In this document: one piece after another, positions 1 to 64,000 of the stretch | Position numbering within the stretch: the stretch's first letter is position 1 | Layout: every line of letters starts with the position of its first letter | Assembly: GCF_002224125.1 (NCBI RefSeq) | Contig: NZ_NCSM01000002.1 | Location: 1 to 64,000, forward strand | From: Streptomyces sp. NBS 14/10 | Lineage (GTDB): Bacteria > Actinomycetota > Actinomycetes > Streptomycetales > Streptomycetaceae | Length of the DNA: 64,000 nt | Reading direction: 5' to 3' | Translations under genes and position numbers: made by a program | Notes under the pieces: generated by a model | The model's database searches: none | What the model saw: only the letters and a program-made list of their open reading frames with translations | Told to the model about the DNA's origin: nothing

Positions 1-370
1 GCCCTGCCCGGCGCGGACCACTTGAGGAAGCCCGCCCAGGTGGTGTTCTGCCGTTCGGGTGCGGGTGGGATGCCGCGCATCCGCCAAGGGCCGGGGCGGC
101 ATTCTCGGCAAGCGCGCGGTGAGGCCAGGGCGCCAGCCAGTTGAGCTCGAGTTCCGCGAGGCCGGTCAGCCGTACTCCGAGTTCGGCGGCTTGGTCAGAC
201 CCCGCCGAGGCCGGCACCCTTGCGCACGCCGCGCGGACTCGCAGAGAGCGGTCCTCGTCCAGCGGGTTACCGAAGCCCCACCAGGTGTTGCCGGTCCTCG
301 CAGTGGAAGTACTCCAGCGCCGTGCACACCGCGTGCCGCCGCCCGGGCCCTCCGCTCCGGGCTCCGTCAC
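1..370 (-). CDS. Possible partial CDS, unknown protein
   Basis: A leftward frame is open from a GTG at 370 to the window edge (about 123 codons, N-terminal part only). The GTG sits 12 bases after the sirtuin stop and has GGAG six bases upstream, so it could be the next gene of the same transcript. The translation contains NTWWGFGNPLDEDR and a Leu/Ala-rich stretch, but I recognise no family. Codon third positions are GC-rich only in the middle part, and the opposite strand is open too, so this may be non-coding or frame-disrupted. Confidence 0.25.
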   Translation of the reverse strand, partial: MTEPGAEGPGGGTRCARRWSTSTARTGNTWWGFGNPLDEDRSLRVRAACARVPASAGSDQAAELGVRLTGLAELELNWLAPWPHRALAENAAPALGGCAASHPHPNGRTPPGRASSSGPRRAG

Positions 371-382
371 GTCTGCTCCGGG

Positions 383-1276
383 TCAGGCCTGTGCCGACTC
401 CGGGATGCCCAGTCGGCCGGCCACGGCGGTGAGGGCCGTTCCCAGCGGGAGCGCGACCCGGGTGACGGCGTGCCGGTCGCCCCGGGTCGGGTCCAGGTTG
501 ACGATCAGCACCGGCTTCCCGGCCTGGGCCGCTTGGCGGACGAACCGGAGCCCGGACATCACCGTCAGTGAGGAGCCCAGGACCAGCAGCGAGGTCGCCT
601 CGCGGACCAGCTTGCGGCAGTGCTCGACCCGCCGTGGCGGAACGGCTTCGCCGAAGAACACCACGTCCGGTTTGAGGATGCCGCCGCAGACCGTACAGGG
701 CACCACGCGGAAGTCCCCGACCTGTTCATCGGTGAGGTCGGCGTCACCGTCCGGGTTGATTCCGGCGGCCACCGGCTCGAAGCCCTCATTGGCCGCCTCC
801 AATCGCCGGGCGAGTTCGCGGCGCGGGCCGAGGGCGCCGCAGGAAAGGCAGACGACCCGGTCCAGGCTTCCGTGGAGTTCCACGACGCCCTCGCTGCCGG
901 CGGCCTGATGAAGGCCGTCGACGTTCTGGGTGATCAGACCCGAGAGCAGGCCATGCCGAGCAAACGCGGCCACGGCCCGGTGCCCGGTGTTGGGACGGGC
1001 GCGGCCGAAGGTGCGCCAGCCGAGGTGGCTGCGAGCCCAGTACCTGCGCCGGGCCTGGGCGTCGGCTGTGAAGTCCTGGTAGGTCATCGGGGTATGCCGG
1101 CTCAGGCTCCCGCCCTCGCCCCGGTAGTCGGGGATGCCCGACTCGGTGGAGATGCCGGCCCCGCTGAGAACCAGCACACCGCCGGTGCTCAGCGCTTTGG
1201 CCACCGGTTCCGGATCCGTGCTGCCCGGCGGCAGGTCCTCGGTAGGGGTCCAGCTCAAAGTGGGACGCATGCGCAT
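383..1276 (-). CDS. NAD-dependent protein deacetylase, Sir2 family
   Basis: A 297-residue sirtuin. It would remove acyl groups from lysines of cytosolic proteins, consuming NAD and giving nicotinamide and O-acetyl-ADP-ribose. Visible motifs in order: GAGIS near residue 40 with the following PDYRG (NAD-binding fold), TQNVDGLH near 120 containing the catalytic His, two Cys pairs (CLSC near 145 and CTVC near 198) that would bind structural zinc, LGSSLTV and the late IVNLDPT. The length is usual for actinobacterial sirtuins. Two ATG codons (1276 and 1270) are possible starts. It lies 162 bp downstream of the oxidoreductase gene in the same direction, so cotranscription is possible. Confidence 0.93.
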   Translation of the reverse strand: MRMRPTLSWTPTEDLPPGSTDPEPVAKALSTGGVLVLSGAGISTESGIPDYRGEGGSLSRHTPMTYQDFTADAQARRRYWARSHLGWRTFGRARPNTGHRAVAAFARHGLLSGLITQNVDGLHQAAGSEGVVELHGSLDRVVCLSCGALGPRRELARRLEAANEGFEPVAAGINPDGDADLTDEQVGDFRVVPCTVCGGILKPDVVFFGEAVPPRRVEHCRKLVREATSLLVLGSSLTVMSGLRFVRQAAQAGKPVLIVNLDPTRGDRHAVTRVALPLGTALTAVAGRLGIPESAQA

Positions 1277-1438
1277 GCCGCCAGAGTACGGAACTGGCTA
1301 CCACCTCAGCCTCCGCCGTCGATGGCACCATCTGGGCGTTCACGGGCCCGGCGCATGGGGTCGGAAGGTCGCCGAGGCCGGGCCCGGCGCCGTTCGCCTT
1401 GGGCGCCTCGGGGGCCCGGACGGGATCGACTCGGCGGG

Positions 1439-2353
1439 TCATGCTCGGGTGAGCACGATCTTCTTACCGCCGGCCCGTCCGGTGACCACCCGGGCGAACG
1501 CAGCCGGTCCCTCGGTCAGCGGCAGGGGTTCCGGTGCGAGTTTCAAGGTTCCCGCGGCGGCCTGTTCCGCCAGCTGGAGAAGCTGGGCGGCGTTGGGCTC
1601 GACGTAGAGGTCCCAACTCGTGACGCCTCGTTCCTCCGGAGGCGCGTCCGAGGTCAGGGAGCACAGTCGGCCGCCGTCCCGCACCAAAGGCAGGGCGGCG
1701 TCCGCCGTGCCGGCGGCGATGGTGAGGGCGGCGTCGAACCCGCCGCGTACCTTGGCCGGCCAGTTCGGGTCGTGGTAGTCGACGACCTCCATCGCTCCCA
1801 GAGCCAGCAGGCGCTCTGCGGCGGCAGCAGACGCGGTCGCGGTCACCTCGATGCCCTTGGCCGCGGCGAGCTGGATGGCCAGGGCTCCGGTGGCCCCGCC
1901 TCCGTTGGTGATCAGGAGCCGCTGTGCTCGGCCGAGGTCCAGCTTCTCCAGGGCCTGCAACGCGGTGAGTCCGTTGACCGGCAGCGCCGCCGCGTGCACG
2001 GCGTCCAGCCCGGGTGGGCAGGCTGCCGCGTGATCCGCGTTGATCAGAACGCGTTCGGCCCAGAAACCGCTTCCCCCGGGCAGCGGGGCCTCGTGTGCGA
2101 GCACCCGGTCGCCTACGGCAAACCCGGTGACACCCGCGCCGACGGCCAGCACCTTGCCCGCGCCCTCCACTCCCAGCGCCGCCGGGGGGCGCAGCCCGAC
2201 GTCCCAGCCGGCGCCGTTCAGCAGTTCGTCCCACGGGCCGACCCCGGCCGCCTCAACCGTCACCAGGATCTGACCGGGCCCGGGAGGTGACGGTTCGGGC
2301 AACTCCAGCAGGGCGGCTTCCTTCTCGGCCCCGGACACTCCGCACGCCTTCAC
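1439..2353 (-). CDS. NADP-dependent MDR-family oxidoreductase (quinone oxidoreductase-like)
   Basis: A 304-residue zinc-independent medium-chain dehydrogenase/reductase. The N-terminal GroES-like part (residues 1-120) contains GVEGAGKVLAVGAGV and FAVGDRV; the Rossmann part starts near 145 with LLITNGGGATGALAIQLA, a variant of the usual AxxGGVG nucleotide loop. No zinc-ligand cysteines are visible, which places it with quinone/enone reductases rather than alcohol dehydrogenases. It would reduce a small quinone or enone with NADPH in the cytosol; the substrate cannot be told. It diverges from the ankyrin gene across about 195 bp. The exact GroES and cofactor loops are standard apart from the extra glycine run. 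Confidence 0.88.
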   Translation of the reverse strand: MKACGVSGAEKEAALLELPEPSPPGPGQILVTVEAAGVGPWDELLNGAGWDVGLRPPAALGVEGAGKVLAVGAGVTGFAVGDRVLAHEAPLPGGSGFWAERVLINADHAAACPPGLDAVHAAALPVNGLTALQALEKLDLGRAQRLLITNGGGATGALAIQLAAAKGIEVTATASAAAAERLLALGAMEVVDYHDPNWPAKVRGGFDAALTIAAGTADAALPLVRDGGRLCSLTSDAPPEERGVTSWDLYVEPNAAQLLQLAEQAAAGTLKLAPEPLPLTEGPAAFARVVTGRAGGKKIVLTRA

Positions 2354-2548
2354 AGCAGATCTTCGTCCTCTCGCTCAGTCCGGCCGACCGGGAGGTACGG
2401 ACCGGAAACCCGAAGCAAGCACCAGTGTCGCCCCCGGGACCCCCTACAGAGGCCGCTCGTGGTCTCAGCCGCATTCGTGTCGAGCCTGTGCAGCCAGTGA
2501 CCCGGGACTTCGAGGGGCGGTGTCCGGGCTGGTCGCTACGGTGGCGGC

Positions 2549-4261
2549 ATGCATACGGCGGACCTCTTCGACACCGGTGAACTGGCGACGATTTTGCGGG
2601 AGGAGCCGGAGAAAGCCGGGTATGCGGTGCAGTCCGCGTCGTACGACGATCGTCTGGATGTGCTCGAGTTCATCCTGCGGCACGAGCCGCCGCAGTTCGA
2701 TCTGGATGCCGCGTTGTCGACGGCGGCCGAGCGTCGGGGGAGTGCGGCGTTCGTGCGTACGCTCCTGGCCGCCGGGGCTCGGCCGGCGCCGGGGTGGCAG
2801 AGGTTCCCGCTGTGGGCCGCGGCGACAGCGGGGGATGTGGATACCGTGCGGCTACTCCTGGAAGCCGGCGCGGACCCGAACGCGCGTACGGACGACCGGG
2901 ACGGCCCGGACGGCTGCCGCCTCCCGCTGGTCGGCGCCATCCGCGCCGACGCGCACGCCGCGGTCGCGGCCCTGCTCGACGGGGGCGCTGACCCGAACGC
3001 ACTGACCGACGCCCTGCGTCGCCCGCTCGACGTCGCCCTGGAGACGGGCGGCACCGCGATAGCGGAGCTGCTGTGTGCACGAGGGGCTACGGTCTTCGCG
3101 CCTGAAGAGGCTGACCTGGTCCAGGCGACACGGCGGGGCTTCCTCGCCCGGGTGCGGGAACTGCTGCCGGCGCAGGAGCCGGCCGCACAGGGCCGCGCGC
3201 TGATCGTCGCCGTGCAGGAGCGGCAAGTCGATGTCGCGGTGGCGGTCTTGGAGCGTGGTGAGGCCGGGGCGAACGATCTGGGGGTGGCGCTGGGCCAGGC
3301 GATCGCTTTCGACGTGCCTGCGGTGGTGCCGCACCTGATCGCCGCCGGGGTCGACACGGACGCACCCGACAACTACTACCGCACCCCACCGATCGTCCTG
3401 GCCGCCGACCGCGGGCGTGTCCAGGTGGTGCGCGACCTGCTCGACGCCGGGGCCGACATCCAAGGCCGCGACGAGGAAGGCCGCAACGCACTCGCGGCGG
3501 CTCGGCAGCAGGGCCGCACCGAGATCGTACGGCTGCTGCGCACCGCCGGAGCGAACGCGCGGACGCCTCAGGAGATCACACGGGCGGTGAAGGCCAAGCT
3601 CGCCCATGTCGCCCGCCTCGCATGGAGCCCGCTCATCGGCGCCACAGACGGGGACGGGGAACCGGGCGTCTCGCGGTTCGGCGGCCTGCCCTGGCTGGGC
3701 GCGGATGAACCATGGCCTGGCTGCGCCGACTGCGCGGCCCCGCTGACGTTCTTCGTGCAACTCGACCTCGCGGGCGCGCCCAAGCAGGCGCGGGATCTGG
3801 GCACGGGGTTGTTGCAGTTGTTCCACTGCGCCGCGTGCGACCCGTACCGCGCCTTCTCGGGTGGCCACCTGGTTCGGATCGTCGACGCGGCCGGCCAAGC
3901 GTCGTCGCCGACACCGCCCGACGGTGTCCGACTGTTCCCAGAGCGGCCGATTGCCGGGTGGGCGCGTGGGGTCAGGGACTATCCGTACCGCGAGGCAGAC
4001 GAGTCGGAACTACTCCCGGAGGAACGTGCCGCCGTGTTCGGGCTCAACCGCCAGGGCGACAAGCTGGGAGGGTGGCCGAACTGGGTCCAGGACCCCGAGT
4101 ACCCGAACTGCCCCCGCGGGGACCACCGCATGACGCAGCCGGTCCTGCAGATCGACTCCGGACGCGGGGTGCCTCATGTGTGGGGCGACAACGGCGCGGG
4201 TTACATCGTGCAGTGCCCCTCGCACCGCGATCAGGTCGCCTTCCTGTGGCAGTCGGCGTGA
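2549..4261 (+). CDS. Ankyrin-repeat protein with C-terminal DUF1963 (YwqG-like) domain
   Basis: A 570-residue cytosolic protein with no signal peptide. Residues about 1-350 are ankyrin-type helical repeats: recurrent blocks such as AAATAGDVDTVRLLLEAGADPNAR, ALLDGGADPNAL and VVRDLLDAGADIQGRDEEGRNAL give the usual L-L-x-x-G-A-D-x-N signature. Residues about 360-570 match DUF1963/YwqG: FGGLPWLG, the LTFFVQLDLA strand, GDKLGGWPNWVQ, a four-Cys pattern, and the closing WGDNGAGYIVQC ... VAFLWQSA. Ankyrins bind proteins; the DUF1963 role is unknown, though in Streptomyces such proteins often act as immunity-like partners or house-keeping binders (inference). ATG at 2549 follows a weak GGTGGC site. 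Confidence 0.85.
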   Translation: MHTADLFDTGELATILREEPEKAGYAVQSASYDDRLDVLEFILRHEPPQFDLDAALSTAAERRGSAAFVRTLLAAGARPAPGWQRFPLWAAATAGDVDTVRLLLEAGADPNARTDDRDGPDGCRLPLVGAIRADAHAAVAALLDGGADPNALTDALRRPLDVALETGGTAIAELLCARGATVFAPEEADLVQATRRGFLARVRELLPAQEPAAQGRALIVAVQERQVDVAVAVLERGEAGANDLGVALGQAIAFDVPAVVPHLIAAGVDTDAPDNYYRTPPIVLAADRGRVQVVRDLLDAGADIQGRDEEGRNALAAARQQGRTEIVRLLRTAGANARTPQEITRAVKAKLAHVARLAWSPLIGATDGDGEPGVSRFGGLPWLGADEPWPGCADCAAPLTFFVQLDLAGAPKQARDLGTGLLQLFHCAACDPYRAFSGGHLVRIVDAAGQASSPTPPDGVRLFPERPIAGWARGVRDYPYREADESELLPEERAAVFGLNRQGDKLGGWPNWVQDPEYPNCPRGDHRMTQPVLQIDSGRGVPHVWGDNGAGYIVQCPSHRDQVAFLWQSA

Positions 4262-4279
4262 CCGCAGCGGTTGCTGTCC

Positions 4280-4308
4280 GCCGCCCACAGGGGCGTCTTC
4301 GGGGCGGC
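4280..4308. terminator. Weak stem-loop between convergent genes
   Basis: Arms GCCGCCC (4280-4286) and GGGCGGC (4302-4308) flank a 15-base loop, between the ends of the ankyrin gene and the methyltransferase gene. No T run follows. Position suggests a shared terminator, but the stem is short. Confidence 0.3.
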
Positions 4309-4358
4309 CAAGTTCTTTGCGACCCAGCTCAGACCCACGCTTGGAGGGTAGGACAAGC

Positions 4359-5057
4359 TCAGCGCAGCCGGCGTGCGCGCAGCACCAGGTCGTCGGTATG
4401 GTGCGCGCCGGCGCCGCCGTCGGGTGCCACGCGTGGCCGCTGCTCGTCCACCTCCACTTCCCAGTCGTCGCTGAGCAGAGCGGCGACCATCGAGGGCCAG
4501 ACGTAGTCAGCCGGGTCGCAGCCGCTGTCGTCCGCCTGCTGGTTGTCCATCCCCGCGTGGTGTACGAGCAGCAGTACGCCGCCGGGCGCGACGGCCGCGA
4601 GCAGCGCTCGCTCGGCTGCGGCGTGGGGGGTGCGCAGCAGGGCCGGGTACTGCGCGGAGACCAGATCAAAGGAGGCCGGCGGGAGCGCCGCCGCCGTCAG
4701 GGCGGCGTGTACCCAGCGAACGGTGACGCCTGCGTCCCGTGCGTGCCCGGCCGCCCGTTCCAGCGCCACGCCCGAGACCTCGAGCGCGGTCACGTCCCAG
4801 CCGCCGCGCGCGAGCCAGACGGCGTCCGCGCCCTCGCCACAGCCGACGTCGAGCACCCGCCCGGGTGTGAGCCCGGCGACCTCGGCCACGAGCGCACCGT
4901 TGGGCCGGCCGCTCCACAGTTGTTGTCGGTCGGCGTACCGGTTGTCCCACTCCGCCCGCACCGCGGGGTCTCCGACGTAGCCGTCGGCAGGCGAGGGGGT
5001 GCTGGACGCGGGCGATCCTGCTCTGATGTAGTCGGTCACGGACCCACCGTCGCCCAT
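4359..5057 (-). CDS. Class I SAM-dependent methyltransferase
   Basis: A 232-residue protein with the class I methyltransferase fold. Motif I is VLDVGCGEGADAVWLA near residue 68; motif II VTALEVSGVAL, then FDLVSAQYPAL (motif IV region) and APGGVLLLVHH (motif V/VI). It resembles the TehB/UbiE-like group that methylates small molecules such as tellurite, thiol or quinone compounds; the substrate is not evident. The N-terminal 45 residues are low complexity. A GTG at codon 7 is an alternative start. It converges on the ankyrin gene and is not part of an obvious operon. Confidence 0.85.
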   Translation of the reverse strand: MGDGGSVTDYIRAGSPASSTPSPADGYVGDPAVRAEWDNRYADRQQLWSGRPNGALVAEVAGLTPGRVLDVGCGEGADAVWLARGGWDVTALEVSGVALERAAGHARDAGVTVRWVHAALTAAALPPASFDLVSAQYPALLRTPHAAAERALLAAVAPGGVLLLVHHAGMDNQQADDSGCDPADYVWPSMVAALLSDDWEVEVDEQRPRVAPDGGAGAHHTDDLVLRARRLR

Positions 5058-5227
5058 CGTGTCCTGGGCACGCCACTACCGTTGCCGGTCCGGCAAAACG
5101 GCGTCCGTCTTGCCCGGCTCGGGGCAGACAGAAAGGCGACCCGTCCTGGGGAGGCCCTGATTTCTGAGTACATAGCTGAGTATCGGGTCGGATGCGGGGC
5201 GGGCGGCCTCTGCCGATTCTTGTCCGC

Positions 5228-5515
5228 ATGAGTGAGACATCAGTCAGGCAGCAGAGTACGGCCGCGTTCTACGGTCAGGCGGTTGCCTCCTTCGCTGTCG
5301 CCATGGCGGCCACCGCTATCGGCATTTTCCGGCTGAACGCCGACGCCTGGGTACGCGGCTTCCTGGCCATCGCCGTCCTCTATCTGGTGACCTCCGCTTT
5401 TACCCTGGCCAAGGTGATCCGGGACCGGCAGGAGGCCGGGCAGATCGTCAGCCGGGTCGATCAGGCACGGATGGAGAAGTTGCTCTCCGAGCACGATCCG
5501 TTCGAAAAGCTGTGA
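5228..5515 (+). CDS. YiaA/YiaB-family inner membrane protein
   Basis: A 95-residue protein. Two hydrophobic segments are seen, about residues 15-35 (FYGQAVASFAVAMAATAIGIF) and 43-62 (GFLAIAVLYLVTSAFTLAKV), followed by a charged cytosolic tail with the RDRQE element typical of the YiaAB family (PF05360). Function in the family is unknown; it is a two-span membrane protein. I use the ATG at 5228 rather than the ATG 36 bases upstream because the family starts close to the first membrane span. Confidence 0.8.
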   Translation: MSETSVRQQSTAAFYGQAVASFAVAMAATAIGIFRLNADAWVRGFLAIAVLYLVTSAFTLAKVIRDRQEAGQIVSRVDQARMEKLLSEHDPFEKL

Positions 5516-5531
5516 ACGTGAGGTAGCTCTG

Positions 5532-5551
5532 CTCCCCGCACCCGCGGGGAG
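5532..5551 (+). terminator. Stem-loop after the YiaA/B gene
   Basis: Perfect 8-bp stem CTCCCCGC / GCGGGGAG with ACCC loop, 16 bases after the stop codon. Likely intrinsic terminator. Its sequence resembles a type I-E CRISPR repeat but it occurs once. Confidence 0.55.
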
Positions 5552-5615
5552 TCGCGATGAGTTCTCCGGCGTCCGGCGGTCGTACTGTCGAACCCGTTAC
5601 CGAGGAGGACTTCGG

Positions 5616-6179
5616 ATGCGTAGCGTGACCTATTCGATGAGCGTCTCACTTGACGGCTACATCGTCGGGCCGGACGGCGAGTTCGGCTGGACGGCGCCCG
5701 ACGAGGAGGTCTTTCGCTTCTGGATCGACGAGATTCGAGAGGTCGACGTCCATCTGCTGGGTCGACGGCTGTACGAGACGATGCTGTACTGGGAGACCGC
5801 CGACCAGGATCCCTCGCTCGATGAGTCATCGCTCGAGTGGACCGCGCTCTGGAAGCCGCTCCCCAAGGTGGTGTTCTCCACCACGCTGTCGGCGGTGCGG
5901 GGCCATGCTCGCCTGGCCTCTGGCGGCCTGGCGGAGGAGATCGAGCGGTTGCGAGCCGAGCCGGGAGAGGGCGAGATCGCGATCGGCGGCGCGACTCTCG
6001 CCGCCGAGGCTGCCGCGTCGGGTCTGATCGACGAGTACCGGGCCATGGTCTACCCGGTGCTGGTCGGTGGTGGTATTCCGTTCTTTCCCCAGCGCGAGCG
6101 CCGGGTGGATCTCGAACTCGTCGAGACCCGCACCTTCAGCTCGAGAGTCGTCTACCTCCGCTATCGCGTGGCGCGCTAG
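5616..6179 (+). CDS. DHFR/RibD C-terminal-fold reductase
   Basis: A 187-residue member of the dihydrofolate reductase-like family (RibD C-terminal domain, PF01872). It opens with the typical MSVSLDGYIVGPDGEF, carries HLLGRRLYETM near residue 48, PKVVFSTTL, a GEIAIGGATLAAEAAASGLIDEY segment that forms the NADPH-binding part, and VYPVLVGGGIPFF near the end. Such stand-alone proteins are presumed NADPH reductases of unknown substrate and are common in actinobacteria. ATG at 5616 has GAGGAGGA about nine bases upstream. It converges on the glycosidase gene with a strong hairpin between. Confidence 0.88.
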   Translation: MRSVTYSMSVSLDGYIVGPDGEFGWTAPDEEVFRFWIDEIREVDVHLLGRRLYETMLYWETADQDPSLDESSLEWTALWKPLPKVVFSTTLSAVRGHARLASGGLAEEIERLRAEPGEGEIAIGGATLAAEAAASGLIDEYRAMVYPVLVGGGIPFFPQRERRVDLELVETRTFSSRVVYLRYRVAR

Positions 6180-6198
6180 TCCTGATCGCGAGAAGGGC

Positions 6199-6228
6199 GC
6201 CGGTCCGGAGCAGAGGCTCCGGACCGGC
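6199..6228. terminator. Strong bidirectional terminator
   Basis: A perfect 13-bp inverted repeat, GCCGGTCCGGAGC (6199-6211) and its complement (6216-6228), with AGAG loop. It lies 19 bases after the RibD-like stop and 35 bases before the end of the convergent glycosidase gene, and a G run follows on the + strand. It can serve both genes. Confidence 0.8.
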
Positions 6229-6263
6229 TGTGGGGGGGGCGTCAGCCGCCGGTGGTGATCACC

Positions 6264-9200
6264 TCATCGCACCTCCTGTGCGTACGGCGCGACGGTGATC
6301 CGGTCGATCAGCGGTGCGTAGCGGGAACGGAGCAGCACCCCGGGGAAGGTGTCCGAGGCGTGGGTGGTGCCGTCGAAGTTCGGCAGTTCCTCGGAGCGGA
6401 AGGTGATGGTGTTCTGTCCCTTCTCGAGGTGGACCGGGACGGTCAGCTCCCAGAAGTTGTTCTGGTGGAAGCTGTGGGGGAAGGTCACGCGCTGCGCCTT
6501 GCCGCCGCCCACGGTGATGTCGGCGTGGCGGGCGAGTGGGTCCGGGTTGTAGTGGGTGGCTTCGGACTGCTCGGGGTTGGAGTAGCGGATGCGCAGCGCG
6601 TTCAGGCCGGCCCGGTCGGCATGCACGGTGAAGGTCGCGGTGTTGCCGTTGCCGGGGTCGCCGCCGATGCCGGTGATCGCCGTGCCGTCGGTGGCCAGGG
6701 AGAGCGGGGTGAGCGTGGCCGAGCCCGCGAGTTTGGCGTCCTGGGCCTCGTAGGTGCGTGCCGTGAGCGTGCCCTCGGTGGGCGTGACCGTGAGGCGGTC
6801 GACGAGGGTGGCGGACGAGCCTCCGGTCAGTGTCACCTTGTTGATGCCGCCGGAGAGGGAGACCGCGACGCTGTGCTCGCCACCGGACAGGCGCAGGACG
6901 TGGTGTCCGTTGACGGAGAGCCGGGCGTTCGCGCCGCCGAGGGTGTCGACCTTGAGGGTGGCCTCGCGGTCGGCGGGGGAGTAGACCCAGAAGGTGGCGG
7001 TTCCGTTCTTCGGGAGCTGGATCGCGCCCGAGCCGGTGGCGGGGGTTCCGGCCTGCTTGGGCAGGTCGTAGACGGGCCGTGCGCCGCCGTCCGGCCAGGC
7101 CAGTTCGCCTTCGTACACCTGGGTGGCGGCGGAAGGATCGGGGAGGGAGAGGGTGAGGCGGTCGACGATGGCGTCGCCCTTGGTGGCGCGCTTGCCGTCG
7201 AGGCTCTTCGCGGCGAGCGTCAGGGTGTGCTTGCCCTTGGTGAGGTGGACCTTGGTGTCCGTGTGGTCCCACACCACCCACTTGTAGCCGAGCGGCAGGT
7301 GCAGTTCCCGTTCGCCGTCCGCCTTGCCGTCCACGCGCAGGAAGACGTTGGTGGGGCCCTGCTCCTTCACCTTGTCGAAGGTGTTGAGGGAGTTGGCGAA
7401 GACGCCCAGATCGTAGGTGCCGTCCTCGGGCACGTCCACGGTGAAGTCGAGCGTGACGTCCGAGCCGGTGCGCAGACCGCCCACGTCGTAGCCGCCGGAG
7501 GTGTAGAACTTCGACACCTCGCGGGGCGAGCCCTCCGGGCCGTTCTTCGAGTAGCCGGACCCGGTGTGGGCGGCGTCCTCCGCCTCGTACGAAGCCTGCC
7601 AGCGCACGGGCGTGGACTGTGTGCCCTTCGCCTTCCCGGCCGGGCTGAGGACGATCTCGTACGCCGAGGACTCCTTCAGCTTCGGCAGTCCGCCGTCGCC
7701 GAAGTCGACGACGACCTTGCCGTCGTCACCGACCTTCAGGTTCGTCTCCGTGAGCAGCTTCGGGCCGGAGTTGTCGCCCACCTGTCCGCTCCACTCGATC
7801 TCCCGCACCCAGGCGTGCACCCGGTTCCCGAAGAGCTTCTTCGGGACATCGGCGAAGGTGATGTGGCCTTTCCCGGTGGACCCGCCGAAGAGCAGCCGGG
7901 CCTGCCGCTTCTTCGCGTCCACGGTGGCGACGCCCTGCATGGTGTAGTTCTCGCCCGGGAACGGCGGGGTGACCTTCACCGTGTGCCCGCTCATCGAGGC
8001 GTAGGAGTGCAGCAGCCACCACTGGCCGTTGGCGCGGTTCGACTGCACGGCGGAGTCGGAGAGGTTGCCGTCGATGTTCCAGTACGCGATGTCGGCGTCC
8101 ACCTTGGACTCCTCGATCGCGGATACCCACTGGATCATCTGGCCGGGGACGGAGGTGTGGTAGTTGAAGGCGTACTCGTTGATGTTGACGGGGAGCTGGG
8201 TGCCCTCTTTGTCGGTGCCCTTGAACAGTTCCTTCTCCCACCCCCGGTACGTGGCGACGCTCTCGCGGACCGCCTCCGGGTGGCTCAGCTCATGCCAGGT
8301 GATGACGTCCGGGAGGGTGCCTGCGGCCAGGGTGTGGGTGAGGAAGCCCTTCACCTGGTCGTACAGGACGCTGGTGTTGGGACCGGCGATGCGGGCGCCG
8401 GGCATCTTGCGCTTGATGAGCTTGTAGACGTCGTCCCAGGCGGCGAAGTAGTCGTCCGGGTCGCTCAGCCAGCTGACCTTGTTGTAGCTCCACTCCCCGG
8501 TGCCGAACATGTTGCCCTCGGGCTCGTTGAACGGCACGAAGACGATGTTGTCCTGGTACTGCTTCGGCAGCTGCAGGACCTGGTCGACCTGGACCGCGAT
8601 CTTCTCCTTGTAGAGCCCCAGCTTCTTCTCGGGGGTGTCGCCCGGCCACTCGTACGGGAAACCGCGGTGGATGTCGGTCATGTAGATGTACACGTCACCG
8701 TCGGTGGAGTCGGCCAGCGGCTGCACCACCTCCAGAGCGTCGGCGCCGGGGTGCTGCGGGCCGTCCTGCGCCTTCGTGGAGACCGTGCGCAGGCCCATGC
8801 CCTCGATGAGGTTGTTGGTGGGGACGTCCGGTCCGTACACGCCATAGAGGGTGCCGGAGGCGCCGCCGTGGAACGCGCCGGTGTCCGAGCCGAGGTCGAC
8901 GGTGAGCTGCGCGCGGACCACGGTGACGGTCGCCTCCACCGCGCGCCCGGCGGCCGTTCCCGCCACGGTGAAGGTGCCCGGCTGGGCGTACTTACCGGGA
9001 GCCACGGCGTCCCAGGTGATCGGCGTGTCGCGGTCGTAGCCGTCGGAGAAGGAGGAGCGGACGGCGGCGGGGAGGGAGGGTGCGGTCCCGGTCGCCGTAC
9101 GGACCTCGAACGACGTCTTCGAGAGCTGCTGGAGGGTGGGCACCTCCCCGGCCAGGCCGGCCACCTGCTCGGGGCTGAGCGCCGAGTGCCATACGGTGAA

Positions 9201-9923
9201 GTCGTCGATCGCGCCCTTGAGCAGCGGATCCAGGTGGAAGGACTTGCCGATGTAGCCGGCGGCCGTGGCCGAACCGTCCAACAGATCTCGGGCCTTGATG
9301 CCGGTCGGGGCCGAGGAGACCGCCACGCCGTCGAGGTAGGTGGTGAGCCGGCCGACGGCGGTGTCGAGGGTGACGGTGATGGTCCGCCACTCGTCCGCGG
9401 GAAGCGGTGCGTAGCCGCGGATCTGCGTCTCCGCGCCCCCTCCGGCGGTGGTCACGGAGGTCTGCAGCAGCCCGCTGCTGTTGGCCGGGGTGGCGAAGAG
9501 GTACTTGGTGGTGTTGGTGCCCAGATCGAAGATCCGCTGCCACGGCGACGTGTCGCCGCTCCACTTCACCCGGGCGGAGACCGTCAAGCTGTCGGCCGCG
9601 CCGATCACTTCGCGGGGCAGGCGTACGTACGCGCCGGTGGAGGTGGGCGCCCCGCCGGGGAGAGCGAGCGCCTTGCCCCCGCCCGTGCCGGCGACGGACT
9701 GGGCGGTGGAGCCGTTGACCAGACTCGCCGTCAGGCCGTTGCCGGAGCTGTCGGTGATCTTGCCGGAGGACAGGTCGTCCTGGTCGAAGGTGTAGCGGGC
9801 GGTGGGCTGGGGCGTGTCGGCCGCCTGCGCGGGGACGGCTGGTGCGGCCAGCAGGCCCGCGCCGAGGGCCAGCGCCACGGCGGCCGGTGCCCGGCGCCGG
9901 GCGGATCTGTCAGCGGATGGCAT
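6264..9923 (-). CDS. Secreted multidomain glycoside hydrolase (clan GH-A, GH39-like) with LamG and C-terminal CBM-like domains
   Basis: A 1,219-residue exported enzyme. Residues 1-35 form a signal peptide (RSARRR, hydrophobic AVALALGAGLLAAP, then AQA-A). Residues about 40-230 are a LamG/concanavalin-like domain (YTFDQDD, WQRIFDLG, GAIDDFTVWHSALS). The catalytic barrel (about 320-690) has FVPFNEPEGN with candidate acid/base Glu467 and VNINEYAF with candidate nucleophile Glu583, the clan GH-A arrangement. Residues 790-1219 hold two or three beta-sandwich modules with YEAEDA/YEAQDA openings, as in CBM6/35-type carbohydrate binders. ATG at 9923 is preferred to 9938 because GAGGA precedes it by about nine bases. 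The gene diverges from the LacI regulator with operator-like palindromes between, so sugar-induced expression is likely. The exact GH family is uncertain. Confidence 0.85.
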   Translation of the reverse strand: MPSADRSARRRAPAAVALALGAGLLAAPAVPAQAADTPQPTARYTFDQDDLSSGKITDSSGNGLTASLVNGSTAQSVAGTGGGKALALPGGAPTSTGAYVRLPREVIGAADSLTVSARVKWSGDTSPWQRIFDLGTNTTKYLFATPANSSGLLQTSVTTAGGGAETQIRGYAPLPADEWRTITVTLDTAVGRLTTYLDGVAVSSAPTGIKARDLLDGSATAAGYIGKSFHLDPLLKGAIDDFTVWHSALSPEQVAGLAGEVPTLQQLSKTSFEVRTATGTAPSLPAAVRSSFSDGYDRDTPITWDAVAPGKYAQPGTFTVAGTAAGRAVEATVTVVRAQLTVDLGSDTGAFHGGASGTLYGVYGPDVPTNNLIEGMGLRTVSTKAQDGPQHPGADALEVVQPLADSTDGDVYIYMTDIHRGFPYEWPGDTPEKKLGLYKEKIAVQVDQVLQLPKQYQDNIVFVPFNEPEGNMFGTGEWSYNKVSWLSDPDDYFAAWDDVYKLIKRKMPGARIAGPNTSVLYDQVKGFLTHTLAAGTLPDVITWHELSHPEAVRESVATYRGWEKELFKGTDKEGTQLPVNINEYAFNYHTSVPGQMIQWVSAIEESKVDADIAYWNIDGNLSDSAVQSNRANGQWWLLHSYASMSGHTVKVTPPFPGENYTMQGVATVDAKKRQARLLFGGSTGKGHITFADVPKKLFGNRVHAWVREIEWSGQVGDNSGPKLLTETNLKVGDDGKVVVDFGDGGLPKLKESSAYEIVLSPAGKAKGTQSTPVRWQASYEAEDAAHTGSGYSKNGPEGSPREVSKFYTSGGYDVGGLRTGSDVTLDFTVDVPEDGTYDLGVFANSLNTFDKVKEQGPTNVFLRVDGKADGERELHLPLGYKWVVWDHTDTKVHLTKGKHTLTLAAKSLDGKRATKGDAIVDRLTLSLPDPSAATQVYEGELAWPDGGARPVYDLPKQAGTPATGSGAIQLPKNGTATFWVYSPADREATLKVDTLGGANARLSVNGHHVLRLSGGEHSVAVSLSGGINKVTLTGGSSATLVDRLTVTPTEGTLTARTYEAQDAKLAGSATLTPLSLATDGTAITGIGGDPGNGNTATFTVHADRAGLNALRIRYSNPEQSEATHYNPDPLARHADITVGGGKAQRVTFPHSFHQNNFWELTVPVHLEKGQNTITFRSEELPNFDGTTHASDTFPGVLLRSRYAPLIDRITVAPYAQEVR

Positions 9924-10040
9924 GGATTGCGTCCTCATCCTTGAGTTGGCGGTTCCGGTCGGCCTCGGCCGACCTCGGTCGGCTGCTCGTCCATGGGGCG
10001 TGGCCCGGCGGGAGAGTTTGCGGGTGGTGTTGGTGGCAGG

Positions 10041-10052
10041 CGAATCGGTTCG
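10041..10052. promoter_or_regulatory. LacI-type operator, copy 1
   Basis: CGAATCGGTTCG, one mismatch to the perfect palindrome; about 118 bp upstream of the glycosidase start. Confidence 0.6.
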
Positions 10053-10153
10053 ATTTCCTGCGCCACGGGAACTTCTCCGGCCGGCCGGGGCGGCAGCTCC
10101 TCTCCTCGGGGGTGTACGGAGCGCGCCCAGGGTTGCCGGAAGGATCGCTTCGT

Positions 10154-10165
10154 CGAACCGGTTCG
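10154..10165. promoter_or_regulatory. LacI-type operator, copy 2
   Basis: CGAACCGGTTCG, a perfect palindrome with central CCGG/CG-type symmetry typical of LacI-family sites. Confidence 0.7.
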
Positions 10166-10295
10166 CGAAGCTAGCACCGGGGAACCCGGCCAGCAATCCC
10201 TGCGACGCAACTGCGATTCCCAGCCCTTGGTGGATCGAGAAAGCGATGTCCAGGGTGTTGACAGGCGTTCGGGCGGTTTCTACGGTCGCTTCACG

Positions 10296-10307
10296 CGAAC
10301 CGGTTCG
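10296..10307. promoter_or_regulatory. LacI-type operator, copy 3
   Basis: CGAACCGGTTCG, identical to copy 2 and 142 bp from it; about 95 bp before the regulator start codon. Confidence 0.7.
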
Positions 10308-10376
10308 ACGGCCGGGGCGCCCCTCTCCTCCCGTACCGCATCCCCACAACCGGCGGGCGCTCCTCCTGTGAAGCGT

Positions 10377-10388
10377 CGAACTGGTTCG
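10377..10388. promoter_or_regulatory. LacI-type operator, copy 4
   Basis: CGAACTGGTTCG, one mismatch, directly in front of the AAGGAG ribosome site of the regulator gene, where a bound repressor would block its own transcription. Confidence 0.65.
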
Positions 10389-10402
10389 AGCAAGGAGTTG
10401 CC

Positions 10403-11431
10403 GTGAACATCGGTGAGATCGCGCGGCGGGCCGGTGTCTCGCGGAGCACCGTGTCCTACGCGCTGAGCGGCAAGCGCCCGGTGTCGGAGGACACGCGCCG
10501 GAAGATCCAGCAGGTCGTCGACGAGCTGGGGTACCGGCCCAGCGCCAGTGCCCGCGCCCTGGCCAACGGGCGGACCAGCACCCTCGGCCTGGTCTTCCCG
10601 CCGGCCGGGAACCACTACACAGGGATGCAGCTGGACTTCATCGGGAGCGTGGTGGAGGCCGCCGCGGCCTACGACTACGACGTGCTGCTGTCGCCGAGCG
10701 GTGTGGACAGTGACCGGTCGTTCCAGCGGCTGCTGGGGGAGCGGCGGGTCGACGGGGCGATCCTGATGGAGATCAGACTGGAGGACGACCGGGTGGACCA
10801 TCTGGCCGCCCTGGACTTCCCCTCCGTCACCATCGGCCGCACCGCCCGTCCCGAGGGCGTCTGGTGGGTCGCCCTGGACCACACCGCGCTGGTGGAGGCG
10901 TGCGTCCACCACCTGGCGGATCTCGGCCACCGGCGGGTCGCCTTCGTCAACCGTCCCGAGCAGCTGCTGCGGGCCGGGTACGAGTCCGCGCACCGCGGCC
11001 TGGACGGTTTCACCAAGGCGGCGGCCGAGCGCGGACTGACGGTCCGGACGTACTGCTGCGGGGACGACGCCGCCTCGGGCCAGAGCTGCGTACGGCGCAT
11101 CCTGCACGACGATCCCGCCACCACGGCCCTGGTCACGCTGAACGAGGCCGCGCTGGGCGGTCTCTACCGGGGGCTCGCCCAGGCCGGCCGCCACGTACCG
11201 CGCGACTTCTCCGTCACGGGAGTGGTGGCCAGCCGCTGGGCGGAGACGGTGACCCCGCAGCTCACCGCGGCGGACGTACCGGCGGCCGAAATGGGCCGGC
11301 GCGCCGTCGAGCTGCTGGTGGAGCGGCTCGGCCATCCCCACGCGCCGCCCCGGCACCATCTCCTCACGCCGCCCATCTCCCTGCGAGCCAGCACCGGGCC
11401 CTCGGGAGCCACGCCCGCGGCGGACACCTGA
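10403..11431 (+). CDS. LacI-family transcriptional regulator
   Basis: A 342-residue repressor. Residues 1-50 form the LacI helix-turn-helix plus hinge (IGEIARRAGVSRSTVSYALSG ... RRKIQQVVDELGYRPSASARAL), the rest is a periplasmic-binding-protein-like sugar domain (LGLVFP, RRVDGAILME, VTIGRTA, HLADLGHRRVAFV, VTGVVASRWAE). The GTG at 10403 is chosen because AAGGAG lies six bases upstream and the HTH begins at once. It sits between a secreted glycosidase and a sugar importer and most likely represses both until an oligosaccharide binds; four palindromic sites in its upstream region support this. Confidence 0.93.
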   Translation: MNIGEIARRAGVSRSTVSYALSGKRPVSEDTRRKIQQVVDELGYRPSASARALANGRTSTLGLVFPPAGNHYTGMQLDFIGSVVEAAAAYDYDVLLSPSGVDSDRSFQRLLGERRVDGAILMEIRLEDDRVDHLAALDFPSVTIGRTARPEGVWWVALDHTALVEACVHHLADLGHRRVAFVNRPEQLLRAGYESAHRGLDGFTKAAAERGLTVRTYCCGDDAASGQSCVRRILHDDPATTALVTLNEAALGGLYRGLAQAGRHVPRDFSVTGVVASRWAETVTPQLTAADVPAAEMGRRAVELLVERLGHPHAPPRHHLLTPPISLRASTGPSGATPAADT

Positions 11432-11517
11432 CCCGATACGACCCCCTGACCGCACCCCACCCCACGCTCACCTCCCCCAGCCCTCGGCACCCGCATGCCA
11501 AAAACAAAGGACCGGCC

Positions 11518-12759
11518 ATGAACAGCTCCTCCAGACGGCGTCGCCTCACCGCCGCAGCCCTCACCGCCCTGGCCGTCGCGGCCAGTGCCACCGCCTGCGG
11601 CTCGGGAGGCACCGGGGCGAAAGCGGCTGACAGCGGCACGTACACCATCTGGGACCCGTATCCCCAGTTCGACAAGGGCTCGGCATGGCTGAAGCTGCTG
11701 GACGAGTGCGGCACCAAGGCGGGCGTGAAGGTCAAGCGCACCGGCTTCGACACCAGCGACCTGGCGAACAAGGCGCTGCTGGCCGCGCAGCAGGGCAACT
11801 CCCCGGACGTCCTCATCGTCGACAACCCGGTGGTGTCGACCCTGGCCGAGGCCGGCGTACTCACCACCACCGACGACAACAAGCTCGACACCTCGAAGGT
11901 GGATCCCAACCTGCTCGCGGCCGGCCAGTCGGGCGGCAAGACCTACGGAACCCCCATCGGCGCCAACACCCTCGCCCTCTACTACAACAAGAAGGTCCTG
12001 AAGGAGGCCGGGGCCGACATCGCCTCGATCAAGGACTGGAAGTCGCTGACCGCGGCGCTGGAGAAGGTCAAGAAGGCGGGCAAGAAGGGCATCACGTTCT
12101 CGGCGATCGGCACCGAGGAAGGCAGCTTCCAGTTCCTGCCATGGTTCTGGGGGTCGGGCGCGAAGCTGACCGAGCTCGACTCCGCCCAGGCCGTTTCCGC
12201 GCTGTCCCTGTGGAAGGACTGGCTGGCCAAGGGCTACGCCCCGAACTCGGTGCTCAACAACACCCAGACCACCAGCTGGCAGGAGTTCGCGACCGGCGAT
12301 TACGCGTTCAGCGAGAACGGCACCTGGCAGCTCGCCAACGCCAAGAAGGCGGGCCTCGACTACGGCGTTCTGCCCATCCCCGGCATCGAGGGAGGCAAGG
12401 CGTCGGCCCCGACAGGCGGCGAGTTCGTCACCGTCCCGGTCCAGGACTCGACCGACCGCTACGCCACCACGCAGAAACTCGCGACCTGCCTGACCAGCAC
12501 CCAGAACCTGTACGACACCGACACCACCCTCTCCTACGTCGCCCCCACCTCCGAGGTCCAGGACAAGCAGGTGGCGGCCACCCCCGAGCTCAAGCCGTGG
12601 GTGGACGCGGTCAAGGCCGCCCGGGGCCGCACCAGCGACGACCTGGGCACCAAGTACCCGAAGATTTCCGAGCAGCTGTGGAAGGCCGTGCAGTCCGCCC
12701 TGAGCGGCTCGAAGTCTCCGAAGGACGCGCTGAGCGCCGCTCAGTCCGCCGTCAAGTGA
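11518..12759 (+). CDS. Sugar ABC transporter substrate-binding lipoprotein
   Basis: A 413-residue extracellular binding protein of the family-1 (maltose/oligosaccharide) group. A basic N-terminus (SSSRRRRL) and hydrophobic stretch lead to the lipobox SATAC with lipidated Cys27. The body shows the usual landmarks: NSPDVLIVDNP, YGTPIGANTLALYYNKK, WKSLTAALEKVKKAG, FSENGTWQL, LPIPGIEGGKASAPTGGE. ATG at 11518 has AAAGG seven bases ahead; the frame stays open far upstream inside lacI but that part is a shadow. It is followed after about 20 bp by two permease genes and captures the sugar for them. Confidence 0.93.
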   Translation: MNSSSRRRRLTAAALTALAVAASATACGSGGTGAKAADSGTYTIWDPYPQFDKGSAWLKLLDECGTKAGVKVKRTGFDTSDLANKALLAAQQGNSPDVLIVDNPVVSTLAEAGVLTTTDDNKLDTSKVDPNLLAAGQSGGKTYGTPIGANTLALYYNKKVLKEAGADIASIKDWKSLTAALEKVKKAGKKGITFSAIGTEEGSFQFLPWFWGSGAKLTELDSAQAVSALSLWKDWLAKGYAPNSVLNNTQTTSWQEFATGDYAFSENGTWQLANAKKAGLDYGVLPIPGIEGGKASAPTGGEFVTVPVQDSTDRYATTQKLATCLTSTQNLYDTDTTLSYVAPTSEVQDKQVAATPELKPWVDAVKAARGRTSDDLGTKYPKISEQLWKAVQSALSGSKSPKDALSAAQSAVK

Positions 12760-12778
12760 CGCACTCCAGGGCCTTTTG

Positions 12779-13747
12779 ATGAGTCACACGACACAAGTGC
12801 CGCATCGCCGACCCGTGCCCGACCACCCGGCGGTCCCTACCGCACCGCCCCGGGCACGGCGCCGCCCCAGCTCCCAGCAGTGGGCCGCCTGGGCCTTCCT
12901 CACCCCGGTCACCCTCTACCTCGTCCTCTTCTACGCCTATCCGCTGTACCGCAACCTCGATCTGAGCCTGCGCAACTACACCGTCCGCTCCTTCGTCCAG
13001 GGCGACGCACCCTTCACCGGCCTGGCCAACTACCGCACCGTCTTCGACGACCCGACCTTCGCCCCCGCCCTGGTCCACACCGTGGTGTTCACCGCCGTGT
13101 GCCTTTTCTTCCAGTACGCCATCGGCCTGGCCCTCGCGGTCTTCTTCAACCAGCACTTCCGGCTCTCCGCCACCCTGCGCGCCCTGTTCCTGGTGCCCTG
13201 GCTGCTGCCGCTGATCGTGTCCGCCTCCACCTGGTCGTGGATGCTCAACAGCGACTCCGGTGTCGTCAACGCCGGCCTGCACGCCGTCGGCATCGGCCCG
13301 GTGAACTGGCTGACCTCACCGTCGTGGTCGCTGGCCTCGGTGATCATCGCCAACATCTGGATCGGTGTCCCGTTCAACCTGGTCGTGCTCTACAGCGGCC
13401 TGCAGTCCATCCCCGTCGGTCTGTACGAGGCCGCCGCCCTCGACGGGGCGGGCGCCTGGCGCCGGTTCTGGAGCATCACCTTCCCGCTGCTGCGCCCCGT
13501 GTCCACGATCACCCTGCTGCTGGGGCTGGTCTACACGCTCAAGGTCTTCGACATCATCTGGATCATGACCAAGGGCGGCCCGGCGGAATCATCCACGACC
13601 TTCGCCACCTGGTCCTACCAGCTCGGTTTCGGCAACCTGCTGCCCGAATTCGGCCCGGGTGCGGCCGTCGGCAACCTGCTCGTGGTCGCCGCCCTGGTCT
13701 TCGGCCTGGTCTACGTCCGGGTGCAGAGAAAGCAGGCGCTGACATGA
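12779..13747 (+). CDS. Sugar ABC transporter permease (MalF-type)
   Basis: A 322-residue membrane protein with six predicted hydrophobic spans after a 35-residue basic, cytosolic leader. The EAA loop that contacts the ATPase is visible as YEAAALDGAGAWRRFWSITFPLL near residue 220. It pairs with the next permease to form the membrane channel. ATG at 12779 follows AGGG; a TTG one codon earlier is possible. Its stop overlaps the next start (ATGA at 13744-13747), so the two permeases are translationally coupled. No ATP-binding subunit is encoded nearby; streptomycetes usually share one (MsiK) among such importers. Confidence 0.92.
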   Translation: MSHTTQVPHRRPVPDHPAVPTAPPRARRRPSSQQWAAWAFLTPVTLYLVLFYAYPLYRNLDLSLRNYTVRSFVQGDAPFTGLANYRTVFDDPTFAPALVHTVVFTAVCLFFQYAIGLALAVFFNQHFRLSATLRALFLVPWLLPLIVSASTWSWMLNSDSGVVNAGLHAVGIGPVNWLTSPSWSLASVIIANIWIGVPFNLVVLYSGLQSIPVGLYEAAALDGAGAWRRFWSITFPLLRPVSTITLLLGLVYTLKVFDIIWIMTKGGPAESSTTFATWSYQLGFGNLLPEFGPGAAVGNLLVVAALVFGLVYVRVQRKQALT

Positions 13748-14568
13748 CACGAAGCGGGAAGCGCACCTGGGGAAAGACGACGATCGGCCTTCTGCTGACC
13801 GGGATCATGCTCTTCCCGGTCTACTGGATGCTGAACGTGTCCCTCACTCGCGACCAGGACATGCGCAAGAGCCCACCGGGCCTGTTCCCCGTCCACGGCA
13901 CGCTGGCCGGCTACCGCAGGGTCCTCGACGAGCAGTTGCCCTACCTCGGCACCAGCCTCGTCATCGGCCTGGGCACCGTCGTACTGACCGTGGCCCTGTC
14001 CGCGCCCGCCGGTTACGCGCTGGCCAAGCTGCGCCCGCGCGGCGGCGGGGTACTGAGCTTCCTCCTCCTGGCCGCTCAGATGATCCCCGGCATCATCATG
14101 GCGATGGGCTTCTACGCCATCTACCTCCAGCTCGGCCTGCTCCAGTCCGTGCCCGGCCTGATCGTCGCCGACTCCACCCTGGCCGTCCCCTTCGCGGTCC
14201 TCATCTTCACCGCGTTCATGTCCGGGATCCCGGGCGAACTGCTCCAGGCCGCGAAGACCGACGGCGCCGGACCCCTCCGCACCTTCTGGTCGATCATCCT
14301 GCCGATGAGCCGCAACGCCGTCGTCACGGTGTCCCTGTTCGCCTTCCTGTGGTCCTGGTCCGACTTCGTCTTCGCCAGCACCCTCGCGGGCGGCGGCGCA
14401 CACAAGCCGATCACCCTCGGCATCTACCACTACATCGGCAACAACAACCAGGAGTGGAACGCCATCATGGCCACCGCCGTCGTGGCCTCGCTGCCGGCCG
14501 CGGTCATCCTCGTCCTCGCCCAGCGGTACGTCGCCGCCGGCGTGACCGCCGGCGCCGTCAAGGACTGA
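13744..14568 (+). CDS. Sugar ABC transporter permease (MalG-type)
   Basis: A 274-residue permease with six hydrophobic spans. The conserved EAA-type loop appears as ELLQAAKTDGAGPLRTFWSIILPM near residue 175, and the domain ends LAQRYVAAGVTAGAVKD, typical of MalG-like subunits. It starts within the stop codon of the partner permease. Together with it and the lipoprotein it makes an oligosaccharide importer that feeds the cytosolic glycosidase downstream. Confidence 0.92.
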   Translation: MTRSGKRTWGKTTIGLLLTGIMLFPVYWMLNVSLTRDQDMRKSPPGLFPVHGTLAGYRRVLDEQLPYLGTSLVIGLGTVVLTVALSAPAGYALAKLRPRGGGVLSFLLLAAQMIPGIIMAMGFYAIYLQLGLLQSVPGLIVADSTLAVPFAVLIFTAFMSGIPGELLQAAKTDGAGPLRTFWSIILPMSRNAVVTVSLFAFLWSWSDFVFASTLAGGGAHKPITLGIYHYIGNNNQEWNAIMATAVVASLPAAVILVLAQRYVAAGVTAGAVKD

Positions 14569-14600
14569 CCTTCCCCGGCGATCCGATCCTCCCCTCGCCC

Positions 14601-14642
14601 GCCGGGAAGCTCCCGCCGGGAAGCTCCCGCCGGGAAGCTCCC
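14601..14642 (+). repeat. Three tandem 14-bp repeats
   Basis: Three exact head-to-tail copies of GCCGGGAAGCTCCC in the 142-bp gap between the permease and glycosidase genes, ending in a partial fourth (GCCGG). Each unit is itself an imperfect inverted repeat (GGGAAGCTCCC), so the array can fold into alternative hairpins that could weaken transcription into the last gene. Confidence 0.85.
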
Positions 14643-14710
14643 GCCGGTACGCCGCCACAGCTGCCCGGTATGCCGCCGACCCGCCACCGTCGAAGAAACG
14701 AGTAACGCTC

Positions 14711-16468
14711 ATGACCGCCGCCCCGTCCGGCCCGGCCTTCTCCGTCCACGACATTCCGTTTAGCACCCATGGGTCCTGGTTCGGCATCTCGCCCGTGGTG
14801 GCGCAGAAGACCTATGCCGACGACCTCCACCTGGTTTCGCACCAGAACGGTATGCACGCAGTGCTGCAGTTCGTCCCCCTCGATGCCGGGACGGGTGCCC
14901 GGGCCACGACCCGCATCGAGGCGACACCCGGACTGCTCAGCTGGACCGGCGAGGGCGGCCGTATCGACCTCGCCTACGAGTCACCGGACACCATACGGCT
15001 GCGCGGCGAGGGGCTCGGCCTGCGTATCGGTGCCGCCGAGCAGACCCTGACGCCCTTCACCGGCGCCTACTTCTTCCGTGACCCGGTGGACGGGGCGTAC
15101 GTCTTCACCTCGTACGAGACCGGCCGCCGCTACCGGATCACCGTGCTGTCCGCCGGCGCGGTCGGTGCGTTCGGCGCCCAGGACCTGGGCAGCGCGGAGC
15201 GCGGTCTGGCCATCGCGGCGGAGAATGGCGGGGTCTGGGAGGCCGCTGTCGAGGAACTGGACAGCGCGCGCCGCCCCTACACCGCGCGGACGGCCTTCGA
15301 TCAGGTCGTGACCGCCGCGCAGAACGCCTTCGCCCAATTCGCCGACGCGGTCGCCCCGTGGCGCTCGGCCGACACCCCGGCCGCCGAACTGGCGGCCTAC
15401 GTCCTGTGGTCCGCGACGGTGAACCCAACGGGCTTCGTCACCCGGCCCGCCGTGCTGATGTCCAAGCACTGGATGGACAAGGTCTGGAGCTGGGACCACT
15501 GCTTCAACGCCCTGGCGATGGCCCCCGGTCAGCCCGCGTCCGCCTGGGACCAGTTCTGCCTCCCCTTCGACCACCAGGACGAGAGCGGAGCCCTGCCCGA
15601 CTCCGTCTGCCACTCCGAGATCCTCTACAACTACGTCAAACCCCCCATCCACGGCTGGGCTCTGGGCCACCTGCGCCGACGCCTGCCCGAACCGCTCGAC
15701 CCGGCGGAGCTGGCCCGGATGTACGACCGGCTGGCACGCTGGACCGAGTTCTGGCTCACCGCGCGAAGAGCGCCCGGCAGTGCCCTTCCCCACTACCAGC
15801 ACGGCAACGACAGCGGCTGGGACAACGCCACGACCTTCGACCCGGAACGGGTGGTCGCCACCGCCGACCTCGCCGGGTTCCTGGTCCTCCAACTGCGCGA
15901 ACTCGCCGGCCTGGCCGAAGAGCTGGGGCGGCCGGACGACGCCCGCCGGTGGACGCGGACCGCGGACGCGACTCAGGCCGCGATGCTCGACGACCTGTGG
16001 AAGGGTGATCACTTCGTCGCCCGCGGAGCGCACAGCGGGGACACCTGGAGCACCTCCAGCCTGCTGGATCTGATGCCGATCGCGCTGGGCGAGCACCTGC
16101 CGCAGCACGTCGCCGCCGTGCTGGCCGAGCGCATCCAGGCGCACCTGACGCCGTACGGGCTCGCGACCGAACTGCCCAGCTCACCCCACTACCTCTCCGA
16201 CGGCTACTGGCGCGGCCCCGTCTGGGCCCCCGCCGTCGTCCTCATCGAGGACGGCCTGCGCCGCAGCGGTCACCAGAACCTCGCGGACGAGATCAGCGCC
16301 CGCTTCCGGACCCTGTGCGAGACACACGGTTTCGCGGAGAACTTCGACGCCCTCACCGGAACCGGCCTGCGCGACCGCGCCTACACCTGGACCGCCAGCG
16401 GCTACCTGCTCCTCGCCGAAGCCCACGCACTCCGACCCGCCACGCCCGCCCCGCGGACGGGCGGATGA
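14711..16468 (+). CDS. Cytosolic glycoside hydrolase, GH63-like (amylo-alpha-1,6-glucosidase/YgjK type)
   Basis: A 585-residue protein without signal peptide. Residues about 1-200 form a beta-sandwich; residues 225-575 an (alpha/alpha)6 barrel with conserved blocks: MDKVWSWDHCFNALA near 258, DESGALPDSV, HGNDSGWDNAT near 365 and YLSDGYWRGPVWAP near 500, ending YTWTASGYLLLAE. These aromatic/acidic clusters are those of GH63/GH37-like glucosidases acting on alpha-linked oligosaccharides. Position after the importer suggests that it breaks down the imported sugar. No clear Shine-Dalgarno is seen before the ATG at 14711. Substrate linkage cannot be deduced. Confidence 0.85.
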   Translation: MTAAPSGPAFSVHDIPFSTHGSWFGISPVVAQKTYADDLHLVSHQNGMHAVLQFVPLDAGTGARATTRIEATPGLLSWTGEGGRIDLAYESPDTIRLRGEGLGLRIGAAEQTLTPFTGAYFFRDPVDGAYVFTSYETGRRYRITVLSAGAVGAFGAQDLGSAERGLAIAAENGGVWEAAVEELDSARRPYTARTAFDQVVTAAQNAFAQFADAVAPWRSADTPAAELAAYVLWSATVNPTGFVTRPAVLMSKHWMDKVWSWDHCFNALAMAPGQPASAWDQFCLPFDHQDESGALPDSVCHSEILYNYVKPPIHGWALGHLRRRLPEPLDPAELARMYDRLARWTEFWLTARRAPGSALPHYQHGNDSGWDNATTFDPERVVATADLAGFLVLQLRELAGLAEELGRPDDARRWTRTADATQAAMLDDLWKGDHFVARGAHSGDTWSTSSLLDLMPIALGEHLPQHVAAVLAERIQAHLTPYGLATELPSSPHYLSDGYWRGPVWAPAVVLIEDGLRRSGHQNLADEISARFRTLCETHGFAENFDALTGTGLRDRAYTWTASGYLLLAEAHALRPATPAPRTGG

Positions 16469-16519
16469 AGAACCCCTGTCCGCACGCCACGACAAGGGGA
16501 CGCTGATCGCGCCTGATCT

Positions 16520-16539
16520 GACGGTCGGTGTCGACCGTC
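16520..16539 (+). terminator. Stem-loop after the sugar-use operon
   Basis: Perfect 8-bp stem GACGGTCG / CGACCGTC with GTGT loop, 51 bases after the glycosidase stop. Confidence 0.55.
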
Positions 16540-16627
16540 CAACTTCGGCTGTGTACTGCTCTCGGCAGTATGGCCCGCGTACCTTCATCACGGTCTCGGG
16601 CCATGAGTCATCGAACGGGTCCGGCCG

Positions 16628-16889
16628 TCAGTGGCGAATGGGAGCGGTGCGGCCGTAGCGCCGTTCGAAGCGCTCCACCCGACCAGCGGTGTCCAGGACC
16701 CGCGAGGTGCCGGTGTGGAACGGGTGGCTCGCCGACGAGATCTCGACGTCGACGAACCGGATAGGTGGCGCCGTCCTCCCACTCGACCGTCTGCTGGGCG
16801 TCGATGGTGGAGCGGGTGAGCAGATGGAGTCCCGATGCGCGGTCGCGGAAGACAACGGGGCGGGAGGTGGGGTGGATGCCGGACCTCAT
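16628..16889 (-). pseudogene. rpmE2: Ribosomal protein L31 type B, interrupted by a frameshift
   Basis: ATG at 16889 with GAGGAGG nine bases upstream starts [16 protein letters not shown] and runs to EWEDGATYP, the first half of the cysteine-free L31 (type B, about 85 residues). After base ~16755 the protein continues only in another frame, with [16 protein letters not shown] and [16 protein letters not shown]. One extra base in the run read as GGTTCGTC on the coding strand explains the shift. Type B L31 lacks the zinc-binding cysteines and replaces the zinc form when zinc is scarce. It follows the L33 gene by 51 bp. It may be a real loss or a sequencing error. Confidence 0.85.
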
Positions 16890-16940
16890 GGGTTGTGCCT
16901 CCTCGGGGGGCCTCCGTCGCCGGACGACGGAGGCAGGTGG

Positions 16941-17105
16941 TCAACGTTCTTCGCGGAACAGGGTGTGCTTGCCGACCACCGGGTCGTACTTGCGCAGGAC
17001 CAGCCGGTCGGGGTCGTTCAAACGGTTCTTGCGGGTCACGTAGGTGACTCCGGTACCGGCCGTCGACTTCAGCTTGACGACGGGCCGTGTGGTGCTGCGT
17101 GCCAT
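16941..17105 (-). CDS. rpmG: Ribosomal protein L33, cysteine-free paralogue
   Basis: A 54-residue 50S subunit protein: [49 protein letters not shown]. It carries no cysteine, so it is the zinc-independent form that substitutes for the CxxC form. ATG at 17105 has AAAGGAG nine bases upstream; the frame extends further but the extra residues are not L33. It is the first gene of a two-gene unit with the damaged L31. Such pairs are usually repressed by Zur when zinc is plentiful; I could not identify a convincing Zur box upstream. Confidence 0.93.
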
Positions 17106-17237
17106 GGGGGACTCCTTTCGCCACCATCTGAAGGCCTCGATTGGCTCGGCCATGTCAGATGTGCCGTTCAACCACACCACCCGGCACAACATTCCCGGTG
17201 GTGACCGTCACACCCGATGCAGAGCCTGAGCTGCGTT

Positions 17238-18008
17238 TTACCAGCCTTTGACAGTGGCGTGCATTTCCCAGACGAGGATTTCGGCGGGTTCGTCGGCGGT
17301 GATCCGCTGGCCTCCGGTTGCGGTGAAGCGCACGGAATCCCCGGCTTCGAGTTTTCCGGATTCCTCCAGCGTGACGGTGCCGCGGGGAACGAAGAGGTGA
17401 AGGAACGGCGCCTCGGGAAGGAGCACCGAGTCGCCCGGGTTCAGGCGTGCCGCGTGCAGTCCGGCGTACTTGTTCTTGATGCGGATCGCCGATGCGTCGG
17501 CATGCCGGTCCATTCCCGAGGCCACGGTGACCAGGCCGCCGTGCAACAGTGCGTCGTCGATCTCCAACTGTTCGTAGCCGGGAGTGATGCCCTCCTCGTC
17601 GGGCACGACCCACATCTGCACGAAGTGCACGGGGTCGGTGTGGGGGCTGACGCTCTGAAGCCGCCAGGAGTCGTTCTTCTCCGAATGCAGGATGCCCGTC
17701 CCGGCGCTCATACGCTGGGCGAGTCCGGGGTAGATCAGCCCGGAGTGGCCGGTGGAGTCCTGGTGGACCAGTGACCCCTGCAGCACCCACGTGACGATCT
17801 CCATGTCCTGGTGCGGATGCGTTTCGAAGCCGGTGCCGGCGGTGACGATGTCGTCGTTGTTGACCAGCAGCAGTCCATGGTGGGTGTTCTGAGGGTCGTA
17901 GTGGTGCGAGAAGGAGAAGGAGTGCTTGGAGTCGAGCCAGGACAGCCGTGTTTTGTACCGTTCCCCGCTGCGGCGGACGTCCACCGTCGGTTGCAGAGCA
18001 GCGGTCAT
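17238..18008 (-). CDS. Pirin family protein
   Basis: A 256-residue bicupin. The N-terminal cupin shows FSFSHHYDPQNTHHGLLLVNNDD and the metal-binding GFETHPHQDMEIVTWVLQGSLVHQDSTG (His, His, Glu), followed by AGTGILHSEKN. The C-terminal cupin is more degenerate. Pirins act as metal-dependent quercetinase-like oxygenases or redox-responsive regulators; the target here is unknown. ATG at 18008 (MTAALQPTVDVRRSGERYKT) is preferred to a GTG 18 bases upstream because GAGAGGA lies at the right distance. It is 37 bp downstream of a small unknown gene in the same direction. Confidence 0.92.
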   Translation of the reverse strand: MTAALQPTVDVRRSGERYKTRLSWLDSKHSFSFSHHYDPQNTHHGLLLVNNDDIVTAGTGFETHPHQDMEIVTWVLQGSLVHQDSTGHSGLIYPGLAQRMSAGTGILHSEKNDSWRLQSVSPHTDPVHFVQMWVVPDEEGITPGYEQLEIDDALLHGGLVTVASGMDRHADASAIRIKNKYAGLHAARLNPGDSVLLPEAPFLHLFVPRGTVTLEESGKLEAGDSVRFTATGGQRITADEPAEILVWEMHATVKGW

Positions 18009-18045
18009 CGCATACGTCCTCTCCACCCCCGGCGCATCGCCGCGC

Positions 18046-18240
18046 TCACAGCCGTCCCCGGGCGCCCGACGGAACTGTCACCGCCGGCACAGCGTCGTCG
18101 GCTCCCCGAGCGGCGACGTGCAGTTGTGCGCAGTGCTGGTCGGCGATCTCGGCGCAGATGTCGGCCGCCTGCTCGCAGAGTGGGTTGCCGAAGTCCGCGG
18201 CGGCCAACGCCATGATCATCTTGTAGCGGAGGTCATCCAT
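18046..18240 (-). CDS. Small hypothetical protein
   Basis: A 64-residue frame, MDDLRYKMIMALAAADFGN ... SGARGRL, with a good GGAGG site six bases before its ATG. The N-terminal two thirds look like amphipathic helices with two cysteines (LCEQAADICAEIADQHCAQ has three). I recognise no family. It lies between the end of the biosynthetic cluster and the pirin gene, so it may mark the cluster border or form a unit with pirin. Confidence 0.5.
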   Translation of the reverse strand: MDDLRYKMIMALAAADFGNPLCEQAADICAEIADQHCAQLHVAARGADDAVPAVTVPSGARGRL

Positions 18241-18326
18241 GTCCGCCTCCGGAAGTTCGGGGGGTCGGCAGCCTCCAGGCTAGGCGCACCCGCGTGCCGC
18301 CGCCATCCGTAAGACCGTCGCCGTCG

Positions 18327-18350
18327 CTCGCCGGGCCCGGGCCCGGCGAG
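18327..18350 (-). terminator. 24-bp perfect palindrome at the end of the leftward PKS transcript
   Basis: CTCGCCGGGCCC followed immediately by its exact complement, with no loop, ten bases after the stop codon of the KS-ACP gene. A 12-bp GC-only stem is a very strong candidate terminator for the whole leftward biosynthetic transcript. Confidence 0.75.
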
Positions 18351-18360
18351 CTCGGCAGGG

Positions 18361-20916
18361 TCAGGCCTGGCCGGTGTGGCGGGCGGCCGCGCGCTGGGCG
18401 CGCCGGGAGGTCCGGATGCCGTCCTGCTGCGACGGGGACTCCTCGACCAGGCCGAGGACGATGGCCAGGTGCTCGGAGAAGGAGCGGATCGTGGGGTACT
18501 CGACGAACGCGGACGCCTCGACCTGCTCGCCCAGCGCGTCGCCGAGGTGAGCGGTGACGTCGATCAGGATGAGCGAGTCCAGGCCCATGTCGAACAGATT
18601 GCGGTCGGTCTCCGGGAGCCCGCCTGCCTCCCCGCCCAGGACCGTGGCGATCTTTTGCTGCACGAACTCGGTGATGATGTCGACACGTTCGTGCCCGACA
18701 GCCGCGGCGAGCCGCTCGGTCAGGGTGTCGGGCTCCGGTGTGCGCCGCGCGGTGCGGTGTTCCGGTTCGACCCAGTGGCGCGTGCGCTCGAACGGGTAGT
18801 GCGGCAGCGGGACACGGCAGCGCTGCTCGTCGCCGTAGAACGCGTCCCAGTCGACGTCGGCTCCCGCGGTCCACACCGTCGCCAGGTCGTGTGCGGTGCG
18901 GTGCAAGCCGGGCGGAGCGGTGCCGTCGGGCTGGAGGCGCAGCAGCAGGGCGCCCGGGGGAGTGTCGGAGGGCGTCGGCGGAACGCCGGTCCAGGTGGCC
19001 GGGTCCGTGTCGAGCAGGCGCAGTGCCTCCGGGGCGGTGAGCTCGCCGGACAGGCAGGCGGCGACGAGCCGGGCTACCGGGCCGCCGGTCACGGCGGCGG
19101 GCCGCACACCCCACGCGGTGAACAGGCGGGCGGCGGCCAGCTGGGCGACCAGGGCCGCTGCCGCGTCGTCGGAGCCCAGCAGCGCTTCGGCGTCCGTGCC
19201 CTCCGTGCCCTCCGTGCCGGTCACTGCCTGGATTTCCGCGCGGTAGGCGGGCAGTGCGCGCAGCAGCGCCACGGCGTGGGTGCCGCCGTCCCCGAGTCGG
19301 TCGGCCACGCCGTAGACCACGTCGGGGCGGTCGTCCGCGACATCCCCGGTGATCAGCTGCTCGCGGTCCGCGAGGGCGAGGGCGAGGGCCGCCTCGCGCA
19401 GGTCGGAGCAGACCACGGCGCAGCGGTGACGATGGGCACGGCGGCCGACGCCGAGGGTCTTGGCCACGTCGGCGGGCGAGAGCTCCGGATGCTTCCGCAG
19501 GTGCCGGGCCAGGTCGGCCATGGCCCGCTGCAGGGCCTGCGGCGAGCGGGCCGAGAGCACCAGGAGCTCGGCCGGGCGGGGCTCGGACGGCGCCGGGCGG
19601 GCCGGCGGCGCCTCCAGGACGACATGCGCGTTGGTGCCGCCGATCCCGAACGCGCTGACGCCGGCGCGGCGCGGCGCGCCGGCGGTTGCGGGCCAGTCGG
19701 TGAGTTCGGTGGCGACGTGGAACGGCCCGGCATCGAAGTCGATCTCCGGGTTGGGCGACTCGAAGTTCAGGCTGGGGACCAGCTCGCCATGGCGCAGCAT
19801 CAGCGACGTCTTGATCAGGCCCGCCATGCCCGCGGCGACGTCGAGATGGCCGATGTTGGTCTTCACCGAGCCGATCGCGCAGCGGCCGCTCGCCTCGGTG
19901 TCCTCGGTGAACACGGTGTTGAGCGCGGTCACTTCGATGGGGTCGCCGAGCGGTGTGCCCGTGCCGTGCGCCTCGAGGTATCCGATGGTGTGCGGCGGGC
20001 AGTCGGCGATCTGCTGGGCGTCGCGGATGACGGCCGCCTGGCCCTCGACGGTCGGAGCGGTGTATCCGGCCTTCGCCGCACCGTCGTTGTTGACGGCGGT
20101 GCCCTTGATGACCGCGTGGATGAAGTCGCCGTCGGTGAGGGCGTCGCGCAGCCGCTTGAGGACCACCACACCGACGCCGTCCCCGACGATGGTGCCCTGC
20201 GCCTTGGCGTCGAAGGCGCGGCAGTGTCCGTCCGGGGAGAGGATCATGCCTTCCTGGTAGCGATACCCCTTCCGCTGGGGCACCTTGATGTGCACCGCCC
20301 CGGCCAGTGCCGTGTCGCAGTCGCCGCTGATCAGGCTGAGGCAGGCGGTGTGCACGGCGACCAGCGAGGTGGAGCACGCGGTGTTGACGCTGAGACTGGG
20401 GCCCCGCAGGTCCAACTTGTAGGACACCCGGGTGGCCAGGAAGTCCTTGTCGTTGGCGAGCATCAGCCGGTAGTCGTCGAGGGTGGAGGCGTCGCGGTAG
20501 CGGTCGTGGAGGTTGTGCAGCAGGTACGTGTTCAGGCCGGCGCCCGCGTACACGCCGATGGCGCCGTCGTAGGCGCCGGGATCGTATCCGGCATCCTCCA
20601 GCGCTTCCAGGGCGCATTCGAGGAACTGCCGTTGCTGCGGGTCGAGTATCTCCGCCTCGTCCGCGGTGACACGGAAGAGGTCGGCGTCGAACTGGTCGAT
20701 ATCGGGCAGCAGTTGGGCGGCCTTGACATAGCTCGGGTCATTGATGAGCTGCGGATCCACGCCCGCGGCGAGCAGTTCCTCGTCGGACAGGTAGGTCGTC
20801 GACTCCACGCCCTCCCGCAGATTGCGCCAGAAGGCATCCACGGAGGGAGCGCCCGGCAGCCGGCATGCCATGCCGATGATGGCGATATCGGATTCCCTGA
20901 TGTCGTGCTGGTCCAT
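18361..20916 (-). CDS. Stand-alone PKS module: KS - vestigial AT - ACP
   Basis: An 851-residue protein. KS at residues about 9-440 with active-site Cys181 in NTACSTSL, EAHGTGTPLGDP and KTNIGHLD complete the triad. Residues about 530-640 are an AT remnant (AQLAAARLFTAWGVRP, VAACLSGELTAPEALRLL) in which the GHSxG motif reads GGPVA, with Pro613 at the serine position. The linker PHYPFERTRHW follows, then an ACP with Ser781 in MGLDSLILID. No KR or DH, so it leaves a beta-ketone. ATG at 20916 with GAAGGAGG, 11 bp after the PP-loop gene. It would extend glycyl from the preceding NRPS with malonyl supplied in trans; the ketone is what oxazole closure needs. In architecture it corresponds to OzmQ of oxazolomycin (from memory). 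Confidence 0.9.
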   Translation of the reverse strand: MDQHDIRESDIAIIGMACRLPGAPSVDAFWRNLREGVESTTYLSDEELLAAGVDPQLINDPSYVKAAQLLPDIDQFDADLFRVTADEAEILDPQQRQFLECALEALEDAGYDPGAYDGAIGVYAGAGLNTYLLHNLHDRYRDASTLDDYRLMLANDKDFLATRVSYKLDLRGPSLSVNTACSTSLVAVHTACLSLISGDCDTALAGAVHIKVPQRKGYRYQEGMILSPDGHCRAFDAKAQGTIVGDGVGVVVLKRLRDALTDGDFIHAVIKGTAVNNDGAAKAGYTAPTVEGQAAVIRDAQQIADCPPHTIGYLEAHGTGTPLGDPIEVTALNTVFTEDTEASGRCAIGSVKTNIGHLDVAAGMAGLIKTSLMLRHGELVPSLNFESPNPEIDFDAGPFHVATELTDWPATAGAPRRAGVSAFGIGGTNAHVVLEAPPARPAPSEPRPAELLVLSARSPQALQRAMADLARHLRKHPELSPADVAKTLGVGRRAHRHRCAVVCSDLREAALALALADREQLITGDVADDRPDVVYGVADRLGDGGTHAVALLRALPAYRAEIQAVTGTEGTEGTDAEALLGSDDAAAALVAQLAAARLFTAWGVRPAAVTGGPVARLVAACLSGELTAPEALRLLDTDPATWTGVPPTPSDTPPGALLLRLQPDGTAPPGLHRTAHDLATVWTAGADVDWDAFYGDEQRCRVPLPHYPFERTRHWVEPEHRTARRTPEPDTLTERLAAAVGHERVDIITEFVQQKIATVLGGEAGGLPETDRNLFDMGLDSLILIDVTAHLGDALGEQVEASAFVEYPTIRSFSEHLAIVLGLVEESPSQQDGIRTSRRAQRAAARHTGQA
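19003..19327 (-). other. Vestigial acyltransferase region in the KS-ACP protein
   Basis: Residues about 530-638. Recognisable by the FTAWGVRP and VAACLSGELTAPEAL blocks that flank the AT active site, but the catalytic Ser is Pro613 and the His is Gly; the large second half of an AT is missing. Confidence 0.75.
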
Positions 20917-20927
20917 CTCTGCCTCCT

Positions 20928-22064
20928 TCAGGCGAGCTTGATTCCCATACGGGTGGCCGTCGTGCGCATGTCGAGAAAACTGCGGGCCACGAAGTGGGCC
21001 GCGTTCTCGTCTCCATGGAGTTCCCTGAAGATCTCGACCAGCGCCGGCTCGTGTTCCCGCGGGTCGGTATCACCCCGGGCAATGTCGAAGATGATGTCCT
21101 GGAGACGCTGCTCGATGTCCGGCAGATTCGCCGCGCGCGGGAACTTGATGCTGTAGGTGGAGCGGTCGTAGTTCTTGTTCTTTTTCACCGCGCGCAGGTA
21201 ACTGGAAGCATTCAGCTTGTAGAACATGCAGCCCCAGTTCTTGAACGAGTAGTAGTTCAGCAGCGGATACAGGGTGCAGTGGGTCTCCAGCGGCGAGGAC
21301 TGGTAGAGCCCCTTTTCCTTCAGTTCCCGCACCATCGCGTCGGGGTCGTAGTCGTAGCGCATCGCGATGAACGGGAAGACGATTTTCGGAAGTTCCTCGT
21401 CGGTGGCGAACAGTACGTTCTCCAGTTCCTCCCCGAAGAGCCGGCCCGTCAGCTCGCGGCCGAAGGTCTCGTAGAAACCGCGCGCGATCTCTCGGACGTT
21501 GGACTCCATGGTGAGGATCTGCTGCGGGTCCGCGCACAGGGCGATGTACGGGATCTTGTTGCGGATCGCGCAGAGGATGGCCCGGATGACGAAGAACGTC
21601 CGACAGGACACGCACGGCAGTTTCTCGTCGAGATATTCTCCGGGCTTCTGCGGCGCGGCCCGGTTGAAGACGTCGCGCATCATCGTCGTGATACCGGCCT
21701 CGTCGGAGTCCAGCACGAAATGCGCGGGGATCTTCTCTTTCGCCAGTTTGATGTTGTCGGCGGCGTGCTCGCTCTCGAAGGGGATGTCGAAGGTATAGGC
21801 AAGGACACGCTTGCCGTATTCGTTGACGAACTTGTCCAGCATGTACGTGCTGTCCTTGCCGCCGCTGTACATGAACAGGCAGTCGAACTCGCCGTCGAGG
21901 TTGGGGCCGGCGGCGGTGAACTCCTCGAAGACCCGGTTGGTGTAGGTGAAGTTCTCCAGCAGTTCATCAGCCACTTCGAGGTTGCACAGGTTGCAGGTCC
22001 CGTTCTCGTCCAGGGTGATGCCCGGGTGGCCCTCTTGCAGAGAGCACACGGCGCAGTGGGCCAT
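20928..22064 (-). CDS. PP-loop ATP pyrophosphatase, candidate oxazole-forming cyclodehydratase
   Basis: A 378-residue cytosolic protein of the N-type ATP pyrophosphatase superfamily. The PP-loop is FMYSGGKDSTYML near residue 68; an N-terminal CAVC ... CNLC pair and a central LPCVSCR suggest a metal site, as in N-acetyl-sugar amidotransferases (WbpG-like). It lies between the glycine NRPS and the KS-ACP gene, separated by 60 and 11 bp. In oxazolomycin and conglobatin pathways, a protein of this kind (OzmP, CongE; from memory) is proposed to activate the amide oxygen of an N-acylglycyl-ketone for ring closure to oxazole. Activation by adenylation suits that role. Alternative: amidation or thiolation of an acyl group. 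AAGGG precedes the ATG. Confidence 0.85.
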   Translation of the reverse strand: MAHCAVCSLQEGHPGITLDENGTCNLCNLEVADELLENFTYTNRVFEEFTAAGPNLDGEFDCLFMYSGGKDSTYMLDKFVNEYGKRVLAYTFDIPFESEHAADNIKLAKEKIPAHFVLDSDEAGITTMMRDVFNRAAPQKPGEYLDEKLPCVSCRTFFVIRAILCAIRNKIPYIALCADPQQILTMESNVREIARGFYETFGRELTGRLFGEELENVLFATDEELPKIVFPFIAMRYDYDPDAMVRELKEKGLYQSSPLETHCTLYPLLNYYSFKNWGCMFYKLNASSYLRAVKKNKNYDRSTYSIKFPRAANLPDIEQRLQDIIFDIARGDTDPREHEPALVEIFRELHGDENAAHFVARSFLDMRTTATRMGIKLA

Positions 22065-22124
22065 GGGTCTTTCCCTTCACGGATGGTGGTACGTGGAATG
22101 ACGCGGGCGGCATGACGTGTGTCG

Positions 22125-25100
22125 TCAGGTGGCGGTGGGGCCCGTTCCCCTCGTGGTGCGTCTGCGGCGCAGCCGTTCCAGCGACTCGCGCCGGGCCCGG
22201 GTCGGCCGGGCAGCGGCGGCCGGTCGTTGACCGACCGGCGGTGCGGCGAGGTGGCGGGCCATCTCGCCGACGGTGGGATAGCGGAACACGTCGACGCGGG
22301 TGACCGACGGATCCAGCGTGTCCCGCAACTCCTTGACCACGTGCATCAGCAGAAGGGAATTGCCGCCCAGGTCGAAGAAGTTGTCGCGCGGGCCGACCAG
22401 GGGCACGCCGAGCACCCGGCGCCAGACGGCGGCGACCGCCCGCTCGGTGTCGCTGGCGAGCGCGTCCGGCCCCGCCTGGGCTCTGCCCGGCCCGGCCTGG
22501 GCCGGGCCGGGCAGGGCCTTGCGGTCGACCTTGCCGTTGTGGGTGAGCGGCACCTCGTCCAGAACGACCACGGCCGCCGGCACCATGTAGCCGGGCAGCA
22601 CACCGCGCAAGGCGTCGCGCAGTGCCGCGGTGTCCGGTTCCGTACCGGGGCCGGCCACCACGTAGGCGACGAGCCGACGGTCGCCGGGGCTGTCCTCGCG
22701 GACCACCGCGACCGCCTCCCGGATGCCCTGCCGGGCGCGCAGGTGGTGCTCGATCTCGCCCAGTTCGATGCGGTAACCGTGCAGCTTGACCTGGCTGTCG
22801 ATGCGATTGAGGTACTCCAGCCGGCCGTCGGCCAGCTGCCGGACGAGGTCGCCGGTCCGGTACATCCGCCCGCCGCCGGGCCCGAACGGATCCGGTACGA
22901 ACCGCTCGGCGGTGAGCTCGGGCCGCCCGAGGTATCCGTCGGCCACACCGTCCCCGCCGATGTACAGCTCCCCCGGTGTCCCCGGAGCGACGGGTTGGCC
23001 GAAGCGGTCCAGCACATAGCAGCGGGTGTTCGCCAGGGGACGGCCGATCGTCACCCGGTCACCGCGTTCGACGCGGCAGACCGTCGACCAGATGGTGGTC
23101 TCGGTGGGCCCGTACAGGTTCCACAGTTCCCCGGCCCTGGCGAGGAGTTCCCCGGCCAGGTCCGACGGCAGCGCCTCACCGCCGCACAGCGCCTTCAGGC
23201 CCGGATGTCCCGTCCAGCCCGCGGTGAGCAACATGCGCCAGGTGGCGGGCGTGGCCTGCATCATGGTGGGCCGGGTCCGCTCCAGCAGGGCTCCCAGGGC
23301 GAAGCCGTCCGCCGTTGTCCCGGCCGGCGCGATCTCCACCCGCGCACCCGTGATCAGCGGCAGGTACAGCTCCAGTCCCGCGATGTCGAAGCACACGGTG
23401 GTCACGGCCAGCAGCCGGTCGTGCTCGGCGCAGCCGAGCTGCCGGGTCATGGCGCACAGGAAGTTCGTCAGCGCGCGATGCCCGATCCGCACGCCCTTGG
23501 GGCTCCCGGTGGAGCCCGAGGTGTACATGACGTAGGCCGGGTCATCGGCAACGGCCGGGACGCACCGGCCGGCCGGGCGTTCCCGGTCCTCGTCGAGGAG
23601 CAGCAGGTCGGCGCGTACGCCGCTCAGGGCGGGCCGCAGCGCGGACTCGGTGACCACCAGTCGCAGTCGCGCGTCGTCGGCCATGGCGGCGATGCGCTCC
23701 GGCGGGTACACGGGGTCGAGGGGGACGTAGGCGGCACCCGACTTCAGCACGGCCAGCAGACCGACCAGCAGTTCCGGGGAGCGGTGCAGGGCCACGCCGA
23801 CGAGCTCACCGGGGAGGGCACCACATGCGGCGAGTTCGGCCGCGAGCCGGTCGGACCGCTCGTCCAGCTCCCGGTAGGTGAGCGTGCGGTCCCCGCAGGC
23901 GACGGCGACGGCGTCGGGGCGGCGCCGGGCCTGGCCGGTGAAGAGCTGGTGCACGCAGAGGTGGGACGGGTAGTCGGCCGCGGTGTCGTTCCACTCCTCC
24001 AGCACACGTACGCGCTCGTCGGGTGTCAGCTCCGCCACCTCGGTCACCGGTCGGCCGGGGTCGGCCGCGACGGCGTCGAGGAAGGCCGCGAACCGCGCGG
24101 CCGCCGCCGGGTCCGGGTCCGCCCAGCGCACCCACGAGCCGTCCTCGGCGATCCGCACGAGCCGGGTCGTCGCGTCACCGGTCGCCTCGTCGGGGAACGC
24201 GGCGCCGCCCGGGGCGGGTCCGGTGTGCAGTTCGATGCGGACCGGCCAGCCTGCCGTCCGCGGATCCCGGGCGGGGACGCCCATCGTCTCGTCGTCGTGC
24301 AGGAGGGACCGCACCTCGTCGTGGATCCGGGCGAAGGGCCTGCCGTCGGCGATGAACGGCAGGGGGAACGGAACGTGGGTCGCCACCGCCGGGTGGGGCG
24401 GGCAGGCGGCCAGCTGCCGCCAACGCAGGGCGACCCCGGTGTCGGCCTCCTCCGTGCCGCGGGAGACGAAGGCCAGGACCGCGGCGAGCAGCAGCTCCGG
24501 ATCGGCCATGTGCCGGGTGTCAAGACGGACCACGTGGGCAGGCCCTGTGGGGTCGGCCTGGGGGCGGTTCAGCCGGGCCGTCCGCTCGGCCCAGTGCCGC
24601 TCCGCGTCGGGGCGGCACGCCGCCCGGCGCCGGGCCAGCGCGCCCGAGACCGGGCCGGTCCCGGCGCACAGGTCTCCGGTCGGCAGGTCGGGTGCCTCGA
24701 TCAGCGCCCTGAGCAGCGTCACCGTGTCGTGCAGTACCTGCCGGGCGACCTCGTCCGTCAGCTGCCGGCGGTCGTGGCCGAGTTTGAGGAGCAGCCGCTC
24801 GTCCTGATAGGCGCTGAGGGTGAGCGGGTAGTTGCTGCGTTCCTCCAGGTGGAAGTCGCGGTCCCGCCAGGCTCCGCCCCGCTGCCGCAGCTCGGCCTGG
24901 ACGGTACGGCTTTCGAAGACGACGACGCTGTCGAACAGGGCGGAGCCGTCCGGGACGGCGCTGAGCCGGTGGATGCGGGGCAGCTCGATGTGCTCGCCGC
25001 GACGCAGGGCGAGATGCCCCTCGCGCAGGGCGCGCACCAGGTCGGCTCCGGTGGCCGAGGCGTCGAGAACCACGCGCAGCGGCAGGGTGTTGATCAGCAG

Positions 25101-25982
25101 GCCCACCATGTCGCGGCCTGCGGGCGCGAACGACCTGCGGGACTTGGTGACGCCGAACACCACCTCGCCGCGGCCGCTGTAGCTGCCGAGCAGCAGGGAC
25201 CACGCGGCCTGGACGACGTTGTTGAGGGTGCCGCCGCACCGCTCGGCGAACGCGGCGGCGGCTTCCACCGCGTCCGCGTCCAGTTCCGCCCGGATGGTGC
25301 CGAAGGCGTCCTCGCCGGGGCCGAGTGTGCGCTCGGTGGTCACCACCAGCGGCGTGGGGCCGCGGACCCCGTCCAGGTACTCCCGCCAGAACGCCTCACC
25401 CGGCGCGGGGTCCTGCTCGGCGAGGTGACGCACATACGCCTCGAACCCGGGCCGCGGTGTCAGCACGGCTTCGCGGCCCCCGGCCGCGGCGTCGTACGAC
25501 TCGAACAGCTCGGTCAGCAGCAGTGCGTAGGAGCGGCCGTCCATCAGCGCGTGGTGCGACGTCCACAGCAGCCGGTACTCGGCCTGGCCGATGCGCAGCA
25601 GGGCGAAGCGCGTCGGCGGTTCCTCGGTGAAGGCGAAGGGACGCCGGGCGTCCTCGCGCAGGAAGCGGCGCAGGCGGTCGTCGGGGTCCGCGTCGCCGCG
25701 CCAGTCGTCGCGGAGCAGAGGGGCCCGGCCGTGCGGATGGACCACTTGGCGGGGAGCGGACGGGTCATCCAGTACGAAGGTGGTGCGCAGCACCGGATGC
25801 CGGGCCACCAGGTCGTCGAGCGCCCGCTGCAGCAGGGTCGCGTCGACGGCATGGCGCAGGGTGACGATCTTCTGTTGCACGTACACGCCGTCGTCCGGGG
25901 CGCTGAGGCTGTGCAACAGCATCCCGTGCTGAAGCGCGGTGAGCGGTGACTGGTACGGCTCTGCCGCCTGGTACGCCGTCAT
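22125..25982 (-). CDS. NRPS module C - (unassigned) - A(Gly) - PCP, probable loading module
   Basis: A 1,285-residue NRPS. C domain at about 10-430 with intact HHALMDG (143-149). Residues about 432-670 are unassigned: they look like the C-terminal half of a condensation domain without HHxxxDG. A domain at about 690-1170: YTSGSTGSPKG, FDIAGLELY, NLYGPTETTIW; the ten specificity positions read D-I-L-Q-L-G-L-I-W-K, a glycine code. PCP with Ser1209 in LGGNSLLL, then a basic tail. The ATG at 25982 is 58 bp after the PKS stop and follows AAGGGA; an in-frame ATG at 26099 lies inside the PKS gene and is rejected. In pathway order it likely starts the chain with (formyl-)glycine and passes it to the KS-ACP protein; it matches OzmO by position. 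No Fmt-type formylation domain is seen. Confidence 0.9.
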   Translation of the reverse strand: MTAYQAAEPYQSPLTALQHGMLLHSLSAPDDGVYVQQKIVTLRHAVDATLLQRALDDLVARHPVLRTTFVLDDPSAPRQVVHPHGRAPLLRDDWRGDADPDDRLRRFLREDARRPFAFTEEPPTRFALLRIGQAEYRLLWTSHHALMDGRSYALLLTELFESYDAAAGGREAVLTPRPGFEAYVRHLAEQDPAPGEAFWREYLDGVRGPTPLVVTTERTLGPGEDAFGTIRAELDADAVEAAAAFAERCGGTLNNVVQAAWSLLLGSYSGRGEVVFGVTKSRRSFAPAGRDMVGLLINTLPLRVVLDASATGADLVRALREGHLALRRGEHIELPRIHRLSAVPDGSALFDSVVVFESRTVQAELRQRGGAWRDRDFHLEERSNYPLTLSAYQDERLLLKLGHDRRQLTDEVARQVLHDTVTLLRALIEAPDLPTGDLCAGTGPVSGALARRRAACRPDAERHWAERTARLNRPQADPTGPAHVVRLDTRHMADPELLLAAVLAFVSRGTEEADTGVALRWRQLAACPPHPAVATHVPFPLPFIADGRPFARIHDEVRSLLHDDETMGVPARDPRTAGWPVRIELHTGPAPGGAAFPDEATGDATTRLVRIAEDGSWVRWADPDPAAAARFAAFLDAVAADPGRPVTEVAELTPDERVRVLEEWNDTAADYPSHLCVHQLFTGQARRRPDAVAVACGDRTLTYRELDERSDRLAAELAACGALPGELVGVALHRSPELLVGLLAVLKSGAAYVPLDPVYPPERIAAMADDARLRLVVTESALRPALSGVRADLLLLDEDRERPAGRCVPAVADDPAYVMYTSGSTGSPKGVRIGHRALTNFLCAMTRQLGCAEHDRLLAVTTVCFDIAGLELYLPLITGARVEIAPAGTTADGFALGALLERTRPTMMQATPATWRMLLTAGWTGHPGLKALCGGEALPSDLAGELLARAGELWNLYGPTETTIWSTVCRVERGDRVTIGRPLANTRCYVLDRFGQPVAPGTPGELYIGGDGVADGYLGRPELTAERFVPDPFGPGGGRMYRTGDLVRQLADGRLEYLNRIDSQVKLHGYRIELGEIEHHLRARQGIREAVAVVREDSPGDRRLVAYVVAGPGTEPDTAALRDALRGVLPGYMVPAAVVVLDEVPLTHNGKVDRKALPGPAQAGPGRAQAGPDALASDTERAVAAVWRRVLGVPLVGPRDNFFDLGGNSLLLMHVVKELRDTLDPSVTRVDVFRYPTVGEMARHLAAPPVGQRPAAAARPTRARRESLERLRRRRTTRGTGPTAT

Positions 25983-26040
25983 GACGGGCGGTTCCCTTCG
26001 TCCGTGTCGGGGCTCGCGGCGGACGGGCGCGGCAGGGCGA

Positions 26041-29000
26041 TCATCGTCCGCCTTCTTCGGGCTCGCCGCGCTGGGGGAGCAGTTCGGCCAGCAGCTCATC
26101 GACCGCCGCGTCGGACAGCGACGCGACCAGCCGCTCGGCGTCGTCGGCCCGGGAGGGTGGGGCGGGTCGGGGTTCCGCGGGAGAGGGTTCCGCGGGTCCG
26201 GGTTCCGCGGGGGCGGGGGCGGGTGTCTCGACGCGGAGGTGGTCGGCCAGCTGCCGGATGGTGATCCGCTCGAAGAGGAGAGTCGCCGGCTGGGGGCCGT
26301 ACACCGCTTCCAGGGCCCTGGTCAGTTCGAGGACGACCAGCGAGTCCACTCCATAGTTCTCGAAGGTGAGGTCGGGGTCGAGCCGGTCGGGGGCCATCTC
26401 CAGGACCCGGGCGAAGACCTCCGTCACCCGCCGGAGCTCGTCGTCACGGGAAGCCGAAGTCGGGGCGGACGCGGGGGCGGGGGCGGGAGCGGGGGACGGG
26501 GAGGCGGGGGCGGGGACCGGGTCCCGTCGCCCGACGACGGACACCACGCCGTCGCTGACGGCGGCGATGACGCTCTGGAAGGCCGCTCCGGCCTCCGTCG
26601 TGGGCGCCGCCGCGCTGATGTACGGGAATCCGCACGCCGCCAGGACGTCCCGCCACTGCCGTTCGCTCGCCAGTGGCGAACGGGGCAGGCGCTGCTCGGG
26701 GTCGGCGAACAGCCACCAGCCCGCCGTCAGGCCGAAGATCAGCGCCAGCTGGTGCCGGGGCCTGGTGCCCTCGACGAGGAGGAGCACCCCGCCCCCTCGC
26801 AGCAGCGCCTTGACGCGCGTCAGGGTGTCGGACAGCCGCCGGGTGGCGTGCAGGACGTTGGTGCCGAGCACCACATCGTGGCCGCCGGGTGTCGGTCCCG
26901 GCCCCGCCGGGTCGGCCTCGATGTCCAGCGTCTCGAAGCGGACGAAGGGGTACCGCGCGCCGAACCGGCTCCTGGCCTTGCGGACGAAGGCCGAAGAGAC
27001 ATCGGTGAACACGTACTCCACCGCGTCCTGGTAGGGGGCGAGTGCGTCGAGGACGGTCGCCGTCGTGCCGCCCGTCCCGGCGCCGACCTCCAGGATCCGA
27101 ACCGGTGTCGCGGGGTCGGCGGCCCGGCGGGCCTCGACCTGTTCGACCACGAGCCGGGCCACCTCCGCGTTGCAGCGGTCGGTGACCGGGTCGCCCTGGT
27201 ACACGGCGGCCACCCGCTCGGCGGAGCCGTCGGGGAAGAGGATCTCCATGGCGGGGCGGCGGCCGGTGAGGATGCCGGGCAGCTCGGTCAGGCAGTCGCG
27301 CAGCAGCGTGCCGACCGGTGCGAGGGCCGGGTGGCGGACCGTCAGCCCGTCCAGAGCGGCGAGCGACACGGCCTCGGGCTCCACCGCCCGGCCCGTCGGG
27401 CGGAAACCACCGGTGCCGGTGACCGTCAGCCAGCCCGTCTCCGCGAGGATGTCGAGCTGGGCCCGGAACAGCGCGGCGTGCTCGGGCACCACGCCCAGGC
27501 GTCCGGCGAGTTCCGCTCCGGACGCCTCGCCCGCGTCGGACAGGCCCGCCCGGTGCAGCACCGACGCCAGCAGGGACACCGCCAGTCGCTCCAGCTCGGC
27601 GACCGCGTGCTGATGCGTGACCAGTTCGGGGCCGGGCGCTCCAGGGAAGCGGACCTCGGGCAGCGGGTCCGGCGCACCGTCCGGCAGCACGCTCAGGGTG
27701 TGGTCGGGGTCGATGCCGAGGTTGGCCAGGATGGGCCGGTCGGCGTCCAGGGCGAACACCTGGGGGAGCCCGGCCGCGAGGGTCCGCTCGACGACGGTCA
27801 TGCCCTGCTCGGCGCTCAGCGGCCGGATGCCGGCGGCGCCGAAGCGGCGCAGCACCCGCTCCCGCTCCGGGTCGCCGCCCGCGTGCCAGTAGCCGAGGTT
27901 GAGGACTCGCACCGGGAAGGGCAGGGTGCGGGCGGCGTGCAGGGCACAGGCGTCGGCGAAGGTGCAGCCGGCGGCGTAACCGGCCTGGCCGTGGTTGCCC
28001 TCGAAGGCCACGCCGGACGAGTAGAAGAGCGCGAAGTCCAGCGGCACCTCGCGCACCGCGCGCAGCAGGCTCCAGGTGGAGTCGGTCTTGGACTCCAGGG
28101 CGGTCCGCAGCCCGGCCTCAGGCAGCTCCCTCAGCACCTGGTCGACCAGCACCATCGCGGCGTTGATCACCCCGTGCAGGGCGCCGAACTCCTGTACGGC
28201 GAGCTCGACGGCCTCCTTCAGCGCGTCCGGGTCGGTGGTGTCGAGGGCGAGGTAGCGGACCTCGGCGCCCGCCTTCTCCAGCTCCGCGACGGTCTGCCGC
28301 CGGGTCTCGTCGAGCGGGGAGCGGCCGACCACGACCAGCTTCGCCCCGTAGGCGCGGGCCAGGTGCCGGCAGGTGTCCCGGCCGACGGCGCCGAGCCCGC
28401 CGACGACCAGGTAGACGCCGCCCGGGCGGAACCGGGGTGCGGCGGCGGGCAGTTCGACCCGCTCCAGGGTGCGCACCCGGCGGACGCCCGCGCGCAGCGA
28501 CACCGGCACCGGCCGGGCCGGGAACGGCTCGGCCACGATCGCGTCGGCCGCCTGGGCGGCCTCCGCCGCGCGTACGTCGACGAGCGCCACGCGCAGCGCG
28601 GGGAACTCCTTGGCCGCGACGGCCGCCAGGCCCGCGGTCCCGGCGGCCCACGGGGAGGAGTCGTCGCCCGCCTCCAGCGGGTGGACGTCCGTGGTGACGA
28701 CCTTCAGGCGCAGCTCGCGCTCCAGCAGGCCGTGCCGGGCCAGCGCCCGCACCAGGCGGTACAGGGCGACCGGGCCCCGGTCGGTCAGGGCGCGCAGCTC
28801 GGCGCGGCCGGCGGGCTCGCGCCCGGGGGCCGGGCTGAGGAAGTAGACCAGGTCCGGTGCGCCGGATCCGGCCAGCGCGCGGTCGAGTTCGGCGTCCGCG
28901 AGGCCGCCGGGGCCGACCGGGAGCCTTCGTACGTCGGCGCCGTGGTGGGCGCGGGCGATGCCGGCGGCGGGCTCGGCGTCCAGCCGCTCCCCGACCAGCA

Positions 29001-32000
29001 GCACGCCGCGGGCGGCCGCGGCGCGCTCCTCGGCGGGCCGGGCGGTCCACACCGGCCGGTGCACGACCACCGCGGACGGCTTGGCCTCGCGGTAGGTCAG
29101 GCCCTCGAACCGGACCCGTACCGCGCCGGTGTCGTCGCAGAGCAGCACCTCGCAGCGGTCGGTCGCGGTCTCCCGGACGTACGACCAGCCGGCCGTGGGG
29201 ACGGCGCCGAACACCTCGACGCGGTCGGCCGCGAACGGCAGCATCGGCCGGGCGTGTTCGCCCCGGCGGCGGACCAGCAGGGCGGCGACGGTGTGCAGGG
29301 CGGCGTCCAGGACGCCCGGGTGCAGGGCGTGCGCCGGGTCTTTGCCCGCGGCCTCGCCGATCCGGCCGAGTACCTCGTCCCGGCCGGTCCACACCTGCCG
29401 GACGCGGCGGAAGAACGGCCCGTACGGCAGTCCCTGCCCGGCCAGCGCCCGGTAGAAGGAGCCTTCGCCCGGGCCTTCGTCCAGGCGGGCGCGGAGCGCG
29501 GTGACGTCGAGGGGGGCGGGCGCGGGCGGGGCGGCGGCGAGGCGGCCGCAGGAGCGTACGGCGTCGTCGGCGCCGCGGATCTCGTACCGGTCGCCGTCGA
29601 AGGCCACCGCCACCGTCTCCTCGGCCCCGCTCAGGGCCAGCGGGACCACCCAGCGGACGTCCACGCAGGCCCGCCCGGCCAGCCCCCCGCTCGCCTCGGC
29701 GACCAGGTCCAGGTGGCCGACACCGGGCAGGATGGGCCGCCCGTCGACCACGTGGTCGCGCAGCACCGGCTCATCGGCGGCGAGCCGGCGCTGCCAGCGG
29801 CGCGGGCCTGGCGCAGGGGCGGCAGCGGGCGTGGTGTCGAGCCAGTGCCGTACCCGCTCGAAGGGGTACGTCGGCAGCGGCACCCGACGGCGCTCGGCCG
29901 GGCGCAGCCGGTGCAGCAGGTCCCAGTCGACGGTGACGCCCGAAACCCACAGCCGGCCGAGGAGGTCGTCGGCGCCGGCCGCGATCTGGGCGGCGAGGAA
30001 GTCCTCGCCGCCGATGCCGTCGGTCAGCAGGCCGCCCAGCGGCGGATGCTGCTCCACCCGGCCCCGGTGCAGCCACTGGCCGCCCTCGCCCCGGCCGACG
30101 GCGGCCAGCTTGCCGGCCGCGTCCGCGAGGTCGGCGGCGACGAACGCCAGCCGTACGGCGAGGGGTTCGCGGCCCACGCGCAGGGTGTGGGCGACGTCGG
30201 CCAGCCTCGGGGCACCTGGCTCGGCGAGGGTGCGGCCCAGGTCGGCCGCGCGGGCGCGCAGCCGGTCCTCGTCGCGGGCGGACAGGACGATCAGCTCGGC
30301 CTGCTCGGGCTGTTCGGGCCCGGTCGGGGCCGGCTCGGGGGTCAGGTACTCCTCCACGACGATGTGCGCGTTGGTGCCGCCCGCCCCGAACGAGCTGACG
30401 GCGGCGCGGCGCGGCAGCGGACGGCCGTCGCCGTCGTACGCGCGCGGCCACGGCGCCGTCTGTCGCTGCACGGTGAACGGCGAGCTCTCGAAGTCGATGA
30501 CCGGGTTGAGTTCCTCGGCGTGCAGCGTGGGCAGCAGTGTGCCGTGGCGCAGCTGCAGGACGGCCTTGGTGAGCCCGGCGATCCCGGCGGCGCCCTCCAG
30601 ATGGCCGATCGCGGACTTCACCGAGCCGAGCGCGCAGAATCCCGTGTCGTCGGTGTGCCGGGCGAAGGCCTGGGCCAGCGCGGTGTGCTCGATCGGGTCG
30701 CCCAGGGCGGTGCCGGTGCCGTGCGCCTCGACACAGCCGATGGTGCGGGCGTCGATGCCCGCGGCGGCCAGCGCCTGTTCCACCAGCGCCTGCTGAGCCT
30801 GCGGGTTGGGCACGGTGTAGCCGCTGGTCCGGCCTCCGTGGTTGACGGCGCCGGCACGGATCACGGCGTGCACGGTGTCGCCGTCGCGGACCGCGTCCGA
30901 CAGCCGCTTGAGCACCACCGCGCCGACGCCCTCGCCGGGCACGTACCCGGTGCCGCCCGCGCCGAAGGACCGGCAGCGGCCGTCGTCGGACAGCATGGAC
31001 TTGCGGCTGAGGTGCACGTACTTGTCGGGGTGCGCGGCGACGTTGACGCCGCCAGCGATGGCGTACGAGCACTCGCCGCGGCGGATGGACTCGCAGGCCT
31101 GGTGCACGGCGACGAGGGACCCGGAGCAGGCGGTGTCGATCACCACGCTCGGGCCGCGGAAGTCGCCGAAGTAGGAGACCTGGTTGGCGATGGCGGACCG
31201 GTTGGCCAGCACGACCTGGTGGTTGCCGCGGGCCGACTCGGCGGCGGCGAGGATCGCGTAGTCGTCCCACATGACGCCGACGAACACGCCGACGTCGTGC
31301 CCCTGGCCGCCGTGGCGGGGCGCCGGGATCCGGGACGGCGGGTAACCGGCGTTCTCCAGCGCCGACCAGACCGTCTCCAGGAAGAGCCGCTCCTGCGGGT
31401 CCATCGTGCGGGCCTGCTTGGGCGCGATCTGGAAGAACAGCGAGTCGAAGGAGTCCACGTCCGACAGGAAGCCGCCCCAGCGGCTGTAGCTGCGGCCCGG
31501 TGCGGCGGGGTCCGCGTCGAACAGGGCGTCGGCGTCCCAGCGGTCCGCGGGGACCTCGGTGACGCAGTCGCGGCCCTCGGTGAGGTTGCGCCAGAACTCC
31601 TCCAGGGTGTCCGCCTGGGGGTAGCGGCCGCTGATGCCGATGATGGCGATCGGCTCGTCGGCGTCCCGGCGTGCGGGCGGGGCGTGCGGGCCCGGGGCGG
31701 ACGCGGGCGCGGTCTCCTGCCGCGAGGGCTGTGTCTCCTGCGGCGACGGCTCGGTCTCCTCGGGGAACAGGCGGGTGACGGCGTCGGCCTGCTCGGCGAG
31801 GATGTGACCGGCCAGCTCGTCGACCGTCCGGAACTCGAAGAACACGGTGCCGCGCAGACCCGGGAAGTCCTTGCCCAGCAGCGAGTTGGACTCCATGACC
31901 AGCACCGAGTCCAGGCCGTAGTCGTCCAGCGGGACACGGCTGTCGAGGCGCCCGGCGGGCAGCTTGAGCACGCCCGCGAGGACCTCGCGCAGATGCTCCA

Positions 32001-35000
32001 CCAACCGGTCCCGGACCCGGCCGGCGCGGGCGGCGGCGCCGGGCGCCGGCGCGACGGGCCGGGGCGGGGCGGGCGTACCCGTCAGGGCGGCGTCGACGGC
32101 CGCCGGGTCGCCCCAGGCGGGCACGAGCCACGGGGCGCCGGGGGCGAAGGAGCGGGCGAGGAGGTCGAGGCCCGCTTCCGCGGTCAGCGCCCGCATCCCG
32201 CTGCGGCGGGTGTACGCGGCCAGCTCCTCCTCGTGGACCAGCCCGTCGACCCCGCCGACCGCCCAGAGCGGCCAGGCCAGGGACAGACTGCGGCCGTGCC
32301 CCTCGCCCCGGCGCACCCGGCGGTCGCGGTCCACCGTGTAGAGGTCGGCGAAGCGGTTGGCGGTGGCGTAGCCGGCCGCTCCGAAGTCACCGATGAGGGA
32401 GGAGACGGAGGAGAAGACCACGAAGAGGTCGAGCGCGTCCTCACGGGTCAGCCGGTCCAGGTGGACCAGGCCGTGGGTCTTGGCGCCGAGCAGCCGGGCG
32501 AAGCGCTCCCGGTCGCCGTCGGCGCGGCCCTCGTCGGCGACGCCCGCCAGGTGGAACACGCCGTGCAGGGCGCCGAACCGGTCCCGGGCGGCGGCCAGCG
32601 CCGCGCCGAGTTCATCGGCCCGGGCCACATCGGCGCGCAGCGCGAGCACCTCGGCACCGAGGCCGGTCAGCGTGCGGTGCCAGGCGCGGGTCCGCTCGTC
32701 GGGCTCGGAGCGGCCGACCAGCACCAGCCTGGCCGCATGGGTGCGGGCCAGATGCTCGGCGAGGACACGGCCGAGGGCACCGGCGCCGCCGGTCACGACG
32801 TAGACGCCCCCGTCCCGCAGGGGCACGTCGGCCGGGGCGGCCGGGGAGGCCGGGCCGGTGACCGGGCGCAGGGCCCGTACCTGCCGCTCGCCGGAGGCCG
32901 TACGGCGGACCTCCAGGCCCGCGGCGCGGGGCGCGGCGCGCAGTTCCACCGCCACGGCCCGGGCGACCTCGGCGGCCGGGGCCGCGACATCAACGCCGAG
33001 GGTGAGCAGTTCCAGGCGCGGCGCGACCGGCCCCGTGGAGCGGGCGAACCCGGCCAGGGCGGCCCACTCGGGCCGGTCCTCGCCGGCGTTCTGCGGGTGC
33101 ACCACCAGGCACCGTGCCCGGCCGCGCAGCACACCGGTGCGGGCCGCGTCGAGCACGTCCAGGACGGGGGCGCAGGCGCGGTCGAGCAGGTCGGCGGGCG
33201 AGCCGTCGTCCGTGTCGCCAAGGACGTCGCCGATGACGACGGCAAAGTCGAGCCCGTCCTCATCGGCGAGGGGGGCGAGGGGGGCCAGTCGGCCGGTGTC
33301 CTCGCCGACGGCGACGACGCGCCGCCACACGCCGGTCGCGGCCAGCGCGGACTCCAGTTCCGGGCGGCGGCCGAGCAGGACGAGGGTCCCGGCGGCGTCC
33401 GCCGGTTCCGGGTCGGCGGCGGGGTGCCAGTACGGCTCGTAGAGGCGGGGTTCGCCGGAGGCGGGCTCAGGCTCGGCCGCGGTGGGCGCGACAGGCATAC
33501 GGTCGGCAAGCGCCGCCTGGACGCCGGGCAGCCGGCCCGCGAAGTCCCGTACGGAGGCGAGCACGCGGCCCTGGTCGTCGTACACGGTCAGGTCGAAGCG
33601 GCGCACGCCCGCCGACTCTCCGGCCAGCCGGGCGTGCGCGTGGCAGACCTCGGGCAGCGGGGCGAAGGAGTCCAGGGCGCCGAGGCTGAAGGGGACGGCG
33701 AGTTCACCGGGGCGCGGCGCGGTGGTCCGGCCGGTCCAGTGGCAGGCCCGCAGGGCGCCGTCGAGGAGCGCCGGGGGCAGCTCGGTGCCCGGGGCGGTAC
33801 CGGCCTGGGCCAGCCGGACCAGCGCCTCGCCGGGGCCGACCCGGATCTCGTCGATGACCTGGAAGGAGGGGCCGTACGCGAACCCGGCGGCCGCGTACTC
33901 GGTGTACGCGGTGGGTCCGTCGCGTACGACGGACAGCCGGGCGCGCAGCGCGGCGAGGTCCCCGGCGCCCTCAGGGGCGGCGGGGGCCGGGACGGCACCG
34001 CCGCGGGCGTGGGTGGTGCGGCCGGCCCCGGTCCCGCTGTACACCTCGAAGGACAGCCCGGTGCCGTCCGGGCGGAAGGAGACGTACAGCTCCAGTTCGC
34101 CGTCGGCGAGTTCCACGGCCCGGCCCCACACCACCTCGCGCAGGGCGTGCCGGGTGCCGGGCTCGGCGAGCGCGGCGGCGGCGCGGACGAACTCCAGCGT
34201 CGCCGCGCCCGCGAGCAGCGGCCGGCCCTCGATCACGTGGTCGCGCAGCAGCGGGTCGTGCGCGCGCAGCGTCTTGCGGAAGCGGACCTCGGCGACGGTG
34301 GACTCGTTGGCGTCGACCAGCGGATGCGGAGCGGCCGTGCCCAGGTCGGGGTCGAGCGGGATCCAGTAGCGCTCCGCGGCGAACGGGTACCGCGGGGCGC
34401 GCACCCGGCGCGGGGCAGGCCCCGGCCGGCCGGCGTGCCAGGCCGCCCAGTCCACGTCGGCGCCGCCCAGCCAGCGGCGGGCCGGCTCGGCCAACGGGCC
34501 CGCGTCGCCGAGGTCGGGGGCCGGGCCGCCGTCGGCGAACCGGCGCAGGGCCGCGACGAGTTCGGCGCCGTCGGTGACCGCCACCGCGAGCCGGGCGTCG
34601 AGGGGTTCGCGGCCCACCTGGGTGGTGAAGCACAGGTCGGCGAGCGGCACGCGCTCGGTCGTCACGAAGCGGGCGGCCGACTCGGCGTAGGCGCGCAGCC
34701 GTTCCTCGTCGCGGGCGGAGAGCAGGAACAGCACGGGTTCGCCGGTGCGCTGCTCGCCCGCTGGTACGTCGGTGACCGGGTCGGGGTTCGGGGACTCCTC
34801 CAGGACCAGGTGCGCGTTGGCGCCGCCCGCGCCGAAGGAGCTGAGGCCGGCCCGGCGCGGCCGGTCCCCGTCGGGCCAGGCGGACAGCTCGCGCTGGACG
34901 CGGAACGGGGAACGCTCGAAGTCGATGTTGGGGTTCAGCTCGGCCGAGTGCAGCGAGGGCACCAGGGTGCGGTGCCGGAACTGCAGCAGCACCTTGGTGA

Positions 35001-38000
35001 GTCCGGCGATGCCGGCCGCGGACTCCAGGTGCCCGATGTTGGACTTGACCGAGCCGATCGGCCAGGTGCCGGGCGCGGCCTCGGCGGACCGGTAGGCGTG
35101 GGTGAGGCCGGTCAGCTCGATCGGGTCGCCCAGGGCGGTGCCGGTGCCGTGCGCCTCGACGTAGCCGATGTCCTGCGGGGCGACGCCGGCCTGTTCCAGC
35201 GCGGTGGTGATCGCGCGCTGCTGGGCGCGCGGGTTGGGCACGCTGTATCCGTTGGTCCGGGCGCCGTGGTTGACGGCGCTGCCCAGGATCAGGCCGTGGA
35301 TGCGGTCCCCGTCGGCCAGTGCCTTGCGGTAGGGCTTGAGCAGAACGGCGCCGACGCCCTCCCCGGGCACATAGCCGTCGCCGCCCACGCCGAAGGCCCG
35401 GCAGCGGCCGTCGGAGGACAGGAAGCGGCCCTGGCTGAGGAAGGCGAACTTGTACGGGTGGACGGAGACGTTGACGCCCCCGGCGATGGCCAGTTCGCTC
35501 TCGCCCCGGCGCAGGCTCTCGCAGGCCAGGTGGATCGCGGTGAGCGAGGAGGAGCACATGGTGTCAAGCGCCATGCTCGGACCTGACAGGTCCAGTGCGT
35601 GGCTGACCCGGTTGGCGATGGTGGCGAAGGACGAGCCGGTGAGCGGCCGCCCGCCGCGCAGGGCGTCCAGGGCGCCGTGGAACTGGTACTCGCCGTACAT
35701 CACGCCGACGTACACGCCGACGGGCCGGTCGGCCAGGTCGGAGCGGCGGTAGCCGGCGTCCTCCAGGACGTGCCAGGCGTTCTGCAGGAACAGGCGCTCC
35801 TGGGGGTCCATCAGTTCGGCCTGGCGCGGGGAGATGCCGAAGAAGAGCGGGTCGAAGCGGTCGACGTCGCGCAGGAATCCGCCCCACCGGGTGTGGGCGA
35901 GGCCGGGCGCCGCCGGGTCCGGGTCGTACCAGCGGCGGCTGTCCCAGCGCTCCGCGGGGATCTCGGTGATGGCGTCGCGGCCCTCGGCCAGAGTGGTCCA
36001 GAGCTCGTCGAGGTCGTCGGCGGCCGGGTAGCGGCCGGCCAGGCCGATGACGGCGATGGCGTCGGTGTCGTCGGCGGCGTCCCCGGCTGGTTCGGCTGGT
36101 TCGACGATGGCAGCTCGTGCGGTACGGCGCGGGGCGCGCGGCGGGCGCGGGGCGGTGCCTTCGGCCGTGGGCGTGACCGGTGCGGCCGCCGGTGTGCCGC
36201 CGGTCAGCTCGGCCGCGTGGTGCTCGGCGAAGTAGCCGACGAGTTCGCCCAGGGTGGCGTATTCGAAGAACAGGGTCTTGGACAGGGCGTCGAAGTGCCG
36301 GTCCAGCTCGCGGTTGAGCTTGGCGATCATCAGCGAGTCGATGCCGAGCCGTTCGAACGGGGCGTCCTCAGCCAGTTCGGCCGGATCCAGGCCGGTCTCG
36401 GCGGCGATCAGCTCGCGCAGCAGCCGCAGGGCCGCCTCGTGCGGGCCGCCGCCCTCGGCGGGCGCGGTGGCCGTGGCGGTCCGGGCCGCCCGGGCGACGG
36501 GCTCGGTGAGCGCGGTGGTGATGGTGCGGAGGTCTCCGTAGCCGGCGACGAGCGCGCCGGGGGTGCCGAGGGCCTGCTCGAACAGGGCAAGGCCGGCCTG
36601 TGTGGGCAGTACGCCGAAGCCGGTGCGGGCGGCGATGTCCGCGGCGGCCTCGGTGCTCTGGCGCATCCCGCCGTCGGCCCACATCGGCCAGGCGATCGCG
36701 GTGATCCGGCCGTGCCGTTCGGCGTAGGCCTCCAGGTAGGCGTTGGCGTACGCGTAGTCGGTCTGGCCGGGGTTGCCGATGTGGGCGGCGATGGAGGAAA
36801 AGGCGACGAAGAAGTCCAGCGGGTCGTCGGCGGTGGCCGCGTCCAGGGCGCGCAGTCCGGCGGCCTTGGGGGCGAGGACGGCGGCGAAGTCCTCGGCGGA
36901 CTTGGTCAGGGCGAAGCCGTCGCGCAGCACACCGGCGGCGTGGACGACACCGGTGAGCGGCCCGAACTCCTCGCGTATGGAGGCGAGTCGGGCGGTCAGG
37001 GCGTCCGGGTCGGACACGTCGACGCTGCGGTAGACCAGGCGCTCGTCCAGGTCGGCGGGCCGTTCGCGGCGGCCCAGCAGGACCACGCGGGCGTCGGCCC
37101 GGGAGAGCAGCCGGTCGGCGACGGCGCGGCCCAGTCCGCCGGCGCCGCCCGTCACGACGTACACGCCGCCGTCGCGGACCGCTGCCGGGTCGGCGGCCGG
37201 GGCCGGCTCGGCCCGCGGGATCCGGCGGCCCTGTGCGGTGTGGGCGACCTCCGGGTCACGGCCGTGGCCGGCCAGTTCGCCGGTGAGCGCGTCGGCCTCG
37301 GCCACGTCCTCGGCGAGGCCGACGGCCTGCACTTCGAGGAGGGGGTTCTCTGCGCGGACGGTCCGGGCGAAGGCGGCGAGTGCGGCGCGTTCCGGGTGTG
37401 GGCCGTCGGCGTCATGGCGGTGCAGCAGCAGGACGCGCACGGGCGCGGTGGGGCGGGCGGCGAGGAGCGTGCGGACGATGTGCAGCGCCTGTTCGGGGGA
37501 CGGTTCGTCGACCAGGACGACGTCGGGCGCGGTGGCCGGGTCGAGGTCGCGGGTGACCGTGCCGATGCCCAGCGCGGTGAGGTGAGCGGCGAGCTGTGCG
37601 CCGCGCGCCGGGTCGGCGGTGACGACGGCGGCCGTGTCGCCGAGGGGAGCGCCGGTGGGCTCGGCGGGCACGGCGGTCCAGCGGCGGACCAGCAGGGCCG
37701 ACTCGCGGGGCTCGCCGAGGACGCGTACGGCGAGGTCGTGCAGGCGGGCCAGGACCTGGCCGTGGGTGTCCACGACGGTGAGGTCGGCGTGTGCGGTTCG
37801 CTCTCCCAGCCGACTGGTTGTGACGTGGACGTGGCAGGAGCCGGTGACGGGGGCGTGCACGGTGAGTTCGCCCAGCGCCAGCGGCAGGAAGCCGTCGGCC
37901 CGCTCGCCGTAGGCGCGGGCCAGCAGCACGACTAAGGCGTGCAGGGCGCCGTCCAGGAGGGCGGGGCTGAGCACGACGCCGTCGAGCGAGGCGCCGTCGG

Positions 38001-40641
38001 GCAGTTCGAGGGTGCCGAGGGCCTCTCCGTCGCCGAGCCGGACCTCGGTGAGGGCGCGCATACGGGGGCCGTAGTCCAGGCCGTGGGCGCGCAGGATGTC
38101 GTAGCAGTCGGTGTGGGTGACCAACTCGGCGCAGCGGGCGGCGACGGCGGCCGGGTCGGCCGGTGCCGGGCGCGGGGCGGCTCCGGGGTGGATCTCGCCG
38201 GCCGCGACCACCCGGTCGTCGGCGGTGAGTTCGAACCCCACCGTGTCGCGTTCGCGCCACAGCTGGACCAGCGCGGTGCGCGGCCCGGTGGCGTAGGAGA
38301 GCAGCTGTTCGAAGGAGACTCCGCGCAGCCGGACCGGTCCGTCCAGGGAGAGTTCGCCGGCCGCGCGGGCCAGTTCCAGTTGTCCGGCGGCGGGCAGGAC
38401 GGGCTCGGCGTCGACGCGGTGGTCGGCGAGGTAGAACTCGGCGCCGGTGCGGGAGCTGCGGTAGGCGAGGGTGTCCAGGGTGGAGACGTTCTCGTCCAGC
38501 ATGGGGTGCGGGCCGGGGCCGGTGACCCGGTCGGCGGGTGCGCCGGCGTCCGGGCCGGTCAGCCAGCAGCGGCGGCCCTCGAAGGGGTACGTCGGCAGCG
38601 GGACGCGGCCGCGCTCCTCGCCCTCGAACCAGGCCGCCCAGTCGACGGCGGCGCCGGCCTGCCAGGCGCGGGCCACACCGTCCCAGGGGCCGTCGGTCAC
38701 GCCGAGGGCGACACCGCGGACCTCGTCGTGGGCGCCGCGCACGGGGATCCGTGCGCGGGGGGCGGGCGGTACCGGGCCGTCGCCGGTCAGCGCGTCCCGG
38801 AGCCGCAGCGCCCCGGTCACGCAGGCGGCGGCCCGGGCCGCGAGCCCGTCGCCGTGCACCGCGACCGGGGTGAGTCCCCAGCCGAGCCACAGCTTGCCGA
38901 GCGCGTACTGCACGGCGAACGCCCGCCCCCGCTCGCCGAGCCGGTCGGCGCCCGCGGCGAGTGCGGCCTCGTGGTGCCCGGCGAAGACGGGCTCGGCGGC
39001 GGACCACCGGCCGGCCAGGCCCGCCGCGTCCGGGACGTCCTCGGCGAAGACGAAGGAGACCTCGCCGGGCCCGGGCCGCTCGGGGACCGGGGCCTGTCGC
39101 AGCGCCCGGGCGAGGGCGGTGCGGTCGGAGCCGGTGACGGCGAGCCGGTACTCGTGGGCGCGGCGGCCCACGGCCAGCGTGTAGGCGACGTCGGCGAGCG
39201 CGGCCGGGTCGTCGCCGTCGAGGTGGGTGGCCAGCTTCTGGGCGGCCGTGGCCAGCGCGGACGCGGTACGGGCGGACACCACCAGCAGTTGCTGCGCGCG
39301 GTGTGCGTCGCCGGTGACGGGGGCGGGCGGGGCCTCCTGGAGGATCGCGTGCGCGTTGGTGCCGCCGATGCCGAAGGAGCTGACGCCCGCGCGCAGCGGG
39401 CCCTCACCGGTCCAGGGGACGGTGTCGGTGCTCACCTTGAAGGGGCCGGCCGCGAAGTCGATGGCCGGGTTGGGGGTGGTGTGGTTGACGGTCGGCACCA
39501 GCGTCCGGTGCTTCATCATCAGCACCGTCTTGATCACGCCCGCGACACCGGCCGCCGCGTCCAGGTGGCCGATGTTGGACTTCACCGAGCCGATGGCGCA
39601 GAACCCGGTGTCGGCGGTGGACTCCCTGAACGCCCGGGTGAGCGCCGAGACCTCGACCGGGTCGCCGAGGCGGGTGGCGGTGCCGTGTGCCTCGACGTAG
39701 CCGATGGAGCGGGGGTCGACGCCGGAGACGGTGTGCGCCTCACGGACGACGGCGGTCTGGCCGGCGGCGCCGGGCGCGGCGAAGCTCACCTTGCCGGAGC
39801 CGTCGTTGTTGGTGGCCGTGCCCTTGATGACGGCGTGGATGGTGTCCCGGTCCGCGATGGCGTCCCGCAGCAGCTTGAGGACCAGGACACCGACGCCGTT
39901 GCCGACGACGGTGCCGCTGGCGTCCGCGTCGAAGGTGCGCACATGCCCGTCCCGGGACAGGATCGCGCCCTCCTCGTACAGGTACCCCTTGGCCTGCGGC
40001 AGTTTCACGGTGACACCGCCGGCCAGCGCCATGTCGCACTCGCCGTTGATCAGGCCCTGGCAGGCCAGGTGGAGAGCGACGAGGGAGGTGGAGCAGGCGG
40101 TCTGGACGGCGTAGCTGGGGCCTTTGAGGTCGAGTTTGTACGACAGCCGGGTGGCCAGGAAGTCCTTGTCGTTGCCGACCATCACCGCGAAGTGCTGGGA
40201 GGTGGTGGTCTGGTCGACGTGCGGCAGCACCTGCTGCTGGAGGTAGGTGTTGATGGCCGCGCCGGCGTAGACGCTGATCAGCCCGTCGTAGCGGGCGGGG
40301 TCGTAGCCGGCGTGCTCCAGGGCGGCGTGGCCGGCGGTCAGCAGGATGCGGTGCTGCGGGTCGGTGATCGCGGCCTCGGCCGGGGTGAACTCGAAGTACC
40401 CGGTGTCGAACAGGTCGACGTCCGGGATGATCCCGTGGGCGGGGACGTACTCCGGGTCGTCCAGCAGCCGGGCGGGCACCCCCGCCGCCGCCAGTTCCTC
40501 GCGGCTGAAGCGGGTGATGCCCTCGCGGCCCTCGCTCAGCAGGCGCCAGAAGGAGTCCAGGTCATCGGCGCCGGGGAAACGCCCGGCCATGCCGATGATC
40601 GCGACATCCGTCTCGGCTGCCTGGACCTCTTGGCTGCTCAC
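26041..40641 (-). CDS. Trans-AT PKS with three modules: KS-AT*-DH-KR-ACP, KS-DH-KR-ACP, KS-DH-KR-MT-ACP
   Basis: A 4,866-residue assembly-line protein. Module 1: KS (Cys183, TACSTSL), AT remnant about 525-622 with GDGLA instead of GHSxG, DH (DHRVDAEPVLP, Gly replaced by Ala; LLDGAL intact), KR (TGGAGGLG, TDYAYAN), ACP Ser1436. Module 2: KS Cys1696 (TMCSSSL), DH (DHVIEGRPLLA, Pro replaced by Ala), KR, ACP Ser2912. Module 3: KS Cys3172 (TACSGSL), DH (DHVVDGRPILP), KR (GYAAGCT), C-methyltransferase near 4370-4700 (EVGAGTGGTT), ACP Ser4767. It would build a triene whose last unit carries a methyl, with malonyl loaded by an AT encoded elsewhere. The GTG at 40641 has AGGAGA upstream and begins right before the KS. 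The order equals OzmN of oxazolomycin. Confidence 0.92.
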   Translation of the reverse strand: MSSQEVQAAETDVAIIGMAGRFPGADDLDSFWRLLSEGREGITRFSREELAAAGVPARLLDDPEYVPAHGIIPDVDLFDTGYFEFTPAEAAITDPQHRILLTAGHAALEHAGYDPARYDGLISVYAGAAINTYLQQQVLPHVDQTTTSQHFAVMVGNDKDFLATRLSYKLDLKGPSYAVQTACSTSLVALHLACQGLINGECDMALAGGVTVKLPQAKGYLYEEGAILSRDGHVRTFDADASGTVVGNGVGVLVLKLLRDAIADRDTIHAVIKGTATNNDGSGKVSFAAPGAAGQTAVVREAHTVSGVDPRSIGYVEAHGTATRLGDPVEVSALTRAFRESTADTGFCAIGSVKSNIGHLDAAAGVAGVIKTVLMMKHRTLVPTVNHTTPNPAIDFAAGPFKVSTDTVPWTGEGPLRAGVSSFGIGGTNAHAILQEAPPAPVTGDAHRAQQLLVVSARTASALATAAQKLATHLDGDDPAALADVAYTLAVGRRAHEYRLAVTGSDRTALARALRQAPVPERPGPGEVSFVFAEDVPDAAGLAGRWSAAEPVFAGHHEAALAAGADRLGERGRAFAVQYALGKLWLGWGLTPVAVHGDGLAARAAACVTGALRLRDALTGDGPVPPAPRARIPVRGAHDEVRGVALGVTDGPWDGVARAWQAGAAVDWAAWFEGEERGRVPLPTYPFEGRRCWLTGPDAGAPADRVTGPGPHPMLDENVSTLDTLAYRSSRTGAEFYLADHRVDAEPVLPAAGQLELARAAGELSLDGPVRLRGVSFEQLLSYATGPRTALVQLWRERDTVGFELTADDRVVAAGEIHPGAAPRPAPADPAAVAARCAELVTHTDCYDILRAHGLDYGPRMRALTEVRLGDGEALGTLELPDGASLDGVVLSPALLDGALHALVVLLARAYGERADGFLPLALGELTVHAPVTGSCHVHVTTSRLGERTAHADLTVVDTHGQVLARLHDLAVRVLGEPRESALLVRRWTAVPAEPTGAPLGDTAAVVTADPARGAQLAAHLTALGIGTVTRDLDPATAPDVVLVDEPSPEQALHIVRTLLAARPTAPVRVLLLHRHDADGPHPERAALAAFARTVRAENPLLEVQAVGLAEDVAEADALTGELAGHGRDPEVAHTAQGRRIPRAEPAPAADPAAVRDGGVYVVTGGAGGLGRAVADRLLSRADARVVLLGRRERPADLDERLVYRSVDVSDPDALTARLASIREEFGPLTGVVHAAGVLRDGFALTKSAEDFAAVLAPKAAGLRALDAATADDPLDFFVAFSSIAAHIGNPGQTDYAYANAYLEAYAERHGRITAIAWPMWADGGMRQSTEAAADIAARTGFGVLPTQAGLALFEQALGTPGALVAGYGDLRTITTALTEPVARAARTATATAPAEGGGPHEAALRLLRELIAAETGLDPAELAEDAPFERLGIDSLMIAKLNRELDRHFDALSKTLFFEYATLGELVGYFAEHHAAELTGGTPAAAPVTPTAEGTAPRPPRAPRRTARAAIVEPAEPAGDAADDTDAIAVIGLAGRYPAADDLDELWTTLAEGRDAITEIPAERWDSRRWYDPDPAAPGLAHTRWGGFLRDVDRFDPLFFGISPRQAELMDPQERLFLQNAWHVLEDAGYRRSDLADRPVGVYVGVMYGEYQFHGALDALRGGRPLTGSSFATIANRVSHALDLSGPSMALDTMCSSSLTAIHLACESLRRGESELAIAGGVNVSVHPYKFAFLSQGRFLSSDGRCRAFGVGGDGYVPGEGVGAVLLKPYRKALADGDRIHGLILGSAVNHGARTNGYSVPNPRAQQRAITTALEQAGVAPQDIGYVEAHGTGTALGDPIELTGLTHAYRSAEAAPGTWPIGSVKSNIGHLESAAGIAGLTKVLLQFRHRTLVPSLHSAELNPNIDFERSPFRVQRELSAWPDGDRPRRAGLSSFGAGGANAHLVLEESPNPDPVTDVPAGEQRTGEPVLFLLSARDEERLRAYAESAARFVTTERVPLADLCFTTQVGREPLDARLAVAVTDGAELVAALRRFADGGPAPDLGDAGPLAEPARRWLGGADVDWAAWHAGRPGPAPRRVRAPRYPFAAERYWIPLDPDLGTAAPHPLVDANESTVAEVRFRKTLRAHDPLLRDHVIEGRPLLAGAATLEFVRAAAALAEPGTRHALREVVWGRAVELADGELELYVSFRPDGTGLSFEVYSGTGAGRTTHARGGAVPAPAAPEGAGDLAALRARLSVVRDGPTAYTEYAAAGFAYGPSFQVIDEIRVGPGEALVRLAQAGTAPGTELPPALLDGALRACHWTGRTTAPRPGELAVPFSLGALDSFAPLPEVCHAHARLAGESAGVRRFDLTVYDDQGRVLASVRDFAGRLPGVQAALADRMPVAPTAAEPEPASGEPRLYEPYWHPAADPEPADAAGTLVLLGRRPELESALAATGVWRRVVAVGEDTGRLAPLAPLADEDGLDFAVVIGDVLGDTDDGSPADLLDRACAPVLDVLDAARTGVLRGRARCLVVHPQNAGEDRPEWAALAGFARSTGPVAPRLELLTLGVDVAAPAAEVARAVAVELRAAPRAAGLEVRRTASGERQVRALRPVTGPASPAAPADVPLRDGGVYVVTGGAGALGRVLAEHLARTHAARLVLVGRSEPDERTRAWHRTLTGLGAEVLALRADVARADELGAALAAARDRFGALHGVFHLAGVADEGRADGDRERFARLLGAKTHGLVHLDRLTREDALDLFVVFSSVSSLIGDFGAAGYATANRFADLYTVDRDRRVRRGEGHGRSLSLAWPLWAVGGVDGLVHEEELAAYTRRSGMRALTAEAGLDLLARSFAPGAPWLVPAWGDPAAVDAALTGTPAPPRPVAPAPGAAARAGRVRDRLVEHLREVLAGVLKLPAGRLDSRVPLDDYGLDSVLVMESNSLLGKDFPGLRGTVFFEFRTVDELAGHILAEQADAVTRLFPEETEPSPQETQPSRQETAPASAPGPHAPPARRDADEPIAIIGISGRYPQADTLEEFWRNLTEGRDCVTEVPADRWDADALFDADPAAPGRSYSRWGGFLSDVDSFDSLFFQIAPKQARTMDPQERLFLETVWSALENAGYPPSRIPAPRHGGQGHDVGVFVGVMWDDYAILAAAESARGNHQVVLANRSAIANQVSYFGDFRGPSVVIDTACSGSLVAVHQACESIRRGECSYAIAGGVNVAAHPDKYVHLSRKSMLSDDGRCRSFGAGGTGYVPGEGVGAVVLKRLSDAVRDGDTVHAVIRAGAVNHGGRTSGYTVPNPQAQQALVEQALAAAGIDARTIGCVEAHGTGTALGDPIEHTALAQAFARHTDDTGFCALGSVKSAIGHLEGAAGIAGLTKAVLQLRHGTLLPTLHAEELNPVIDFESSPFTVQRQTAPWPRAYDGDGRPLPRRAAVSSFGAGGTNAHIVVEEYLTPEPAPTGPEQPEQAELIVLSARDEDRLRARAADLGRTLAEPGAPRLADVAHTLRVGREPLAVRLAFVAADLADAAGKLAAVGRGEGGQWLHRGRVEQHPPLGGLLTDGIGGEDFLAAQIAAGADDLLGRLWVSGVTVDWDLLHRLRPAERRRVPLPTYPFERVRHWLDTTPAAAPAPGPRRWQRRLAADEPVLRDHVVDGRPILPGVGHLDLVAEASGGLAGRACVDVRWVVPLALSGAEETVAVAFDGDRYEIRGADDAVRSCGRLAAAPPAPAPLDVTALRARLDEGPGEGSFYRALAGQGLPYGPFFRRVRQVWTGRDEVLGRIGEAAGKDPAHALHPGVLDAALHTVAALLVRRRGEHARPMLPFAADRVEVFGAVPTAGWSYVRETATDRCEVLLCDDTGAVRVRFEGLTYREAKPSAVVVHRPVWTARPAEERAAAARGVLLVGERLDAEPAAGIARAHHGADVRRLPVGPGGLADAELDRALAGSGAPDLVYFLSPAPGREPAGRAELRALTDRGPVALYRLVRALARHGLLERELRLKVVTTDVHPLEAGDDSSPWAAGTAGLAAVAAKEFPALRVALVDVRAAEAAQAADAIVAEPFPARPVPVSLRAGVRRVRTLERVELPAAAPRFRPGGVYLVVGGLGAVGRDTCRHLARAYGAKLVVVGRSPLDETRRQTVAELEKAGAEVRYLALDTTDPDALKEAVELAVQEFGALHGVINAAMVLVDQVLRELPEAGLRTALESKTDSTWSLLRAVREVPLDFALFYSSGVAFEGNHGQAGYAAGCTFADACALHAARTLPFPVRVLNLGYWHAGGDPERERVLRRFGAAGIRPLSAEQGMTVVERTLAAGLPQVFALDADRPILANLGIDPDHTLSVLPDGAPDPLPEVRFPGAPGPELVTHQHAVAELERLAVSLLASVLHRAGLSDAGEASGAELAGRLGVVPEHAALFRAQLDILAETGWLTVTGTGGFRPTGRAVEPEAVSLAALDGLTVRHPALAPVGTLLRDCLTELPGILTGRRPAMEILFPDGSAERVAAVYQGDPVTDRCNAEVARLVVEQVEARRAADPATPVRILEVGAGTGGTTATVLDALAPYQDAVEYVFTDVSSAFVRKARSRFGARYPFVRFETLDIEADPAGPGPTPGGHDVVLGTNVLHATRRLSDTLTRVKALLRGGGVLLLVEGTRPRHQLALIFGLTAGWWLFADPEQRLPRSPLASERQWRDVLAACGFPYISAAAPTTEAGAAFQSVIAAVSDGVVSVVGRRDPVPAPASPSPAPAPAPASAPTSASRDDELRRVTEVFARVLEMAPDRLDPDLTFENYGVDSLVVLELTRALEAVYGPQPATLLFERITIRQLADHLRVETPAPAPAEPGPAEPSPAEPRPAPPSRADDAERLVASLSDAAVDELLAELLPQRGEPEEGGR
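38776..39070 (-). other. Vestigial acyltransferase region in PKS module 1
   Basis: Residues about 525-622. Blocks VSFVFAED, AEPVFAGHHEAALAAG, AVQYALGKLWLGWGLTP and AAACVTGALRLRDAL are AT-like, but the nucleophile motif is GDGLA with Gly599 in place of Ser, and the remainder of the AT is absent. Confidence 0.8.
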
Positions 40642-40782
40642 TGACCCTGTCTCTCCTCTTCGTACGACCGTTCCGGTCCGGACGGGCAGGTGGTGGCTCT
40701 GGTTCGGTACGGGCCCTCGGCAGCCTTCGGCCGGACCGGGTACTCGGGGTCCCACTGGCACCCTTCGGCCGCGGCGATCGGG

Positions 40783-41889
40783 TCAGCCGTCCGCCGTGCC
40801 CCACTCGATCAGCTCGCGCCCGGGGCCGAACAAGCGCGGGGCGAGCACCTTGAGGTGAGGCGGTGCGGACTGGCGGGAGGGGCTGAGGAGGAGGGTCTGG
40901 ACGCCGTCCTCCGCCGGGTCCGGCCGGCCGGGTGCGTCCTCGAAGCCCGCGAAGCGGTAGGCGACCTCCATCATCCGGTTGCGTTCGGTGCGGCGGAACG
41001 CCGCGGTGAGGGTGGTGCCGGCGCGGGCGGCCTCGTCGGTGAGCCAGCGCAGCAGGGCCGCTCCCACACCGAAGGACACCACGCGGCAGGAGGTGGCGAG
41101 GAGCTTGATGTGGTGGGCGTCGGGGCGCCGTTCGAGGAGGATGACGCCGATGGCGCCGTGCGGGCCGAAGCGGTCGGTGAGGGAGGCGACCAGCACCTCG
41201 TGCCGCTCGTCCACGATGAGGGAGCGCAGGTCCTGGTCGGAGTAGTGGACGCCGGTGGCGTTCATCTGGCTGGTGCGCAGGGTGAGTTCCTCGACGCGGG
41301 AGATCTCCTCGTCGCCCGCGTGCTCGATGCGCAGTTCCAGGGACAGGGAGCGCAGGAACTCCTCGTCGGTGCCGCTGTGCTCGGAGCGCTCGGATTCCCG
41401 GCGGAAGCCCGCCTGGTACATCTCCCTGCGGCGGCGCGCGTCGTGGGTGACCACGGTCGGGCTGAACTCCGGGCGGGCGGGGAGGGACAGCGCGTCCTCG
41501 GCCGGGTAGCAGCGCACGTCGGGGAGGTGGAACTCGACCTCCGCCCGCTCGGTCGGCTGGTCGTCGATGAAGGCGACGGCCGACGGCGCGAAGTTGAGCT
41601 CGTCGGCGATGGCCCGGACGGAGCCGGACTTCGCGCCCCAGCCGATGCGCGGCAGGACGAAGTACTCGGCGAGCCCGAGCTTCTCCAGCCGCTCCCAGGC
41701 GTGGGCGTGGTCGTTGCGGCTGGCGACCGACTGGAGGATGCCGCGTGAGTCGAGTTCGACCACGACGTCCCTGATCGCGGAGGGGATCTCGACCTCGTCG
41801 CCCTCCAGCAGGGTGCCGCGCCACAGGGTGTTGTCCAGGTCCCAGATCAGGCACTTGACGGTGGGGTGCTGCTCGGTCACGTGGTCCAT
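40783..41889 (-). CDS. FkbH-like HAD-type glyceryl-ACP synthase
   Basis: A 368-residue FkbH homologue. The HAD nucleophile motif is CLIWDLDNTLWRGTL at the N-terminus, with SRND and FIDDQPTERAEV as later HAD motifs; the C-terminal half has the GNAT-like part (MNATGVHYSDQDL, SFGVGAALLRWL, NRMMEVAYRFAGF). FkbH enzymes take a glyceryl group from 1,3-bisphosphoglycerate onto an ACP, the first step to methoxymalonyl-ACP. It is the last of six genes that together supply that unit. GGGAGG touches the ATG at 41889 but is ten bases before a GTG at 41880, so the true start may be 41880. Confidence 0.92.
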   Translation of the reverse strand: MDHVTEQHPTVKCLIWDLDNTLWRGTLLEGDEVEIPSAIRDVVVELDSRGILQSVASRNDHAHAWERLEKLGLAEYFVLPRIGWGAKSGSVRAIADELNFAPSAVAFIDDQPTERAEVEFHLPDVRCYPAEDALSLPARPEFSPTVVTHDARRRREMYQAGFRRESERSEHSGTDEEFLRSLSLELRIEHAGDEEISRVEELTLRTSQMNATGVHYSDQDLRSLIVDERHEVLVASLTDRFGPHGAIGVILLERRPDAHHIKLLATSCRVVSFGVGAALLRWLTDEAARAGTTLTAAFRRTERNRMMEVAYRFAGFEDAPGRPDPAEDGVQTLLLSPSRQSAPPHLKVLAPRLFGPGRELIEWGTADG

Positions 41890-41899
41890 CCCTCCCGGT

Positions 41900-42886
41900 T
41901 CACACTTCCCACAGGGTTACGGTCCAGGCGGCGACCGGGCTGTTGCTGATCACCAGGACGTGGTCGCCGTGGGTCAGCTCCCCGGTGGCCAGCAGGCGGT
42001 CGAGGTTGAGGACGACATCCATCGGGCCGAGGTGGCCCAGCTCGGCCAGGTGCGCCGCGCAGACCGGGTGGATCGGCACGCCCAGCGTGGCGTGCCAGAA
42101 GTCGAACGCGCTGGCGGTGACGTTCTGCATCAGCATGGTGGCCACATCGCCCTTGCCGACGCCCGCGTCGGCGAGGACCTGGTCGACCAGCGGGCCGAGG
42201 CGGGTACGGCTCTGCATGGCGAGCTCGAAGGAGTAGCGGTCGTTGTCGGCGCACTCCTCGCGCCACTGGGACCAGGGCTGGTCCTTGTACTCGACCTTGA
42301 ACAGGTCGTGGAAGGAACTGTCGGCCTCCATCCGGTGGGCCTTGAGCACCGGGCGGCCGCCCCGGACCAGGGTCATGGCGAAGGCCCCGTCCCCGATCAC
42401 CGTGACCGGGCGGCGGACCCGGGCGGCGGCGGTGGGCCGGCTGCCGTAGGTGATCAGCACGCTCTGCCGGGCGGGGTCGCCGAGGATCAGATCGCGGCCC
42501 AGTCCCCAGGCGGCCGAGGAGCCGGCGCAGCCCAGGCCGTCGATGGTGAACGGGAAGGTGCCGGTCAGCCCGGCGAGGTGGGAGATCTTCCCGGCGTCCG
42601 AGCCGATCAGGACGTCCGGCGCCCGCGAGCCGATGTGCAGGACGAGGTCGGGGGTGGTCGGATGCGCGGCGATGAGCTCCCGGCAGGCGCGGGCGGCGAG
42701 TTCGGTGGGTTCGGTGTCGGGGAACACCCCGACCGTCCGGATACCCGCCTGCTCGGCGAACTTCAGCTCCTCGTCGCTGAGCAGGTCCAGCTCCGGCAGG
42801 TCCTCGACGGCCACCCGCTCTTCCGGCAGCAGGCAGTACACCGCCCCCAGGCCGACGGTTCCCGCGGTTTCGGTTCCGATGGTCAT
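41900..42886 (-). CDS. KAS III-like thiolase-fold enzyme in the methoxymalonyl-ACP operon
   Basis: A 328-residue protein of the ketoacyl-ACP synthase III family. The active-site region is FTIDGLGCAGSSAAWGL with Cys120. The usual HQAN-type motif reads MLMQNVTASAFDFW, so the second catalytic His is missing, and the late GNTSA motif reads GHLGPM. Such changes are known in KAS III-like acyltransferases (ChlB3/CerJ type) that move acyl groups without decarboxylative condensation. Its start overlaps the acyl-ACP dehydrogenase stop (ATGA, 42883-42886), so it is made with the set, although classical FkbG-K sets lack it. Possible jobs: transfer of the methoxymalonyl unit between carriers, or an ester-forming tailoring step. 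Function uncertain. Confidence 0.82.
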   Translation of the reverse strand: MTIGTETAGTVGLGAVYCLLPEERVAVEDLPELDLLSDEELKFAEQAGIRTVGVFPDTEPTELAARACRELIAAHPTTPDLVLHIGSRAPDVLIGSDAGKISHLAGLTGTFPFTIDGLGCAGSSAAWGLGRDLILGDPARQSVLITYGSRPTAAARVRRPVTVIGDGAFAMTLVRGGRPVLKAHRMEADSSFHDLFKVEYKDQPWSQWREECADNDRYSFELAMQSRTRLGPLVDQVLADAGVGKGDVATMLMQNVTASAFDFWHATLGVPIHPVCAAHLAELGHLGPMDVVLNLDRLLATGELTHGDHVLVISNSPVAAWTVTLWEV

Positions 42887-43989
42887 GTCACCCTCTCCAG
42901 AGCGCGCTCCGCGAGGATGAGCTGACAGATCTCCTCGCTGCCCTCGATGATCTGCATCAGCTTGGCGTCCCGGTACGCCCGGGCCACCGTCCCGCCGTCC
43001 ACCGACCCCGCCGAGGCCAGGATCTGCACCGCGGCGGAGGCGGCGTGCGCCGCGTGGCCCGCGGCGGCGTGCTTGGCGAGCACCGATGCGCTGCTCAGCT
43101 CGGCGGAACGGCTGTCCCAGCAGCCGGAGGCGTGCTCGCACAGCCGGGTCGCGGTCTGCTCCGCCACGTACATCTCGGCCAGGTGGCGGGCGACGAGTTG
43201 GTGTTCGGCCAGGGGCTTGCCGAACTGCTCGCGAGCGCGGGCGTGGGTGGCGGCGGCTGAAAGACAGGCGCGGATGATGCCGACGCAGCCCCAGGCCACC
43301 GACAGCCGGCCATAGGTGAGCGCGATGGTGGTGAGCAGGCCGAGCGACACGCTCGCTCCCGAGAGCACCCGCGTCGCGGGCAGCCGCACATCTTCCAGGA
43401 GTACGTCGGCGTGGCCGGCCGCACGACAGCCGAGCGGCTGCGGGACGGGCCGTACGGTGACTCCGGGCGCCCGAGTGGGCACCAGCACCGCGGCCGCGCC
43501 GTCCTGGTAGCGGCCGAACACCACCAGCACATCGGCGTAGGCGGACGCGGTCGACCACACCTTGTGCCCGCCCAGGACCACCGAGTCGCCGTCGTCCACG
43601 ACCGTGGTGGCGATCGCCGAGAGGTCACTGCCGGCCTGCGGTTCGCTGAACGCCACCGCGGCGAGGTCGCCGCGGGTGAGGGCGGCGAGCTCCTTCGAGC
43701 GCTGCTCCCGGGTGCCGAACCGCTGGATGGTCCAGGCCGCCATGCCCTGTGAGGTCATCACGGACCGCAGCGAGCCGCACAACGTCCCGGCGTGGGCGGT
43801 GAGTTCGCCGTTGTCCAGGCCGGACAGGCCCCGCCCGCCGAACTCGGTGGGGACCTCCGCGCACAGCACGCCCTCGCCGCCGAGCCGGCGGAGGGTCTCC
43901 AGCGGGATGGCACCCGCCAGATCCCAGTCGCCGGCCCGGTCCCCGACCTCCTCGCTCAGCAGCGCGGCCAGTTCCTCACGCGGCGTCAT
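42883..43989 (-). CDS. Acyl-ACP dehydrogenase (FkbI-like)
   Basis: A 368-residue flavoprotein of the acyl-CoA dehydrogenase family. Visible: PTEFGGRGLSGLDNGEL, AFSEPQAGSDLSAIATT (FAD-binding motif near 115), GHKVWSTASAYAD, AREQFGKPLAEHQLVARHLAEMY, and the C-terminal RDAKLMQIIEGSEEICQLILAE containing the catalytic base region. In the methoxymalonyl-ACP route it oxidises the ACP-bound hydroxyl intermediate with FAD. Its start lies 14 bp inside the ACP gene and its stop overlaps the KAS III-like gene. Confidence 0.92.
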   Translation of the reverse strand: MTPREELAALLSEEVGDRAGDWDLAGAIPLETLRRLGGEGVLCAEVPTEFGGRGLSGLDNGELTAHAGTLCGSLRSVMTSQGMAAWTIQRFGTREQRSKELAALTRGDLAAVAFSEPQAGSDLSAIATTVVDDGDSVVLGGHKVWSTASAYADVLVVFGRYQDGAAAVLVPTRAPGVTVRPVPQPLGCRAAGHADVLLEDVRLPATRVLSGASVSLGLLTTIALTYGRLSVAWGCVGIIRACLSAAATHARAREQFGKPLAEHQLVARHLAEMYVAEQTATRLCEHASGCWDSRSAELSSASVLAKHAAAGHAAHAASAAVQILASAGSVDGGTVARAYRDAKLMQIIEGSEEICQLILAERALERVT

Positions 43990-44257
43990 CTGTCTGGGCC
44001 AGACGCAGGACGAGCGCGGTCATGGCGTTCACCGTACGAAAGTTGTCGATCTTCAGGTCCGGTCCGGCGATGGCGACACCGAAGGTCTGCTCGACGTGGA
44101 CCACCAGTTCCATCGCGAACATGGACGAGACGGTCCCGGAGGCGAACAGATCGGTGTCCGGCTCCCAGTCGGTCTTGGTGCGCTCCCGCAGGAACTGCTG
44201 CAACGCGGCCGCGACTCCTTCCGCCGTGAGCTGACGGTCGGCGGTGGGGTTGGTCAT
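43976..44257 (-). CDS. Discrete acyl carrier protein (FkbJ-like)
   Basis: A 93-residue ACP. The phosphopantetheine region is [23 protein letters not shown], with the serine pair near residue 43 in place of the common GxDS; this GxxSS form is usual for FkbJ-type carriers. It carries the glyceryl, then methoxymalonyl, unit while the neighbouring enzymes modify it. ATG at 44257 overlaps the O-methyltransferase stop codon (ATGA), and its end overlaps the dehydrogenase start. Confidence 0.93.
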
Positions 44258-44934
44258 CTCTGCTTCCTCTCAGGCTTCTTGTGGACGAGAGTGAGGCCGT
44301 CGGCGACGGGCAGCATGGAGATCTCCACGCGCTCGTCGTCGCGCAACCGGGTGTTGAGTTCGCGAATGGCCACGGTGTCCGGGTCCTGGTGGTTCGGATC
44401 GACGACCCTGCCGAAGAACAGTGTGTTGTCCAGCACCAGCAGCCCGCCCGGGCGCACCAGCTCCAGGGACTGCTCGTAGTACCGGAGGTAGTTGGTCTTG
44501 TCCGCGTCGACGAAGGCCAGGTCGAAACTTTCCTCGCCCGACTGGGACTTCAGCTCGTCGAGGGTGTCGGCCGCGTCCCCGAGTCGCTGGTCGATCCGGT
44601 CGGCGACGCCGGCCCGCTCCCAGTAGCGGGCCGCGATGGCGGTCCAGCGCTCGCTGATGTCGCAGGTGACCACGGTGCCGCCGGGGGGCAGGGCGCGTGC
44701 CATGCACAGACTGCTGTAGCCGGTGAAGGTGCCGACCTCCAGTACCCGGTACGCACCGGTCAGCCGCACCAGCAGAGCGAGTAGCTGCGCCTCCTCCGGC
44801 AGCACGAGCATGGCCTGGAGCATCGGCATTCCGGCCGTCTCCTCGCGCAGGTCGCGCAGGATGTCGTCGTCGCGCAGCGACATGTGCCGGACATAGTCCT
44901 GGAGTTCACCGGGGAGGCCGAGCTGACCTGCCAT
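44254..44934 (-). CDS. O-methyltransferase (FkbG-like)
   Basis: A 226-residue SAM-dependent, COMT-type O-methyltransferase. Motifs: [20 protein letters not shown] near residue 65, [26 protein letters not shown] (metal-binding Asp), [15 protein letters not shown]. In the methoxymalonyl-ACP route it methylates the alpha-hydroxyl. The ATG at 44934 lies in the stop of the hydroxyacyl dehydrogenase gene (ATGA overlap); the longer open frame upstream is a shadow of that gene. Confidence 0.93.
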
Positions 44935-45794
44935 CAGAGGCCGACCGCGTAGGTGTAGAAGCCGCGCCCGCTCTTGCGGCCCAGCTCGCCGTCGGCCACC
45001 TTCCGCCGCAGCAGCTCGCAGGGGCGGCAACCGTCGTCGCCGGTGCGCTCGTACAGCACCTCCAGCGAGTCCACCAGGTTGTCGATGCCGATCAGGTCGG
45101 CGGTGCGCAGCGGCCCGGTGCGGTGTCCGAGGCAGTCCTGCATCAGCGTGTCGACGTCCTCGGCGGTGGCCCGTCCCTCCTGGACCACCCGCGCCGCGTC
45201 GTTGATCATGCGGTGCAGGACCCGGCTGGTGACGAATCCGGGGCCGTCGCCGACCCGGACGCCGCGCCGGTCGAGCGCGGCGAGCAGCCGCTCGACCGAG
45301 GCCAGGGCCCGCTCGCCGGTGCGGGAGCCGCGGATCACCTCGACCGTGCGGATCAGGTACGAAGGGTTCATGAAGTGCACCCCGAGCAGGTTCTCGGGGT
45401 GCGGCAGCTGCTGCGCGAGCTCGTCCACCGGGATGGACGAGGTGTTGGTGACCAACGCCGTGTCCGCGCCGACCACCGCGCCGACCTCGGTGAGCGCCTT
45501 GACCTTCAGGCCGGGCTCCTCGGTGATCGCCTCGATCACCACATCCGCGCCTCGGCATTCGGCTGCCGAGGAGCGGATCAACAGCTCTCCCTGGGGTAAG
45601 TCGGGCCGGGCGCCGAGGAGTTGGGCCGTCCGCAGCTCGCGCTCGACCCTGGCACGGGCCCCCGCGCGCTTCTCGGGGTCGGTCTCGACCAGGACGACGG
45701 GGACACCGTGGATCAGGGCCAGGGTCGTGATGCTGGTGCCCATGACACCGGCCCCCAGTACGGCCAGCCGAGGGGTCGGCTCTTCCTTGCTCAC
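44934..45794 (-). CDS. 3-hydroxyacyl-CoA dehydrogenase-like enzyme (FkbK-like)
   Basis: A 286-residue NAD-dependent dehydrogenase. The Rossmann motif [13 protein letters not shown] is at the N-terminus; [43 protein letters not shown] (catalytic His), [15 protein letters not shown] and KSGRGFYTY follow. It oxidises the glyceryl-ACP alcohol in methoxymalonyl-ACP formation. I choose the GTG at 45794 because GGAGG lies eight bases upstream and the Rossmann fold begins soon after. It is the first gene of the leftward operon, opposite the giant PKS/NRPS gene. Confidence 0.92.
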
Positions 45795-46449
45795 CACATA
45801 CCTCCGCCAGTGCGGTTCAACAGTGGATCGAACGGACAGCAACCCGGGCGGGTCTCGTCGTCGGCATGAGGGAGAGGCCGGAAAGACTCGATGCCCAGCG
45901 GCAGACGGATCGTAAGCACGCCATTCCGGAAAACGCCACCTGCCCCCGTGCGAGATGACTCACAAATACGGCGCCATTTTCTCATATCGGCGCGTCGGCG
46001 TGGACCCTATCACGTGCCTTCTGGGGGGCGCCAGGCAGCATTCTGGGGCGAATGCCGGTGGGCCGCTGTGCTACTGGGATCCCTGACAACCTGTTTGTTT
46101 GTCCGCACAGTGAGGGTGAATCGGATGGCGATTGGGGTGGATAGGAGGTAGGGGTGAACATGGGGTGTTTCGCTCTGAATGAGCATCAGAAACCGCTGAT
46201 CAAAAGATGGTTGCCGCGGCTTGATGTCTGATGTTACGTTGCAACGGCGATTCAAACTGACGGGGAGCGACTACCGAGAGTAGTTCGCGGACAGTGATGC
46301 CGACGGGGGCAGGGCTGAAGTCATTCGACTTTTATTGCGCGTTTAACCAATGATTCTTCTTTCGCTGTGCCGCCCTGCGGAGCAGCGCTTTGAGTGTGCC
46401 GTCATAAACGTTCCAGCCATGAGTCACTGTGACCACGAGACAAAGGCCT
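45795..46449. promoter_or_regulatory. Divergent promoter region of the biosynthetic cluster
   Basis: 655 bp between the two oppositely directed biosynthetic transcripts. It is clearly poorer in G+C than its surroundings, especially 46070-46440, which fits promoters and regulator sites for both directions. It also holds an isolated Shine-Dalgarno and a 25-codon frame. I see no perfect palindromic operator. Confidence 0.6.
46154..46231 (+). CDS. Possible 25-codon leader peptide
   Basis: GGAGG at 46144-46148 stands five bases before a GTG (46154) and eleven before an ATG (46160) in the same frame. The frame encodes about MGCFALNEHQKPLIKRWL plus five residues and stops at 46231, some 220 bp before the giant gene. 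No stem-loop pair typical of attenuation is evident. It could be chance. Confidence 0.25.
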   Translation: MNMGCFALNEHQKPLIKRWLPRLDV

Positions 46450-49400
46450 ATGGACGACAAGCGTGCTCTTCTTCTGAAACTGCTGGCATCCGTACAGGAA
46501 CGCGCGGCGCCCGGGGCCACGGCGGAGCGCGAGGATATCGCGGTCATCGGCCTGGCCGGGCGGTATCCCTCGGCGAGGACCCCGGACGAGCTGTGGAGCA
46601 ACGTCGTCGAAGGCCGCAACTGCGTCCGTGAGGTGCCCGCCGACCGATGGCGGATCGACGAGCACTACCACCCCGACGGCCAGGGCGGGCGCAGCTACAG
46701 CAAGTGGGGCGGCTGGCTGGAGGACGTCGACAAGTTCGACCCGCTGCTCTTCCAGATCTCGCCGTCGGACGCCGAGGAGATGGACCCCCAGGAGCGGCTG
46801 TTCCTGGAGACGGTGTGGGCGACCATCGAGGACGCGGGATATCGGCCCCGCGGGCTCGGTGCGGGCAATCCGGTGGGCGTCTTCGCCGGCGTCATGAACA
46901 ACGACTACGAATGGCTGGCCGGGGAGAGCAGCGCCTTCGGGGTGCACACCAACGCGCGCTCCGCGCACTGGTCGATCGCCAACCGGGTGTCGTATGTGCT
47001 CGATCTGCGCGGGCCGAGCCTCACGGTGGACAGCGCCTGCTCGGCCTCGCTCACCGCCGTGCATCTGGCGTGCGAAAGCCTGCGGCGCGGAGAGTGCCGG
47101 GTGGCGGTGGCCGGCGGGGTGAACCTGATCCTGCACCCGATGCATCTGCGGATGCTGGCCGACCGCCAGATGATTTCGCACGGTGACCAATGCCGTAGCT
47201 TCGGCGCGGACGCCGACGGATTCGTGGACGGCGAGGGTGTGGGTGCCGTTCTGCTCAAGCCGCTGAGCGCGGCGGAGGCCGACGGTGACCGAATCTACGC
47301 GGTTTTGAAGGGCTCGGCGATCAACGCCGGCGGAAGAACCAGCGGTTACACCGTGCCCAACCCGACGGCCCAGGCCGAGGTGATCCGCGCGGCGATGCGG
47401 CGGGGCCAGGTCGACCCCCGGACCGTCACCTATGTGGAGGCGCACGGTACGGGAACTCCGCTCGGCGATCCGATCGAGATCGCCGGGCTGCGCGAGGCCT
47501 TCCGCGACGAAAGCGGTGCCGTATCCGGTGCGGGCGGTGGAGGCTGCGCCATTGGTTCGCTCAAGTCGAATATCGGCCATTTGGAATCCGCCGCGGGCAT
47601 CGCCGCCCTGGCCAAGGTGCTGATGCAGCTGAAGCACGGCGTCCTTCCGCCCTCACTGCACTCGGCCGAGCTGAATCCGGACATCGACCTGTCGAAGACG
47701 CCGTTCCGGGTGCAGCAGGAGGCCGAGCCCTGGGCCCGTCCCGTACTGCGCGACCGCGACGGCCGGGAGGTGGAGTTCCCGCGCCGCGCCGGAATCAGCT
47801 CCTTCGGCGGCGGCGGGGCGAACGCGCATCTCGTCGTGGAGGAGTACCGGGACAGCAGACCCCGCACCCGGGACGGCGGGGACGCCGAACTGATCGTGCT
47901 CTCCGCGCTCACGGAGGAGCGGCTGCGGGCCTACGCGGGCGAGCTGGCCGACTTCCTCGGCCGGCGGTCGACCACGGGCGCGTCCCTCACGTCGACCACG
48001 GGCGCGTCCCTGACGGAGTGCGCCCGGACTGCCGCCGAGGTGCTTCGGGTGCGCCCGGAGGACCTGGACCCCGACCTGGACCTCGTGGACCACGGGTTCG
48101 GCGCGGCCGAACTGGTCGCGCTGAGCGAGCGACTGGGGCTCGACCACACCGTCTCCGGGGAGATGTCGCTGCGCGACCTGGCGGGCGAGGCGGGCGACGG
48201 ACCGGCCCCGGCACTGGCCGACGTCGCCCACACGCTGCGGGTCGGCCGGGAAGAGCTGGACGTCCGGCTGGCGTTCCCCGCGACCGGTCTGGACCGGTTA
48301 CGCGAACTGCTGCGGGCGGTCGCGGCGGGCGAGGCGGCCGACGTCGAGCTGAACGACGCGAGCCGCACCCGCCGATCGCAGGACGGGGACGCCGGGGACC
48401 GGCTGGCGCGCGCCCTGGCCGAGGGCGACCTGCGCACCGCGGCCCGGCTGTGGACCGAGGGCGCCCCCGCCGACTGGCCCGACACCGGCGCCCGCCGGAT
48501 CGGCCTGCCCACCTATCCCTTCGCCCGCAAGCGCTACTGGATCCCGCTCCCGGCCGGCCACGTCGGACCGGCCCCCGCACCCGCCCCGGTCCTGGCGCGC
48601 GCCACCGGCCGCACCACCACCGAAGCGTTACGCCACCCGGAGCCCGCGCCCACCGACCGGCCGCCCGTACCGCCGAACGGCCCCGAACTGGGCTACTACG
48701 AGCCGATCTGGTGCCCCGAGGACCAGACGGCCCCCGTACCCCCCGCCGCCGAACCGCACCGGGTGGCGGTGCTGACCCCCGGCGAACCCGACGACCTGGC
48801 GCGGGCGCTGCTGCGCCACCACCCCGGGGCCCGGCTGTTCCGCCTGGACCGGGACGACCCCGCCGCCCTGCTCGCCGAGCCGGTCGGTCACCTCTACCAC
48901 CTCGGCGGCACGCGGCTCCCCGACACCTCCGACGGCGGGCTGCGGGACGGCGTGCTCGCCCTGTTCCGGACGGGCGTCACCCAGGGCCGGCTCACCGTCG
49001 TCACCGCGGGCGCGCACGAGGACAACCCGTACGCGGCCGGGATCCTGGGCTTCGCTCAGGTGATGGCCGCCGAGTGCCCCGGCCTCGACATCACCTGCGT
49101 GGACGTCTCGGACACCGACCCCGAGCAGGCGCTCGCCGCGGTGCTCGCCGAACCCCCGCACCCGGCCGGCCGGGCCGTGCTGGTACGCGCCGGCCACCGG
49201 CACGTACGGCGGCTGGTCGCGGCCCCCCTGCCCGCGCCCGAGCGCTCCCCGTACCGCACCGGCGGGACCTATCTGGTGGTCGGCGGGACCGGGGGCATCG
49301 GCCAGGCCCTGTCCTTGGACCTCGCGTCGCGGCACGGCGCCAACCTGGTGTGGCTCAGCCGCGGAGAGCCGGGCCCCGAACAGCAGGAGACCGCACGGCG

Positions 49401-52400
49401 GGTGCGGGAGGCCGGCGGCCGGCTGCTGCATCTGCGGGCGGACGTCGCGGACCCGGCCGCGCTGCGCGAGGCCGTGGCGGAGACCAAGCAGCGGTTCGGC
49501 GCGCTGCACGGCGTGTTCCACGCCGCGATGACGTTCAACACCAGCACCATCGCCGAACTCACCGAGCCCGAGCTGCGGGCCGCGATCGCCGCCAAGGTCG
49601 ACGGCTCGCTCGCGCTGGCCGCCGCCGTGGCCGGGGAACCCCTGGACTTCCTGGCGTTCTTCAGCTCCGTGGGCTCATACGTCAGCGCCGCGGGCAACGC
49701 CGCCTACGTGGCCGCCAGCACCTTCCAGGACGCCTACGGGCGGCTGCTCGCCACCGAGCGCCCCTATCCCGTACGGGTGATCAACTGGGGCTACTGGGGC
49801 CGGACCGGATCCGGCGCCCAGCCCGGCCTGCAGCAGATCTTCCAGAAGACCGGCGTCGCCGAGTTCTCCGTACGTGAAGGGCTCGACGCCCTGGAGCGGG
49901 TGCTGGCCGGCTCCCTCGTACAGGTCATGCCCATCCGCGCGGACCGGCGGGTCCTGGAGGCGATGGGGCTGCGCAGGTCGGCGCTGGCCGAGCGGATCGG
50001 CCGGCCGGCCACGGCCGGCGCGGGCGCCGACGCGGTGGTGGCCGGCTACGAGCGGCTGACCGCGCTGTGCGAGTCCGTGCTGCTCGGCGTCTACCAGCGG
50101 ATGGGCGCCCTGCTCCGGCCGGGCGAGCGGCACACCGTGTCCGGCCTCGCCGACCGGCTCGGCATCGTGCCCAAGTACCACCGGCTGCACTCGGCCCTGC
50201 TGAACATCCTCGCCGACGCCGGACACCTCACCGTCCGGGGCGACGAGGTCGAGGTGGCGTCCGCCCCGGACGAGAGCGACCCGCACCGCTGGGACGGCGA
50301 GTTCGACAGGATCGCCGCCGACCACCCGGACATCGCGGCCACCGTGACGCTGACCCGGCTGTTCCTGCGCAGCTACCCGGAGGTGCTGCGCGGCGAGGTC
50401 GTCGCCACCGAGATCATGTTCCCAGGCGGCTCGATGGAGCTGGTCCAGGACTTCTACCGGGGCAATCCGCTCACCGACTCCTTCAACGAGCTGGTCGCCC
50501 GGGCGGTGGCCGAGCACGCGCGCGCGGCCCTGCCCGCGCTCGGCGCCGGGCAGCGGCTGCGCCTGGTCGAGTTCGGGGCGGGCACCGGGGCGACCACCGA
50601 TCGGGTGCTGCCGGTGCTCTCCGCACACGCCGACCGGGTCGAGTACGTCTTCACCGACATCTCTCCGGAGTTCCTGGACAGCGCGGAGCGCCGGTTCGGC
50701 GCGCGCTATCCGTTCACCCGCTTCCGCACCCTGAATCTGGAACTGGGCCTGGCCGGGCAGGGGTTCGAGCCGGGCAGCGTGGATGTCGTGGTGGCCACCA
50801 ACGTGGTGCACGCCACCTCCGACCTCCGCGCGACCCTGCGCAAGGCGCGTGAGCTGCTGCGCCCGGGCGGCTGGCTGGTGCTCAACGAGCTGACCGCGAT
50901 CCGCGCCGGCATCACCGTCACCGGCGGGGTGCTGGACGGCTGGTGGGCCTTCGCCGACGGCGAACTGCGCATCAAGGACGCGCCCCTGGCCCACCCGGGC
51001 ACCTGGCAGCGGCTGCTGGTCGAGGAGGGCTTCACGGACACGCTGGTGCTGGACCGCGGCCCCCGGCTGGGCCAGCACGTGATCGTGGGGGAGAACGCCG
51101 CCCGCCCCGCGCCCGCCACCGCCCCGGCCGTGTCCGCCGCGGCTGCCGCGGCCGTACGACCGGTGTCCGCCGACGCCACCGTCGCGGACCCCGACCCCGA
51201 CCCCGACCCCGCCCCGCTGCTGCCCCGGCTCGCCGTGATCTTCGAGGCGGCACTGAAGCTGGATCAGCCGCTCGATCCGGACCGGCCGCTGTCCGAGTAC
51301 GGCTTCGACTCCCTGAGCGGCACGCGGATCGCCGGAGTGATCGAGGAGGATCTGGGGGTCCGGGTACGGCTGGGCGACCTCCTCCAGCATCCCACCCTGC
51401 GCGGCCTGGCCGACCATCTCGCGGAGAAGGGTGTGAACGGAGCCGGTCCGGCCGCGGCGCCCCCCGCCCCCGAGGAGCCGGCCCACCGGCAGGAACCGGT
51501 GGAACCGGTGTCCTTCCCGCTCTCGGTGGGCCAGCGGGCGCTGAGCGTCATCGAACGGACCGCACCGGGCAACTACGCCTACAACCTGCCCCTCGCCTTC
51601 TGGCTGGACCCGGACGTCGACGTGGCCGCCCTGCGCGCGGCGCTGCGGTCCATGGTCGACCGCCACCCCCAGCTGCGGGCCCGCGTGGTCGGCGAGCAGC
51701 AGGTCGTGGCGGCCGCCGACCCGGGCGGGGAGCTCGCGTTCACCGAGCGGCGGCTGGACACCAGCTCCACCGGGGATCTGGACGCGGTGCGCGAGGCGGC
51801 CCGGGCCTGCGTACGCGAGCCCTTCGACCTCGCCGCCGGGCCGCTGCTGCGGGCCACGCTGTTCGGCCTGGCCGACGGCCGCCACGTGCTGCTGCTCACC
51901 TTCCACCACATCGTCTTCGACGGCGTGTCCATCCCGGTCTTCCTGCGCGAGCTGTCCGCGTTCTACCGGCAGTCCCCGCCGGCCGGCGCGCCCAAGGCGA
52001 CCTTCGCCGACTTCGTACGCGAACAGCAGGACCTGCTGGCCTCGGAGCGCGGCGAGCGGCTGCGCGCGTACTGGCTGCGGCAGCTGGCCGGAGAGCTGCC
52101 CGCGCCGCGTCTCCCGCTGGACCGCCCGCGCCCCGTCGTGCCCAGCTACCGGGGGGCCTCCCTCGAAGGCCGCCTGGAGGCGGGCCCGATCGAGGCGGCC
52201 GGGCGGCTGGCCGACGACGAGGGCACCTCGCTGTTCTGTGTGCTGCTCGCCGCCTACGTCACGCTGCTGCACGGATACGCCCCCGGGGACCGGGTCCTGG
52301 TCGGCACGCCCGTCGCCGGGCGCCCGTCGCCCCAATACGCCGATGTCCTCGGCTACTTCATGAACATGGTCGTGCTCAAGCACGACCTCGACCCCGAGCA

Positions 52401-55400
52401 GGACTTCAGGACCCTGCTGCGCGGCGTGCGGGACACCGTCCTCGAGGCCCTGGAGCACAGCGACTACCCGCTGCTGACGCTGGCGCAGGAGCTCCGCGCC
52501 CCGGGCCGCCTGTTCGACACCGCGTTCTACTTCCAGAACTGGGTCAAGGACGGCGGCGACACCGCCCCGGTGGCCGGCGTGTTCCCCGGTGTGCACCAGG
52601 AGGGCGAGTTCGACATCACCCTGGAGGTGGTCGAGGAGCCCGAGGGCGCCCGGTACTGCCTCAAGTACAACCCGGACCTGTTCGACGAGGACACCGTGCG
52701 CCGGCTCGGTGAGCGGTTCGCCCAGCTGCTCGACGCGGCGCTGGCCGAGCCGGGTGCCCCCCTCGACCGGCTGACCCGGCGGGCCGGCGGCGAGCGGGCC
52801 AGGGCCGACCAGGCGCCCCTGGCCGGCCGCCGGGCCGTGCACGACGGCCGCACCCTGCCCCAGCTGCTCGCCGAGCAGGCCCGCCGCACCCCCGACGCCG
52901 TCGCGGTGTCCGACCCGGACACCGAGCTGACCTACCGGCAGCTCATGGAGCGCGTCGAGCGGCTGGCCGGTCGGCTCAGGCGGCGCGGAGTCGCCCCCGG
53001 CCGCACCGTCGGCGTGCTGGTCCACCGCTCCCACGACATGCTGGTGGCCCTGCTCGGCGTGCTCGCGGCCGGCGGCGCGTACGTACCGCTCGACCCGGAC
53101 TACCCCGCCGAGCGGCTGCGTTACATGGCCGAGGACGCCGGGCTGCGCCTGCTGGTCACCCAGTCCTCGGCGCGGGCCGACCTCGGCGCCGAGGTCGTGC
53201 TGCTCGACGAGCCGGGGGACGACCCCTCCCTGGCCGTGGACGGCCGGCCGGCACAGTCCGCCGCGACCCCCGACGACCCCGCGTACGTCATCTACACCTC
53301 GGGCTCCACCGGCCGCCCCAAGGGCGTCGAGGTCCCGCACCGGGCCCTGACCAACCTCCTGCTGTCGATGGCCGAGGAGCCGGGGCTCACGGCCGACGAC
53401 CATCTGCTCGCGCTCACCACGGTCTGCTTCGACATCGCCGGACTGGAGCTGTTCCTGCCGCTGATCACCGGTGGCCGGGTGGAGATCGTGCCCACCCACA
53501 TCGCCCGGGACGGCGTCCTGCTGCGCCGCCTGCTGGAGGCCGGCCGGGCCACCGTCGTCCAGGCGACCCCCGCCACCTGGAAGATGCTGCTCGCCGCCGG
53601 ATGGCGGGGGAACAGCGGGCTGAAGGTCCTGTGCGGCGGCGAGGCGCTCGACCAGGACACCGCACAGGAGCTGCTCGCCCGCGCCGGCCAGGTGTGGAAC
53701 ATGTTCGGGCCGACCGAGACCACCATCTGGTCCACCGTCTGCCGGCTGGCACCGGGCGACCGGGTCACCATCGGCCACCCGATCGACAACACCCAGCTGC
53801 ACGTCCTCGACACCCACGGCAGGCCGGTGCCGGCCGGTGTCCCCGGCGAGCTGTACATCGGGGGCACCGGCCTGGCCACCGGCTATCTGGGCCGCCCGGA
53901 GCTGACCGCGCAGCGGTTCGTCACCATGGCGGGCGACCGCCGGTACCGCACCGGTGACCTGGTGCGGACCCTCCCCGACGGCCGCGTCGAGTATCTGGGC
54001 AGGCTCGACGCCCAGGTGAAGGTGCGCGGCTTCCGGGTGGAGCCGGGCGAGGTCGAGTCGGTGCTGCGCGGCCGGCCGGGGGTGCGCGAGGCCGTCGTGG
54101 TGGCGCGCCGGGTCGGCGGCGAGAACGTGCTGTACGGGTTCCTGGTGCTGGAGGACGGCGCCACCGTGCCGCCCAGGGACGCGCTGGCCGAACACCTGCC
54201 CGCGCACCTGGTGCCGGACGCCCTCGTGGCGCTGGCGTCACTGCCGCAGACCCTCAACGGGAAGGTGGACCGGGGCAGGCTGACCGATTTGCCCCTGGAC
54301 GAGCTGCGCGGGACGTCCGCGCCGGAGCGTCCGGCGGTGGCGGTCGGCACCGGCGAGCTGGCCGGGATGATCGCCGACATCCTCGGCATTGACGTCTCGC
54401 AGGTGCGCCCCGACGCCCCGCTCGGTGAGCTGGGGATGAACTCCGTCAGCTTCACCGCGCTCAGCACGCGGATAGGCGAGCGGTACGGGATCGAGGTGCT
54501 GCCGACGCTGTTCTACCGCTTCCCGACGCTCACCGCGGTGGCCGCCCACCTGGCCGGCGGCGGGGCAGCGGACCCTGCCGCGTACGACTCGGGCGCGTAC
54601 GACACGGGCGCGGACGTCCGCGCGGACGCGGGCCGGGCCGGGGTTGCCGAGTCGACCGTACGGCCGGCGCCCGAGCGGTCGGCTCCCGGGCTGTCGGCTC
54701 CCGGGCGTCCCGGCGGGGCCGGGGACATCGCGATCGTCGGCATGGCCGGCCGGCTGCCCGGCTCGGCCGACCTGGCGGAGTTCTGGGACCACCTGGAGCA
54801 GGGCCGGGACCTGGTCGGCGAGATCCCCGCCGACCGGTGGGACTGGCGGGCGCACGCGGGGGAGTCCCGCTCGCGCTGGGGCGGATTCCTCACCGACGTG
54901 GACCGCTTCGACGCGGCCTTCTTCTCCGTCTCGCCCCGTGAGGCCGAGCTGATGGACCCCCAGCAGCGGCTGCTGCTCGAGGTGGTGTGGTCGGCGATCG
55001 AGGACGCGGGCTACCGGGCCTCGGACCTCGCGGGCAAGCGGGTCGGGGTGTTCATCGGCACCACCAACTCCGACTATCCCGAGGTCCAGCGGGCCGCCGG
55101 GCGGGCGGTCGACGCGCACACCCTGACCGGCGCCGCGCAGTCGATCATCCCGAACCGGATCTCCTATCTCCTCGACCTGCGCGGCCCCAGCGTGGCGGTG
55201 GACACCGCCTGCTCGAGCTCGCTGACCGCCGTGCACCAGGCGGTCGCCGCGCTGCGCGACGGCAGCTGCGACCTGGCGATCGCGGGTGGGGTCAGCCTGA
55301 TCCTGGACCCCGGTCTCTACGCGGCGCTCAGCCAGGGGGAGATGCTCAGCGAGGACGGGCGCTGCAAGGCGTTCGACGCCGCGGCCAACGGCTATGTGCG

Positions 55401-58400
55401 CGGTGAGGGTGTGGGCGTCGTGGTGCTGCGCGACCACGCGGCGGCCCGCCGGGACGGCGACCCGGTGGCCGCCGTGATCAAGGCGACCGCCGTCGGCCAC
55501 GGGGGCCGCACCACCTCGCTCACCTCCCCGAACCCGAACGCGCAGACCGAGCTGCTGGTCGAGGCGTACCGGGCGGCGGGCATCGACCCCCGGACGGTCG
55601 GCTACATCGAGGCGCACGGCACCGGGACGGCCCTGGGCGACCCGATCGAGTTCGGTGCCCTGAAGCAGGCGTTCGCCGAGCTGTACGGGGGCGCGGAGCC
55701 GGGTGCGGAGCCGGGCGCGGAGGCTGGCGGGCCGCGCTGCGGGATCGGCTCGGTGAAGACCAACATCGGCCACCTGGAGGCCGCCGCGGGCATCGCCGGG
55801 CTGCTGAAGGTCGTCCTCGCGCTGCGCCACCGCACCCTCCCGGCCAGCCTGCATTTCCACGAGCCCAACCCCTATCTGGAGCTGTCCGGCAGCCCGTTCG
55901 AGATCGTGGACTCCACCCGCTCCTGGCCGGCCCCCGTGGCCGCGGACGGTACCGCACTGCCCCGCCGGGCGGGGGTGAGCTCCTTCGGCTTCGGCGGCGC
56001 CAACGCGCACGTGGTGATCGAGGAGGCGGAGCCCGCTTCGGGCAGCGCGGACAGCGCCGAGCAGCAGCTGTTCGTGCTGTCCGCCAGGAACGAGCGCGCG
56101 CTGCGGGAGCAGGCGCGGCGGCTGGCGGCGTTCGTCCGCGCCGAGCGGCCCGCCGTGGCCGACGTCGCCCACACCCTGCGCTGCGGCCGCGAGCCGATGG
56201 AACACCGGCTCGCCTTCGTCGCCCGCGGCCGCGCCGAACTGCTGGACCACCTGGACGCCCACGCCGGGGGCCGGACCCAGCCCGGGGCGCTGACCGGCCG
56301 GGTGCCCGCCGGCCCGCGGCGCGACGCGACCTCGCGCGGCGCCGCCTGGCGGGAGTACGTGCGGGCGCTGTGCGCCGAGCGCGACCTGGAGTCGCTGGCC
56401 CAGCTGTGGGCCGAGGGCGCGGACCTGAGCTGGTCCGGGATGCCGCCCTCCCGCCGGATCGGGCTGCCGGCCTACCCGTTCGAACGGACCCGGCACTGGG
56501 TCGAATCCACGGCCGGGAGCGGCCGGGCCGCGCTGCTGGACGAGAACGTGTCGACCTTCGGCGAGTCCGCCTTCGCCAAGCGGCTGACCGGGGCCGAGTT
56601 CTTCCTCGCCGATCACGTCGTCGGCGAGGAGCGCGTCCTGCCCGGCGTGGTGTATCTGGAGATGGCCCGGCTGGCGGGCGAGCGGGCACACGGCGCCGCC
56701 CGGGTCCGGCGCATCGACGACGTCGTCTGGGCCGCACCCGTCGCCCTCGCCCCCGGGCAGTGCCACGACCTGCGCGTCGCGGTGGCCCCTTCCGGCGCGT
56801 TCGACATCGCCGGGGAACACCCGCACGCCCGCGGAACGCTCGTGTTCGAGCCGGCGGGTGAGGCGGGCGCGGCGGCGGAGCGGATCGACCTGGCCGCCGT
56901 ACGGAGCCGGTGCTCGCGCACCAGGAGCCGGCAGGAGGCCTATGACTACTTCGAGAGCCTGGGCTTCCGGTACGGGCCGAGCTTCCGTGTGATCGAGGAA
57001 CTGGCGCTCGACGAGACCGAGGCCCTTGCCCGGCTGCGCCGCCCCGACGTCGGCGACCACCGTTTCCACCCGTCGCTGCTGGACGGCGCGTTGCAGACCG
57101 CGGGCTGGCTGGTGTCCGGCTCGGTGCCGCATCTGCCGTACTCGATCGGGTCCGTGGCGCTGCGTGCCGAGCTGCCCGAGGTCTGCTACGCGCATGTCAC
57201 GGTGGTGCGGCGGCGCGCCGACGGGCAGGTCTTCGACATCGCGCTGACCGCCGAGGACGGCACCGTGGTCGCCCGGATCGAGCGGTTCACCCTGCGCGCC
57301 GTGTCCCGGCCCGAGTCGGGTGTGCATGCCTTCGAGCCGGTGTGGCGGGAACCTGACGGCAAGAAGGCTGACACCGGCGCCGAGGTGGAGCTGCTGGCCG
57401 TCGTGGACACCGGCGACGGGCGGGCGGCGGAGCTGCGCGGTGAACTCCTGCGGCTGGCACCCGGGCTGAGCGTCCGCGTCGGCGACCCGGGCGACCCGGG
57501 CGCGGCCTCGCACCTCGTCCATCTCGCCCCCCGGGGCGGGCTCGACGAAGCCCTCCGCGGCGGCTTCCACACCGCGCTGGAGGTGTGCCGGGCCCGGATC
57601 GCCGGACGCGGCGGGCCGCTGCGCTATCTGTACGTCCACGGCGACGAGCCCGGGGCGGCCGGGGCGGCACACGCCGCGCTGGACGGCTTCGCGCGCTCGA
57701 TCGGGCAGGAGCACCCCGGGATCCGGATGACCGTGCTCGCCCACACCGGTGCCGCGTCCGCGTCCGCCGCCGACCTGGCCCGCCTGGTGCTCGCCGAACT
57801 CCGCGGCGGCGAGCCGGAGCTGCGGGTCGACGGGGCAGGGCGTACGGTCCGCGGCTGGCGGCCGCTGACGCTGCCGGCGGCCGGGGCGTCACCGCTGGCC
57901 CGGGACGGGGCGCACATCGTCACCGGGGGCTCGGGGAAGCTGGGCCGGCTGGTCGCCCACCGGATCGCCCGGCACCCCGGCGCGGGCGTCGTGCTGGTCG
58001 GCCGCTCGGAGCCGCCCGAGGACACGCCGGAGGGCTGGCTGTACCTCCAGGCCGACGTCGGTGTGCGGGACGACGTCGAGCGGGTGGTGCGCGAGGCCCG
58101 GCGCAGGTTCGGACGCGTCGCGGGCATCGTGCACGCGGCCGGGGCGCTGCGGGACTCGCTGGCGCTGCACAAGAGCGGGGCGGACGCCGACGCGGTGCTC
58201 GCGCCCAAGGTGCGCGGCCTGGTCCTGCTGGACGAGGCGACCAGGCGGGACCAGCTCGACTACTTCGTGGCGTTCGGCTCGACCGCCGCGGTGTTCGGCA
58301 ACGTCGGGCAGACCGACTACGCCTTCGCCAACAGCTTCCTCGCCCACTACCTGGAGCGGCGGCAGCCCGGCCGGGGCCTTGCGGTCGACTGGTCGCTGTG

Positions 58401-61400
58401 GCGCGACGGTGGGATGACCATCGACGCCGAGGCACGGCAGGCGATGCGGCGCGCGTTCGGCATGGAACCGCTGCCGACCGAGGCCGCCCTCGACGCGCTG
58501 GAAGGCGCGCTGGCGAGCGGGGCCTCCCACGTCCTGCTGACCGCGGGCGACCGCGGCCGCATCGAGGAGGCCCTGCGGCGGGAGCCCGTGGACCCGGCGC
58601 CGCGGACAGCCGTGGAGACGGCACCGGCACTCCCGGAGCAGCCGACCGGCGATCTGCGGGGCCCCGCCGAGGAGTTCCTGCGCGGGCTGCTGGCCGCCGA
58701 GCTGAAGATGGCGGCCGACGACATCGCCGCGGACGAGTCCTTCGAGCACTACGGCATCGACTCGCTGCTGGTGCTCAGCCTCACCCGCGAGCTGGAGCGG
58801 CACTTCGGCCCGCTGTCCAAGACGCTGTTCTTCGAGTACCTGACCGTCGCCGAGCTCGCCGAGTTCCTGGTCGAGCAGCACGGTGAGACGCTGCGGGAAG
58901 TCGTCGGCCCAGGGCGCCAGGACGAACACCGGCCGTCGGCCGTCGCCAACGCGGCCGTGCCCGCGAGCGCCGTGCCCGCGGTCGCGGTGCCCGTGGCCAC
59001 CGCGACCGCCCGGGTCGAGCCCGCCCCGGCGCCCGTGCCCGCGCCCACCCCCGCCGAGGACGAGATCGTGATCGTCGGGGTGGCCGGACGCTATCCGCAG
59101 GCCGACGACCTCGGGCAGTTCTGGCGCAATCTGCGGGAGGGCCGGGACTGCGTCGAGGAGGTCCCCGAGGACCGCTGGGACCACGACCGGTTCTATGACC
59201 CGGACCGCGACGCCCCGGGCAAGACCTACGCCAAATGGGGCGGCTGGCTCTCCGACGTCACCTCCTTCGACCCGATGTTCTTCCGCATGTCCCAGGTGGA
59301 GGCGGAGCACATCGACCCGCAGGAGCGGCTCTTCCTGCAGACCGTGTGGCATCTGCTGGAGGACGCCGGCACCTCCCGGGCCGCGCTGTCCCGGGTTCGC
59401 ACCGGGGTCTTCGTCGGCCTGATGTACGGCCACTACCAGCTGTACGGGGTCGACGAGGCGCTGCGCGGGGTCGGCGCGGCCACCTCGTCCTCGTACGCCT
59501 CGGTGGCCAACCGGGTGTCGTACTTCTTCGACTTCGACGGGCCGAGCATCGCCCTGGACACCATGTGCTCGTCCTCGCTCACCGCCCTCCACCTCGCCTG
59601 CCAGGCGATCCGGGACGGGGACTGCGAGGCGGCGGTGGCCGGCGGCGTCAACGTCTCCAGCCACCCGGTGAAGTACCTCCAGCTCGCCAAGGGCGGCTTC
59701 CTGTCCAGCGACGGCAGGTGCCGCAGCTTCGGCGCGGGCGGCGACGGCTATGTGCCCGCCGAGGGGGTCGGCGCGGTGCTGCTCAAGCGCCGCTCGGCGG
59801 CCGAGGCGGACGGCGACCGCATCCTGGCCGTGATCAGGTCCACCGCGGTCAACCACGGCGGGGCCGGCAAGGGCTTCAGCGTGCCCAACCCCAAGGCCCA
59901 GGGGGTGCTGATCGGCCAGGCCCTGGACCGGGCCGGTCTCGCCCCCGCGGACCTGGACTACCTGGAGGCGCACGGTACCGGCACCTCGCTCGGCGACCCG
60001 GTCGAGATCACCGGGCTGCTGCGCGGCTTCCAGGGCCACGACCTGGACGGCGTGCGCATCCCGCTCGGCTCGGTGAAGTCGAACATCGGCCACGCCGAGT
60101 CGGCGGCGGGCATCGCTGCGCTCACCAAGGTGCTGCTCCAACTGCGCCACCGGGAGCTGGTGCCCTCGCTGCACGCCGAACGGCTCAACCCCAACCTCGA
60201 CCTGGACGCCACCCCGTTCCGGGTGCAGCGCGAGCTGACCGAGTGGACCCCGCGGGTCGACCCGGCCGGCCGGCCGCTGCCCCGCACCGCCGGGATCAGC
60301 GCGTTCGGGGCGGGCGGCAGCAACGCCCACGTGATCCTGGAGGAGTACGTGTCGTCCAGCCCGAGCCCCGAGGAAGCCCCGCCGCCCTATGTGTGCGTGC
60401 TCTCCGCCCGTGACGAGGAGCGGCTGGCCGAGCACACCGCGCGGACGGCCGAGTACCTGCGCGGCGAGGGGCGCCACGCGCACCCCGCGGCGCTCGCCCG
60501 GACCCTGCAGACCCGCGAGCCGCTGGCGCGCCGGCTGGCCGTGGTCTTCGCGGACGTCGAGGACCTGGCGGGCGAACTCGAACGCCATCTGTCCGGCGGC
60601 TCGCCCCGGGTCCTGACCGGCACCGCCGCCCGCTCCGCCGCACCGCCCGCGAATCGTACGGCGCATGAGCTGGCCGCGGCCTGGGTGCGCGGCGCGAAGG
60701 TCGAGTGGCCCGGCGGCGGCCCGCGGATTCCGCTGCCCGGCTATCCGTTCTCCCGTGAGCGCTGCTGGCTGCCCGCCGCCGACGCGGTGCGCACGCCCGC
60801 GCCCGCCGCCGACGCAATACGCACGCCCGCGCCCGCCCGGGACCGCGACCTGCGGGGCGAGGTGCTGCTCTCGGCCGACACGCCGGTCATCGCCGGACAC
60901 CGGGTGCAGGGCCGGTCCCTGTTGCCCGCGCTGGGCTACTTCGACCTCGTCGCGGGCGTCTTCCGCGACCACGGCCACCCTCTCGGAGAGCTGACGTTCC
61001 GTGACCTGACCGCGCTGCGGCCGCTGGACGTGACGGACGGGCCGGTGACCGTGGAGATCCGGGGCACCGTCTCGGGGTCCGGCCGCTGGCAGGTCACCGT
61101 CGCCGACGGCGAGCCGTACGCCAGGGCCGAGGTCGAGCTGACCGGCGCGGCCCCCTTCGCGGACCGGCTGTCCCTGAGCCGTCCGCAGGGCGCCCCGCGG
61201 ACGCTGGCCGAGATCTATCGGCGGGACGGGGGCAACGGCCAGCAGTACAGCGGCGCGGCACGGGCCGAGGGTCTGCTGTGGACCGACCCGGAACAGCTGG
61301 TCGCCGAACTCACCGCGGCGCCCGGCGACCACCTGGTGCACCCGGCCCTGCTGCTCGGCGGCGCGGTCGCGGCAGGCTCCCTGCTGGACACCGGCGGTCA

Positions 61401-64000
61401 GGCGTTCCTGCCGCTGCACGTGGCCTCGTTCCGTACGAACGGCCCGCTGACAGGGAGTTCGACGGCCCGGGTGCGGCGCTCCTCGGTGAGCCGGCGCGGT
61501 GAACTCGTCCGGCTCTCCGTGGACTTCTTCGACGAGACCGGCCGACAGGTGGCCGAGATGTCCGGGCTGTCCAGCAAGGCCGTACGGACCGCCGCCCCGG
61601 CCGCCGTGTCCGGTGCCGGGCCTGCCGCCGAGCCGGAACCGCGGCCCGGCGCGGCCGACGGAGTCCGGGACCGGCTGCGCCGGCTGGTGGCCCGTCACCT
61701 GGGCCGCGAGCCCGGGGCGATCCCGGTCGACGCCGGGTACTACGAGCTCGGGATCGACTCCGTGCAGGTGCTGGAACTGGCCGACGAGCTGCACCGCGAG
61801 GTGGGCCGGGAGCTGGACCCGACGCTCCTCTTCGAATACACCACCATCCGTGAGCTGGCCGCCCACCTCGCCGAGCGGTATCCGGACGCGTTCGTACCGC
61901 TCGACGCACCGGCACCGGCCGAGAGCCCCGCACCGGTCCGGCCCGGACTGCCGAGCGGGCTGAGCCGGATCGAGGCGGCCACGCACATCCCGCCCGCCCC
62001 CGCCCAAACCGGCCTCACAGCGGACGAGCTCGACCGTCTGATCGCCGCCCGGGTACTGGCCCGGCTACGCGAGTCCGGCGCGTTCGCAGAGGGCCGTGGC
62101 GAGTCGCTGACCGGGCTGGCAGACCGGCTGTCCGTCGTGGACAAGTACCGGCGCTGGCTGGAGGAGGCCGCCCGGCTGCTCGACGCCGCGGGCCTGGCAC
62201 GGCTGCGCGACGGCGTCCTGGAGCCGAGCGCCGGGCCGGCGGCCGGCGGCCCCACGTGGGAGGAGGCGCGCGAGCGCTTCGCCGCCGACCCCTACTGGGA
62301 CGCGCAGCTCTCCCTGGTGGGCGAGTGCGTGGACCGGCTGCCCGACATCCTGTCCGGCGCGCTGCCCGCCACCGACGTGCTGTTCCCCGGCGGCTCCATG
62401 GCCAAGCTCACCGCGGTCTACCAGGGCAACCCGGTCGCGGACCGGCTCAACGAGGTGGTGGCCGAGGCGGCCGCGGCGGCGGTGCGCGACCGCCTGGCCG
62501 AAGACCCCTCCGCGACGGTCCGGTTGGCCGAGGTGGGCGCCGGCACCGGGGGCACGACCGCCGTGGTCCTGCCCCGGCTCGACACACACGCCGAGCGGCT
62601 CGAGTACTGGTACACCGACCTCTCCCCGGCCTTCCTGGACCAGGCCGAGCGCCGCTTCGGGGCCGGACGTCCGTATCTGCGCTACGGCCGGTGGAACGTG
62701 GAGCAGCCGGACGCGGGCGAGCGGCTGACCGGCGGCGGCTGCGATGTGATCGTGGCGACCAACGTGCTGCACGCCACCCGGGACATCCGGCTGGTCCTGC
62801 GCAACCTGGCCGCCGCGCTGCGCCCGGGCGGGGTCCTGGTGATCAACGAGATCACCCGCAAGTCCGCGGCCCTGACGCTGACGTTCGGGCTGCTCGACGG
62901 CTGGTGGCTGTACGACGACGAGGAGGTCCGCACCCCCGGGGCGCCCATCCTCACCGGCGCCCGCTGGGAGGAGGTGCTGGGCGACAGCGGCTTCGGGGCG
63001 GTGTGGCGGCCCGTCGCGGCGCCGGACGCGTTCGGCGAGGTGTTCGCCGCGCAGCGGCCGGTCGAGGTCCCGGCGCCTGCCGGTACCCGGCTGCTGGCCC
63101 GCGAGTGGGAGCCGGCACCGGCCACCGAGGGCCGGCGCCCCACAGCGGTGGCGGTGCTCGGCGCCGGGCCCGCGGCCCGTCGGCTCGCCGAGGCCCTGCC
63201 CGACGCGACGTCGGTCGCCTCGGCGGCGGACCTGGACGACCGCTTCGACGCGCTGGTCGACCTGGGCGGACTGGCACTCGACGCATGGCTGCCGGCCGTG
63301 CAGCGGATGGCCGGGCGCGAGGCCCTGCTGCTCGGTGTGGGCTCGGGCGATGCCCGGTCCGGGCTCTACCGGATGCTGCAGAGCGAGTACGGCCGCGTCA
63401 GGTCCCGCTATCTGGAAACGGATCCCGCGGACCCCGAGCTGCCCGGCCTGGTCGCCCGGGAGCTGGCCGACGGGGGCGAGGACGCCGAGGTCAGCTACCT
63501 GGACGGGGTGCGGCACCGGGCCCGCCTCGCCGAACTGCCGGTCGGCACCGGCGCCCCGGTCCGCTTCCCGGCCGACGAGGCGCTGCTGATCACCGGCGGC
63601 ACCCGGGGCATCGGCCTGGCGCTCGCCCGCCACGCAGTGGATCGGTGGGGGGCCCGCACCCTGGTGCTCACCGGCCGCGAGCAACTGCCCCCGCGCGAGG
63701 AGTGGGACCGCCACGGTCCGGACACGGCGCTCGGCCGAAAGCTGCGCGGGCTGCGGGAGCTGGAGCGGGACGGGGTTCGGCTCCGGGTGCTGTCGCTGCC
63801 CCTGGGCGAGGACCCGGCCGCCGTGTGCGAGGCGGTGGCCGGGGTCCGGCGGGAGCTGGGCCCGATCGGCGGGGTGCTGCACGCCGCCGGTCTGGTGGAC
63901 CGGGAGAACCTGGCGTTCGTCGGCAAGCCGGTCGAGGCGGTGCGCGCGGTGCTGGCGCCGAAGACGGCCGGTCTGGACGCGCTGGTGGACGCGGTGGCGG
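46450..64000 (+). CDS. Giant hybrid trans-AT PKS/NRPS (partial, runs off the window)
   Basis: Open without a stop from ATG 46450 (AAAGG five bases ahead) to 64000, at least 5,850 codons; motif positions below all agree with one frame. Module A: KS (Cys197, His332, His377), serine-less ACP-like insert, KR, C-methyltransferase (GAGTGATT near 1380), ACP Ser1621. Module B: C (HHIVFDG 1819-1825), A with code D-I-L-Q-L-G-M-I-W-K (glycine), PCP Ser2665. Module C: KS Cys2921, DH (DHVVGEERVLP; LLDGALQ), KR, ACP Ser4105. Module D: KS Cys4373, DH-like (HRVQGRSLLP but no catalytic Asp), ACP Ser5104, then MT (GAGTGGTT near 5362) and KR that is cut by the edge. No AT anywhere. It would add a beta-hydroxy-alpha-(di)methyl unit, glycine and then dienyl/methylated units, as OzmH does in oxazolomycin. 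Confidence 0.95.
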   Translation, partial: MDDKRALLLKLLASVQERAAPGATAEREDIAVIGLAGRYPSARTPDELWSNVVEGRNCVREVPADRWRIDEHYHPDGQGGRSYSKWGGWLEDVDKFDPLLFQISPSDAEEMDPQERLFLETVWATIEDAGYRPRGLGAGNPVGVFAGVMNNDYEWLAGESSAFGVHTNARSAHWSIANRVSYVLDLRGPSLTVDSACSASLTAVHLACESLRRGECRVAVAGGVNLILHPMHLRMLADRQMISHGDQCRSFGADADGFVDGEGVGAVLLKPLSAAEADGDRIYAVLKGSAINAGGRTSGYTVPNPTAQAEVIRAAMRRGQVDPRTVTYVEAHGTGTPLGDPIEIAGLREAFRDESGAVSGAGGGGCAIGSLKSNIGHLESAAGIAALAKVLMQLKHGVLPPSLHSAELNPDIDLSKTPFRVQQEAEPWARPVLRDRDGREVEFPRRAGISSFGGGGANAHLVVEEYRDSRPRTRDGGDAELIVLSALTEERLRAYAGELADFLGRRSTTGASLTSTTGASLTECARTAAEVLRVRPEDLDPDLDLVDHGFGAAELVALSERLGLDHTVSGEMSLRDLAGEAGDGPAPALADVAHTLRVGREELDVRLAFPATGLDRLRELLRAVAAGEAADVELNDASRTRRSQDGDAGDRLARALAEGDLRTAARLWTEGAPADWPDTGARRIGLPTYPFARKRYWIPLPAGHVGPAPAPAPVLARATGRTTTEALRHPEPAPTDRPPVPPNGPELGYYEPIWCPEDQTAPVPPAAEPHRVAVLTPGEPDDLARALLRHHPGARLFRLDRDDPAALLAEPVGHLYHLGGTRLPDTSDGGLRDGVLALFRTGVTQGRLTVVTAGAHEDNPYAAGILGFAQVMAAECPGLDITCVDVSDTDPEQALAAVLAEPPHPAGRAVLVRAGHRHVRRLVAAPLPAPERSPYRTGGTYLVVGGTGGIGQALSLDLASRHGANLVWLSRGEPGPEQQETARRVREAGGRLLHLRADVADPAALREAVAETKQRFGALHGVFHAAMTFNTSTIAELTEPELRAAIAAKVDGSLALAAAVAGEPLDFLAFFSSVGSYVSAAGNAAYVAASTFQDAYGRLLATERPYPVRVINWGYWGRTGSGAQPGLQQIFQKTGVAEFSVREGLDALERVLAGSLVQVMPIRADRRVLEAMGLRRSALAERIGRPATAGAGADAVVAGYERLTALCESVLLGVYQRMGALLRPGERHTVSGLADRLGIVPKYHRLHSALLNILADAGHLTVRGDEVEVASAPDESDPHRWDGEFDRIAADHPDIAATVTLTRLFLRSYPEVLRGEVVATEIMFPGGSMELVQDFYRGNPLTDSFNELVARAVAEHARAALPALGAGQRLRLVEFGAGTGATTDRVLPVLSAHADRVEYVFTDISPEFLDSAERRFGARYPFTRFRTLNLELGLAGQGFEPGSVDVVVATNVVHATSDLRATLRKARELLRPGGWLVLNELTAIRAGITVTGGVLDGWWAFADGELRIKDAPLAHPGTWQRLLVEEGFTDTLVLDRGPRLGQHVIVGENAARPAPATAPAVSAAAAAAVRPVSADATVADPDPDPDPAPLLPRLAVIFEAALKLDQPLDPDRPLSEYGFDSLSGTRIAGVIEEDLGVRVRLGDLLQHPTLRGLADHLAEKGVNGAGPAAAPPAPEEPAHRQEPVEPVSFPLSVGQRALSVIERTAPGNYAYNLPLAFWLDPDVDVAALRAALRSMVDRHPQLRARVVGEQQVVAAADPGGELAFTERRLDTSSTGDLDAVREAARACVREPFDLAAGPLLRATLFGLADGRHVLLLTFHHIVFDGVSIPVFLRELSAFYRQSPPAGAPKATFADFVREQQDLLASERGERLRAYWLRQLAGELPAPRLPLDRPRPVVPSYRGASLEGRLEAGPIEAAGRLADDEGTSLFCVLLAAYVTLLHGYAPGDRVLVGTPVAGRPSPQYADVLGYFMNMVVLKHDLDPEQDFRTLLRGVRDTVLEALEHSDYPLLTLAQELRAPGRLFDTAFYFQNWVKDGGDTAPVAGVFPGVHQEGEFDITLEVVEEPEGARYCLKYNPDLFDEDTVRRLGERFAQLLDAALAEPGAPLDRLTRRAGGERARADQAPLAGRRAVHDGRTLPQLLAEQARRTPDAVAVSDPDTELTYRQLMERVERLAGRLRRRGVAPGRTVGVLVHRSHDMLVALLGVLAAGGAYVPLDPDYPAERLRYMAEDAGLRLLVTQSSARADLGAEVVLLDEPGDDPSLAVDGRPAQSAATPDDPAYVIYTSGSTGRPKGVEVPHRALTNLLLSMAEEPGLTADDHLLALTTVCFDIAGLELFLPLITGGRVEIVPTHIARDGVLLRRLLEAGRATVVQATPATWKMLLAAGWRGNSGLKVLCGGEALDQDTAQELLARAGQVWNMFGPTETTIWSTVCRLAPGDRVTIGHPIDNTQLHVLDTHGRPVPAGVPGELYIGGTGLATGYLGRPELTAQRFVTMAGDRRYRTGDLVRTLPDGRVEYLGRLDAQVKVRGFRVEPGEVESVLRGRPGVREAVVVARRVGGENVLYGFLVLEDGATVPPRDALAEHLPAHLVPDALVALASLPQTLNGKVDRGRLTDLPLDELRGTSAPERPAVAVGTGELAGMIADILGIDVSQVRPDAPLGELGMNSVSFTALSTRIGERYGIEVLPTLFYRFPTLTAVAAHLAGGGAADPAAYDSGAYDTGADVRADAGRAGVAESTVRPAPERSAPGLSAPGRPGGAGDIAIVGMAGRLPGSADLAEFWDHLEQGRDLVGEIPADRWDWRAHAGESRSRWGGFLTDVDRFDAAFFSVSPREAELMDPQQRLLLEVVWSAIEDAGYRASDLAGKRVGVFIGTTNSDYPEVQRAAGRAVDAHTLTGAAQSIIPNRISYLLDLRGPSVAVDTACSSSLTAVHQAVAALRDGSCDLAIAGGVSLILDPGLYAALSQGEMLSEDGRCKAFDAAANGYVRGEGVGVVVLRDHAAARRDGDPVAAVIKATAVGHGGRTTSLTSPNPNAQTELLVEAYRAAGIDPRTVGYIEAHGTGTALGDPIEFGALKQAFAELYGGAEPGAEPGAEAGGPRCGIGSVKTNIGHLEAAAGIAGLLKVVLALRHRTLPASLHFHEPNPYLELSGSPFEIVDSTRSWPAPVAADGTALPRRAGVSSFGFGGANAHVVIEEAEPASGSADSAEQQLFVLSARNERALREQARRLAAFVRAERPAVADVAHTLRCGREPMEHRLAFVARGRAELLDHLDAHAGGRTQPGALTGRVPAGPRRDATSRGAAWREYVRALCAERDLESLAQLWAEGADLSWSGMPPSRRIGLPAYPFERTRHWVESTAGSGRAALLDENVSTFGESAFAKRLTGAEFFLADHVVGEERVLPGVVYLEMARLAGERAHGAARVRRIDDVVWAAPVALAPGQCHDLRVAVAPSGAFDIAGEHPHARGTLVFEPAGEAGAAAERIDLAAVRSRCSRTRSRQEAYDYFESLGFRYGPSFRVIEELALDETEALARLRRPDVGDHRFHPSLLDGALQTAGWLVSGSVPHLPYSIGSVALRAELPEVCYAHVTVVRRRADGQVFDIALTAEDGTVVARIERFTLRAVSRPESGVHAFEPVWREPDGKKADTGAEVELLAVVDTGDGRAAELRGELLRLAPGLSVRVGDPGDPGAASHLVHLAPRGGLDEALRGGFHTALEVCRARIAGRGGPLRYLYVHGDEPGAAGAAHAALDGFARSIGQEHPGIRMTVLAHTGAASASAADLARLVLAELRGGEPELRVDGAGRTVRGWRPLTLPAAGASPLARDGAHIVTGGSGKLGRLVAHRIARHPGAGVVLVGRSEPPEDTPEGWLYLQADVGVRDDVERVVREARRRFGRVAGIVHAAGALRDSLALHKSGADADAVLAPKVRGLVLLDEATRRDQLDYFVAFGSTAAVFGNVGQTDYAFANSFLAHYLERRQPGRGLAVDWSLWRDGGMTIDAEARQAMRRAFGMEPLPTEAALDALEGALASGASHVLLTAGDRGRIEEALRREPVDPAPRTAVETAPALPEQPTGDLRGPAEEFLRGLLAAELKMAADDIAADESFEHYGIDSLLVLSLTRELERHFGPLSKTLFFEYLTVAELAEFLVEQHGETLREVVGPGRQDEHRPSAVANAAVPASAVPAVAVPVATATARVEPAPAPVPAPTPAEDEIVIVGVAGRYPQADDLGQFWRNLREGRDCVEEVPEDRWDHDRFYDPDRDAPGKTYAKWGGWLSDVTSFDPMFFRMSQVEAEHIDPQERLFLQTVWHLLEDAGTSRAALSRVRTGVFVGLMYGHYQLYGVDEALRGVGAATSSSYASVANRVSYFFDFDGPSIALDTMCSSSLTALHLACQAIRDGDCEAAVAGGVNVSSHPVKYLQLAKGGFLSSDGRCRSFGAGGDGYVPAEGVGAVLLKRRSAAEADGDRILAVIRSTAVNHGGAGKGFSVPNPKAQGVLIGQALDRAGLAPADLDYLEAHGTGTSLGDPVEITGLLRGFQGHDLDGVRIPLGSVKSNIGHAESAAGIAALTKVLLQLRHRELVPSLHAERLNPNLDLDATPFRVQRELTEWTPRVDPAGRPLPRTAGISAFGAGGSNAHVILEEYVSSSPSPEEAPPPYVCVLSARDEERLAEHTARTAEYLRGEGRHAHPAALARTLQTREPLARRLAVVFADVEDLAGELERHLSGGSPRVLTGTAARSAAPPANRTAHELAAAWVRGAKVEWPGGGPRIPLPGYPFSRERCWLPAADAVRTPAPAADAIRTPAPARDRDLRGEVLLSADTPVIAGHRVQGRSLLPALGYFDLVAGVFRDHGHPLGELTFRDLTALRPLDVTDGPVTVEIRGTVSGSGRWQVTVADGEPYARAEVELTGAAPFADRLSLSRPQGAPRTLAEIYRRDGGNGQQYSGAARAEGLLWTDPEQLVAELTAAPGDHLVHPALLLGGAVAAGSLLDTGGQAFLPLHVASFRTNGPLTGSSTARVRRSSVSRRGELVRLSVDFFDETGRQVAEMSGLSSKAVRTAAPAAVSGAGPAAEPEPRPGAADGVRDRLRRLVARHLGREPGAIPVDAGYYELGIDSVQVLELADELHREVGRELDPTLLFEYTTIRELAAHLAERYPDAFVPLDAPAPAESPAPVRPGLPSGLSRIEAATHIPPAPAQTGLTADELDRLIAARVLARLRESGAFAEGRGESLTGLADRLSVVDKYRRWLEEAARLLDAAGLARLRDGVLEPSAGPAAGGPTWEEARERFAADPYWDAQLSLVGECVDRLPDILSGALPATDVLFPGGSMAKLTAVYQGNPVADRLNEVVAEAAAAAVRDRLAEDPSATVRLAEVGAGTGGTTAVVLPRLDTHAERLEYWYTDLSPAFLDQAERRFGAGRPYLRYGRWNVEQPDAGERLTGGGCDVIVATNVLHATRDIRLVLRNLAAALRPGGVLVINEITRKSAALTLTFGLLDGWWLYDDEEVRTPGAPILTGARWEEVLGDSGFGAVWRPVAAPDAFGEVFAAQRPVEVPAPAGTRLLAREWEPAPATEGRRPTAVAVLGAGPAARRLAEALPDATSVASAADLDDRFDALVDLGGLALDAWLPAVQRMAGREALLLGVGSGDARSGLYRMLQSEYGRVRSRYLETDPADPELPGLVARELADGGEDAEVSYLDGVRHRARLAELPVGTGAPVRFPADEALLITGGTRGIGLALARHAVDRWGARTLVLTGREQLPPREEWDRHGPDTALGRKLRGLRELERDGVRLRVLSLPLGEDPAAVCEAVAGVRRELGPIGGVLHAAGLVDRENLAFVGKPVEAVRAVLAPKTAGLDALVDAVA
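47967..48014 (+). repeat. 24-bp tandem duplication in the KS linker
   Basis: Two head-to-tail 24-bp copies (47967-47990, 47991-48014) differing at one base, coding twice for STTGASLT. It sits exactly at the junction between the KS linker and the ACP-like insert. Confidence 0.9.
48015..48220 (+). other. Serine-less ACP-like insert between KS and KR
   Basis: Residues about 522-590 read like a carrier domain (CARTAAEVLRVRPEDLDPD, then VDHGFGAAELVALSERL), but the GxDS site is GFGAA: Ser is replaced by Ala, so it cannot carry phosphopantetheine. The usual LADVAHTLRVGRE linker resumes after it. Confidence 0.75.
55690..55725 (+). repeat. Three 12-bp in-frame repeats inside KS of module C
   Basis: GGC GCG GAG CCG repeated three times with small changes, coding GAEP-GAEP-GAEA in the loop before the KS histidine motif TNIGH. 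A surface-loop expansion. Confidence 0.85.
60781..60840 (+). repeat. 30-bp tandem duplication in the KS-DH linker of module D
   Basis: Two 30-bp copies coding DAVRTPAPAA and DAIRTPAPAR, between the PFSRERCW linker end and the DH-like domain. Confidence 0.88.

What the first reader, a model, noticed from the sequence alone, without database searches (positions are those of the whole stretch)
18361..64000. Oxazolomycin/inthomycin-type assembly line read from domain order
Seen: Gly NRPS, KS-ACP without reduction, three DH-KR modules with C-methylation in the last, KS-KR-MT-ACP, second Gly module, KS-DH-KR-ACP, KS-DH*-ACP-MT-KR, plus FkbG-K-like genes. Known: oxazolomycin consists of a 5-substituted oxazole-CH2-triene, a beta-hydroxy-alpha,alpha-dimethyl acyl group, a glycine amide and a methoxy-bearing right half, made by an AT-less line using methoxymalonyl-ACP. 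The match is unit by unit. Inference: this locus makes an oxazolomycin-family compound, possibly a variant.
Basis: partly seen in the sequence, partly recalled or inferred. Interest (0 to 1): 0.8.

Follow-up and report, generated by a model that had tools for sequence, protein, structure and literature searches.

The report
Oxazolomycin-type line with swapped starter
A Streptomyces gene cluster looks built to make an oxazolomycin-like antibiotic, but the part that should put a formyl group on the first glycine is replaced by a condensation domain, which could explain how rare methyl-bearing oxazole rings are made.

Summary
The window carries most of a trans-AT PKS/NRPS cluster that runs on to contig base 92025, where further modules, a Ser NRPS and a discrete tandem AT lie. 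Ketosynthases here match the solved OzmQ KS1, OzmN KS2 and OzmH KS7 of the oxazolomycin synthase at the expected places, and 4opf, recalled as OzmH KS8. The family call stands. One unit does not match: the glycine loading module has no formyltransferase (F) domain but a condensation (C) domain with intact HHxxxDG, then a relic half-C, A(Gly) and PCP. Of 44 named loci with an OzmP-type oxazole cyclase, 39 have F, 3 have C, 2 cannot be told. The relic sits before A in both types, so F and C look like exchanged front ends. Best reading: the C domain acylates PCP-bound glycine, most likely with acetyl, and the OzmP homologue closes a 2-methyl-oxazole; methylated oxazoles are reported for curromycins, neocurromycin and noaoxazole (PMC11022428). 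The swap is shown; donor and product are inferred. Against: the C domain's nearest solved relatives are not starter domains.

The parts
18361..20916 (-). OzmQ-like KS1-ACP protein (851 aa), first extension module
   Evidence: Pfam KS and ACP; best solved relative 4oqj over residues 5-850, 906 bits, titled S. albus oxazolomycin OzmQ KS1
20928..22064 (-). OzmP/CongE-like ATP-dependent oxazole cyclodehydratase (378 aa), SGGKDS motif; function as proposed in the literature
   Evidence: sequence; homologues named OzmP by NCBI, 94% to Streptomyces sp. NPDC050619; SGGKDS invariant in 22 of 22 aligned
22125..25982 (-). Loading NRPS (1285 aa from the conserved ATG at 25982): C domain, half-C relic, A (Gly code), PCP; takes the place of F-A-PCP OzmO
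   Evidence: no F domain found in contig bases 1-140000
24672..25946 (-). The C domain in place of the formyltransferase; motif SHHALMDGRSY
   Evidence: Pfam PF00668 225.7 bits; motif
23940..24671 (-). Half-C relic between C and A; also present before A in most formyltransferase-type loading modules
26041..40761 (-). OzmN-like PKS (4906 aa), KS2-KS4, three DH-KR modules, MT in the last
   Evidence: first KS matches 4wky at 865 bits, titled OzmN KS2
40783..41889 (-). FkbH/OzmB-like HAD-family protein
   Evidence: TIGR01686 FkbH 360 bits against cutoff 146.65
41900..42886 (-). KAS III-like protein (328 aa), OzmC position; likely acyl shuttle for methoxymalonyl
   Evidence: best solved relative ChlB3, 39.6 bits; position compared with the Laj/Ozm table in PMC10831120; function inferred
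42883..43989 (-). Acyl-CoA dehydrogenase, FkbI/OzmD-like
43976..44257 (-). Discrete ACP, FkbJ/OzmE-like
   Evidence: (ACP models, all below their curated cut-offs), position
44254..44934 (-). O-methyltransferase (226 aa), FkbG/OzmF-like
   Evidence: Pfam PF01596 233 bits; start
44934..45842 (-). 3-hydroxyacyl-CoA dehydrogenase, FkbK/OzmG-like
46429..64000 (+). OzmH-like PKS/NRPS giant (7855 aa; continues to contig base 69996): KS5-[ACP-like, no Ser]-KR-MT-ACP, C-A(Gly)-PCP, KS6-DH-KR-ACP, KS7-DH*-ACP-MT-KR-ACP, KS8 (no first His), KS9-KR-ACP
   Evidence: KS7 matches 4ope at 1117.5 bits (title OzmH KS7); KS8 matches 4opf at 775.5 bits

Best explanation
The locus is a complete-looking oxazolomycin-type trans-AT PKS/NRPS cluster (contig C40 bases 18361-92025) whose initiation has been changed. 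Shown by sequence: the loading module is C-(half C)-A(Gly)-PCP instead of F-A-PCP, while the oxazole cyclase and the later machinery are kept. Inferred: glycine is loaded on the PCP; the C domain acylates its nitrogen, most likely with acetyl from acetyl-CoA; the OzmQ-like KS1-ACP adds malonate; the OzmP homologue uses ATP to cyclise the N-acyl-glycyl unit to a 2-substituted (2-methyl) 5-alkyl oxazole; the three DH-KR modules make the triene; KS5-KR-MT gives the dimethylated hydroxyacyl unit; a second Gly, further modules with one methoxymalonyl unit and an N-methylated Ser give the right half, which the terminal C domain releases. Predicted product: an oxazolomycin with a methyl on oxazole C-2, C36H51N3O9, [M+H]+ 670.370 (taking oxazolomycin as C35H49N3O9, a recalled formula).
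For: C domain and half-C in the loading protein; five F-domain queries found nothing at E 1 in six frames of contig bases 1-140000, and gave 197 hits at E 1e-5 in frames of the 46 loci. F in other loci confirmed by Pfam PF00551 in 4 of 4 tested. Gly code in the A domain. HHxxxDG intact here; of 23 C domains listed (this one included) 22 reach across the motif and all 22 keep the second His; the first is Gln in P0142 and P0146; L013 is truncated. OzmP homologue adjacent, order N-O-P-Q. Half-C relic in 30 of 33 F-type loci (absent in L029, L032, L036) and 3 of 3 C-type loci (fold), so the front end seems exchanged on a common core. The C-type front occurs with the long line here and in S. milbemycinicus (OzmL-like protein 88%) and with a different, apparently shorter line in S. 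griseus NRRL WC-3645; methylated oxazoles in print are likewise of more than one kind. In the cluster I found no acyl-CoA ligase, and the only discrete carrier is the methoxymalonyl ACP, which favours a free acyl-CoA. The residue third after DG is Tyr; in RzmA the bulky R148 at that place sets acetyl (passages of PMC7804268; positions equated by me).
Against: The nearest solved relatives of the C domain are McyB C1, BacC and PvdL C3 (233-209 bits), which I take as extension domains, while the acetyl-using starter RzmA-Cs scores 55 bits and CDA-C1 33. A bulky residue at the RzmA R148 place is no proof: among the other C domains in the proteins, 19 of the 58 counted in the printed categories have Trp there, and many DGRS domains are not known to be linked to an oxazole cyclase. 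No donor is identified; in S. griseus NRRL WC-3645 a 1204-aa protein with A and ACP hits lies near its giant PKS and might load one. The Ser code does not predict the extra C-16 substituent that I recall for curromycins, so the product would not be curromycin itself. That the methyl of those oxazoles sits on C-2 is recalled. No compound is tied to this strain.
Confidence: 0.55

Rival explanations
1. Same C-type initiation, but the C domain takes another acyl group (propionyl, branched or fatty acyl, or a carrier-bound unit made elsewhere in the genome), giving an oxazole with another C-2 substituent than methyl.
For: Nearest solved relatives are C domains that take carrier-bound donors; donor not identified; an A-plus-ACP protein near the C-type cluster of S. 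griseus NRRL WC-3645 could load one there.
Against: No ligase and no spare carrier in the window's cluster; bulky Tyr at the RzmA R148 place, though that is weak; the passage I found names only methylated oxazoles.
Confidence: 0.24
2. The C domain is idle and glycine is formylated in trans, so the cluster makes an ordinary oxazolomycin.
For: The rest of the line is oxazolomycin-like; the line tolerates degenerate domains (a KS without its first His and three ACP-like units without Ser).
Against: HHxxxDG intact and the C domain 87-97% identical in the close group; no F domain found within contig bases 1-140000. The rest of the genome was not searched for F.
Confidence: 0.13
3. The real product is inthomycin-like and leaves the line after the second Gly, as proposed for phthoxazolin in a cluster that also has extra modules.
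For: PMC5764310 describes such surplus modules in ptx.
Against: The later genes are open and the Ser NRPS has relatives of 72-88% identity over its length in five of the 23 genomes searched.
Confidence: 0.08

Closest known systems
Oxazolomycin cluster (ozm), Streptomyces albus JA3453
   Same: KS1, KS2 and KS7 matched (and 4opf, recalled KS8), N-O-P-Q gene order, methoxymalonyl block, proteins of H-J-K-L-M kind in a row, tandem AT
   Different: Loading module has C plus half-C instead of the formyltransferase. KS1 is 63% identical to OzmQ KS1 in the structural alignment. I compared with solved KS chains and with tables in papers, not with the ozm record, which was not held
Phthoxazolin cluster (ptx), S. 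avermitilis
   Same: OzmP-type cyclase, KS-ACP, triene PKS, KS without His, ACP without Ser (PMC5764310)
   Different: F-A-PCP loading; Ser and Tyr NRPS modules and a P450 domain at the end
Conglobatin cluster (cong)
   Same: Loading NRPS-cyclase-KS order and SGGKDS cyclase (PMC4504003, passages)
   Different: F-A-PCP loading, cis-AT PKS, macrodiolide-forming thioesterase
Lajollamycin cluster (laj), S. qinglanensis
   Same: Proteins of H-J-K-L-M kind, NRPS of the same 2004 aa, methoxymalonyl genes (PMC10831120, passages)
   Different: Starts with PKS Laj4, no OzmO/OzmP entry in its table; has NOS and P450
Curromycins, neocurromycin, noaoxazole
   Same: Methylated oxazole, which C-type loading would explain (PMC11022428, passages)
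   Different: No gene cluster for them in the listings; the extra C-16 substituent of curromycins (recalled) is not predicted here
Methyl-oxazolomycins A-B (2024 terminal-oxazole study, named in PMC12299652, passages)
   Same: Oxazolomycins with an additional methyl by name, found through an SGGKDS cyclase screen
   Different: The place of the methyl is not given in what I saw, so I cannot tell whether the predicted product is already one of them
Rhizomide synthetase RzmA starter C domain
   Same: C domain at the front of a loading module that acylates the first amino acid; acetyl-CoA as native donor (PMC7804268, passages)
   Different: Sequence similarity low (55 bits)

Membership tests
Oxazolomycin-type trans-AT PKS/NRPS line | AT-less modules with a discrete tandem AT | tested here: met
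   No AT among Pfam hits of the PKS proteins; 1088-aa protein with two AT stretches at contig 88759-92025
Oxazolomycin-type trans-AT PKS/NRPS line | Corresponding KS domains in the same order | tested here: met
   4oqj, 4wky, 4ope, 4opf matched at the expected places; the multi-KS chain 7zma ranks first by whole-chain score; titles of the first three, 4opf recalled
Oxazolomycin-type trans-AT PKS/NRPS line | Methoxymalonyl-ACP genes | tested here: met
   Six genes 40783-45842
Oxazolomycin-type trans-AT PKS/NRPS line | Gly extension module and terminal Ser C-A-MT-PCP-C protein | tested here: met
   A-domain residues; the same Ser residues in 5 of 8 related loci examined, the other 3 gave no reading
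Oxazolomycin-type trans-AT PKS/NRPS line | Spiro beta-lactone-gamma-lactam product | not testable with these tools
   No culture or mass data
OzmO/CongA/PtxE-type formylglycine loading module (F-A-PCP) | N-terminal formyltransferase domain | tested here: not met
   C domain instead; F not found in contig bases 1-140000; so this loading module is not filed there
OzmO/CongA/PtxE-type formylglycine loading module (F-A-PCP) | Gly-activating A domain, PCP, adjacent OzmP-type cyclase | tested here: met
Starter C (Cs) domains of the RzmA/CdaPS1 kind | Front of a loading module, intact HHxxxDG | tested here: met
Starter C (Cs) domains of the RzmA/CdaPS1 kind | Sequence nearest to known Cs domains | tested here: not met
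   McyB, BacC, PvdL first; RzmA 55 bits, CDA 33 bits
Starter C (Cs) domains of the RzmA/CdaPS1 kind | Acyl-CoA as donor | not testable with these tools
   needs an assay

The most novel reading that the evidence does not exclude
OzmP-type terminal oxazoles have a second, general way of starting: a condensation domain in place of the formyltransferase, on a shared half-C-A-PCP core, makes N-acyl-glycine, so the cyclase builds 2-substituted oxazoles. This would be the genetic basis of the methylated oxazoles of the curromycin/noaoxazole kind and would occur from Streptomyces to Frankia and Actinosynnema.
Probability: 0.58. Interest if true: 0.6.

Novelty: new variant of a known kind. Interest (0 to 1): 0.47.

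Why it matters
It turns a chemical difference for which I found no genetic cause in print (methylated against plain oxazole) into a testable domain difference, points to a natural F/C exchange point, and says that OzmP-type cyclases may accept more than formylglycine. It also exposes a possible blind spot: the HSQC screen for terminal oxazoles described in PMC12299652 uses two C-H signals, one of which I take to be the C-2 proton, which a 2-substituted oxazole lacks.

Tried and rejected
Rejected: that the C domain is an artefact of gene calling (it is 92-93% identical in S. cuspidosporus and S. sparsogenes proteins and 88% in S. griseus NRRL WC-3645). Rejected: that the stretch between C and A is a new domain; it models as the second half of a C domain, and its profile also picks up the second half of intact C domains, though plain identity to those is only 19-28%. 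Inconclusive: whether the protein relatives of the C domain are starter domains; in 90 of the 120 listed hits the best C lies at the N-terminus with no A before it, but the search favours that by design. Weakened: the DGRS signature and bulky-residue argument, since Trp at that place is also seen in 19 of 58 other C domains counted in the printed categories. Weakened on re-check: I first called the C-type cluster of S. griseus NRRL WC-3645 inthomycin-like; its 7540-aa protein has five KS and runs past the second Gly, so I now say only that it is a different, apparently shorter line, and I lowered the best explanation from 0.58 to 0.55 and the novel case from 0.60 to 0.58 for that reason and for the Trp control. 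Led nowhere: plasmid collection search (scattered PKS similarity, no record with 80% of the query in one place); paper search for oxazoles from N-acetylglycine (none). Not done: a KS tree; a search of the rest of the genome for F domains; comparison with the ozm record and the original ozm papers, which are not held.
Full report
WHAT IS THERE. The window is bases 1-64000 of contig C40 (217653 bases) of a 12.1 Mb genome. The cluster runs from 18361 to 92025 of that contig. To its left is a pirin-like gene, to its right an NAD-dependent DNA ligase and an RPE65-family gene; I do not count these in. On the minus strand, read from the middle outwards, lie six methoxymalonyl-ACP genes (45842 down to 40783), then an OzmN-like triene PKS (40761-26041), the glycine loading NRPS (25982-22125), an OzmP-like oxazole cyclase (22064-20928) and an OzmQ-like KS-ACP (20916-18361). 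On the plus strand follow five proteins: 46429-69996 (7855 aa, OzmH-like), 69993-79025 (3010 aa), 79042-82710 (1222 aa), 82748-88762 (2004 aa, C-A-MT-PCP-C) and 88759-92025 (1088 aa, two AT stretches plus a nitronate-monooxygenase-like part). Gene limits are from open frames and base composition by codon position, with the starts of three genes shortened by eye.

DOMAINS. Twelve KS domains were found. All 12 have the catalytic Cys; 11 have the first His, and KS8 (residue 6132 of the 7855-aa protein) has lost it (ETNAAGS), while KS11 has a changed motif around it (EAHANGS). Of 18 carrier sites examined, 15 have a Ser motif and 3 do not. The loading and internal A domains read as Gly and the last as Ser (sequence; the ten-residue code and its GrsA numbering are recalled). 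The 3010-aa protein holds a module with DH, an ER-like alcohol dehydrogenase pair and KR, and a methyltransferase-like end below Pfam's cut-off.

FAMILY. phmmer against solved structures puts KS1 on 4oqj (906 bits), the first KS of the triene PKS on 4wky (865 bits), KS7 on 4ope (1117.5 bits) and KS8 on 4opf (775.5 bits). In some searches the multi-domain chain 7zma stands first by its whole-chain score. A Foldseek search with a model of KS1 (pLDDT 87.4) shows the titles OzmQ KS1, OzmN KS2 and OzmH KS7 of S. albus JA3453; that 4opf is OzmH KS8 is recalled. These KS numbers equal the ordinal position in this line. The methoxymalonyl genes and the right-hand proteins agree in kind with the Laj/Ozm table in PMC10831120 (passages). 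The KAS III-like gene in that block is nearest to ChlB3, at 39.6 bits; I infer an acyl-shuttle role for methoxymalonyl.

THE ODD UNIT. In print, OzmO, PtxE and CongA carry a formyltransferase domain (passages of PMC4979870 and PMC4504003, results section of PMC5764310). Here Pfam shows a condensation domain, then 244 residues without a Pfam match, then A and PCP. A scan of six frames of contig bases 1-140000 with five F domains found none at E 1; the same queries gave 197 hits at E 1e-5 in frames of the 46 loci.

HOW COMMON. With an alignment of 22 OzmP homologues the genome collection gave 46 loci; I dropped L057 and L058 (31% and 28% identity, partial), leaving 44. For 40 an A domain lies within 2.5 kb upstream of the cyclase: 33 carry F, 3 carry C (L013 S. 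milbemycinicus, L015 S. griseus NRRL WC-3645, L023 Candidatus Frankia californiensis), 4 were unclear in that frame. Of these four, L031, L050 and L052 have F in a neighbouring frame and L044 is truncated; of the four without an upstream A, L041, L048 and L049 have an F-bearing frame on the other strand nearby, and L014 (S. sparsogenes) starts at a contig end. So 39 F, 3 C, 2 unknown of 44. Close C-type loading proteins are named from S. sparsogenes, S. cuspidosporus, S. griseus and Streptomyces spp. NPDC050619 and NPDC050263, and a C-A-PCP one from Actinosynnema sp. CA-299493; six cyclase-loading pairs share a longest-contig length, from which I infer that they are neighbours.

TWO CONTEXTS. 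S. milbemycinicus has the C-type front (L013 matches window 18358-25259 at 96.9% DNA identity) and an OzmL-like protein of 88%, with one stop codon inside the match. S. griseus NRRL WC-3645 has the C-type front (N1 86%, cyclase 93%, triene PKS 81%), one 7540-aa PKS/NRPS with five KS, a second C-A-carrier unit and the KS-KS tandem, and a protein matching the window's AT protein (59% over 661 residues); nothing matching the 3010-, 1222- or 2004-aa proteins was called between its contig bases 26 and 103 kb, nor did the 2004-aa protein match in that genome at E 1e-200. I gave the genomes of 23 of the 44 loci. F-type relatives with an OzmL-like protein over its length are S. albospinus (77%), S. 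silaceus (75%), S. alfalfae (75%), Streptomyces sp. CoH27 (72%, one stop inside), and more distantly Streptomyces sp. CB02959 (55%) and S. diastatochromogenes (50%).

FUNCTION. [quoted passage not shown] A C domain that puts acetyl instead of formyl on glycine would give a methyl at C-2 after cyclisation. The precedent for an acetyl-CoA-using starter C domain is RzmA (passages of PMC7804268), where R148, third residue after DG, sets chain length; here that residue is Tyr. This is weak support: Trp at that place is seen in 19 of 58 other C domains counted in the printed categories, and DGRS domains occur in proteins not known to be linked to an oxazole cyclase. Against the acetyl reading, the domain is nearest to McyB C1, BacC and PvdL C3 among solved structures. 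I hold the swap itself as shown, N-acylation as likely, and acetyl as the most likely donor only.

LITERATURE LIMITS. The listings for curromycin, noaoxazole, Ozm names and terminal-oxazole clusters (one search showed 40 of 56 papers, one search showed 30 of 32) and the passages I opened showed no C-type loading module and no curromycin cluster. The library lacks most subscription journals, including the ozm papers and the 2024 terminal-oxazole study, of which I saw only a review's account, with methyl-oxazolomycins A-B named but not drawn.

Noticed in passing
L014:1-11623 against window 18359-22567 and 40772-47896: In S. sparsogenes ATCC 25498 the loading-cyclase-KS block joins the methoxymalonyl genes at the other end: L014 1-4186 matches window 22567-18359 (95.1%) and 4500-11623 matches 40772-47896 (95.8%). 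The N-O-P-Q block thus seems inverted between the two strains.
   Followed up: partly
L059:43-7558 against contig bases 81313-88742: The Ser NRPS is 89.8% identical in DNA to S. milbemycinicus although a 965-base stretch just upstream is 98.8% identical; this may mark recombination in that gene.
   Followed up: no
window 41900-42886: KAS III-like gene inside the methoxymalonyl block, nearest to ChlB3; candidate transferase of methoxymalonyl from its ACP to the PKS. The Laj table in PMC10831120 shows no such gene and a second AT (Laj12) instead.
   Followed up: partly
contig C40 64000-69996 (L009:1000-6993), protein residues 6132-6929: Two KS domains in direct tandem, the first without the catalytic His of HGTGT; a KS-KS tandem is also seen in S. 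griseus NRRL WC-3645.
   Followed up: partly
G318:C22:29302-32916: A 1204-aa protein with A and ACP hits near the C-type cluster of the S. griseus strain; role unknown.
   Followed up: no
L023:271-6057: Candidatus Frankia californiensis has a C-type loading protein without a detected PCP and a 421-base gap before the cyclase; a separate carrier gene may lie there.
   Followed up: no
L053, L051, L042: A Pseudomonadales MAG, a Telmatospirillum MAG and Enhygromyxa salina carry F-type loading modules with OzmP homologues, so this oxazole chemistry reaches beyond actinomycetes.
   Followed up: no
window 6264-16468: Sugar uptake and breakdown region: large laminin-G/Big_4 protein, LacI regulator, BPD-transporter permeases and an MGH1-like glycosidase; not counted in the cluster.
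   Followed up: no
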